Origin: a virus
IMG/VR virus record: IMGVR_UViG_3300036761_000276
Coordinates: 1-28,199 of that record
Strand: one strand, 5' to 3'
DNA length: 28,199 bases
The first letter of the stretch is position 1. Each line of letters opens with the position of its first letter. This document shows, one piece after another, positions 1 to 28,199 of the stretch. Both the position numbers and the translations under genes were made by a program. The notes below the pieces were generated by a model that saw nothing but the letters and a program-made list of their open reading frames with translations, was not told the origin of the DNA and did not search any database.

Positions 1-156
1 CAGTCCTGCAGCTTGCTCGATCAGCTCTCGCGTCGGCGAGGTGATGCGCCAGGTGTCGAGGCGCTTCGGCGCGCCCTTCTCCGTCTTCTCGCCCATGCGG
101 ATGCGGCCGGCTTCGGCGAGGCGGCGTTGGAGTTCGATGAGGGGCGTAGGACTCAC
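1..156 (-). CDS. Partial gene: Gp3-like recombination directionality factor (N-terminus)
   Basis: This minus-strand ORF starts at GTG 156 and runs off the left edge, giving 52 codons with no stop. The visible peptide has a LIELQRRLAEAGRIRMGEK stretch followed by LDTWRITSPTRELIE. From memory this matches the start of the family typified by phiC31 gp3, which carries a GRIRLG motif and then an LDTFRFTSP-type motif. In that family the protein turns a serine integrase from attP x attB integration to attL x attR excision. The GTG overlaps the TGA of the nuclease gene upstream (GTGA), so the two are probably translationally coupled. The family call rests on about 50 residues. Related actinophage proteins of unknown role share the motif, so an RDF function is an inference. 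No integrase is visible in the window. Confidence 0.6.
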   Translation of the reverse strand, partial: MSPTPLIELQRRLAEAGRIRMGEKTEKGAPKRLDTWRITSPTRELIEQAAGL

Positions 157-632
157 GCCTGCCCCGCAAACGCATCCATCTTTCTGCGGACCTCAGCGAA
201 TGGATCGTGCCGTGGGGGCACGTCAAAGGCGATGAGTGGGGCATCCCCCACCGCACCCAGCAGTTCAGCTTCCTGCCTGAGTCGCTTCGCCTCCGACTCC
301 AAACGCATAGCGTCATGCGTGAGCTGTCGGGCTCTTCGCGTGAACTCGTCGAGGTCTGGGCGAGCGGCGAACTTCCTTCCCTTCTTCTTGAGGAAGGCTT
401 CTATTTCGGCGTAACGCGAAACAAGAACGGGCAAGCCGAATCGCTCAAGTGCCGAGTGCATGACCGTCTGGTCTTGTGAGAGCCGGTCGGTCGGTCCCTT
501 CAGCTCAAGGCCAAAGCCACCGCCACCAGCTTTGTCGGAGTGCAGCACCAGAAGATCAGGCCAACCCCTTCGCAAGACTGTGAAACCGCGCGACTCGAAT
601 GCAGCCGCGACTGCTGCTTCTGAAGGATTCAC
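153..632 (-). CDS. VRR-NUC-like nuclease (PD-(D/E)XK fold)
   Basis: The 159-aa protein shows a compact PD-(D/E)XK core. There is GWPDLLV at about residues 23-29, GLELKGP with a Glu-x-Lys pair at about 43-45, then LSQDQ at about 51-55 and a GLPVLVSR strand. This order (G-x-PD, ExK, Q) is that of VRR-NUC and Holliday-resolvase-like phage nucleases. Residues about 95-125 are rich in Arg, Glu and Leu and probably form a coiled coil. The chosen start is GTG 632, which overlaps the TGA of the exonuclease gene (GTGA); a longer in-frame start exists but would lie inside that gene. With the adjacent Cas4/RecB-type exonuclease it forms a recombination or DNA-processing pair. The substrate is not known. 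Confidence 0.72.
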   Translation of the reverse strand: MNPSEAAVAAAFESRGFTVLRRGWPDLLVLHSDKAGGGGFGLELKGPTDRLSQDQTVMHSALERFGLPVLVSRYAEIEAFLKKKGRKFAARPDLDEFTRRARQLTHDAMRLESEAKRLRQEAELLGAVGDAPLIAFDVPPRHDPFAEVRRKMDAFAGQA

Positions 633-1417
633 GCTGTCACCTTCGGAGAGATCGCCGGACCAAACACGGTCTTCGACGTCTCGGTCTGGAAGCGCGCCAC
701 CTGAATGACGTGCCGGCAGGCCTTCCATGTGCTCTCCGACGTATCGACCGGGACGACCATGTAGTCCTCGGGGCTGATGACGATGCAGACACCGCCCTCT
801 GTCTCGGGCATCGGCTCCGCGTGCGCCTCCGGGTTGAAGACGTAGTAGCGGCGGTACTGGATCTCCTTGCGATCCGCGAGCAGGCCGACGAGCTCGGCGC
901 GACGGTAGAGCGTGAGCTGCAGCGCGACCTCGGGGAAGGGCGGGCGCGACTTGCCCGAGTCCGGGCCGTGCGCCGTCGTCTTGATGTCCACCACGACCGT
1001 CTTGCCGTCGATCACGGCGACGCCGTCGAGCGTCCCGGCGTAGTGCATCGTCAGGTTGTAGATCGGCGCCTCAGCCATGAGGAACTCGGGCTTGAAGTCG
1101 GAGAGGAAGCGGCGATATTGCTCGACGTAGGGCTCCACCGCCGGGTCGATCTCGGGGAGCATCCCGAGCGCGTACTTCTCGGCGGCCTTGTGCACTTCCG
1201 TACCTCGAGCCGCGGCCGTACCAAGCTCGTCCCAGACCTTGCCGAGCGCCCACTTGCTCGCGCCCTCGCGATCTCCGTCCTCGACGAAGGCTCCGAGCAT
1301 CTTGTAGTGGTCGAAGCACACCCCGGCCACCTGCTGCTTGTTCCAGTTGACGAGGCCGCCCGACGTGCCGAGCGCGTCCTTGATGAGCGTCGTGGCACTG
1401 ACGAGCTCGACGCTCAC
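629..1417 (-). CDS. RecB/Cas4-family exonuclease
   Basis: This 262-aa protein is a PD-(D/E)XK nuclease of the Cas4/RecB exonuclease type. It has RGTEVHKAAEKY with the family His at about residue 76, AEAPIY at about 115-120, GTLDGVAVIDGK with Asp at about 131, VVVDIKTT with Asp144 and Lys146, and the QLTLY motif (QxxxY) at about 167-171. These are the metal-binding and catalytic positions of the family, which resects DNA ends in phage recombination. An iron-sulphur Cys cluster as in true Cas4 is not evident. The start is GTG 1417, overlapping the TGA of the zinc-binding-like ORF. It sits in the operon headed by the XRE repressor, so it is probably an early gene. Confidence 0.85.
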   Translation of the reverse strand: MSVELVSATTLIKDALGTSGGLVNWNKQQVAGVCFDHYKMLGAFVEDGDREGASKWALGKVWDELGTAAARGTEVHKAAEKYALGMLPEIDPAVEPYVEQYRRFLSDFKPEFLMAEAPIYNLTMHYAGTLDGVAVIDGKTVVVDIKTTAHGPDSGKSRPPFPEVALQLTLYRRAELVGLLADRKEIQYRRYYVFNPEAHAEPMPETEGGVCIVISPEDYMVVPVDTSESTWKACRHVIQVARFQTETSKTVFGPAISPKVTA

Positions 1418-1581
1418 GCCGCCGCCCTCTTCCCATGCTGTAACTCCCGATGCGCCCGAAACGCCGCCTTCCCGTCACGCACGAGGCCGCGAAAATACCA
1501 ACCGCAGGCGCAGCGAGTGACGGCCAGCTGGATGTCTGCGGTGGCGAGAGCTTCTCGGCGCAGGTTGGCCTTCCAGTTCAT
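1414..1581 (-). CDS. Small zinc-finger-like protein, 55 aa
   Basis: The ORF is stitched to both neighbours: its ATG (1581) overlaps the TGA of the 85-aa gene as ATGA, and its TGA overlaps the GTG of the exonuclease as GTGA. The protein contains TRCACGW near residue 22 (Cys24, Cys26) and FRAHRELQH near residue 41 (His44, His49). This spacing could bind one zinc ion. Small proteins with a CxCGW motif followed by two His are common in actinophage early regions, with no assigned role. DNA binding is a guess. The coupling on both sides makes it a convincing gene despite its size. Confidence 0.65.
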   Translation of the reverse strand: MNWKANLRREALATADIQLAVTRCACGWYFRGLVRDGKAAFRAHRELQHGKRAAA

Positions 1582-1835
1582 GCGCAGGGCGCCTTCCGCG
1601 AGTACCCGAGAAGTTCGACGACGTTCGCTTCAGCCAACCCCGCCGACTCGTCGACATTGCACCGAAACGCCAGCTTGCGCTCTACGTCGCGCAGGCGAGC
1701 CTCGTGAGCGGCCATGAGCACGTCGCCCACGATCTCCTTGATCGTGACGCCCTCGAACTCCGCCGGGCCCCCGATATCAGCGATGCGCTGGAGAAGGCGT
1801 GCTGCGCGTCCGAGATTCTCGACGTAGCCGCTCAT
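1578..1835 (-). CDS. Hypothetical protein, 85 aa
   Basis: An 85-aa soluble protein that I do not recognise. It looks mainly helical (LGRAARLLQRIADIGG, then EIVGDVLMAAHEARLRDVERKL). The ATG at 1835 overlaps the TGA of the upstream 66-aa gene (ATGA), and its own TGA overlaps the next ATG, so it belongs to the leftward early operon. It has no membrane segment, signal peptide or nuclease motif. Position between a repressor and recombination nucleases suggests an early accessory role only. Confidence 0.6.
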   Translation of the reverse strand: MSGYVENLGRAARLLQRIADIGGPAEFEGVTIKEIVGDVLMAAHEARLRDVERKLAFRCNVDESAGLAEANVVELLGYSRKAPCA

Positions 1836-2032
1836 GCCACGGACCGCTCACGTAGCTGTGCGGTTTCCAACTCGCGCGCCAGCTTCCGCGCCTCCACCGG
1901 GTCTATGCCTGCGAGCAGACGGCGAACCTCCGCGTCGTTGCCGAGGGCGCTCAGCTTCTCGATCGTCGCCAGCGTGCGGAGGTAGCGGGCGGCGTGGAGA
2001 CGGCGAGGAAACGTACTCAAACCAGCCACCAC
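1832..2032 (-). CDS. Hypothetical protein, 66 aa
   Basis: A 66-aa basic, Leu-rich helical protein with a run EARKLARELETAQLRERS near the C-terminus that could form a coiled coil. Its stop overlaps the next ATG (ATGA). The start is uncertain: GTG 2032 or the adjacent GTG 2029, both inside the end of the small membrane ORF upstream, and neither has a clear Shine-Dalgarno sequence. I do not recognise a family. Confidence 0.5.
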   Translation of the reverse strand: MVAGLSTFPRRLHAARYLRTLATIEKLSALGNDAEVRRLLAGIDPVEARKLARELETAQLRERSVA

Positions 2033-2103
2033 CCCAGGCAGATCAGCGCGAGCCAGAAGGCGGCTCCCCAGATGACGGCAGCGGCGAGAGAGGGGAGGCT
2101 CAC
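2017..2103 (-). CDS. Tiny membrane ORF, 28 aa
   Basis: The GTG at 2103 overlaps the TGA of the preceding mini-ORF (GTGA). The product is almost entirely one hydrophobic segment (AAAVIWGAAFWLALICLGWW), long enough for one transmembrane helix. There is no good Shine-Dalgarno sequence, so expression would depend on coupling. Single-span microproteins are frequent in phage early regions. Function is unknown, and chance cannot be excluded at this length. Confidence 0.4.
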   Translation of the reverse strand: MSLPSLAAAVIWGAAFWLALICLGWWLV

Positions 2104-2168
2104 GAGAGCACGTCTTCGCGGGACTTGAAGGCTTGCAGAGCTTCGATCAGCACGTCCACGAGCTCCAC
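2100..2168 (-). CDS. Tiny ORF, 22 aa, after the repressor
   Basis: A short helical peptide (VDVLIEALQAFKSREDVLS) begins two bases after the repressor stop codon. The first possible start is GTG 2168. GTG 2159 is better placed, with GAGG about 8 nt upstream. Its TGA overlaps the GTG of the membrane ORF. It fills the gap between repressor and membrane ORF in frame with both couplings, which is the only support for it. Confidence 0.33.
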   Translation of the reverse strand: MELVDVLIEALQAFKSREDVLS

Positions 2169-2169
2169 C

Positions 2170-2439
2170 TCACGCGGCTTCTTGAAAGGGGCTAGGTTCG
2201 AGCTCAGGGTCCAGGAACCACTCGACCTGGCGTCCGGTCGCCTCCGCAATTCGGGTCAGCATCTCCAGACGCGGACGATGGATCCCCTTTTCGAGCCTAA
2301 TCAGATGATGGCGTGAACTTCCGACTGCCTCACCCAGCCGATCGAGCGAGAGATCCGCTTCTCGGCGAGCCCTCCGGATGCGGGCCGCGATCAGTTTCAG
2401 CGGGGCATCCTGAATCCGGTGGGTCATCGTCTCGCTCAT
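2170..2439 (-). CDS. XRE-family HTH repressor
   Basis: An 89-aa protein with a Cro/CI-type helix-turn-helix over about residues 15-72: LIAARIRRARREADLSLDRL, then GEAVGSSRHHLIRLEKGIH and the capping helix TRIAEATGRQVEWFLD. It lacks the peptidase-like C-terminal domain of large CI repressors, so it is a compact regulator. A consensus promoter (2451-2479) lies only 11 nt upstream of the ATG at 2439, so the transcript should be nearly leaderless. It heads the leftward operon with the nucleases and is divergent from a second XRE gene at 2528. Inference: it controls the lysogeny/early switch and represses at sites in the intergenic control region. Confidence 0.8.
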   Translation of the reverse strand: MSETMTHRIQDAPLKLIAARIRRARREADLSLDRLGEAVGSSRHHLIRLEKGIHRPRLEMLTRIAEATGRQVEWFLDPELEPSPFQEAA

Positions 2440-2443
2440 CGTG

Positions 2444-2450
2444 CGTGACG
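2444..2450. promoter_or_regulatory. Candidate operator half-site at the repressor transcription start
   Basis: CGTGACG (minus strand CGTCACG) lies between the -10 box and the repressor ATG. It is the same heptamer that forms each arm of the perfect 12-bp palindrome at 2522-2533. Binding here would cover the transcription start. This is inference from repeat position only. Confidence 0.3.
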
Positions 2451-2479
2451 TTTATACAACACGGTACGTCCCTTGTCAA
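2451..2479 (-). promoter_or_regulatory. Consensus sigma-70-type promoter for the leftward repressor operon
   Basis: On the minus strand, TTGACA (2479-2474) is followed by a 17-nt spacer and TATAAA (2456-2451). This is a perfect -35 and a one-mismatch -10 at optimal spacing. Transcription should start near 2443-2445, about 4-6 nt before the repressor ATG (2439), giving a nearly leaderless mRNA, a mode common in actinobacteria. It is the only consensus promoter I found in the window. Confidence 0.75.
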
Positions 2480-2521
2480 GTCTGCGTGCCTAGCGCAGCA
2501 CGAGCGGATGGCCCAGGCTTA

Positions 2522-2533
2522 CGTCACGTGACG
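2522..2533. promoter_or_regulatory. 12-bp perfect palindrome, candidate operator
   Basis: CGTCACGTGACG is a perfect inverted repeat. It overlaps the proposed GTG start of the rightward XRE gene. A second CACGTG core lies exactly 10 bp downstream (2525-2530 and 2535-2540), on the same face of the helix. The arm sequence recurs at 2444-2450 beside the opposing promoter. This is a plausible operator for either of the two HTH proteins. Confidence 0.4.
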
Positions 2534-2881
2534 GCACGTGAATGCGCACCGTGGCTCGCTCGGCCTGACTTCCTCGAGCTGAGCGTCGCCGACCGCGTCC
2601 GCTACGTGCGGCGCAATCTTCGAGGTCGCGCCCAGGACGGAGGCATGACGCAGCCGGAGCTCGCAGCGGCTGTAGGCATCCGCGATTCGCGCCACCACAC
2701 GATCATCAATTGGGAGAAGGGCAAGAGCGAGCCGAAGCGCTACAAGAAGTCGCTCTCTGACCTCACGCCGTATGAGCCTGATGACTTCGTTGTACAACGT
2801 GGAGCAGCGGGGGTATCACTCGAGTCGCTCGATGCCCGCCTTGATCACTCGAAGGTCAGGTCGGACAGGCTGTCGTGCTGA
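2528..2881 (+). CDS. XRE-family HTH protein, divergent from the repressor
   Basis: The only well-supported plus-strand gene. The protein (117 aa from GTG 2528) has a helix-turn-helix core, MTQPELAAAVGI then HHTIINWEKGKSEP, at about residues 40-70. It is preceded by a helix (VADRVRYVRRNLRGRA) that is part of the fold. The Trp-Glu-Lys-Gly turn is typical of Cro/CI proteins. The start is uncertain: the frame is open back to 2441, but GTG 2528 is the first start close to the domain and lies within the palindromic operator candidate. I see no consensus plus-strand promoter. Its 3' end overlaps the end of a minus-strand small ORF. Inference: it is a Cro-like or antirepressor partner in a two-regulator switch. 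Confidence 0.68.
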   Translation: MTARECAPWLARPDFLELSVADRVRYVRRNLRGRAQDGGMTQPELAAAVGIRDSRHHTIINWEKGKSEPKRYKKSLSDLTPYEPDDFVVQRGAAGVSLESLDARLDHSKVRSDRLSC

Positions 2882-2989
2882 TGGAGGAGGCTCTCCAGCT
2901 TCTGCGCGCATCTCCGCAACGAGTAGCTCCAGCCGTTCGAGTGCGGCGGAAAGCGGGCTGACGGTGACTTCTTCCTGCGAAGTACCCAT
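2816..2989 (-). CDS. Small ORF at the end of the late operon, coiled coil, possibly frame-disrupted
   Basis: The ATG at 2989 follows GAGG (spacing 10) and a degenerate copy of the start-associated motif (CCGATCGGG instead of CCGATAGGC). The reading frame gives 57 aa beginning MGTSQEEVTVSPLSAALERL and continuing ELLVAEMRA. After about residue 28 codon quality falls. In the +1 frame the codons become almost all G/C-ending and read QKLESLLHQHDSLSDLTFE to a TGA at 2845-2847. That continues the heptad pattern of the N-terminus well. The gene may therefore be a roughly 48-aa coiled-coil protein split by a frameshift or a sequencing indel. Function is unknown. It overlaps the rightward XRE gene tail to tail. 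The 100 bases between it and the 78-aa gene at 3093 hold nothing I can support. Confidence 0.4.
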   Translation of the reverse strand: MGTSQEEVTVSPLSAALERLELLVAEMRAEAGEPPPSARQPVRPDLRVIKAGIERLE

Positions 2990-3092
2990 CCCCGATCGGC
3001 CTCACCGCGGGACCGATTCGCGGAGCCTAGAGAGTGGGGCGGATGGAACCCGCGCGCTGCCTCTCCGAGCCAGCGACCATCGCGCCGACGGG

Positions 3093-3329
3093 CTAGCTCA
3101 GAATCCTGAGCGCCTCTCCCACCGGACACCCCCGCCTCAGGAGCTCCACCGCGTCGTGCAGGTCGACGTCTGCATTCTCGGCCAGGCGCACCGCCATCTC
3201 GTCGGGGTAGCCCGCTCGAATCAGGCAGTCGAAGCGCCACACGAGCACGCTCCACTCGACGATCGGAGGGGCCGTCTCGTCTCCGGGGTCACAATCGGTG
3301 AGGAAGCGGGGAGGTACGCCAGCCATCAT
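3093..3329 (-). CDS. Hypothetical phage protein, 78 aa
   Basis: ATG 3329 overlaps the TGA of the upstream gene (TGATG); a GTG three bases earlier would add one residue. The protein has a Trp-Arg-Phe-Asp core (EWSVLVWRFDCLIRAGY) followed by MAVRLAENADVDLHDAVELL and RGCPVGEALRIL. From memory, proteins with this WRFD...AGY...A..LA...DVDLH..V.L...GCP layout recur downstream of lysis genes in actinophages without a known role. It looks fully helical and soluble. Confidence 0.65.
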   Translation of the reverse strand: MMAGVPPRFLTDCDPGDETAPPIVEWSVLVWRFDCLIRAGYPDEMAVRLAENADVDLHDAVELLRRGCPVGEALRILS

Positions 3330-3700
3330 CACGCGGACTTCACCGCATCCCGGATCTCGGTCAGGACGCCGACCATGCGCTCGTGGCGAATGCCCGCGGT
3401 GCGTTCATGGTCCTCGATCACACGCAGCACCGCTCCCTGGTCTCGCTGCGAGAGATCCGAGACCTGTGTGCGCAGACCGGCGAGCTCGCTCTCGAGCCGG
3501 GAGAGCTCCGACTTCAGGCGCAGGACGGCGTCGTCGAGCTCCTTGTTGCGGCGGACGAGATCTTCGTTCTCCGAGCGCAGCGTCCGGCTCGAGCGACTCA
3601 CTCCCAGAGCGTCGAGCACGAGCTGCACGACATAGCCGATCGCGGCGAAGAGGATCGCGATCTCGACGATCCCAACCTGGGTGACGAAGCCTGCGATCAA
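3329..3700 (-). CDS. Membrane-anchored coiled-coil protein of the lysis cassette
   Basis: A 123-aa protein with one N-terminal transmembrane helix (about residues 8-30, VGIVEIAILFAAIGYVVQLV). A long Leu heptad coiled coil follows (about 40-85, LRSENEDLVRRNKELDDAVL onward) and then a polar tail. The start is TTG 3700, which overlaps the endolysin TGA (TTGA); a start further upstream would lie inside the endolysin. The layout, a membrane anchor plus coiled coil directly after the endolysin, resembles an inner-membrane spanin or a holin accessory protein. Spanins are typical of Gram-negative hosts, so the role is open. Confidence 0.68.
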   Translation of the reverse strand: MIAGFVTQVGIVEIAILFAAIGYVVQLVLDALGVSRSSRTLRSENEDLVRRNKELDDAVLRLKSELSRLESELAGLRTQVSDLSQRDQGAVLRVIEDHERTAGIRHERMVGVLTEIRDAVKSA

Positions 3701-4356
3701 CGCACGCCGCTCACATGCGCGTGGTTAAGATGACCCCCCGCCGTATACGCGTGGAGGCCGAGCGCGCGACTCCAAATCTTGTCGCCGAGGATGACATAGG
3801 AGACCTCCTGGCGGCCGATCATGCGATCGAAGAATGCCCTCCCGGTGGGGTTGGAATAGCCCGTGTCCGGCTCGATCCCGAGGTCAAAGGCCAGCGCCGG
3901 ATAGACGGCGTGGTCGGAGGGAGACCCACTGGGGAGCCGTGAGGCCGGGTTGTATGTGCCGAGATCGGACAGGCCCATGTTCCGCCCGATCGAGTACGCC
4001 TCCCACAACGAGGAGTGCAGGGAGTCGAAGCCCTGGTTGGGCTCGACGATCTTCGCCTTCTCGGGTGGAAGCTCGAAGCGCGCGTACAGCGCCTTCGCCC
4101 TCGCGTCCATATACGGCTCGAGCGCGTTGAGGGTGGCCTGCCCGAAGTGGCCGGTGGCCTTGATCCCGTTGAGCTTCTGGAACACCTTGACGGCGTCGAC
4201 AGTCTTCGCGTTGTAGGCATCATCGAAGCCGTTGGCCGGGCGAGGGAAGAAATCGTCCTCGACCTTCGACAGGCCACGTTTGACAGCGACGACGTCGGAG
4301 CCGCGCGACGGCCCCTGCGCGTGGTCAGGCCCGTACAGAGGCCGCTTCAGCTTCAC
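3697..4356 (-). CDS. Endolysin: peptidoglycan-binding domain plus M15-like peptidase
   Basis: The 219-aa protein has an N-terminal PG_binding_1-type domain at about residues 18-80 (DVVAVKRGLSKV, then NAKTVDAVKVFQKLNGI and GHFGQATLNAL). The C-terminal domain (about 105-219) carries SDHAVYPALAFDLG, giving His149 and Asp158, and GGHLNHAHVSG with His209/212/214. This is the zinc-ligand pattern of VanY/M15 D,D- or L,D-peptidases. It would cleave peptidoglycan cross-bridges or stem peptides. It has no signal peptide, so it should need the holin encoded just upstream. The start is GTG 4356, 21 nt after the holin stop. The only initiation signal in that gap is the CCGATAGGC motif. Confidence 0.85.
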   Translation of the reverse strand: MKLKRPLYGPDHAQGPSRGSDVVAVKRGLSKVEDDFFPRPANGFDDAYNAKTVDAVKVFQKLNGIKATGHFGQATLNALEPYMDARAKALYARFELPPEKAKIVEPNQGFDSLHSSLWEAYSIGRNMGLSDLGTYNPASRLPSGSPSDHAVYPALAFDLGIEPDTGYSNPTGRAFFDRMIGRQEVSYVILGDKIWSRALGLHAYTAGGHLNHAHVSGVR

Positions 4357-4362
4357 GGCCTT

Positions 4363-4371
4363 GCCTATCGG
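4363..4371 (-). promoter_or_regulatory. Start-associated motif upstream of endolysin
   Basis: The minus strand reads CCGATAGGC, ending 6 nt before the GTG. It is preceded by TGAA, as at the copies at 5232 and 14681. Confidence 0.7.
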
Positions 4372-4377
4372 TTCAGG

Positions 4378-4563
4378 CTAGGCGGGCTTCGGGGCGTTCG
4401 AGATCCCGTACACGCCGCCAGCTGAGACGAGCGCCGCGAGCACGATCGTGACCCACTGGCCGGCCGTGACGGCGTCGAAGCCCACGTCGCCGACGAGCAC
4501 CGCGGCGAGCGAGCCGAGACCTGCGATGGCGCCTGCGTAAATGGCTTTCGCTACCTGTTTCAT
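4378..4563 (-). CDS. Holin, two transmembrane helices
   Basis: A 61-aa hydrophobic protein with a short basic N-terminus (MKQVAKAIYAG). It has two predicted membrane helices: about residues 8-26 (IYAGAIAGLGSLAAVLVG) and 37-56 (WVTIVLAALVSAGGVYGI). The size, two-helix topology and position immediately before the endolysin match the small class II-type holins of actinophages. It would form the membrane lesion that releases the endolysin. The start is ATG 4563, 21 nt after the upstream stop, with the CCGATAGGC motif in the gap in place of a normal Shine-Dalgarno sequence. Confidence 0.85.
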   Translation of the reverse strand: MKQVAKAIYAGAIAGLGSLAAVLVGDVGFDAVTAGQWVTIVLAALVSAGGVYGISNAPKPA

Positions 4564-4570
4564 ATGCCCG

Positions 4571-4579
4571 GCCTATCGG
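4571..4579 (-). promoter_or_regulatory. Start-associated motif upstream of holin
   Basis: The minus strand reads CCGATAGGC followed by CGGGCAT and the ATG. The AGG lies 8 nt from the start codon. The gap is 21 nt, the same as before the endolysin. Confidence 0.7.
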
Positions 4580-4584
4580 CGGGC

Positions 4585-5073
4585 TCAGGCACTCGAGCGG
4601 TAGTAGCCGTCGCCGGGGTTCCAGAGGATGTTCGCACCCGACGGGACGATCGCCGCGCCCGAGATGAGCATGTCGTGAGCGGTGACGGGGACGATGTTCG
4701 CGTCCGTGCCGGAGGTCGTGTCCGAGTCGTAGCAGACGAGGAGCTTGCGCCAGGCATCGCCGGCGGCGACCGACGTCCACGTCTGCGTCCCGAACGTGAG
4801 CGTCACGCGATCGTTCGTGTCGTCGACGGTGCCTGCGGCAATGTCCGCGTCGGTCAGCGTCTTTCGCGCGTAGTTCGTGTTCGTTGCCTCGTCATTCGCG
4901 GCGGCGAGGATCGCCGAGAGCGTGTCGTAGTCGCGCAGTACGTCATCGGATTCGAGCGCAGCCTCCCGGAGGACGACGAGGATGAGCGCGGAGTTCGCAG
5001 GATCATTGCCGTCAACGCGGGCGTGGTACTCGGCGGCCTTGCCGCGCGAGATGTTGAAGACGAAGCCGGCCAT
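4585..5073 (-). CDS. Conserved minor structural (tail-region) protein
   Basis: A 162-aa protein with FNISRGKAAEYHARVDGNDP at the start, a helical middle (VLRDYDTLSAILAAANDEAT) and a beta-rich C-terminal half (LLVCYDSDTT, DANIVPVTAHDM). From memory this layout (R.D.NDPANSAL...L..YD.L...L.A.N.E.TN..Y.RK.LTDAD) is a recurring phage structural protein found near tail fibres. No enzyme motif is visible. ATG 5073 directly abuts the TAG of the 50-aa gene (TAGATG). It probably forms part of the tail tip or a fibre. Confidence 0.7.
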   Translation of the reverse strand: MAGFVFNISRGKAAEYHARVDGNDPANSALILVVLREAALESDDVLRDYDTLSAILAAANDEATNTNYARKTLTDADIAAGTVDDTNDRVTLTFGTQTWTSVAAGDAWRKLLVCYDSDTTSGTDANIVPVTAHDMLISGAAIVPSGANILWNPGDGYYRSSA

Positions 5074-5226
5074 CTACTCGACCGCCGGCGAGCCCGTCGC
5101 CGTCACGTTCACGACCGGGACGACCTTGCCGCCGAGCGCCGTCTCGATCTCCGCGGCCGGTGAGCCGACAGCGACGAGTGGCTGCCCGGTGTTCGTGACG
5201 GTTCCGGGGAGGGCTTGCTCGGGCAC
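5074..5226 (-). CDS. Small protein, 50 aa, between minor tail genes
   Basis: The ORF runs from GTG 5226 to a TAG that abuts the next ATG. The protein starts MPEQALPGTVTNTGQPLVAV and contains EIETALGGKVVPVVNV, an acidic-to-hydrophobic beta-rich composition. Codons end mostly in G or C, as in its neighbours. It begins 15 nt after the upstream stop, and the CCGATAGGC motif fills that gap, which strongly supports the start. Function is unknown. It is probably a small structural or fibre-associated protein. Confidence 0.62.
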   Translation of the reverse strand: MPEQALPGTVTNTGQPLVAVGSPAAEIETALGGKVVPVVNVTATGSPAVE

Positions 5227-5231
5227 GGCTC

Positions 5232-5240
5232 GCCTATCGG
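5232..5240 (-). promoter_or_regulatory. Start-associated motif upstream of 50-aa gene
   Basis: The minus strand reads TGA ACCGATAGGCGAGCC GTG. The stop codon of the upstream gene is part of the repeated TGAACCGATAGGCG block also seen at 14681-14693. Confidence 0.7.
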
Positions 5241-5241
5241 T

Positions 5242-5835
5242 TCAGAACCAGAACGTCCCCAGCGCATCTCCCGCCGACGCGCCGTGATAGACGACCTCAA
5301 GCACGCCGTCGATGACCGTCTGATCGCTTGCGTGCTCGTGACAGACCTGGATGTCGAAATCGAAGTCGGACGTCGTGACGATCCGGGCCGTGAAGCAGAA
5401 CGTGTGAAAGACGTCACCGCGCTCGAGCCCGCTGGCACCGTAGGGGTCCTTCCACCACGACGACGGAAACCAGCCGAAGCCGCCGGCGTTGACGAGGATC
5501 ATGCGCCCGGCGTTGAACTCGGGGTCCCACTTGATTCCGATGCGGAACTCGTACTCTCCGAGCGACCCGGATCCCTGACTCTCGATCCGCGTCGTATTCG
5601 CGTCGGGCGCCGAGAAGTACGTTCCTGCCTCCGTCGTGTTGGTCGTATCCCAGTCGAGAGATTCACCCGCACCGTTCGCAGTGATGACCTCAGAAGTGGT
5701 GAGCCGGCGGAAGATGTATGGGCGCGTCCCGCCGGCGGCGGTAACGGGCGCGGGTCTGCGCGCCAGCGCCTCGATCTTGCGCCCGTGCGTGTTCGCGCTC
5801 CGCGCTGGTGTCTCGCGTCCGACGGGAGCGCTCAC
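5242..5835 (-). CDS. Minor tail / fibre protein with beta-sandwich domain
   Basis: A 197-aa protein. Its N-terminal 50 residues look extended and Arg/Pro-rich. The rest is beta-rich with many aromatic residues (FGWFPSSWWKDPYGASGL, DVFHTFCFTARIVTTSDFDF), as in a carbohydrate-binding-like sandwich. The start is GTG 5835, overlapping the TGA of the tail hub gene (GTGA). Position after the hub gene and before the lysis cassette fits a receptor-binding or tip-decorating role. I do not recognise a named family. Confidence 0.6.
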   Translation of the reverse strand: MSAPVGRETPARSANTHGRKIEALARRPAPVTAAGGTRPYIFRRLTTSEVITANGAGESLDWDTTNTTEAGTYFSAPDANTTRIESQGSGSLGEYEFRIGIKWDPEFNAGRMILVNAGGFGWFPSSWWKDPYGASGLERGDVFHTFCFTARIVTTSDFDFDIQVCHEHASDQTVIDGVLEVVYHGASAGDALGTFWF

Positions 5836-7043
5836 GGCAGGTCTCCGTCCATGGTCGCCATGACGGGCGGACGTCCAGCCATGCCCTTGCCGATCGGCGG
5901 CCCGAGCTCGATCGGGCCTCGCGCGGAAAACCGGTAGCTGTACTCCTGGACGCGCTGCGTGCCGGAGAACCCGCCTGCAAAGCTCGTCCCTGCGGCGACG
6001 TGGATCTTGTCGCCGGTGCGAAACGCTGGGGCGATTCCGCGATCAGGTGTGATCGAGACGAGCGTCTTGCCACGGACGCGCATCGACGTGAGCATCTGCC
6101 AGCGCAGTCGAGTGAGATTTCGCATGGCGTCGGCCTCGGCGTCGTTCGCGGAGTCGTCGATGTCGACGACCATGCGCTCGTAATGCAGAGCGCGTGATGC
6201 CGCGACGAGCGCCAGGATCGCCGACTGAGGAGGATCGGGGAGCCCGCCGTCGGTTCCGGTGACGTTGAAGCGCCAGTGCTGGTCACCGGCCGGATCGCTG
6301 GTCGACTTCACACGAGGGCCGCCGTAGATCCACAGCTTGTTCATGAGGTCGCGATAGTCGCGCTCGCGTTGGCACGCCCGGGCGTTGTAGAGACCAGTCG
6401 CGAACTCGAACTTGACTGAGCCCGAGAGGTCGTCTCCGAAGAGACCGTTGTACGCGGAGATCTCGGCCATGTTGTCGCCAGACTCGATCGGGCGCTCGAC
6501 GATGTCGCACTGCCCGGTCGAGGCGAGACGACCGAACATCTCGGCGAGTGTCATCGGCCAGTCAGTCGGCGCGCCGGTCATGTCCGGACCACCCGTCTCG
6601 AACGTGCCGAGAACGATGCCCATCGGGCCCTCGCCGAGCGCCGGGTCGCCGGCGACCATCGAGTTCGTCAGAGCGGATTCGACGATCTGCGGGCCGGTGA
6701 CGTTGTCGGCGATGATCGAGGGCTTCGAGAAGTCTCCGTCAGGGTCGCGCACCACGCGAAACTCGAAGATCTCGCTCGCCGAGGCGAACGTCGCGGCACG
6801 GTAGCCGGAGCGCTCGTCGGCCTGGTCGTCAACGTCGACGCACTTGCCGTGGAAGTCGAGAGTGGCGTTATCGGGGTAGATCTTGAGCCGTGCTGCTTCC
6901 CAGTCGCCCGAGACTCGATCGAGAGGCACGCGGATCGTCGCGAAGGACGGACGCTGCCACTGATGCGTGACCGACGCGTCCTGGACGAACTGCGTGACGT
7001 CGACGTCGGAGCCACCCGCCTCCTTGAGAACCGCCGTCGCCAT
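5832..7043 (-). CDS. Tail tip / baseplate hub protein (Gp37-like)
   Basis: This 403-aa protein follows the tape measure and a distal-tail-like gene, the standard place for the siphovirus tail hub. The N-terminus (VTHQWQRPSFATIRVPLDRV) and ARLKIYPDNATLDFHGKCVD look like the first beta domain of hub proteins. The middle has QIVESALTNSM, typical of the region where a gp37-like hub discusses its ring contact. The C-terminus has ITPDRGIAPAFRTGDKIHV and RVQEYSYRFSARGPIELGPP, resembling the closing barrel of ReqiPepy6 Gp37-like tail proteins. No hydrolase motif is evident. It would cap the tail tube and carry receptor-binding proteins. Confidence 0.68.
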   Translation of the reverse strand: MATAVLKEAGGSDVDVTQFVQDASVTHQWQRPSFATIRVPLDRVSGDWEAARLKIYPDNATLDFHGKCVDVDDQADERSGYRAATFASASEIFEFRVVRDPDGDFSKPSIIADNVTGPQIVESALTNSMVAGDPALGEGPMGIVLGTFETGGPDMTGAPTDWPMTLAEMFGRLASTGQCDIVERPIESGDNMAEISAYNGLFGDDLSGSVKFEFATGLYNARACQRERDYRDLMNKLWIYGGPRVKSTSDPAGDQHWRFNVTGTDGGLPDPPQSAILALVAASRALHYERMVVDIDDSANDAEADAMRNLTRLRWQMLTSMRVRGKTLVSITPDRGIAPAFRTGDKIHVAAGTSFAGGFSGTQRVQEYSYRFSARGPIELGPPIGKGMAGRPPVMATMDGDLP

Positions 7044-7493
7044 CTACGCGGGCATGATCGACTCGGAGACGAACCCGAAGATGAAGCCCTTGAGATCGCC
7101 GTCGAGCGGGGGAAACGTCGGCAGGATGTTGCAGCGACCCACGATCGCCGCGCCCGATCCGAAGTTCAATGTGCTGTTCGCGCGGAGCGCAGAGCGGGCC
7201 TTCGCCATCATGTCGCTCATCAGGGCGTCGGCTCCCGTGATCCCAGTCGTGTCCGTGCGCGCGAGGATCACCCCGGCGGGAACGAGGAGCGCACCGTTTT
7301 CGTAGAAGGAGTGCACGAGCGAGCCATCGGTCTGCCCCTTCGGGTCGACCGCGCCCTCAGCCTCGCCGGCGCCGAGCGGACCCGAGCGACGTGGATCCAC
7401 GAAGTACGTGTCTCCCGTCGCCTCGTTGAAGGTCAGCGTCCCGGCAGGTGTCACCCAGGTCGTCAGATCTGACCAGCGGAGCGCGGCCGCCAT
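7044..7493 (-). CDS. Minor tail protein (distal-tail position)
   Basis: A 149-aa protein whose ATG overlaps the tape-measure TAA (TAATG) and whose stop abuts the next ATG. It contains LVHSFYENGALLVPAGVILA and ends in GDLKGFIFGFVSESIMPA. It is short for a complete Dit protein (usually 200-300 aa) and no family signature is clear. Gene order (tape measure, this, hub) argues for a distal tail or tail-tip adaptor. Confidence 0.55.
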   Translation of the reverse strand: MAAALRWSDLTTWVTPAGTLTFNEATGDTYFVDPRRSGPLGAGEAEGAVDPKGQTDGSLVHSFYENGALLVPAGVILARTDTTGITGADALMSDMMAKARSALRANSTLNFGSGAAIVGRCNILPTFPPLDGDLKGFIFGFVSESIMPA

Positions 7494-9754
7494 TAGAAGC
7501 CGACTCCCCAGCCAGCGGCGGCCAGCTCGGCAGACGCGAGCTGGGCGCCGGGATGCCAGGCCCCCTCGACGAGCCGATGCAGCGTGGCGTTCTGATCGCG
7601 CAGGAGTGATGTCTGCACGTGTGATTGAGTTGCGATCTGGCCGCTATCGGATTGGAAGTTCGAGCCGTACTGGCCGATCTCACCAGTCAGCTTCGAGAGG
7701 AACTCGAACTGCATCGAGCGCACCTGCTCTTCGGTGATGCCACCGCCCGGCTTGCCCTTCGTGCCCTTGCCGGCGCCCTTGGCCGGAGTGCCGCTTTCAC
7801 GTAGCGGCCGCACGGTGGCGACCCTGTGCGCGCTCGCCCGCTTGCCGTAGAAGTCGTCGAGACGCTTCTGCCTCGCCTCGGCGGCCTCGCGCAGCTTCTC
7901 CCGTCGCTCCCTCGCCTTCTCGCGCTGATCGGCGAGCTTCTGCTCGCCCTCTGAGACGATCGCGTCGATGGCCGACTGCTCGGAGGCGAGCTGGCCGTAG
8001 AGCCCGCGCAGCGTCTCCTTCTGCTTCGCGCTCAGGTTCTTGCGGGCCTCGAGCGCGTCGGCCTGGCGCTGGTAGCGGGCGAGCAACTCGCGGTGCAGGC
8101 GGAGATCATCGGCCGTGGATGCCGTCGTGCCGGCGCGGGCGAGGTCGAGGGTGATGTCGGCGATGGTGCGGCGGGGTCGCGTTCGACTCGTTCCACCGTC
8201 CTGATCCTGCCCGGCGCTCGGACCACGTGGACTGCCACCGCGGCTCTTCCGCGGAGCCTCTGCTCCGGGAATCGCGCTTCGGAGCTTGGCCGCTTCCTTT
8301 GCCGTGATGAGCCCGCGGTCCTCGAGCTTGTCGATGGTGGCGACCGGAAGCCGGCCATCGCGCGCCTGCCGCATGAGCCCTTTAAAGTCATCGACCGTCG
8401 TAATCGTCCCCGGCTTGCCGCCGCCGCTCGGAATCACGTCTGGTATGGACAGAGCGAGCGAGATCGCGATCGGCCCTAGGCCGGCTAGGCCGAGCAGCCC
8501 CGCCCGGAGGCCGGCTACCTTTCCGCTCGCTCCGGTTGCGGCCGTTCCGATGCCTCCGAGTGCGCCGACAGAGGTCGCCTCTGCACGAACCGCGGACGCA
8601 CCGACAAGCCCGAAGCCTGCAGCGAGGCCTCTTAGTCCTCCAAGCGCCATTTGTGACTTGCGAAGAATCCCGAGGATGAGCACGGTTTCGATGACACGAT
8701 CAAGACCGCCGAGAGCTTTGGAGACACCTTGGACAATAGGTGCAAGACGATCCATGACCGCGACAAACCCCTTCACAACCGACTCGCCCGTCTTCACGGC
8801 CTCGTTCACCCGCCGCTGCAGCTCCTCCTGATGCTCGGCGGTGTCGAGCCACTTGGTCAGCTTGTCCGTGTACTCGGTGACGGTCGGCGAGAGCCCGCGC
8901 CCGAGCGCTTCGCGCAGGTTCTCGATCGCGACCCGCTGCCGGTCTGAGGCCGCGATCCCCGTCGTCGAAGCCTTCTCTGCGGCCTGCCCGTATTGCTTGG
9001 TCAGGAGCGTGATGAGCTCGATGCCGGTCGAGCCGGCCTTGGCGTCGATACCGATACGGCGCAGCGCCCCGGCCTGGCCGAGACTGGCCTTGACGACGAG
9101 CTTGGCTGCCGACTCGAGATCCATGTACCGCCCGCGCGAGATGTCGGCTGCGAGCGCGTTTCGGCGCAATGCTTCGTCGACGTCCTTCGTTCCACGGACG
9201 AAGAGCTGGAACGTCTTCAGCAGCTCCTCGTCGTCGAAGCCGAGCGCGGATTGCGCTTTGATGACGGTCTCAATCCGCTTTCCATACTTCTCCCACGAAA
9301 GCCCTGCTGCCTCGAGCGCTACCTGCGTCTGACCGAGGACGAGCTCCTCTTCTCGGGCGGCGGCGAGCGAGGACTTGATCGCGAAGAGCACACCTGCTCC
9401 GCCGAGGAAGGCACTCGCGTAACCGATGGCAGAGGCGCGCAGTCTTCCCATGCTCCGTTGCTGCCGATCCTGCGAGCGAGCGAGCGCGTCCGTCTCGCCC
9501 CGAAGCGCACGCTCGGCGTTTCGCACCTGCAGCTCGGCGCTGGCCTGCGCGCGGTATGCCGCGGGCCCCTTCTGCAGCGAACGGCGCAGCTTGTCCTGGG
9601 CGAGCTCGAGGCGGATCGCCTCGTCGCTCATTCCGCGAGTTGAGTTGCGATATGAGGCCTCAGCGGCAGCGTTGTCATTCTTGAACTCGGCGAGTCCAAC
9701 GGCCTCGTAACTGACGCGCGCGACGCCGGCGAGGTTGCTACTTCCGAGCGGCAT
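7493..9754 (-). CDS. Tape measure protein
   Basis: The longest gene (753 aa) is helix-rich with the usual tape-measure layout. There is an N-terminal coiled coil (about 25-105), a hydrophobic segment near 108-127 (SAIGYASAFLGGAGVLFAIK) and a long Ala/Leu helical body. A second hydrophobic stretch lies at about 415-440 (LLGLAGLGPIAISLALSIPD). Then come a basic low-complexity linker (about 495-530), a Lys/Arg/Glu-rich coiled coil (about 570-650) and a Gly-rich tail. It sets tail length and is packed inside the tube; at about 1.5 angstrom per residue the tail would be roughly 110 nm. ATG 9754 overlaps a mini-ORF stop (TGATG). Confidence 0.92.
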   Translation of the reverse strand: MPLGSSNLAGVARVSYEAVGLAEFKNDNAAAEASYRNSTRGMSDEAIRLELAQDKLRRSLQKGPAAYRAQASAELQVRNAERALRGETDALARSQDRQQRSMGRLRASAIGYASAFLGGAGVLFAIKSSLAAAREEELVLGQTQVALEAAGLSWEKYGKRIETVIKAQSALGFDDEELLKTFQLFVRGTKDVDEALRRNALAADISRGRYMDLESAAKLVVKASLGQAGALRRIGIDAKAGSTGIELITLLTKQYGQAAEKASTTGIAASDRQRVAIENLREALGRGLSPTVTEYTDKLTKWLDTAEHQEELQRRVNEAVKTGESVVKGFVAVMDRLAPIVQGVSKALGGLDRVIETVLILGILRKSQMALGGLRGLAAGFGLVGASAVRAEATSVGALGGIGTAATGASGKVAGLRAGLLGLAGLGPIAISLALSIPDVIPSGGGKPGTITTVDDFKGLMRQARDGRLPVATIDKLEDRGLITAKEAAKLRSAIPGAEAPRKSRGGSPRGPSAGQDQDGGTSRTRPRRTIADITLDLARAGTTASTADDLRLHRELLARYQRQADALEARKNLSAKQKETLRGLYGQLASEQSAIDAIVSEGEQKLADQREKARERREKLREAAEARQKRLDDFYGKRASAHRVATVRPLRESGTPAKGAGKGTKGKPGGGITEEQVRSMQFEFLSKLTGEIGQYGSNFQSDSGQIATQSHVQTSLLRDQNATLHRLVEGAWHPGAQLASAELAAAGWGVGF

Positions 9755-9795
9755 CAGCTACGCCCTCTCAGCGTGAGGGTGTCCGTGGCGGTCAT
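9754..9795 (-). CDS. Mini-ORF, 13 aa, coupling TIM-barrel gene to tape measure
   Basis: ATG 9795 overlaps the TIM-barrel stop (ATGA) and the TGA overlaps the tape-measure ATG (TGATG). It encodes MTATDTLTLRGRS. Its only plausible role is to carry ribosomes across a 37-nt gap, and it could be a chance ORF. Confidence 0.2.
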   Translation of the reverse strand: MTATDTLTLRGRS

Positions 9796-10433
9796 GCGGC
9801 CCACGCCGCCCAGTTCGAACTCCCGACGTCGTCACCGCTGAAGATCGAGAACGTCCCGTCGATGTAGCCGTACCACTCAGGCTTCGCGTCGCCGTAGGCT
9901 TGGATCGTGACGCCCACGTACGTAAATCCCTTGTCGCGCGCATGAGCGACACACTGAGCCTGGATCGTCTCGAGCTCGGCGGGGTCGCGGCGCATATCCG
10001 TAGGGAAGATTTGGAGCAGCACCGGATAGTCGCCGAGCGGGTTGTAGTCAACGTCGTTGTAGACCCATCCGACCGTCGAGATCGCGACGTCGAGAGCGTT
10101 CGACTGCAGCGTGTAATCAGGGAGCATGGCAGCGACGCGAGCGGGTGAGAGCACGTCCTTGAACTCGTCCTCGATGTTCAAGATCACCTTGGACGCGAAC
10201 GCATCGGCCGTCTCGAGCAGGTCGTGGCAATCGGAGAGCGTTCGGCATCTCGCCCAGGGCAGGACTTCGACATTCGCCGCCTTTGCGCGCTCACGAACCA
10301 CGCGCCAGTCGTCCCAGTGTTGGCCGTCGCCGACGTTGAGGGCGAGCCACTTCATGCCGGCAGCCGCCATCTCGGAGACGTCCTCGACGCCGCCCCGCGG
10401 GTTGCGCAGGAAGGACCCGCTGGCGCTCGTCAG
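9792..10433 (-). CDS. TIM-barrel-like tail protein, expressed by -1 frameshift from the upstream ORF
   Basis: This frame encodes about 213 aa from the shift point: LTSASGSFLRNPRGGVEDV, then MAAAGMKWLALNVGDG, VLPWARCRTLSDCHDLLETA, KVILNIEDEFKDVL, NALDVAISTVGWVYND and KGFTYVGVTIQAYG. The alternating strand-helix pattern with acidic ends (NIEDEF) resembles glycoside-hydrolase-like TIM barrels. The frame lacks a suitable start. The nearest (GTG 10535) lies within the coiled-coil ORF, and internal ATGs would delete the first barrel strand. A CCCTTTC heptamer (10433-10439) in the zero frame of the upstream ORF gives a -1 entry exactly at the first conserved residue. The frameshift product would be 276 aa, a coiled coil fused to the barrel. 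Between chaperone and tape measure this is an unusual position for such an enzyme-like domain. Confidence 0.7.
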   Translation of the reverse strand: MTSASGSFLRNPRGGVEDVSEMAAAGMKWLALNVGDGQHWDDWRVVRERAKAANVEVLPWARCRTLSDCHDLLETADAFASKVILNIEDEFKDVLSPARVAAMLPDYTLQSNALDVAISTVGWVYNDVDYNPLGDYPVLLQIFPTDMRRDPAELETIQAQCVAHARDKGFTYVGVTIQAYGDAKPEWYGYIDGTFSIFSGDDVGSSNWAAWAA

Positions 10434-10439
10434 AAAGGG
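10397..10439 (-). promoter_or_regulatory. Programmed -1 frameshift site with downstream stem
   Basis: In the zero frame the minus strand reads CGC CCT TTC TGA. The heptamer C CCT TTC fits the X XXY YYZ rule exactly (CCC, TTT, C) and is followed at once by the stop codon. Twelve nt downstream, GCGGGT (10420-10415) can pair with ACCCGC (10402-10397) as a GC-rich stem. Weaker outer pairing (CGCC/GGCG and GACG/CGTC) could extend it. After the slip the ribosome continues into the TIM-barrel-like frame. Confidence 0.68.
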
Positions 10440-10621
10440 CGCGATGAGATGTCCTTCCTCAGCTTGTCGAGTTCCGTCCGCAGCCGGTTTACTTCCGCGA
10501 TCATCGATTCGAGCGTCGTTGCACGTCTGGCCCACGCCGTCAGATCCTTGCCGTCCGGCCTCTTCGGATGGAAGGTATGTTCCCAGGACGCGGCCGCTCG
10601 GATGCCGTCAGGGAGGATCAC
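10430..10621 (-). CDS. Coiled-coil protein, zero-frame product of the frameshift pair
   Basis: A 63-aa ORF whose second half is a clear Leu heptad (TTLESMIAEVNRLRTELDKL). It ends right after the slippery heptamer. GTG 10621 overlaps the TGA of a 21-aa mini-ORF (GTGA). Codons are consistently G/C-ending up to the slip site, so this is the translated frame there. It could act alone as a small tail protein. More likely it provides the oligomerisation stalk of the fusion. The short and long products would then be made at a fixed ratio, as for G and GT proteins. Confidence 0.65.
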   Translation of the reverse strand: MILPDGIRAAASWEHTFHPKRPDGKDLTAWARRATTLESMIAEVNRLRTELDKLRKDISSRPF

Positions 10622-10683
10622 GACGCCGCCCTTGCGTTCAGCGTCGCTCTAGCGGCCTCGCAGCGTGAGTGCAGGTTCAGCAT
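10618..10683 (-). CDS. Mini-ORF, 21 aa, between chaperone frame and coiled-coil ORF
   Basis: ATG 10683 overlaps the preceding TGA (TGATG), with GGAGG 9 nt upstream. Its TGA overlaps the next GTG (GTGA). The peptide is short and basic (HSRCEAARATLNARAA). The good ribosome site supports translation. It may serve mainly to deliver ribosomes to the next gene, which has only a weak Shine-Dalgarno sequence. Confidence 0.35.
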   Translation of the reverse strand: MLNLHSRCEAARATLNARAAS

Positions 10684-10955
10684 CAACCTCCGCCTCCCGT
10701 GGCCGCAGCGAGCGCCTGAGCGCTACGGTGCTCGGCGTCAGCCCAGGCCGCTCGATCGCGCGTAGCCTTCTCGACCAGAGCGTCGCGGTAGGCGAGCACC
10801 GCCTCCTCGACGAGCATCAGTCCGACCTCGTCGACGAACGTCTCGGAGCAGCACTCACACGTCACCTGCGTCAGGGTCGGGAACGTCTCCCGCAGGCTCC
10901 GCTCCGTTGTCTCCGCCAGCGCCAGTCCCCGCTGTGCTCTGTGGCTGACGACGAA
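10683..10955 (-). CDS. Second tail assembly chaperone frame (T-like), likely +1 frameshift extension
   Basis: This frame is +1 relative to the chaperone gene and is open from 11019 or so down to 10683. Its first conventional start is GTG 10865, leaving a 60-aa product with TCECCSETF and a helix (MLVEEAVLAYRDALVEKA). Upstream of that GTG, from about 10955, its codons are about 88% G/C-ending over 30 codons, whereas the chaperone frame there falls to about 56%. This suggests ribosomes are already in this frame from about 10955. A fusion would read EWATF then VVSHRAQRGLALAETTER and give about 249 aa. In tailed phages the second chaperone is normally made by frameshifting. A separate 60-aa gene starting at 10865 is the alternative. 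Confidence 0.55.
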   Translation of the reverse strand, partial: FVVSHRAQRGLALAETTERSLRETFPTLTQVTCECCSETFVDEVGLMLVEEAVLAYRDALVEKATRDRAAWADAEHRSAQALAAATGGGG

Positions 10956-11433
10956 AGGTGGCCCACTCGTCCAGGACGATGATCGGCAGCGTGTTTCCGG
11001 CGGCGTCGACGTTTCTCAGGCGCTCGGCGAACTCGAGGAGCATCCGGATGTCGAGCTCGTGGAACATCCCGGAGGCAACCTCTTCCGGCGTCACCTCGGG
11101 CTCGACGAGCATCTCGGCGATCAGGTGCGGCGTTAGGTCGGTGCCCGCCTGGATCATGTTCGAGAGCGTCTCCTGTCCCGGACCGCGCAGAGCCGCGGCG
11201 ATCACGAGCTCGCGCATCAGCTCGTCCGTGCCGTCGGGATGAGAGCTGAAGATGATCGCCGCCTCGCGCAGGTTCTCGGGCAGACGACCGGAGCGAAGGA
11301 GAGCCGCAGAGTCCGGGATGCGGAAGCGGACGACCTTCTTCGTGGGCAGGACTGCCAGGTGCGGACCGGCGTCGTTCGCCTGAGCCCAGGCGGTCTTACT
11401 AGTGGGTCTGAGAGAGCGCTTTGCGGTGGTCAT
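10855..11433 (-). CDS. Tail assembly chaperone (G-like)
   Basis: A 192-aa protein between the tail tube and tape measure genes, the fixed position of tail assembly chaperones. It has LAVLPTKKVVRFRIPDSAAL and LRSGRLPENL, the LPSG...R....LL..G.iP..L pattern of actinophage chaperones, then a helical body (EEVASGMFHELDIRMLLEFA). The C-terminal 32 residues (from RRQPQST) are a low-complexity Gly/Asp/Pro tail with poor G/C-ending codon use. They may be read only when no frameshift occurs. ATG 11433 has AAGGAGG 8 nt upstream and overlaps the end of the coiled-coil gene by 35 nt. Confidence 0.75.
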   Translation of the reverse strand: MTTAKRSLRPTSKTAWAQANDAGPHLAVLPTKKVVRFRIPDSAALLRSGRLPENLREAAIIFSSHPDGTDELMRELVIAAALRGPGQETLSNMIQAGTDLTPHLIAEMLVEPEVTPEEVASGMFHELDIRMLLEFAERLRNVDAAGNTLPIIVLDEWATFRRQPQSTAGTGAGGDNGAEPAGDVPDPDAGDV

Positions 11434-11620
11434 CCCTGGGCCTCCTTGGCGTGGGGAGTACGGATTCGATCTCGGCGATCAGTGCCTCGACGCGTTGCTC
11501 GGAGTCGAAGTAGGCGGCCGCGAGCGTCTTCGTCTGATTGCGCAGCTGTCGGGTGATGACGCGCGCGTGGTAGAGCTCTTCGCGGGCTGACTCGAGCAGT
11601 GACTCCGCATCACGCGCCAC
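11399..11620 (-). CDS. Small coiled-coil protein, 73 aa
   Basis: A helical protein (ESAREELYHARVITRQLRNQ, then EQRVEALIAEIESVL) with a basic tail. GTG 11620 lies 4 nt after the tail tube TAG. Its 3' end overlaps the chaperone start by 35 nt in another frame. I do not recognise a family. It might be a tail assembly factor. Confidence 0.6.
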   Translation of the reverse strand: MARDAESLLESAREELYHARVITRQLRNQTKTLAAAYFDSEQRVEALIAEIESVLPTPRRPRDDHRKALSQTH

Positions 11621-11624
11621 CGGC

Positions 11625-12605
11625 CTAGGTCGGGCTCGTGGTGCTCAGGGCGAGCGCGTTCTTCGTGATGATTTCCATGTTGTCCGCCCAGACCGCCTGG
11701 CGCTTCGTCGAGAACGAGAGCGTCTCCAAGATCGGAGCGCCGTCGACGTTGACGGGCACTGTGATCGCGGTGTACTCGATGCCGTTCGAGTCGAAGACAA
11801 CCTGGAGAGTCGCGCTCTCGGCGATCTTGATGTTGAGCGCCTCGGTGAAGATCGTTGTCGTGAGCACAGTCGAGGAGGCGGCGCCACCGTGGAACTTGCG
11901 GTAGTCACCATCCGAGACGTAGATGCGACGGAAAGTCCCCGAAGCGTCGTACTGTCCCGCAACGGAGTCGAAGGCCGCGAGCCCGAGATCGCCGCGTAGG
12001 ATCGAGACGTTGCGGTTGATGTCGATTGACCAGGCGTCGTGTGTGCCGGGCGCCGAGCCACCGATCGTGACCGTGACGAGTGGGTAGGAATACTTGAGAT
12101 CGGTCGCAGGCGCGGCCGGTGCGACGGGCTCAGTGACTCCGAGCGTCGCCGTGAGCGCAATCGCCTCGATCGAGTACGCCACGCCTTGCAGCGCTTCGCC
12201 GGAGGCCGAGAGACGGGAGATCCGCGAGTCGTCGAAGCGAGTGGTCTGAAGGCCGGGGATGACGTCCCAGAGCGTCAGGTAGGGCAGCGCCTTGGACGGC
12301 GACGCCGTGTGCGTGAAGGGGCCTGCGCCCGAATCCACGTTCGTGCCCTGCACCGCTCGCCCGAGGAACGCGAACTCACTTGCGCGCATCCAGCCCGACC
12401 AGCCGCCCTTCGGATCGGCGCCGACGACGTTGTTGTCGGGACGCTGCGCGGAGGCGTCTGTCTCGGGAAGCTGGATCAGGATCCGATCGGGGTTGATCGC
12501 CGCGTCCCCGTTGACGCGGAAGACGTGCGTCGGCGTGGCGGCGACTGCGCCCTTGGCCGTCTGGATGGCGGCGTAGATGAGGCGGGTGTTGCCAGCTTCC
12601 GCCAC
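11625..12605 (-). CDS. Major tail (tube) protein
   Basis: A 326-aa beta-rich protein placed between the tail terminator region and the chaperones. The N-terminus (IYAAIQTAKGAVAATPTHVF) and the GGWSGWMRASEFAFLGRAVQ stretch are typical of phage tail tube proteins whose first segment pairs with the neighbouring subunit. The middle (HDAWSIDINRNVSILRGDLG) and C-terminal half (IYVSDGDYRKFHGG) are also consistent with a tube fold. GTG 12605 overlaps the upstream TAG by one base. It is somewhat longer than minimal tube proteins and may carry an extra surface domain near residues 165-200. Confidence 0.8.
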   Translation of the reverse strand: MAEAGNTRLIYAAIQTAKGAVAATPTHVFRVNGDAAINPDRILIQLPETDASAQRPDNNVVGADPKGGWSGWMRASEFAFLGRAVQGTNVDSGAGPFTHTASPSKALPYLTLWDVIPGLQTTRFDDSRISRLSASGEALQGVAYSIEAIALTATLGVTEPVAPAAPATDLKYSYPLVTVTIGGSAPGTHDAWSIDINRNVSILRGDLGLAAFDSVAGQYDASGTFRRIYVSDGDYRKFHGGAASSTVLTTTIFTEALNIKIAESATLQVVFDSNGIEYTAITVPVNVDGAPILETLSFSTKRQAVWADNMEIITKNALALSTTSPT

Positions 12606-12808
12606 TACTCAGCGCCCCCCTTCTTTGCCTTGACTTCGCCGAGGTCGACGAGGAACGCCAGATCGCGGATGCCGATGTAAACCTGGCGATCGGTCGTCTC
12701 GAAGCGAGGATTCTCGGAGGAGAGTTCGATCTCCTCGCCGCCCGCGTTGAACTGGGCGGCGTTGAGATCCTTCGCGAGCTCGACCGCGTACACGGGATCG
12801 GCAGCCAT
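12605..12808 (-). CDS. Small protein, 67 aa, before tail tube gene
   Basis: A 67-aa acidic protein (AVELAKDLNAAQFNAGGEEI, RFETTDRQVYIGIRDLAFLV) ending in a Lys/Gly tail. It is unrecognised. Position between tail terminator and tail tube suggests a tail completion or tube-associated factor. ATG 12808 lies 22 nt after the upstream stop, with the CCGATAGGC motif in the gap. Confidence 0.6.
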   Translation of the reverse strand: MAADPVYAVELAKDLNAAQFNAGGEEIELSSENPRFETTDRQVYIGIRDLAFLVDLGEVKAKKGGAE

Positions 12809-12815
12809 CGACGCC

Positions 12816-12824
12816 GCCTATCGG
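12816..12824 (-). promoter_or_regulatory. Start-associated motif upstream of 67-aa gene
   Basis: The minus strand reads CCGATAGGCG; the AGG lies 8 nt before the ATG. There is no other Shine-Dalgarno candidate in the 22-nt gap. Confidence 0.7.
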
Positions 12825-12830
12825 CAGGGA

Positions 12831-13304
12831 TCAACCGCCGCGGGCTGTGCGGTTGCGCGCCCAGACGGTCAGCGTCGCCTGCACATACTGCGCGGGGTCA
12901 TTCTTCACGACCTCAGTGACCGTGAAGTAATCTCCCCAGCCCGTCAGGTTGAGACCCGAGTTCGTCTGCAGCTGACTCCGAACGAGGTTCGCGGCGAGCG
13001 CGTCCTCGAGGATCTCGAACGTTCGCTCGAGGTCGGCGTTCACCTGATCGCGAGGGCTCTGCCCGCCCTGGTCCTGCTTGAAGAGACGAAAGACGCGCAC
13101 CTGGAAGAACGCCTCCTCGTTGTTACCGTCTTGTCCCTGCGGGCGCTTCCCCTCGAACCAGACGCAGCCGATGTCGCGATCACCTGCCGGGCCCTCGATG
13201 ACACCACCTTCGAACGCGATCGGGAGCCCGGCGGCCTTGAAGTGCTTCGCGAGCGCGATCTGCAGCGCGCGGCGGAAGGTCGTACGCAGGCCCTCAGATG
13301 CCAC
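12831..13304 (-). CDS. Tail terminator-like protein
   Basis: A 157-aa protein of alpha/beta type: an N-terminal helix (LRTTFRRALQIALAKHFKAA), strands through AFFQVRVFRLFKQD, a helix (LERTFEILEDALAANLVR) and terminal strands (QATLTVWARNR). This order and its place between the gp10-like protein and tail tube match tail terminator (gpU/gp17-type) proteins, which cap the tube and dock it to the head. GTG 13304 overlaps the upstream gene by 11 nt. Confidence 0.62.
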   Translation of the reverse strand: MASEGLRTTFRRALQIALAKHFKAAGLPIAFEGGVIEGPAGDRDIGCVWFEGKRPQGQDGNNEEAFFQVRVFRLFKQDQGGQSPRDQVNADLERTFEILEDALAANLVRSQLQTNSGLNLTGWGDYFTVTEVVKNDPAQYVQATLTVWARNRTARGG

Positions 13305-13701
13305 GAGCGATCTCCCGGCGCAGTGCGGCTACTCCCGCGCGACGCCCCGCATCGAGGAATCCGAGCGGCTCGATGCCGGTGCCCGGAGCACGCGTGCGCT
13401 TCGTGCGTGGCGGTCGTTTGAGTGCCTTCTTGCGGTTGCCGAGCGTGCCGTAGTTCTGCATCCAGGCGTACAGGACGGGAGACACGAACGAGGCTTCCCA
13501 GCCGTCGACCGTGCCCCTGGCAGGTTCGACCTGGATTGCAGCCATCCGCCCGGACTTCGAGCGCGACGAGGCGACTTGCGCGGCGACATGTGCACCTTCG
13601 CGTGCGGCCATCTCGACGGCGCGCTTCGCGGCCGCGTTCACGTCAGCCGTGATCCGGTCGAACGAGGTGGTAACGTCGACTCGGGACTTGACTAGCGGCA
13701 T
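13294..13701 (-). CDS. HK97 gp10-like head-tail joining protein
   Basis: A 135-aa protein. It has an N-terminal helix (AAAKRAVEMAAREGAHVAAQ), strand SSRSKSGRMAAIQVE, then SPVLYAWMQNYGTLGN and the closing LGFLDAGRRAGVAALRREI helix. The YA...N.GT..........FL..A......L pattern is that of HK97 gp10-like proteins, which act in tail completion at the neck. ATG 13701 overlaps the upstream TGA (TGATG); an upstream in-frame ATG would lie inside the adaptor gene. Confidence 0.75.
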   Translation of the reverse strand: MPLVKSRVDVTTSFDRITADVNAAAKRAVEMAAREGAHVAAQVASSRSKSGRMAAIQVEPARGTVDGWEASFVSPVLYAWMQNYGTLGNRKKALKRPPRTKRTRAPGTGIEPLGFLDAGRRAGVAALRREIARGI

Positions 13702-14351
13702 CAGGGCAACCGGCGATATGGGTGCAGTCGGTGGCGCACGGCTGGCGGCATTCCCGCTCGAGCCGCTGTGAAGTCGACCTCCGGCGTAACGACGTAACCG
13801 CTCATCGCGTTCGAGGAGAAGGAGCCGGGGTTCTTCACGATGTTGTCGATCCACTGCAGGCAGGCGCTCTGCACATCATCGGGGACTGCGGCCATGCCCC
13901 AGAAGCCGGTGACGGTAGCTTCCCACTCAAAGCCGGGCTGCTCCTCGGCAGCCGTCAGCTCGACGGTGAGGATCTCGAGGTAGGTGCCGCCGAGAGCGCC
14001 GCCGACTGGACGGAGCCGGTACTCGTCAGCCGTGAGCGTCTGCTGCGAAGGGGAGGGCAAATCGGTATAGAGCTTGACTACGGTCTCCGAACGCAGGTCG
14101 TAGGGAGCGAGGTCAATCCAGCCGACGTCCGCGCCGTTGACCATCTTCCGGCGCAGCGGGAACGTTCGCATTGGGGTTCCAGAGACGATGGCGAACTCGC
14201 GCTCGCAGTGCGTCTCGATCGAGGACGAGACGAGGTTTACTGCGTCGATCAGGATCTCGTCGCGGCTCGTGTCGTCCTCGTCGCGGTAGACGTAGCGGCG
14301 CGCATCCTCGATCGAGACGAGCGCACGCGCAGTTAGGGTGGCGACGCTCAT
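13701..14351 (-). CDS. Head-tail connector / adaptor (gp6-like)
   Basis: The 216-aa protein starts at ATG 14351, overlapping the upstream TGA (ATGA). It opens with a helical region (LVSIEDARRYVYRDEDDTSR, LIDAVNLVSSSIETHCEREF). The gp6-type strand region follows (DLAPYDLRSETVVKLYTDL, LEILTVELTA), then VTGFWGMAAVPDDVQSACLQ. The FWG..AVP.DVQ..C motif is a hallmark of the gp6-like head-tail connector family, which forms the ring under the portal. It is unusual that about 6 kb of other genes separates it from the capsid gene. Confidence 0.82.
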   Translation of the reverse strand: MSVATLTARALVSIEDARRYVYRDEDDTSRDEILIDAVNLVSSSIETHCEREFAIVSGTPMRTFPLRRKMVNGADVGWIDLAPYDLRSETVVKLYTDLPSPSQQTLTADEYRLRPVGGALGGTYLEILTVELTAAEEQPGFEWEATVTGFWGMAAVPDDVQSACLQWIDNIVKNPGSFSSNAMSGYVVTPEVDFTAARAGMPPAVRHRLHPYRRLP

Positions 14352-14674
14352 GCTGCGAGCGCCTCCGACTCGTCGATCTCGAAGGTGACGCGGCCGGAGC
14401 CATACGCGGTTCCTGTCCCTTGAGCATGTACCCACCAGCGCCCGACAGCGGGAGTGAGGGTGAGCTCGTAGATGCCGGTCGAGACCTTTGTCGCCTCGGG
14501 GCTCGCGGGATAGGTGTAATCCGTCTTCGCCGCGCCGCGCGACCTCGCGCTGAAAACGACGGTCGTCGGATCGGTGAGCGTGTCGTAGTTGCCCGACGCC
14601 GGCACGCTCTCCGTCTTCCAGGTCGCCCGGGTGATGATCTTGTTGCCCCGCACGAAGACCTCGATCTCAGCCAC
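14348..14674 (-). CDS. Small beta-sandwich structural protein, 108 aa
   Basis: A beta-rich 108-aa protein (AEIEVFVRGNKIITRATWKT, STGIYELTLTPAVGRWWVHA, TFEIDE). It resembles an Ig-like or head-fibre module. The start is GTG 14674, 16 nt after the upstream stop and directly after the CCGATAGGCG motif. A longer in-frame ATG at 14740 would sit inside the repeat gene and bypass the motif. It is likely a capsid- or connector-associated decoration. Confidence 0.62.
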   Translation of the reverse strand: MAEIEVFVRGNKIITRATWKTESVPASGNYDTLTDPTTVVFSARSRGAAKTDYTYPASPEATKVSTGIYELTLTPAVGRWWVHAQGTGTAYGSGRVTFEIDESEALAA

Positions 14675-14680
14675 GTGAGC

Positions 14681-14689
14681 GCCTATCGG
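14681..14689 (-). promoter_or_regulatory. Start-associated motif upstream of 108-aa gene
   Basis: The minus strand reads TGA ACCGATAGGCGCTCAC GTG, the same TGAACCGATAGGCG block as at 5232-5244. Confidence 0.7.
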
Positions 14690-14690
14690 T

Positions 14691-15911
14691 TCAGTCGCAC
14701 TCGATGGTGTCGAGATCCACTTCCGCGGCGGCTCGCACACCGAGACTGATCTCCGCGATCACCCGCTCGTCGGCAGTGGCTTGCGTTGCTTCACGGCTGG
14801 ACGTCGACGTGCCCACTAAATACCGCGGAATGACGAGTGTCATCGACAGGAGGCGAATCGACATCTCGACACACGCGGTCTTCGCCGCAGCAATCTTCTG
14901 AGCGACGAGCGATGCCGTCGAGGTGACGGTGGCGGTGAGTCTTTTGCCGACGCTCTTGGTGATCGAGGCCGTCGAGGTGGCCGTCGCGCTCAAAATCTTC
15001 CCGGCGCTCCGCGCCATCGTCGCGGTGGTCGTAGCCGTCGCGCTAACGAGCTTCCCGACCGAGCGGGTCATGCTCGCAGTCGACGTCGACGTCGCACTCA
15101 GGGTTTTCCCAGCCGACTTCACGATCGAGGCCGTGGTCGTGGCCGTCGCCGCGACCGCCTTGCCGATCGATCTGACGATGCTGACGGCCGTCGTAACCGT
15201 CGCCGTCAATGCCTGGTTGAAGATCGTCCCGGTAGGCGACTCGCCTGCCGGCGTGATTGGCGGACCCTGACGCGAGAGCTTGAGCTTCATGAGAAGCGGC
15301 CGGGGAATCGCGGAGACGAACCCCTGGACGAACTGCGCGACGATCGAGGCCGTCGAGGTGGCCGTCGCGCTCAGTGTCAGGCCCACCGACTTGACGATTG
15401 AAGCCGTCGTCGTCGCAGTGGCGGACAGCGTCTTACCGACGCTCCGCGTCATGGTCGCCGTGGTCGTGGTCGTGGCGGACACGACCTTGCCCACCGACCT
15501 CGTGATCGTCGCCGTCGTGGTGACGGTCGCTGACATCAGGACGGACACGATCTTGGCGGCGACGAGCGCGGCCGTGCTCGTCGCCGTCGCAGTCAGGGTC
15601 TTTCCCACGCTCTTGACGATCGAGGCCGTCGAGGTCGCGGTGGCCGAGACCTGCTTACCGACCTGCCGCACCATCGAAGCGGTCGTGGTCGCAGTGGCGG
15701 ACAGCGTCTTACCGACCGACCTCGTGATCGAGGCAACCGTTGTAACAACTGCGGTGAGGACCTTGGCAGTTGTTACGCCGCTGACCACTTGGAACATCAG
15801 CGGCTCGCCTCGGCGGTAGTAGTCGAAGCCAGCCTCGTCGACCTTGCCCTTGATCGACCCGAGCGGCTCACCTCGCCGGTAGTTGTCAAAGCCCGAGGGA
15901 TCGGCGGGCAT
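14691..15911 (-). CDS. Repeat protein with 18-residue SVGKTLSATATTTASIVK-type units
   Basis: A 406-aa protein. The N-terminus carries a twice-repeated GFD-x-YRRGEPL motif (residues 7-17 and 28-38), a short motif I associate with other phage structural proteins. Two arrays of an 18-residue unit follow: about seven to eight copies at residues 49-192 and about six at 233-337. The unit has a VGK turn, a TATTTAS strand and a basic end (K/R). Each array ends LVA or IVA and is followed by a non-repeat linker containing a hydrophobic-basic segment. The Thr/Ser/Ala/Val-rich strand pattern suggests a beta-solenoid or fibrous trimer; this is inference. It sits between a tailspike-like gene and the connector. 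ATG 15911 lies one base after the tailspike stop. Confidence 0.72.
   Translation of the reverse strand: MPADPSGFDNYRRGEPLGSIKGKVDEAGFDYYRRGEPLMFQVVSGVTTAKVLTAVVTTVASITRSVGKTLSATATTTASMVRQVGKQVSATATSTASIVKSVGKTLTATATSTAALVAAKIVSVLMSATVTTTATITRSVGKVVSATTTTTATMTRSVGKTLSATATTTASIVKSVGLTLSATATSTASIVAQFVQGFVSAIPRPLLMKLKLSRQGPPITPAGESPTGTIFNQALTATVTTAVSIVRSIGKAVAATATTTASIVKSAGKTLSATSTSTASMTRSVGKLVSATATTTATMARSAGKILSATATSTASITKSVGKRLTATVTSTASLVAQKIAAAKTACVEMSIRLLSMTLVIPRYLVGTSTSSREATQATADERVIAEISLGVRAAAEVDLDTIECD
14901..15215 (-). repeat. 54-bp coding repeat array 2
   Basis: About six tandem 54-bp units coding the 18-residue repeat. Exact blocks are shared with array 1: for example the 32-nt block starting at 14961 recurs at 15342. 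This points to unequal exchange or duplication of a whole array. Confidence 0.75.
15336..15767 (-). repeat. 54-bp coding repeat array 1
   Basis: About seven to eight tandem 54-bp units. A 29-nt block at 15412-15440 recurs exactly at 15688-15716, and a 32-nt block at 15342-15373 recurs in array 2. Third codon positions vary between other units, so the array is not freshly duplicated throughout. Confidence 0.75.
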
Positions 15912-15912
15912 C

Positions 15913-17667
15913 TCAGGCTACCGCGAAATCGTCAGCAAAAGCCTTCCCCGCGCCGTTCGTATCGTTCGAGATGAGCCGCGCCGTGACGATGCCCACGGCC
16001 GTCGGGGTGAAGGTGTAGGAGAGCTGCTCCCAGGTTCCCGAAGGGCCGATCATCGGCTTGTACTCCGAAGGCACCCCGCTCTCCGAGCTTCCGAGGATCT
16101 GGAGCTGCGGGCGCGGTCCGGCGTAGGTCGCATCGAAGCGCATGTAGACCGAGACGGTCGTCGCGCTAGCGGCTACCGGGATGTCGAAGTCGTGGTAGCC
16201 GGGGCCGGTGATCGAGAGGGCGTTCGCCCCGGTGCGGACGGTGACCGTCTCGCGTGCCCAGGTGTTCGCGCGCTCCATCGGTCCGACGGCAGACTGGGGC
16301 CGAGTCGGTCGCGCGGAGCCGAGAAGATCATCGCCGGGCATGTTCCCCGTTGCGCCGAAGTCGGAGACGGGACTGTTCTCCGCGGGCTCGAGGAAGGCGC
16401 GAGCTCGCCGACCGGCTGCAATAGCTTGCCCGATCTCAAGCCTGAGCGAGTAAGCAGTAATCGAAGAGGGACTTACGACCACATTCGTTCGCGGTGTGTT
16501 CGCCTGAAAAGCGTTGTTGTTTTCGACGATCTGCCCTGCGGTCGTCGCAGTGAGGGCCGTTCCCCCAGTTATGAGGATGCAGTTCTCGACCACACACGGA
16601 ATCGTGATCGACAGGTTTGCGTCTGCGGTCACGACGCAGCCCATTCCGAGAAGCGTGCAGTTGAAAACTCGTACACCGCCGCCGAGTCCGCTTCCTGCTC
16701 CTGTCGAGGCGACATATACAACGTGTGTGCCTCCTCCGATCATCCAACAGTTGCGGACGGAGATGCTTGCGTCATAGTCGCTGGTGTGGCGCGTGAGTAC
16801 CGCCTGGAAAAGCCCGTAGCCACTGTTCGCCATCGCGCCCAGAAATGAGCATCTTTCGACAAGCCAGTTAGCGGGAACACCGGCAGCGACAAGCACCTTA
16901 ACTTGAGGACTGGCTACTCCCCCAAACAAGAAAGCGCAATCGCTGATCGTGATATTGGTACTCGCCAAAACGTCGCCACGAATCCACTGGGGAGCGGTGA
17001 TACCCGCCACGAAGCTGAGCCGTTGAAGCGTGAGAAAGTTCTTACCGTTCAGATCGAGCGGTCTGGCCCCCGCCGCGGTTTTGTCATCCGTCGTAAAAGG
17101 TGTCCACACAATCTCACCCGAGTCGCCCGTCATGCGCCCGTCGACGTCGCCATTGACCTGAAGCTCGAAGGTCGGCGTCACGGAAACCGTGACGACCTCG
17201 CGGTACGTCCCAGCACCGATCCAGATGCGATCCCCACCGAGCACGGCAGCATTCGCGTTGGCGAGCAGCGCACCGATCGTCAGCACCGCCCCGCCCAGGT
17301 TCCAGGTCAGCGAGGAGCCCGACGAAGGCGAGCCCGAGAGCGTGACCGTGGTCGAGTTCGTGAAGCCGACGATCCGGTAGCGCCCCTTGGTGACGATGTT
17401 GATGAGCTTGTTGACATCGCCTGCCACGAACGCGCCGGTCGCTGCCGTGAAGGTTGTGGTGCCGTTCGTGACTCCGTCGGCGCCCGTGCGCTCCGGGGAC
17501 GTCGTAGAACTCGATCCGCCGTTGTTGTCCGAGCCCGTCTTGCGGACGAAGAGGTCCTTGACGGTCTTCGGTGTCTGCGGGCCGGAGAAGACCGAGCCAA
17601 TGGTGGGCGTCGGGACGCCAGCTTGGCGATGGTGAGTCGTTGGGACGGAGGCGATGACGCGCGGCAT
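15913..17667 (-). CDS. Tailspike-like right-handed beta-helix protein with C-terminal carbohydrate-binding-like domain
   Basis: A 584-aa protein. After a variable N-terminus, residues about 35-120 contain a VRKTGSDNNGGSS segment and a KGRYRIVGFTNSTTVTLSGS beta repeat, as in pectate-lyase-like phage proteins. Residues about 130-430 have short repeated strands with Asn/Cys ladders (NITISDCAFLFGG, LVERCSFLGAM, SISVRNCWMIGGG, VRVFNCTLLGMG, CVVENCILITGG), the mark of a parallel beta-helix. Residues about 465-584 form a separate jelly-roll-like module (GYHDFDIPVAASATTVSVYM, GTWEQLSYTFTPTAVGIVTA) similar to CBM4/9-type domains. It probably binds or degrades a surface glycan. No catalytic pair can be assigned with confidence. 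Confidence 0.78.
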   Translation of the reverse strand: MPRVIASVPTTHHRQAGVPTPTIGSVFSGPQTPKTVKDLFVRKTGSDNNGGSSSTTSPERTGADGVTNGTTTFTAATGAFVAGDVNKLINIVTKGRYRIVGFTNSTTVTLSGSPSSGSSLTWNLGGAVLTIGALLANANAAVLGGDRIWIGAGTYREVVTVSVTPTFELQVNGDVDGRMTGDSGEIVWTPFTTDDKTAAGARPLDLNGKNFLTLQRLSFVAGITAPQWIRGDVLASTNITISDCAFLFGGVASPQVKVLVAAGVPANWLVERCSFLGAMANSGYGLFQAVLTRHTSDYDASISVRNCWMIGGGTHVVYVASTGAGSGLGGGVRVFNCTLLGMGCVVTADANLSITIPCVVENCILITGGTALTATTAGQIVENNNAFQANTPRTNVVVSPSSITAYSLRLEIGQAIAAGRRARAFLEPAENSPVSDFGATGNMPGDDLLGSARPTRPQSAVGPMERANTWARETVTVRTGANALSITGPGYHDFDIPVAASATTVSVYMRFDATYAGPRPQLQILGSSESGVPSEYKPMIGPSGTWEQLSYTFTPTAVGIVTARLISNDTNGAGKAFADDFAVA

Positions 17668-17679
17668 AGCCGCTTCCCC

Positions 17680-18249
17680 TTAGGCCAGCGACTCGAGGAT
17701 GCGAAGGTGGTTCGTGAGCTGCGTCGTGGCCGTTGCGACCGAGAAGGTCGCGCACACCGAGAGCAGCTTCGCGGTCGTGGTGTCGAGCGAGGAGACGACA
17801 GCGGGCGCGTTGGTCGGGATGACGCTCATGTCCATGTACGACTTCACGTTCGAGAGAGCATCATCAAACAGGTCGTTGATGAACATGCGCCCCATCGTGA
17901 AAGCCGAGCCCGTGGCTCCGATCGTGCGCCACACCGTCACGAACTCGACAAACCCGGAGCGTGTCGTCTGCGCGCCCGTGGGGTCGGGAGCCAACGCGCC
18001 CGAGGTCGCGAGCACCGTGCCAGCCTGCCCACCCCAGCGCAGGTCAAGCGTCAGTGTTCCCGGGGTCGTGATGACGAAGGAGACGTCGAAGTAGGCGGTT
18101 GTCCTGAGAACCGCGCCAGGATGGATCAATGGGTCGTTGGCCGCGAACTGGTAATCAGGACAGATGATCGTCCTCGTCGTCGTGTTGAGAATCTGGGTTC
18201 CGTCCGCGAGGTCCGCCGCGAGAAGTTGATGGTAAGGCTGGATGGGCAC
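17680..18249 (-). CDS. Beta-rich appendage or decoration protein, 189 aa
   Basis: A 189-aa protein with strands such as TAYFDVSFVITTPGTLTLDL and TRSGFVEFVTVWRTIGATGS, typical of beta-sandwich phage head-fibre or decoration proteins. The same layout (tail-like N-terminus, then a TPG.L.L.L.....LATS turn) appears in the 239-aa protein at 18508, suggesting distant paralogues. GTG 18249 has AAAGGAG upstream. Exact function is unknown. Confidence 0.6.
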   Translation of the reverse strand: MPIQPYHQLLAADLADGTQILNTTTRTIICPDYQFAANDPLIHPGAVLRTTAYFDVSFVITTPGTLTLDLRWGGQAGTVLATSGALAPDPTGAQTTRSGFVEFVTVWRTIGATGSAFTMGRMFINDLFDDALSNVKSYMDMSVIPTNAPAVVSSLDTTTAKLLSVCATFSVATATTQLTNHLRILESLA

Positions 18250-18263
18250 TTAGAGCACTCCTT

Positions 18264-18503
18264 TCACAAGCCGAAGCGGAACTCGAGGATCTGGCGCACG
18301 ATCATCTCGACGAGTCGGTCCTGCTGTGCATTCGTCAGTTGGCCGAGCACGTTGGGGAAGGTGACGGTATTGCCGCCCGTGAAGTCCTGAAGGACGAGCC
18401 CCTGGTTCTTCGAGTCGACGATCTTCCCCGAGATCGTCCAGCGCGGGACGCTCATGCTCGCGGGAGCGATGCGGGTGACTGAGAACTCGAGGAGGTCGGG
18501 CAT
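18264..18503 (-). CDS. Hypothetical protein, 79 aa
   Basis: A 79-aa protein with a beta N-terminal half (LLEFSVTRIAPASMSVPRWT, NTVTFPNVLGQLT) and a C-terminal amphipathic helix (QQDRLVEMIVRQILEFRFGL). It lies between the two sandwich proteins. It could be a linker or chaperone for them. Unrecognised. Confidence 0.58.
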   Translation of the reverse strand: MPDLLEFSVTRIAPASMSVPRWTISGKIVDSKNQGLVLQDFTGGNTVTFPNVLGQLTNAQQDRLVEMIVRQILEFRFGL

Positions 18504-18507
18504 ATCT

Positions 18508-19227
18508 TTAGTTCAGAGCTTCGAGGTAGAGCGCGTGAGCCTGAATCGTCTCCGTGGTCGAACCGGACCGGGCGATCTGGAAGGTGAGCCCCTGCGCTGC
18601 CGTCGAGTCGAACGCAACCGTCGCGGCGGCAGAGTCGGGGATCAACCCGGCGTAGTACGTCGTCGCGTTCAGCAAGTTCAGGTTCGGGGTGACCAGGCCG
18701 ACGACCATCGCCGCCCCCGCCGTGCCTGCTGAGCGACATGTCGCCATGCCCTCGGCCCTCACCATCAGGTTGGTCTGCGACGCCTTGGCCGCAATCGCGG
18801 CGGAGCTCGTCAGCCGGGTGTTGTCCGCGTTCGACAGGCCGAAGCTCCACGTCCAGTTGCCCGGGGTCGCGCCGGTCGTCATGCGCGCCCATTGCGTGTG
18901 CTTTACCGTCTTGCCCGGCCCGAAGTAGTTGGCAGGCAGGAAGGCGAAGTTGGTCGTCGCGGCGGGCGAGCAGACGGCTGTCGTGATCGTGACCGCCGTC
19001 GGGTCAGCGATCAGGAACGGCTGCCGCAGGTCGCGGTAGTAGATCCCGTCAGCCATCTCGAACCAGCCGCCGCCGAGCTTCATGCGCTCGCTGGCGTCGA
19101 GGAACTGAACAGCCGAAAGGACGCGGTCGTCGCGCATCGCCCGCTCGGTGATGAACGCCGCCGGGTCGGTGATTGCACGGCTGTACCGGGGTCGGCGTCC
19201 GAGCAGGGAGTTGAGATTGCGCTTCAC
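18508..19227 (-). CDS. Beta-rich appendage protein, 239 aa
   Basis: A 239-aa protein with a basic N-terminus (MKRNLNSLLGRRPRYSRAIT) and a C-terminal beta-sandwich (KHTQWARMTTGATPGNWTWS, FGLSNADNTRLTSSAAIAAK, YYAGLIPDSAAATVAFDST). The sandwich resembles the core of the 189-aa neighbour. The N-terminus may anchor to the capsid. GTG 19227 follows GGAGG at 7 nt. A head fibre or decoration role is inferred from position and composition. Confidence 0.6.
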   Translation of the reverse strand: MKRNLNSLLGRRPRYSRAITDPAAFITERAMRDDRVLSAVQFLDASERMKLGGGWFEMADGIYYRDLRQPFLIADPTAVTITTAVCSPAATTNFAFLPANYFGPGKTVKHTQWARMTTGATPGNWTWSFGLSNADNTRLTSSAAIAAKASQTNLMVRAEGMATCRSAGTAGAAMVVGLVTPNLNLLNATTYYAGLIPDSAAATVAFDSTAAQGLTFQIARSGSTTETIQAHALYLEALN

Positions 19228-19236
19228 GTCGTCCTC

Positions 19237-19644
19237 CTAGTTGGCGTAGATCGCCTTGAAGGTGTAAGCGATCGAATCGCCCGACGCGAGCCCGATGCCG
19301 ACGAAATCACCCTTGAGAAAGAGATTGCCGCCCGAGGCCGCGTCGAAGAGTCCCGAACAGGTCACTGTGCCGGCGCCCGTCGCGGTGCGAGTTCCAGTGA
19401 CCTGGTAGGTGTCATTCGTGACCGTCGTCGTCACACGCGAGCTTGCGCCGACCGTGTGATCGGTTCCGGCAGAGGTTGTGAGGTCGACGAGCTTCTCTAC
19501 CGTCGTCGGGCCCATTCCCGTATCCGTCCTCAGGGTTGCCGTCTGTGTCCCTGTCCCCCAGCCGATGTTCACAGGCTCTGTGCCCGCGCCCTTGATTCGG
19601 TTGGTCGTGATGTCAAGCCCGGCGTTCACGACGAAGGTCGCCAT
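19237..19644 (-). CDS. Structural protein, 135 aa, Thr-rich
   Basis: A 135-aa Thr/Gly-rich beta protein (MATFVVNAGLDITTNRIKGA, then VNIGWGTGTQTATL and SSRVTTTVTNDTYQVTGT), with the look of a phage capsid-associated or fibre protein. ATG 19644 lies one base after the upstream TGA. I recall similar proteins with VNAGL..T.R.KG....P..I.WGTG in phages, annotated only as structural. Confidence 0.65.
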   Translation of the reverse strand: MATFVVNAGLDITTNRIKGAGTEPVNIGWGTGTQTATLRTDTGMGPTTVEKLVDLTTSAGTDHTVGASSRVTTTVTNDTYQVTGTRTATGAGTVTCSGLFDAASGGNLFLKGDFVGIGLASGDSIAYTFKAIYAN

Positions 19645-19645
19645 C

Positions 19646-19873
19646 TCAGCCCGCCTTGATCCGCTGTCGGTTGCGCCAGTTCGCGCGCTTGATCAGGAAC
19701 CAGGGCCGTAGCTTTCGCAGCGAGAAGCGCCCCCAGGCTGTCGAGGTCACGGTGCCAAAGTTGTCGATCGTGCCATCTGCGCGGATGACCTGGATGCCGA
19801 TCTCGTAGCGGACATTAACATGGCCCGCGAACATCGAGGATGCAGACGGGACAGCGACGGCAGGTTCACTCAT
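19646..19873 (-). CDS. Hypothetical protein, 75 aa
   Basis: A 75-aa protein: Ala/Pro-rich start, a beta segment (HVNVRYEIGIQVIRADGTID) and a basic C-terminus (SLRKLRPWFLIKRANWRNRQ). The basic end could contact nucleic acid or the capsid interior. It starts 21 nt after the upstream stop, with the CCGATAGGCG motif in that gap. Confidence 0.58.
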   Translation of the reverse strand: MSEPAVAVPSASSMFAGHVNVRYEIGIQVIRADGTIDNFGTVTSTAWGRFSLRKLRPWFLIKRANWRNRQRIKAG

Positions 19874-19879
19874 CGCTGC

Positions 19880-19888
19880 GCCTATCGG
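19880..19888 (-). promoter_or_regulatory. Start-associated motif upstream of 75-aa gene
   Basis: The minus strand reads GGCCGATAGGCGCAGCG ATG; the AGG lies 7 nt before the start. Confidence 0.7.
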
Positions 19889-19894
19889 CCGCGT

Positions 19895-20332
19895 CTAGCT
19901 GTACTCGACGACGAACAGGCTCGGGGCGCCGTAGTCTGAGTTCGCGCCGATCCCGAGGGTGACCGTCTTGATGCGGTAGCCCGGACCCAGCACGAGATCG
20001 GCCGGCAGGGGGGCCGTCGAGTGAACGTTCGTCGTCGCACCGATCTGAGCGGTCAACGTGTGGCCCGGAGCCCAGGTGTAGCGGCAGGTCGTCGAGGCCG
20101 CCTGCGCGGCGGAGGAGCCGAAGCTCTCGAAGATGACGTCCGTGCCGTCGTCGAGTTGAAGGATGGGCTGCGGCGTCTGGGTGATCCCCTGGACGAGCGC
20201 AACGCTGACCGCGATGAGCTTCCAGAACTTGCCCGCCGGCACCGTCTCGGAGAGCTCGGTGTTCGCCGCGACGTTCGTCCCGTTGAGCTGGACGAGAGCT
20301 CCGATCGAAGTCTGAGGAACGCCGTCGATCAT
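19895..20332 (-). CDS. Beta-rich structural protein, 145 aa
   Basis: A 145-aa protein with strong strand periodicity (ALVQLNGTNVAANTELSETV, AGKFWKLIAVSVALVQGI, RIKTVTLGIGANSDYG). It is probably a capsid decoration or fibre domain of the jelly-roll type. It begins directly after a 157-bp noncoding gap carrying a strong hairpin and the CCGATAGGCG motif, so it opens a new expression unit within the late operon. Confidence 0.6.
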   Translation of the reverse strand: MIDGVPQTSIGALVQLNGTNVAANTELSETVPAGKFWKLIAVSVALVQGITQTPQPILQLDDGTDVIFESFGSSAAQAASTTCRYTWAPGHTLTAQIGATTNVHSTAPLPADLVLGPGYRIKTVTLGIGANSDYGAPSLFVVEYS

Positions 20333-20339
20333 CGCTCGC

Positions 20340-20348
20340 GCCTATCGG
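20340..20348 (-). promoter_or_regulatory. Start-associated motif upstream of 145-aa gene
   Basis: The minus strand reads GGCCGATAGGCGCGAGCG ATG, at the end of the 157-bp gap 20333-20489. Confidence 0.7.
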
Positions 20349-20440
20349 CCTCTGAGCGCACCTCACGGTCGCTCCCGCGGAGCCGATGCCTAGCCGCCAG
20401 GCGCCGCGATGGACGATCTGTCTTGAGCGTCTGCGGAGTA

Positions 20441-20476
20441 GGATGAAGGGGACACCTTTCGGCGCCCCCTTCGTCC
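20441..20476 (-). terminator. 16-bp hairpin with GAAA loop in a 157-bp intergenic gap
   Basis: On the minus strand, GGACGAAGGGGGCGCC and GGTGTCCCCTTCATCC flank a GAAA loop. Fifteen of sixteen positions pair (13 Watson-Crick, two G-U, one C-A mismatch). The GNRA loop occurs only on the minus strand, the transcribed strand of the late genes. There is no U-tract after it, so it is not a classic intrinsic terminator. It may be a partial terminator, an mRNA-stabilising stem or an RNase processing site that lets the coiled-coil/capsid message differ from the appendage genes. The rest of the gap holds no supported gene. Confidence 0.65.
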
Positions 20477-20489
20477 TTGGTCTTCTCGG

Positions 20490-20732
20490 TCAAGCTGCCT
20501 CTTCGTCCTCGGACGCTGCCTCGTCTTCGTCCTCGGCAGGCTTCAGCTTCTTGACACGTGCGATCTCGGCCTTGACGCCGGCCACGAGCGCATCGAGCTG
20601 CTTCTTGTCGAGGCGTTCCTTCGTGCCCTCGGCGAGGCTCTTCAGCCGCGCCTCGTAGCCCTCGAGCTCGTGCTCGAGGGCACCGACGTAGGCGTCGACC
20701 CGCTCCTTGGTGGCCTCTTCTGCAGTGAACAT
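20490..20732 (-). CDS. Charged coiled-coil protein after capsid gene, 80 aa
   Basis: An 80-aa Glu/Lys-rich helical protein (EEATKERVDAYVGALEHELE, YEARLKSLAEGTKERL) with an acidic tail (EDEDEAASEDEEAA). ATG 20732 has AGGAGG 12 nt upstream. It could be a capsid-associated or scaffold-like helper, but the capsid protein already has its own N-terminal coiled-coil domain. The strong acidic tail is typical of DNA-mimic or capsid-interior proteins. Unproven. Confidence 0.65.
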   Translation of the reverse strand: MFTAEEATKERVDAYVGALEHELEGYEARLKSLAEGTKERLDKKQLDALVAGVKAEIARVKKLKPAEDEDEAASEDEEAA

Positions 20733-20756
20733 GTCTGTCTTGTCCTCCTCTCAGGT

Positions 20757-22148
20757 CTAGAAGGTCGGGAGGATCAAGCCCGAACCACCGATGGTCGCGT
20801 TCCCGAGCGGGTACTTCCCGGCCGAGAAGGCCACCTCGCCCCAGATCGCGAGCCGCACCGACTGCGGCGCATTGGACTGCTCGAACGTGAAGCGCCGAGG
20901 CATCCCGTCACCGGCGAGCCAGACCCGCAGGTCGGGCATGCGCATGACCAGGATGACGTCCTCGTTCGTGCCGAGGTTCGTCGGGATGTTCGCGTCCGTG
21001 ACGACCGGCAGGCCTTGGATCTGACCGACGACCGCGCCGTATTCGGGAGCGTTGCCGACTGCGAGCGCGTTGTGCGGCCCGCCTGCATCCGGAATGAACA
21101 ACGGCCGGTTTGACGAGTCGAGCGCCGCCGTGCCCCAGCCCCAGCGCCGCGGGTGCATCAGGATGCTCGTCGCGGGCGCGAAGCGGCCCGAGGCGATCTG
21201 CTGAATTGCGTCCGCGAGCTTGGGGTAGAACTCCGGCACCGTAGGCGTCGCGTCCGTGTACGTCACAGCCACGATGCCTGCCGTCGAGCGGACGCCGAGC
21301 ACGGTTCCCGACGTACCGTCCGCATTGATGATCGCGGAGTCGACCTTCGTGAACCAGTCGGCCGTCAGGTCCTCGAAGATCGCCTGCACGACGCCTTCGG
21401 AACGCTCGACCGCCTGGCGCGACACGTCTTGCTGCCCGGCGTACTGCCGGATGTTGATCGTCAGCAGCGTGTCGTCCATGTCGGTTTCCTGGACTGCCGC
21501 GTTCTCCGAGGCCTGTGCTGCCACCCCAGAGCCCGTCGTGATACGCGAGATGTTCAGCGTCATCCCCGAGGCGGGGAGCTGACGCTGCGGGACTGCCGCT
21601 AGGAACGGAGCCCCTGCACGCGCGAGCGGCGCGTACTCGTCGAGCAAGTACTGCGGGACGGTGAGGCCGGCGAAGGCGCCGGTGCCGACGTCGCGCAGCT
21701 GCTTTCCGGTCTTCTCGCGGTAGATGTCCTCCTGCTCGCGGTTGTTGCGGATCTGCCGCTCGCGAGCCTCGGGATCGCCGCAGAACGCCGCGTAGGCGTC
21801 TCGGACGACGTCGGCCTGCGAGTGCGTGTCCGGCCGGTAGGCGAGCTCCGTGCGCTGACCGCGCGGGGTCGCTCCGGTCACCGCTGCCGAGGCCGGGTTC
21901 TCCTCGGCGACGCGCTCGCGTCGCTCCGCGTCGGCGAGGTTGCGCTTTGTGCGCTCGACCTCTTCGGCGGCCTCGTCGAAGGACGTCGCGGCGGTGTCGA
22001 ACTCCACCCCGAACGCCTCGAGGTCGGTGTCTACCGTCTCGTCGGGCGCTTCCATGACGCGCTTGTGCGCCTCGTCGAGCGCCGTCTTGCGCTCGTGCAG
22101 CGTTCGCTTCGCGGCCTCGTACAGCTCGCGAAGCTTTTCGATGTTCAT
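20757..22148 (-). CDS. Major capsid protein, HK97 fold, with delta domain
   Basis: A 463-aa protein. Residues 1-85 are a coiled coil (KLRELYEAAKRTLHERKTAL and on), the scaffold-like delta domain cleaved by the prohead protease. The HK97 core begins after about residue 140 (VGTGAFAGLTVPQYLLDEYA), with the RAGAPFLAAVPQRQLPASGM N-arm region and VFEDLTADWF-like spine helix (VQAIFEDLTADWFTKVDSAI). The P-domain strand and A-domain follow (GLPVVTDANIPTNL, AIWGEVAFSAGKYPLG). ATG 22148 overlaps the protease TGA (ATGA) with GGAG at 8 nt. Capsomer subunit, probably expressed at the highest level in the operon. Confidence 0.92.
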   Translation of the reverse strand: MNIEKLRELYEAAKRTLHERKTALDEAHKRVMEAPDETVDTDLEAFGVEFDTAATSFDEAAEEVERTKRNLADAERRERVAEENPASAAVTGATPRGQRTELAYRPDTHSQADVVRDAYAAFCGDPEARERQIRNNREQEDIYREKTGKQLRDVGTGAFAGLTVPQYLLDEYAPLARAGAPFLAAVPQRQLPASGMTLNISRITTGSGVAAQASENAAVQETDMDDTLLTINIRQYAGQQDVSRQAVERSEGVVQAIFEDLTADWFTKVDSAIINADGTSGTVLGVRSTAGIVAVTYTDATPTVPEFYPKLADAIQQIASGRFAPATSILMHPRRWGWGTAALDSSNRPLFIPDAGGPHNALAVGNAPEYGAVVGQIQGLPVVTDANIPTNLGTNEDVILVMRMPDLRVWLAGDGMPRRFTFEQSNAPQSVRLAIWGEVAFSAGKYPLGNATIGGSGLILPTF

Positions 22149-22936
22149 GCGATTCTCCTGGTGAGCGTTTTGTAGGTCGCGTCGACCTGCGCCTTGACGC
22201 GGGTCGTGCGTCCCGTCGCCGCTTGGCCCGTCTTCTCAGACGTGACCGCGCTCGCACCCTCAGGCGACTCGCCAGAGTGATGCTGATGGCCCTCGGTGGA
22301 AACCGAGTGACCGGGCGCCCCTAGATCCGGGACGCGAAGTGATGCAGCTGCGAAGCTGCGAAGAGTGCTCTCTGTGTACGGGTTCGCGCCCTGGGCAGCG
22401 ACGCACACGTCGTAGAGGTTCGCGATGCGCTCGATCGTGTAGAGCTCGTCGTCGCGGCCATCGTCGAGCTCGCGGATGACCGCTGACTCCTCGGCGATCG
22501 TGAACGCGAACGAGGCTTGAGCGACGACGCCGCGGCGCATCTTCGCGGCCATGCGGACGGCGTCAGGATCCTGCGCGTCGACGCGGGCCTCGAAGCGGAA
22601 GCCATGCTCATCGGCGCGAAGCTGGAGTCCGCCGATACCCTCGACGTCGGTCGCAGCGACGGCAGAGGTCATGTCGTGCCCGTGATTCAGGTGGACGAGC
22701 TCGTCGCCTGAGCTGACACGCTGCAGGACCTCGTCGAAGGCACCGCGCGCGACACGCTCGCGCATGCGGAACCACTTCCCGTCGTAGAGCGTGTAGGTGT
22801 CGTCGAAGGTGGCCGCGTAGCCGGAGACGACCCAGGAACCGTCGCCCGAACCTGTCGGGTCGGAGACGCGAAGCTGGCTGATCGGAGAGACCGCGAGGCG
22901 GAAGAGGTCAGCGCGAGAAGCTGCGACGACAGACAT
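22145..22936 (-). CDS. Prohead protease (HK97 family, U35)
   Basis: A 263-aa protein with the U35 layout: VVSGYAATFDDTYTLYDGK, a LNHGHD motif with the catalytic His near residue 85, and QASFAFT with the catalytic Ser near 142. It cleaves the capsid delta domain during maturation. The C-terminal 60 residues are Ser/Thr/Gly/His-rich and probably auto-cleaved. ATG 22936 is 21 nt after the portal stop, with CCGATAGGCG in the gap. Its stop overlaps the capsid ATG, as expected for enzyme and substrate made together. Confidence 0.9.
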   Translation of the reverse strand: MSVVAASRADLFRLAVSPISQLRVSDPTGSGDGSWVVSGYAATFDDTYTLYDGKWFRMRERVARGAFDEVLQRVSSGDELVHLNHGHDMTSAVAATDVEGIGGLQLRADEHGFRFEARVDAQDPDAVRMAAKMRRGVVAQASFAFTIAEESAVIRELDDGRDDELYTIERIANLYDVCVAAQGANPYTESTLRSFAAASLRVPDLGAPGHSVSTEGHQHHSGESPEGASAVTSEKTGQAATGRTTRVKAQVDATYKTLTRRIA

Positions 22937-22943
22937 CGCCCGC

Positions 22944-22952
22944 GCCTATCGG
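22944..22952 (-). promoter_or_regulatory. Start-associated motif upstream of prohead protease
   Basis: The minus strand reads GGCCGATAGGCGCGGGCG ATG in a 21-nt gap after the portal stop. Confidence 0.7.
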
Positions 22953-22957
22953 CCGGG

Positions 22958-24205
22958 CTACTGCGCTGCGGTGTCCATCGCTCCCGCGTCGGCCGGCATA
23001 TTCGGGTTTTGCATGCCCCCCACGGGAACAACTTGCGGGATTTGTCCCGCACCGTCCGGCAGTGGAGGCAGCCCCAGTTCTGCGCGGGCCTCGTCGGGCA
23101 AGAGAATCCCCGACTGCACCTCGGTGACGAGCATCCGCGACTCGGTGATCGCATCGCTGCGAACGCGCTTCCAGTCGAACATCGGATAGTCGCGGGCCCC
23201 CGGACCGAAGAAGCTCGGATCGGACTGGATCGTGCCCTCGATTCGCATCCGACGCCCCTCGAGCCCGTAGCGCGTCCAGCGATCCTCCTCGTGCTCGGGC
23301 GTGATCGGCTTGTCATCGCCCGCTGTCGCCGCCCAGAGCAGAGACGGTGGCACTCCGAGAATTCGCCCGACGTCGTAGATCGAGAAGGCCTGGGACTCGA
23401 CGAACTGAGCATCCTGGAGCGAGAGCCCAATCGTCTCGATCCGCGGGTCGCCGCCGAAGACCTTGACCTGCGAGCCCTCCTCGAGCGTCGACTCGGAGCC
23501 GATATAGACGTCGCGCCAGTGCTTCGCCTGCTCCTCGGTCACCTTCTCGGGGAAGACGACGGCAACCGTCTTCGCGAGCCCCTTCGTGTATTGCTTCTCC
23601 TCGGCTTTCGTCTTCGCGAGCGACGTTGCCCAGGTGCGTCGGTGCTCCTCGATCGGCGAAGGGGCGAGCAGGCTTCCGGGAGACGAGAAGCCCACGCGGA
23701 AGTGCAGTACCTCGGCCGAGGTCAGCCAGTCCGTCCACTTGCCCGTCTCGAGCGTGATCCTGTACTCGGCGCGGTGTAGATCCTTGTTCCAGCGCACGTC
23801 GACGAGGTCGGGATGCACGACGTAGATATCGCTTACGCGGTTACCGTCCGAGGTCTTCAGCCAGTAGGCGTTCGAGCGCGCGGTCAGCGAGGCCTCGGTG
23901 CATTCCCAGGCGTAGAACCAGGAGTAACGCTCGTTCGGCTGCCCCGCGAAGAAGCGCGCCTGCCAACTTCCGGTGACGCGCCGGCGATCGGCATCCTCGC
24001 CGCGCCAGACGCGCAGGCGGTGCTTGGCGATCGCCTCGGAGGCGATGCGGATCGCCTGCTTCCAGGCGGGAAGGCCGGCGACCTCCTTCGCGTTGACGAC
24101 AGTCTCCGAGCCGGAGCGTGATAGTCCCTCGGCTTTCAGGAACGCTCCGAGGTTCGCGTCGCGCGACTGGATCGCGACGTTGCCATGCCTGCCCCGGACG
24201 ATCAT
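22958..24205 (-). CDS. Portal protein (HK97-type)
   Basis: A 415-aa protein with the standard portal order. It has a clip/wing start (GNVAIQSRDANLGAFLKAEG), RIASEAIAKHRLRVWRGED and a WYxAWECTEA-like region (SWFYAWECTEASLTARSNAY). Then come VLHFRVGFSSPG, the stem region (FVESQAFSIYDVGRILGVPP) and the Pro-rich C-terminus. It forms the dodecameric DNA gate and is cofactor for terminase docking. The start is ambiguous: ATG 24205 forms ATGA with the upstream stop but has no Shine-Dalgarno sequence, while GTG 24247 would add 14 residues and overlap the upstream gene by 46 nt with GAGG nearby. Confidence 0.9.
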   Translation of the reverse strand: MIVRGRHGNVAIQSRDANLGAFLKAEGLSRSGSETVVNAKEVAGLPAWKQAIRIASEAIAKHRLRVWRGEDADRRRVTGSWQARFFAGQPNERYSWFYAWECTEASLTARSNAYWLKTSDGNRVSDIYVVHPDLVDVRWNKDLHRAEYRITLETGKWTDWLTSAEVLHFRVGFSSPGSLLAPSPIEEHRRTWATSLAKTKAEEKQYTKGLAKTVAVVFPEKVTEEQAKHWRDVYIGSESTLEEGSQVKVFGGDPRIETIGLSLQDAQFVESQAFSIYDVGRILGVPPSLLWAATAGDDKPITPEHEEDRWTRYGLEGRRMRIEGTIQSDPSFFGPGARDYPMFDWKRVRSDAITESRMLVTEVQSGILLPDEARAELGLPPLPDGAGQIPQVVPVGGMQNPNMPADAGAMDTAAQ

Positions 24206-24408
24206 CCGAGGATTTGGAGGTAGAGGACTCTTTCGCGCGGGATCCACGCCTCGCCCTCGAGCGAGAATGTCCGATCGGCTGCCTCGAGCTGCTCGGGTGC
24301 AGCGAGGCGGTAGTGGCCGGCGGCCATGCCAATCCAGATCCCTTCGAGCGAGCGTTCCTCGTCCTTCAGATGAAGCCTGACCCGGCGCTTGCGAAGGAAG
24401 AGAGCCAT
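24202..24408 (-). CDS. Small protein between terminase and portal, 68 aa
   Basis: A 68-aa protein starting MALFLRKRRVRLHLKDEERS. It then has a beta segment (EGIWIGMAAGHYRLAAPEQL) and a hydrophobic end (RERVLYLQIL). A protein of this layout between terminase and portal is common in actinophages, without an agreed role. The initiation region is unusual: the 35-nt gap carries two copies of the CCGATAGGCG motif. Confidence 0.7.
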   Translation of the reverse strand: MALFLRKRRVRLHLKDEERSLEGIWIGMAAGHYRLAAPEQLEAADRTFSLEGEAWIPRERVLYLQILG

Positions 24409-24415
24409 CCGCCGC

Positions 24416-24424
24416 GCCTATCGG
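24416..24424 (-). promoter_or_regulatory. Start-associated motif, proximal copy
   Basis: The minus strand reads CCGATAGGCGCGGCGG ATG, with the AGG at 8 nt. Confidence 0.7.
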
Positions 24425-24433
24425 CCGTTGAGC

Positions 24434-24442
24434 GCCTATCGG
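24434..24442 (-). promoter_or_regulatory. Start-associated motif, distal copy, overlapping terminase stop flank
   Basis: The minus strand reads TAGGCCGATAGGCGCTCAA right after the terminase stop codon, 18 nt from the proximal copy. It shows that the motif can be duplicated as a unit. Confidence 0.7.
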
Positions 24443-24443
24443 C

Positions 24444-25922
24444 CTACCAGGACGCCGCCCACGGCTCGCTCGGCGGAGCGAAGACCGCAGCGTGCGTGTT
24501 CACCATCGCCGCTGCAGTGAGCGCGTCGATGAGGATCCGCCGGGAGTCCTTGCGCTTGCGCAGCGTCCGCGGGCGGTCGAAGCGGTGCTTGTCATTCGGG
24601 AGTCGCGCGCGAATCGCCGACAGGACGTGCCGGCGGAACTGTGGATCGCCCGAGTGCCGGATCTTGCGCTCGCGAAGCGCCTCCATGAAATGCTCGTAGT
24701 CCTCGGCAGCGAAGGAGTTCGATTGCGAGCGGGTCACGACGAGGCAACCGAGCTCGTTCGAGAACCACTGCGCGACGTCTTGAGCCTTACTCGGATCCAT
24801 GACGACGACCTCGATCGGATTGCGCCCGTGCAGCAGGAGCACTTCAGCCTTGATCTCATTGAGGTCGATCATTACGCCGGCACCGGGAGGCTCGAGGATG
24901 ATCGGATCCCCCAAAATCCGCAGATCCGGCGCCTTGGGCCAGAGAGGGACGATCGCCGTCGAGTCCTCGAGCCAGGCGAAGTCCGCGCCGACCATGATCG
25001 CCACACCAGCCGGGATGGCCTCACCAGTCGCGCAGGCATCCCAGAGCGCCTCGGGTATTGCCGTATCGCTCGAGCGCGAGGCGATGTTGCAAGTCAGCCT
25101 GAGCCAGTCCTCGCCGAAGTCGAGCGTCGGGGATTTGAGCTTCTCGTCAAGCCCCTCGAGATCGATCGTCGAGAGCGGGTTCGCCTGCTTCACGATCGCG
25201 AGATCGCGTGCCTGCTCGACGTTCGGCACCATCCACTCGTGGTAGATGATGTTCCGCCCGACGGCGCGGAGGTGGCAGCCGTTCCGCTCACGCAACGTCG
25301 CCTGCTCGCGGATCGCCGCTCGAACATCCTCGAACTCGGAGTCGGGCTCGCCGGCGGTCGAGACCGCGACGATGCCGCCCCGGCGCTTGGAGTACTTCCC
25401 CGTCCAGAGCCGGTAGAGCCGCAGGTCGGGGTGGCGGTGGAGCTCGTCGACGTAGGCGCGGGGGAACGGGATCACGCCGTCGCCCGTGTTCGGATCCCAC
25501 GGGTACACACGGATTCCGAAGCCGCCTCCCGGACAGCGGATCTCGCGGTAGCCGCGGAAGATGCGGAAACGTGTCTGGAGCGACGGTGACTGCTCGATGA
25601 AGTTCGCTGCCTGGCCGAACATGATGTTCGCCTGGTCGCGCGAAGCGGCGCCGATCGGGATCCACGGCTTGGGTGCGTGATCGCCGTCGTACACCGCGAG
25701 TCCGGCCATCAGCGTCGTCTTCGCGTTGCCCTCCGGCACGATCCCCCAGAACTCGCGCGGAGCAGAGAGCACGTCCTCGGCGATCTCGCACTGGAACCCC
25801 TCCGGCACCCACTCGGAGCCGTCCTCGAGGCGGAGCTCGTTCGCGTCAGTCCACCACAGGAAGTGCTCGAGCGTGAAGGGGACGAGCTTGGCGCTGCGCT
25901 TGCGCGCTGCAGTGGTCACCAT
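24444..25922 (-). CDS. Terminase large subunit
   Basis: A 492-aa ATPase-nuclease of the Terminase_1 type. Walker A is PEGNAKTT (about residues 63-70) and Walker B is AYVDELH with catalytic Glu near 160. A coupling motif, VAVSTAGEP (about 185-193), is clear. The RNase H-like nuclease supplies acidic residues in VGADFAW (Asp314), VVVMDPS (Asp376) and ILIDALTAA (Asp466). It drives DNA translocation into the prohead and cuts concatemers. ATG 25922 overlaps the HNH stop (TGATG), with GGAGGT 8 nt upstream; the frame is open further upstream but would run into the HNH gene. No small terminase is recognisable before it. Confidence 0.95.
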   Translation of the reverse strand: MVTTAARKRSAKLVPFTLEHFLWWTDANELRLEDGSEWVPEGFQCEIAEDVLSAPREFWGIVPEGNAKTTLMAGLAVYDGDHAPKPWIPIGAASRDQANIMFGQAANFIEQSPSLQTRFRIFRGYREIRCPGGGFGIRVYPWDPNTGDGVIPFPRAYVDELHRHPDLRLYRLWTGKYSKRRGGIVAVSTAGEPDSEFEDVRAAIREQATLRERNGCHLRAVGRNIIYHEWMVPNVEQARDLAIVKQANPLSTIDLEGLDEKLKSPTLDFGEDWLRLTCNIASRSSDTAIPEALWDACATGEAIPAGVAIMVGADFAWLEDSTAIVPLWPKAPDLRILGDPIILEPPGAGVMIDLNEIKAEVLLLHGRNPIEVVVMDPSKAQDVAQWFSNELGCLVVTRSQSNSFAAEDYEHFMEALRERKIRHSGDPQFRRHVLSAIRARLPNDKHRFDRPRTLRKRKDSRRILIDALTAAAMVNTHAAVFAPPSEPWAASW

Positions 25923-26254
25923 CAGCGTCGACCTCCGTCGACCTGCCCGTGACAGCTCCGGCACGCTGCCCGCGTGTCTTCGATCCGCGCCCGAGAGTGA
26001 TCCCCGCCGCCGATCAGGTCGACCGTCGTCGCCTCACCCGTGCAGCCCTCGAGTCCGATCTCGCACAGCCCCTCCGCGATGATGATCCTCCGCGCAGCGA
26101 TGCGCCGCCAGTGGGCCGTATTGCGCCCGAGTCGCACGTTGTTGGCCGATCGCCGCGCGGCGTCTCGCGCGCCCGTCTCAGCGCAGCACTTCGGACAGCG
26201 CTCGCCGGCGGGGATGATCGTTCGGTGACGGTTGCAGGTGGTCGCGATCGGCAT
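25922..26254 (-). CDS. HNH endonuclease next to terminase
   Basis: A 110-aa protein starting at ATG 26254 (TGATG overlap with the upstream stop). It has an N-terminal Cys/His pair (CNRHR, ERCPKC), a basic middle (ARRSANNVRLGRNTAHWRRI), then GLCEIGLEGCTG, the GGGDHSRA catalytic His region and ACRSCHGQVD. This is the phage HNH pattern with a structural zinc site. HNH proteins beside terminase (as HK97 gp74) assist terminase cleavage in cos-type phages. That is family knowledge, and a role here is inferred from adjacency. Confidence 0.82.
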   Translation of the reverse strand: MPIATTCNRHRTIIPAGERCPKCCAETGARDAARRSANNVRLGRNTAHWRRIAARRIIIAEGLCEIGLEGCTGEATTVDLIGGGDHSRARIEDTRAACRSCHGQVDGGRR

Positions 26255-26535
26255 CAGAGCGAGATCGGCCCCTGCGGCATCGCCTTCGCGACTGCGATTC
26301 CGCCCGTGAGTTGACGGATGAGCTCCTCGCGTGCCTCGTCTGAGAGCGGGACGCGGATCAGGTGCAGGTGCGCCGGCTGCTGCTCGACGAACTCGATGAT
26401 CCACTCGGATCGGGTCTTGACGCCGCCAGCCCCACCGCTGAAGACCGGGTTGCCCTGCTCATCGGTGACCGGAACCTCGCGCTGACCGACGCCGAAGCGG
26501 TAGCCCTGCAGCTCCTCGGTGATGACTCGCGGCAT
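26254..26535 (-). CDS. Hypothetical phage protein, 93 aa
   Basis: A 93-aa protein (MPRVITEELQGYRFGVGQRE, then VFSGGAGGVKTRSEWIIEFV and LIRVPLSDEAREELIRQLTG). ATG 26535 overlaps the upstream stop (TGATG), with GAGGAGG about 10 nt upstream. Unrecognised. The tight coupling to HNH and terminase suggests a packaging or early-late accessory role. Confidence 0.65.
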   Translation of the reverse strand: MPRVITEELQGYRFGVGQREVPVTDEQGNPVFSGGAGGVKTRSEWIIEFVEQQPAHLHLIRVPLSDEAREELIRQLTGGIAVAKAMPQGPISL

Positions 26536-27134
26536 CAGGCTGCCACCTCCTCGAGCTCGGAGCGGGCGGCTCGCTCGAGCACGCCCATCGCCCACTCCTT
26601 CGGATCCATTCCTCGCCTCTCGGCTGCTCGCACACACAGGTCGTGAAGCTCGCCGACTGCGCGAACCGAGAGCGCCGGGACCGGGACCCGATCGAACGCC
26701 TCTCCCAGCGCGAGCTGCATCTGCCGGCGTGTCCAGCCCTGGCGCTCGAACTCGTCCAGCCAGCTCTCCTGCTCGGGCACATCGAAACCCGCGACGAGCT
26801 CGTGCGCCTCAAACGAGAGCTGCCCCCGCCGGCGCTCGGACGGGAACGAGCGTGCGACGCGTGCGCTCGCCCCGATCAGCCGCGAGCGGGCATCGAGCTC
26901 GTCGATCGCGGGGTGGTAGTCACGCGAGAAGCGCTCGCCGTACACGCGCCAGTCACCGATCGACCAGAGCGCGCGATCAGCTGTCTCGAGGAGCCGCTCG
27001 CCGAGCCTGCGCCAGTCGTTGAACGGGAGCTCAGTCGTGATCTCGAGCCCGTCTCGGCGCGAGACGATCCCGGCGCCGAGATCGGTCGTTCTGGGTTCGA
27101 TCGCTGTCGTCCGATGCTTCCGATAGGTTTTCAT
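26535..27134 (-). CDS. LmbU-like DNA-binding regulator
   Basis: A 199-aa protein with GLEITTELPFNDWRRLGERL, then ALWSIGDWRVYGERF, a short helix pair around RSRLIGASARVARSFPSERR, the LSFEAHELVAGF motif, EQESWLDEFERQGWTRRQMQ and a helical C-terminus. The order W.IGDW..YGE, ARV.R.F....R...LSF.H and GW....L matches LmbU-type regulators and related actinobacterial phage proteins, as I remember them. LmbU itself activates lincomycin biosynthesis genes. Here it probably regulates phage or host promoters, or handles DNA near the packaging genes. ATG 27134 overlaps the stop of the 30-aa gene. Confidence 0.68.
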   Translation of the reverse strand: MKTYRKHRTTAIEPRTTDLGAGIVSRRDGLEITTELPFNDWRRLGERLLETADRALWSIGDWRVYGERFSRDYHPAIDELDARSRLIGASARVARSFPSERRRGQLSFEAHELVAGFDVPEQESWLDEFERQGWTRRQMQLALGEAFDRVPVPALSVRAVGELHDLCVRAAERRGMDPKEWAMGVLERAARSELEEVAA

Positions 27135-27223
27135 AGTCGGTTGTCGATGAAACGTCCCGTGAGCGGCCTCCTCAGTGGGGCCGTTCGCGGTTCGGGGGGT
27201 ACGGCATCCGAAAGGACGCTCAT
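27131..27223 (-). CDS. 30-aa gene with strong ribosome-binding site
   Basis: ATG 27223 overlaps the HNH stop (ATGA) and its TGA overlaps the LmbU-like ATG (ATGA). GAGGAGGT lies just upstream, one of the best Shine-Dalgarno matches in the window. The peptide is basic and Pro-rich (VPPEPRTAPLRRPLTGRF). A start this strong, coupled on both sides, argues for real translation. Function unknown. Confidence 0.55.
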   Translation of the reverse strand: MSVLSDAVPPEPRTAPLRRPLTGRFIDNRL

Positions 27224-27585
27224 GCGGTTACCTCCTCTGCGGCGTGCAATTCCATGTGGCATGGGGAACAGAGCCACGTCACATCGAGCCGGCGCTCGTA
27301 GTCGTCGTGGTGGGCTTGGGGACGGCAGACAATGCCGCAGTGCTCGCACGAACCTGGACGCGTGAGCTTCCCGATCTTGATGGCGCGATAGACCGCGTCG
27401 TGCGCGTGCTTCTTCTCAGGATTGGCGGCGCGCCAGGCTGCTACCTCGCGCCGTGTACCCTGCCCCGCGCGCTTACGCCGTCCGGGGTTCGCTCTGCTCC
27501 AGTCGCGGTTGTACTGCCGGATGCACTCCGAGCAGAACGAATGCGTCCGCTCGTGTGGTTTCCCGCATCTGCTGCACGTCCTCAC
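27220..27585 (-). CDS. HNH/zinc-ribbon protein, 121 aa
   Basis: GTG 27585 abuts the upstream TAG. The N-terminal zinc ribbon is TCSRCGKPHERTHSFCSEC (two CxxC pairs). A basic middle (ANPGRRKRAGQGTRREVAAW) is followed by a second pair in SCEHCG, the HNH centre QAHHDDY and LCSPCHMELH. This is a typical phage HNH endonuclease-like protein (C..C, HHDDY, C..CH...H). It may be a homing-type nuclease or a DNA-processing factor. It is the second HNH protein within 2 kb. Confidence 0.82.
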   Translation of the reverse strand: MRTCSRCGKPHERTHSFCSECIRQYNRDWSRANPGRRKRAGQGTRREVAAWRAANPEKKHAHDAVYRAIKIGKLTRPGSCEHCGIVCRPQAHHDDYERRLDVTWLCSPCHMELHAAEEVTA

Positions 27586-28199
27586 CTAAGCTGCCTCCTG
27601 TAGCCAGTCGGAGAAGAGGTGCTGGAAGCTGTCGAGGGTGGGCGAAAGCTCGATCCCGTGACGCTCGGCGACCTGGGGAGCAAGGGCGTCTGCGAGGTCG
27701 CGGAGTAGCTCGTCGACCACCTGAACGAGGGTGAAGCCGCCGGCGAGCGCGGTCGCGACGTGGCGGAGCGTCCAGGCATCCCGGTCGGACAATCCGCCCG
27801 CGTGGTGCTCGGCCACCTCCTCGAGCGCGTGCCCGACATCCGAGGTGCGCTCTGGGAGGACGCCGAACTCGGTGAGCACGAGCGAGCCGTCGGGCTCGAA
27901 GCGCGAGTCGCGGATGTGCGTCCTGAGCCAGTCGATGTACGGGCCCTCGGTGAAGCGCCCGCCATGGTAGCCGCGCATCGTCCGAAACGCGTACGTCTCA
28001 CGAGCGACTCCGCCGGCGCGGTTCGCGTCGTAGTCCCAGTACGCCTGCACCCCGATCGTTAGCAGGTGAACGGCCAGCGAGTCGAACTGGTCGTCGACCA
28101 GGTGCGCTCCGCGACTCGACAGCGAATCGTTCGCCGCCTTCCGCGAGAGCTTCTCCAGTCGGATGAACGTCTCGGCGTCCAGATTCTCTCGCGAATGCC
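27586..28199 (-). CDS. Partial unknown protein running off the right edge
   Basis: The frame is open from the right edge down to TAG 27586, at least 204 residues, with upstream peptide RENLDAETFIRLEKLSRKAA visible. The internal GTG 28050 is therefore probably not the start. The protein is acidic and helical (ALEEVAEHHAGGLSDRDAWT, FTLVQVVDELLRDLADALAP). I recognise no family or motif. Confidence 0.6.
   Translation of the reverse strand, partial: HSRENLDAETFIRLEKLSRKAANDSLSSRGAHLVDDQFDSLAVHLLTIGVQAYWDYDANRAGGVARETYAFRTMRGYHGGRFTEGPYIDWLRTHIRDSRFEPDGSLVLTEFGVLPERTSDVGHALEEVAEHHAGGLSDRDAWTLRHVATALAGGFTLVQVVDELLRDLADALAPQVAERHGIELSPTLDSFQHLFSDWLQEAA

What the first reader, a model, noticed from the sequence alone, without database searches (positions are those of the whole stretch)
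4363..24442. Ten identical CCGATAGGC motifs mark minus-strand gene starts: a start-associated sequence system
Minus-strand CCGATAGGC occurs at 4363, 4571, 5232, 12816, 14681, 19880, 20340, 22944, 24416 and 24434 (extended to CCGATAGGCG in eight). Every copy lies in an intergenic gap. Nine sit with AGG 6-8 nt before a start codon, and the tenth is a tandem partner of one of these. None was seen inside a gene in this orientation. The genes served (holin, endolysin, prohead protease, small structural proteins) otherwise lack a Shine-Dalgarno sequence, yet conservation extends beyond the AGG needed for ribosome binding. The GATAGG core and position resemble start-associated sequences of Cluster K mycobacteriophages (recalled as GGGATAGGAGCCC), but the flanks differ. 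Inference: a phage-specific initiation or regulatory element, perhaps bound by a phage protein.
Basis: partly seen in the sequence, partly recalled or inferred. Interest (0 to 1): 0.82.

Follow-up and report, generated by a model that had tools for sequence, protein, structure and literature searches.

The report
Phage start-codon motif resembling mycobacteriophage SAS
A virus of soil bacteria places the same nine-letter sequence just before the start of nine of its late genes, and distantly related viruses keep it before the same genes, so it looks like a shared but still unexplained switch for starting protein synthesis at those genes.

Summary
CCGATAGGC occurs 10 times on the minus strand and never on the plus strand (0.11 expected). 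All copies lie in the 5% of sequence between genes, and nine have AGG 6-8 nt before a start codon. It is all-or-none: the four one-mismatch copies on that strand lie inside genes. Other genes of the same operon use ordinary GGAGG-type Shine-Dalgarno (SD) sites or overlapping starts.

An unbiased test finds CGATAGG to be the most start-enriched 7-mer in the window and among the top three in three independent sets of related IMG/VR contigs. Control contigs give AAGGAG. The method recovers the known start-associated sequence (SAS) of cluster K phage Anaya. Orthologues of marked genes keep the motif (14 of 14); orthologues of unmarked genes rarely have it (2 of 43). Carriers are mosaic, so the motif stays with particular genes across unrelated modules.

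It pairs poorly with the ribosome: its invariant T is a mismatch that A would cure. No promoter -35 or ESAS-like repeat was found.

Best reading: a new SAS variant, a sequence-specific translation-start element on a subset of late genes. Membership of the published K or EF motifs was tested and not met. Trans-acting factor, host and function are unproven.

The parts
4363..4371 (-). SAS-like motif CCGATAGGC before the endolysin gene (GTG at 4356)
   Evidence: variant ACGATAGGCG kept at the orthologous lysin in L312 and CCGATAGGCC in L390
3697..4356 (-). endolysin-like protein with peptidoglycan-binding domain, 219 aa
   Evidence: PG_binding_1 8.8e-11; phrog endolysins
4571..4579 (-). SAS-like motif before the holin gene (ATG at 4563)
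   Evidence: ACGATAGGTG at the syntenic 61-aa gene of L312
4378..4563 (-). holin-like protein, 61 aa
   Evidence: phrog_2879 holin 1e-4
5232..5240 (-). SAS-like motif directly after a TGA stop, before a 50-aa gene (GTG at 5226)
5074..5226 (-). small ORF, 50 aa, unknown
   Evidence: gene call; no homologue found
12816..12824 (-). SAS-like motif before a 67-aa gene (ATG at 12808)
   Evidence: exact motif before the orthologue in L387
12605..12808 (-). small protein, 67 aa, just upstream of the minor tail gene
   Evidence: orthologue in L387 at 40%
14681..14689 (-). SAS-like motif directly after a TGA stop, before a 108-aa gene (GTG at 14674)
   Evidence: kept in L308 and L387
14348..14674 (-). 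108-aa protein overlapping the head-tail adaptor gene, unknown function
   Evidence: orthologue in L308 at 43%
19880..19888 (-). SAS-like motif before a 75-aa gene (ATG at 19873)
19646..19873 (-). small structural-region protein, 75 aa
   Evidence: no family match
20340..20348 (-). SAS-like motif at the end of a 157-nt gap, before a 145-aa gene (ATG at 20332)
19895..20332 (-). 145-aa structural-region protein, unknown
   Evidence: no family match
22944..22952 (-). SAS-like motif before the prohead protease gene (ATG at 22936)
   Evidence: kept at the protease of L009, L010, L212 and L308, with L090, L213 and L216 by synteny
22145..22936 (-). prohead protease, 263 aa
   Evidence: Peptidase_S78 5.7e-22; phrog_80
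24416..24424 (-). SAS-like motif before the small gene between terminase and portal (ATG at 24408)
   Evidence: kept in L009, L010 (variant), L212, L308 and L391
24434..24442 (-). tandem second copy 18 nt upstream, not followed by its own start; just behind the terminase stop
   Evidence: L308 also has two copies in this gap, separated by a tRNA-Met gene
24202..24408 (-). small basic protein, 68 aa, overlapping the portal start
   Evidence: orthologues at 51-79% in carriers
20757..22148 (-). contrast case: major capsid gene, canonical AGGAG SD, no motif here or in its relatives
   Evidence: phrog_2263 6e-51

Best explanation
CCGATAGGCG is a start-associated sequence: a cis element in the late mRNA that marks nine particular late genes and takes the place of the Shine-Dalgarno site there. 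SHOWN: it lies on the coding strand, at a fixed ribosome-binding distance, usually right behind the stop codon of the preceding gene; it is selected; and it is kept at orthologous starts in diverged, mosaic phages. INFERRED: the 30S subunit binds it through weak, interrupted pairing of GA(U)AGG with the 16S 3' end. The extra conserved bases (CC, the mismatched U, CG) are read by something else, a host or phage RNA-binding factor or another part of the initiation complex. Together these would set or time translation of low-copy late products (protease, holin, endolysin, small structural proteins) separately from the capsid, which uses a strong canonical SD. Rough confidence by step: selected start element 0.95; acts at translation initiation 0.75; needs a sequence-specific factor beyond rRNA pairing 0.4.
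For: Copy number, strand and intergenic confinement. Unbiased start enrichment of CGATAGG in the window (p=2e-15) and in contigs fetched by protein homology: L308/L312 (4e-14), L213/L303 (2e-10), L009/L010/L090/L212/L216 (3e-12); controls give AAAGGAG or GAAGGAG, and Anaya, as positive control, gives ATAGGAG. Among the larger GC-rich loci scanned, no contig outside the group except Anaya shows a non-SD motif. Orthologues of marked genes keep it, 14 of 14 distinct cases, against 2 of 43 for unmarked genes. It is shared by contigs whose portal and capsid are only 21-23% identical (L090). Spacing AGG to start is 5-11 nt with mode 8 over 56 sites, and a stop triplet ends 0-7 nt upstream in about half of them against 10% at random. 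Anti-SD pairing is only -4.3 kcal/mol; changing the T to A would give -7.6, yet T is invariant.
Against: No expression, ribosome-profiling or mutant data. Some variants weaken the SD part itself: CCGATAGCGC in L090 and CCGATAAGCG in L213 lack AGG, so the rRNA pairing may not be the main point. A tandem copy without its own start exists in the window and in L308. No candidate factor was found: families shared by carriers are structural genes, and most contigs are incomplete.
Confidence: 0.6

Rival explanations
1. An ordinary, merely favoured Shine-Dalgarno site of this phage group, tuned to weak or moderate strength, with flanking letters conserved only because the sites share ancestry or a codon context.
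For: It contains AGG at normal spacing, occupies the SD position, and the genes lack another SD. A low, uniform rate could suit protease, holin and endolysin.
Against: A plain SD would be degenerate. Here 10 of 10 copies are identical over 9 nt and there are no near-copies at starts. The conserved C, C, T and C do not pair with 16S rRNA, and T is kept although A would pair better. Other SD sites in the same operon vary freely. Conservation at starts persists between phages whose proteins are about 40-60% identical.
Confidence: 0.25
2. A promoter element for leaderless or very short-leader late transcripts. GCCGATA matches the -10 box GCCGATAA of sigma-28/WhiG-type promoters (recalled from general knowledge).
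For: The sequence resemblance; one relative has GCCGATAAGG (L010). Distance to the start codon is roughly that expected for leaderless genes.
Against: No -35 element: TAAA-like matches at the right distance are no commoner than at random positions, the upstream region is as GC-rich as the rest, and no upstream position carries strong information. Spacing to the start varies over 5-11 nt, as for SD sites. Most sites sit in 15-22 nt gaps inside one tightly packed operon. A promoter lacking a -35 is not excluded.
Confidence: 0.1
3. A small RNA hairpin (GCC-GATA-GGC) that masks part of the SD and is bound or melted by a regulator. The published K and EF motifs (GGG...CCC) could also fold on themselves.
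For: Predicted -3.4 kcal/mol; pair -1/+8 fits a base pair in 43 of 58 sites against 38.3 in shuffles (P=0.007, ignoring relatedness). T-A occurs in three contigs (L213, L216, L394) and A-U in one.
Against: Seven sites (ACGATAGG) break the middle pair without compensation and 15 lack the outer pair. In the window itself three of nine lack the outer pair. A stem of two to three pairs is marginal.
Confidence: 0.12
4. A repeated linker maintained for recombination between phage modules rather than for expression.
For: The motif sits at gene boundaries and carriers are strongly mosaic.
Against: It is tied to one strand and to a narrow distance before starts, and it is tied to particular genes. Nine base pairs are far too short for ordinary homologous recombination. 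Unmarked boundaries are equally abundant.
Confidence: 0.03

Closest known systems
Start-Associated Sequences (SAS) of Cluster K mycobacteriophages, GGGATAGGAGCCC (Pope et al. 2011, PMC3203893)
   Same: Short asymmetric motif before some genes only, at the ribosome-binding position, in one orientation, nearly invariant, conserved beyond the bases that can pair with 16S rRNA. It shares the exact hexamer GATAGG, including the unpaired T. Copy number is similar (11-19 per genome there, 10 here).
   Different: Flanks differ (CC...CGC against GG...AGCCC) and the AGGAG core is missing. There is no extended SAS upstream. Here it marks head, tail and lysis genes, whereas in Cluster K most sites lie outside the structural module.
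SAS of Cluster EF Microbacterium phages, GGGAAAGGACCCC (PMC7302621)
   Same: Conserved sequence at the ribosome-binding position of about ten genes; reported as unrelated in sequence to Cluster K, so the kind recurs with different letters.
   Different: A instead of T in the core, which pairs well with 16S rRNA (-10.1 against -4.3 kcal/mol); linked to an extended upstream sequence; different flanks.
Canonical Shine-Dalgarno sites
   Same: Position and an AGG element.
   Different: Weak interrupted pairing, invariant non-pairing bases, restricted to a subset of genes.

Membership tests
Cluster K SAS | matches GGGATAGGAGCCC with at most two deviations | tested here: not met
   No match with up to 2 mismatches in the window; the 3-mismatch matches are at chance level and not at these sites
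Cluster K SAS | located a few nt upstream of start codons, in coding orientation | tested here: met
   Motif end lies 5-7 nt before nine starts, all on the coding strand; Anaya sites compared
Cluster K SAS | conservation beyond bases that pair with 16S rRNA | tested here: met
   CC, T and C invariant and unpaired
Cluster K SAS | a subset carries an upstream extended SAS with 17-bp inverted repeats | tested here: not met
   No strong information at positions -30 to -2 over 31 sites
Cluster K SAS | carried by cluster K-type genomes | tested here: not met
   The nearest isolates by capsid are other mycobacteriophages (e.g. Porcelain, MiaZeal, Courthouse, Bipper, Typha) at 36-44% over two thirds of the protein; by terminase, about 25% to Streptomyces phages and others
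Cluster EF SAS | matches GGGAAAGGACCCC | tested here: not met
   Only chance-level matches, none at these sites
SAS as a functional class | effect on translation initiation | not testable with these tools
   Not shown for the published SAS either (PMC11373665: role not known)
Sigma-28/WhiG-type promoter | -35 TAAA at the right spacing before GCCGATAA | tested here: not met
   No enrichment over random positions
Canonical SD site | pairs with anti-SD and is degenerate | tested here: not met
   -4.3 kcal/mol for the consensus (site mean -5.0 against -7.0 for other genes), all-or-none copies

The most novel reading that the evidence does not exclude
A phage translational regulon: a phage- or host-encoded factor recognises CCGAUAGG (possibly as a mini-hairpin) next to the start codon and jointly controls translation of maturation and lysis genes, separately from capsid production, across a whole group of uncultivated actinobacterial phages. 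The shared GAUAGG would make the Cluster K SAS part of the same recognition system.
Probability: 0.3. Interest if true: 0.85.

Novelty: new variant of a known kind. Interest (0 to 1): 0.6.

Why it matters
SAS motifs have been described since 2011 but their role is still unknown, and in the papers I could search they are reported from two groups of isolated phages. This case adds a third, widespread version with different flanks that marks late maturation and lysis genes. It also supplies comparative evidence not found in those papers: gene-specific retention in mosaic genomes, and an invariant base that weakens ribosome pairing. That gives precise mutants to test whether phages use a start signal beyond Shine-Dalgarno pairing.

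Tried and rejected
1) TGAACCGATAGGCG was scanned in viral contigs and gave mostly chance hits. 2) Host identification: capsid relatives turned up in Acidimicrobiia, Actinomarina, Spongiactinospora and Streptomyces genomes, but none carry the motif. A survey of 296 genomes of the class of one of these, an Acidimicrobiia MAG, showed only scattered hits, at most seven per genome, at odds with an SD of that host class. The host remains unknown. 3) Sigma-28-type promoter: no -35. 4) ESAS-like repeats: none. 5) A shared non-structural gene as candidate factor: none found, contigs incomplete. 6) A trans RNA complementary to the motif: apart from the motif sites, the only 8-mer complement in the window is at 27120-27127 inside a gene, which is about chance. 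7) My gene caller chose the wrong strand for L387; its motif-linked starts were checked by hand. 8) Sites found by searching for CGATA cannot prove that CGATA is invariant; for that I rely on the homology-defined starts.

Full report
What is there. The window is an entire IMG/VR virus contig of 28,199 bases, 65.8% GC, carrying a late operon on the minus strand: terminase, small gene, portal, protease, capsid, connector and tail genes, holin, endolysin. CCGATAGGC is present ten times, all on the minus strand, against 0.11 expected. Only 5.4% of the region 3697-27134 lies between genes, yet all ten copies are there. Copies with one mismatch number four on the minus strand, all inside genes, and six on the plus strand, which is background. 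So the motif is either exact or absent.

Relation to starts. Nine copies precede a start codon with 6-8 nt between AGG and ATG/GTG. The tenth is a tandem partner behind the terminase stop. In three cases the preceding gene's TGA ends one base before the motif. Other genes in the same operon have ordinary SD sites (for example AGGAG before the capsid gene, GAGGAGG before 20732, TAGGAGG before 19227) or overlap the previous gene.

Relatives found by protein homology, not by motif. Capsid, terminase and portal searches gave several carriers: L009, L010, L089/L090, L212, L213 (with L303), L216 and L308 (with L312). In their whole records CCGATAGG occurs 18 times on the gene strand and once on the other, counting L089/L090 once. 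An unbiased search for 7-mers enriched upstream of called starts ranks CGATAGG first in the window (2e-15), in L308/L312 (4e-14) and in L213/L303 (2e-10). In the pooled shorter contigs it is third (3e-12), behind the overlapping GCCGATA and CCGATAG. Control relatives give AAAGGAG or GAAGGAG, and the known SAS of phage Anaya comes out on top as positive control. A scan of the larger GC-rich loci held at that point found no other non-SD motif of this kind.

Same genes, different phages. Starts defined by homology to window genes were compared. In carriers, orthologues of marked genes have the motif or a near variant in 14 of 14 distinct cases: small gene in L009, L010, L212, L308, L391; protease in L009, L010, L212, L308; the 108-aa gene in L308 and L387; the 67-aa gene in L387; endolysin in L312 and L390. 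The L010 small-gene site is the variant CCGATAAGGA. The holin of L312 has ACGATAGGTG by synteny. Orthologues of unmarked genes have it in 2 of 43 cases. In sister contigs without the system (L011, L215, L310, L311 and others) the same genes have ordinary SD sites or other starts. Carriers are mosaic: L090 shares the terminase at 60%, but its portal and capsid are 21-23% identical to the window's. A further pattern scan found more carriers, including a 35.7-kb contig (G324) with seven exact CCGATAGG copies, all on one strand, at protease, holin and endolysin among others. That scan was selected on the motif and counts as extension, not proof.

Not just a Shine-Dalgarno site. Duplex energies with the actinobacterial 16S tail (assumed, as the host is unknown) are -4.3 kcal/mol for the motif. 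Site means are -5.0 for marked genes and -7.0 for the others, with good SD sites at -9 to -16. The motif pairs as GA-x-AGG with an unpaired T. Replacing T by A would give -7.6, yet T is kept. Variants such as CCGATAGCGC (L090) and CCGATAAGCG (L213) keep CCGATA and lose AGG. Conservation is therefore not explained by rRNA pairing, the same argument made for the Cluster K SAS (PMC3203893).

Not an obvious promoter. GCCGATA resembles the sigma-28/WhiG -10 box (recalled, not tested against a model). There is no -35 signal, no AT-richness and no upstream conservation. The 5-11 nt range of spacing is SD-like. A promoter without a -35 element remains possible.

Mini-hairpin. GCC-GATA-GGC is predicted at -3.4 kcal/mol, and the outer pair shows slight covariation (43 of 58 against 38.3 shuffled, P=0.007, relatedness ignored; T-A in three contigs). 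Seven sites break the middle pair. Treated as a lead only.

Comparison with the known. The nearest described thing is the SAS of Cluster K (GGGATAGGAGCCC) and of Microbacterium Cluster EF (GGGAAAGGACCCC), whose function is unknown (PMC3203893, PMC7302621, PMC11373665, PMC12699233). The window has no match to either at their sites and no ESAS. It works like an SAS but is not a member of either published motif family. The shared GATAGG hexamer with its non-pairing T, in the same position, may be homology, convergence or a common reader; this is not decided. A text search for CCGATAGG showed no phage paper among the ten listed of 224 hits. The library is partial, so novelty rests on that limited search.

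Mechanism. Shown: a selected, start-linked, gene-specific cis element. Inferred: it acts at translation initiation, with weak rRNA pairing plus recognition by another factor, setting or timing expression of maturation and lysis products apart from capsid. No factor or host was identified.

Noticed in passing
L308:9696-9768: A tRNA-Met gene sits between two motif copies in the terminase/small-gene gap, the same gap that holds the tandem pair in the window (24416/24434).
   Followed up: partly
window 27120-27127 (+): An exact complement of CCGATAGG falls in codons 3-5 of the minus-strand gene 26535-27134; about chance level.
   Followed up: partly
window 22145-25922 and L009, L010, L090, L212, L308: Strong mosaicism: terminase and portal/capsid of the window have different closest relatives.
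   Followed up: partly
window 153-728 (-) and 629-1417 (-): Left-arm genes with VRR_NUC and weak PD-(D/E)XK nuclease matches; no motif in this arm.
   Followed up: no
carrier contigs G000, G317, G324, G327, G329, G330: Tape-measure and tail genes are shared among carriers but were not seen in the sampled non-carriers, which might reflect a common host group; sampling is uneven.
   Followed up: partly
positions -1 and +8 of the motif in 58 sites: Slight covariation (T-A in L213, L216, L394; A-T in L308) compatible with a three-pair hairpin.
   Followed up: partly

Follow-up and report, generated by a model that had tools for sequence, protein, structure and literature searches.

How is a TIM-barrel-like domain translated when its reading frame offers no suitable start of its own? 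The IMG/VR virus record IMGVR_UViG_3300036761_000276, analysed here as one window of 28,199 bases, raises this question. Terminase, portal, major head and tail genes mark its source as a tailed phage, and the relevant genes lie on the minus strand (Table 1). An earlier note had proposed that a programmed -1 frameshift at CCCTTTC fuses a short coiled-coil ORF to the barrel. The heptamer was confirmed in the correct phase with the stop right after it (10439-10430), at the 3' end of the 63-aa ORF, which reads CGC CCT TTC TGA (ORF 10621-10430). In the zero-frame phase C_CCT_TTC has the form X_XXY_YYZ, with both tRNAs able to re-pair in the -1 frame. This frame is open from 10607 to a stop at 9794-9792 and gives 216 residues from the codon preceding CCC. 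The sole ATG, GTG or TTG before the barrel in this frame is GTG 10535, 31 codons ahead of the junction.

Table 1. Features of the locus, with positions in the window.
Feature	Position	Strand	Remark
Zero-frame ORF, 63 aa, GTG start, ends RPF*	10430..10621	-	two helices; model residues 28-59 form the long second one
Slippery heptamer C_CCT_TTC	10433..10439	-	re-pairing: Pro CCT to CCC, Phe TTC to TTT
Zero-frame stop TGA, directly 3' of the heptamer	10430..10432	-	TGA in L003, TAA in L002
-1 frame, TIM-barrel domain (PFLTSASGSFLRNP...), stop included	9792..10439	-	AlphaFold2 model and relatives
Shine-Dalgarno-like AGGAAGGA, 12 nt 5' of the heptamer	10452..10459	-	candidate stimulator; fits the published distance rule
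6-bp stem GCGGGT/ACCCGC	10397..10420	-	no support as stimulator
Tail assembly chaperone pair	11433-10683	-	upstream of the cassette; own candidate +1 site

The same layout was found in two other viral contigs, L003 (by alignment search; barrel 61% identical to that of the window) and L002 (by barrel scan; ~45%). Their upstream ORFs, of 67 aa in L003 and 74 aa in L002, are 46% and 29% identical to the window ORF, and both end in RPF and a stop (TCC CGC CCT TTC TGA and GGC CGC CCT TTC TAA, respectively). Both barrels lie in the -1 frame, start with PFL and have no preceding ATG, GTG or TTG. The 10-mer CGCCCTTTCT, from the heptamer start, is identical in all three contigs, and the flanks are ~50-60% identical; between the window and L003, nucleotide identity rises from 50% in the 24 nt before the heptamer to 100% in the ten bases and falls to 60% in the next twenty. 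The motif was thus kept in three of three contigs with this arrangement of heptamer, stop and -1 barrel, albeit in few sequences, and the zero-frame stop was kept with differing letters (TGA in the window and L003, TAA in L002). Conservation of C_CCT_TTC in relatives, which the earlier note had named as a check, was therefore borne out in both. Two divergent relatives share the heptamer, the stop directly after it and the lack of a start codon, which supports the proposed fusion of a helical N-terminal ORF (N-ORF) to a TIM barrel, and we consider a programmed -1 ribosomal frameshift at C_CCT_TTC highly probable.

The relatives also bear on two simpler readings. A gene finder would start the barrel gene at GTG 10535, which is in frame and would add an extension of 31 aa that overlaps the short ORF. 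This GTG has no counterpart in L003 or L002, and it is the overlapping zero-frame ORF, rather than the extension, that has counterparts in the relatives, making such a start very improbable. Alternatively, both domains could truly occupy one frame, disrupted by a sequencing or assembly indel or by gene decay, as a single metagenomic contig may carry indels. Three independent contigs with the same out-of-frame junction, the same heptamer and different stops make this scarcely credible, and the objection of a sequencing error, raised with the original proposal, falls away since L003 and L002 keep both junction and heptamer, unless one and the same error were present in all three contigs. The slip site is very likely real, because these two phages keep it despite widely diverged surroundings. 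Against a decayed gene, dN lies below dS in the conserved barrel (dN/dS ~0.4-0.5), where substitutions are mostly at third positions of the barrel frame. The N-ORF is 44% identical between the window and L003 in frame 0 versus 29% in the barrel frame; its dN/dS, over a short ORF, is ~0.7 for this pair and near or above 1 for the others, which hints weakly at purifying selection on the N-ORF alone.

The motif was also compared with its background frequency. In-phase H_HHT_TTY heptamers numbered 0 in 29,283 codons (ORFs of at least 150 aa in the window, L007 and L008), a count that took in spurious ORFs. CCCTTTC occurs five times in 55 kb, both strands counted, and three of the five are the junctions. 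Among Phe codons, the share of TTT is 11% in the window, 4% in L003 and 24% in L002; among Pro codons, that of CCC is 31%, 28% and 22% in the same order. If Pro-Phe were required, the pair CCC TTT would be expected at ~3.5%, 1.2% and 5.3% in the three genomes; the product, 2e-5 if independent, is weakened by common descent, since identical amino acids in barrel pairs share the same codon in ~42-62% of cases. No convincing relative was found by tblastn in cultured phages (with the barrel, its relatives L006 and L013 and two N-ORFs) or in plasmids (with the barrel), or by barrel alignments in bacterial genomes, and the DNA pattern CCCTTTCT combined with a GGVE motif returned no fourth case from the viral contigs. 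That only three examples were found in the viral collection, and none in these other sources, counts against a programmed frameshift.

The earlier claim that the barrel lacks a suitable start of its own agrees with the window, where GTG 10535 is the only candidate, and with L003 and L002, which have none. A separate barrel protein could nevertheless be made without frameshifting from a non-AUG codon, either ATC two codons before CCC TTT or the CTG in the CTGA over the stop, served by its own Shine-Dalgarno (SD) sequence or by reinitiation after the short ORF. In the window and L003, an ATC occupies the position of the start Met in aligned relatives, with the SD-like AGGAAGGA or AGGAGG 6-7 nt upstream of it. 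Two of these relatives, L010 and L012, have ATGA stop-start overlaps behind short ORFs, and the related barrel of L011/L014 lacks both a standard start and a slippery motif, suggesting that non-AUG starts may occur in the family. In L002, however, AGG stands in place of the ATC and CTA in place of the CTG, leaving no usable start common to all three contigs, whereas all three have the heptamer together with the rare codons TTT and CCT. We regard a non-AUG start as unlikely; judged from these sequences, frameshifting is the only mechanism with a signal shared by the window, L003 and L002. Transcriptional slippage was rejected, as the runs are of only three bases.

In the proposed -1 frameshift, most ribosomes would end at the TGA and produce the 63-aa helical protein. 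A fraction would pause at CCT TTC with the SD-like sequence 12 nt behind, the Pro and Phe tRNAs would slip one base back and re-pair fully with CCC TTT, after which translation would run on into the TIM barrel. The result would be a ~276-aa fusion (...SSRPF-LTSASGSF...) with the predicted junction peptide ...SRPFLTSASGSFLR.... We infer both the slippage event and its efficiency from sequence. The short protein and the fusion could co-assemble via their shared helix, which would tether a limited number of barrels per complex.

C_CCT_TTC belongs to the class of H_HH.U_UU.Y motifs, whose efficiency in E. coli is among the highest (PMC4066793). Applying the upstream-SD distance rule as used in that study, the SD-like sequence lies at a stimulatory distance in the window, L003 and L002, a spacing also found by chance at 20-24% of all positions. 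The GC-rich stem to which the earlier note had pointed is present, with GCGGGT...ACCCGC beginning 12 nt 3' of the heptamer, but it found no support as a stimulator, as the region has z = +1.2 versus shuffles and the stem is not conserved. More generally, downstream structure was rejected as the stimulator: the window and L002 did not rise above shuffles, L003 gave z = -1.95, and none of the structures is conserved. The upstream SD-like sequence therefore appears to be the better candidate of the two.

The barrel assignment of the earlier note holds up in a confident AlphaFold2 model (pLDDT 84.6, pTM 0.86), which has the TIM-barrel fold. Searches of Pfam, PHROGs and PDB sequences with the barrel gave no match. 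Foldseek matched it to TIM-barrel enzymes at TM ~0.5-0.6 and to phage proteins at up to 0.72; its viral matches, at modest scores, were uncharacterised phage proteins, GH5 proteins and lysozymes. Two residues, E91 and D204, are invariant in nine barrel sequences. L011 has a PG_binding_1 domain on the C-terminal side of its barrel (5.5e-6), with weaker matches in L010 and L013, and the gene after the L006 barrel has weak PG_binding_1 and M23 peptidase matches. On the strength of the Foldseek matches and of PG_binding_1 in or near barrel relatives, our best guess for the barrel, and a more probable one than a fibre, is a glycosidase-like domain directed at the cell wall. The proteins at L010 2406-3386, L011 3965-5512 and L013 1567-3114 combine a barrel with peptidoglycan binding and are possibly two-domain lysins of a new type. 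Judged by eye, the C-terminal part of the L011 and L013 proteins resembles a peptidase of the NlpC/P60 type (L011 has DCSSYV ... GHVTIC), which Pfam did not confirm. In its model (pLDDT 78.4), the N-ORF product forms a short helix and then one of 32 residues (28-59), making a coiled coil plausible.

The genomic position of the cassette differs among the three phages. It precedes the tape measure gene in the window, follows the portal gene in L002 and lies upstream of the terminase in L003. The earlier note had read the product as a fibre- or enzyme-like tail protein; this is not supported, given the sites of the cassette in L002 and L003 and the peptidoglycan-binding domains of some barrel relatives. 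The L003 genome is related to the window phage, with head genes ~60% identical, and it carries the cassette elsewhere, with none between its chaperone and tape measure genes. Since a relative of the window phage has the cassette at a different position, the unit of ORF, heptamer and barrel seems to have relocated as a whole.

This absence from the site between chaperone and tape measure also sets the cassette apart from a chaperone G/GT pair, which it is not. The earlier note had remarked that frameshifts in this neighbourhood normally belong to the chaperone, and this fits, as the chaperone has a conserved candidate +1 site of its own (window 10951-10959, minus strand; L038, reverse complement, ~2964-2972). 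The window and the L003 genome share the zero-frame sequence TGG GCC ACC TTT CGT without a difference, and the downstream T-like ORF lies in the +1 frame. The site resembles the UUU_CGU type of +1 site that has been described (PMC5009743), and the chaperone pair seems, by sequence, to use a +1 frameshift.

Alignment searches of viral contigs recovered more distant barrel members (L005/L006, L009-L014 and L018), which vary in how the barrel is joined to its neighbour. In L010 and L012, a short ORF, helical by eye, is followed by the barrel via an ATGA overlap, the same frame relation as at the heptamer, and in L005/L006 a GTGA overlap lies behind a longer ORF. The barrels of L009, L013 and L018 have ordinary starts, and L006, L009, L010, L012, L013 and L018 all have ordinary starts at or near the junction point. 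An extra in-frame tail follows the barrel in L006 and L018. Ten residues of the L006 tail (QIGFQDGIKA) match the start of the L002 N-ORF (KIGFQDGIEA; E = 4e-4 in a single comparison), a match that is no more than suggestive; within the family, the barrel and a short partner probably also occur as an in-frame fusion in the other order. Straight after the stand-alone barrel of L009, a short coiled-coil-like ORF follows via a GTGA overlap (4644-5003), and helical partner and barrel thus recur as neighbours in either order. In L011 and L014 (3908-4010), the PG_binding_1-fused barrel has no ATG, GTG or TTG, and no slippery heptamer in its overlap with an open frame of 52 residues upstream; translation might begin at a CTG here or involve some other recoding event. 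Tentatively, and with more doubt than confidence, we propose a mobile phage cassette in which frameshifting from a self-assembling helical mini-protein sets the dose of a new wall-directed TIM-barrel family and tethers it. From one phage to another, this family would switch among separate genes with an ATGA overlap, a fusion by frameshift and an in-frame fusion in reversed order.

Several known systems resemble parts of this arrangement. Ig-like domains are appended by frameshift to the T3 capsid protein and in Lactobacillus phage A2 and Listeria phages (PMC5009743). There, as proposed here, a frameshift (-1 or +1 in those cases) near the end of the short product adds a C-terminal domain to a fraction of the molecules, and the domains have spread among carriers. 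In contrast, the added domain here is a TIM barrel and not an Ig fold, it is carried by a helical protein of 63-74 aa and not by a capsid or major tail protein, and carrier, heptamer and barrel appear to travel together. In 936 lactococcal phages, the TpeX extension of the major tail protein is a carbohydrate-binding module, and the SPP1 major tail protein is also extended (PMC6669499). These likewise use a programmed frameshift to tether an accessory domain in limited copies, but on a tail tube protein and with a binding module or Ig-like domain in place of a TIM barrel. The lambda gpG/gpGT chaperone makes short and long forms by low-level -1 frameshifting (PMC5009743). Short and long forms are also proposed here, and the tape measure gene is nearby in the window; however, the products are unrelated, a relative has the cassette elsewhere and the chaperone pair is separate and upstream. 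The SD-stimulated -1 sites of dnaX and the IS3 family similarly have an SD-like sequence at a stimulatory distance upstream of X_XXZ_ZZN (PMC4066793 rule), whereas the motif here is CCCTTTC, not of the A_AAG type, and no downstream hairpin is conserved. Finally, the barrel shares its fold and modest Foldseek matches with phage lysins and glycosidases of the GH25/GH5 type, and PG_binding_1 occurs in some of its relatives; unlike these enzymes, it has no Pfam, PHROG or PDB sequence match and its catalytic residues are putative only.

A literature search of limited extent, with subscription journals outside its scope, found no earlier report of this arrangement. If the -1 frameshift operates as proposed, it would extend the range of domains added by programmed frameshifting in phages to a TIM barrel, with a carrier outside the known structural proteins. 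Ordinary gene calling would miss the fusion, placing the barrel start at an unrelated GTG or inside the fold. With its ATGA-overlap genes, frameshift fusion and probable reversed in-frame fusion, the family offers a direct test of how frameshift sites evolve from stop-start overlaps.
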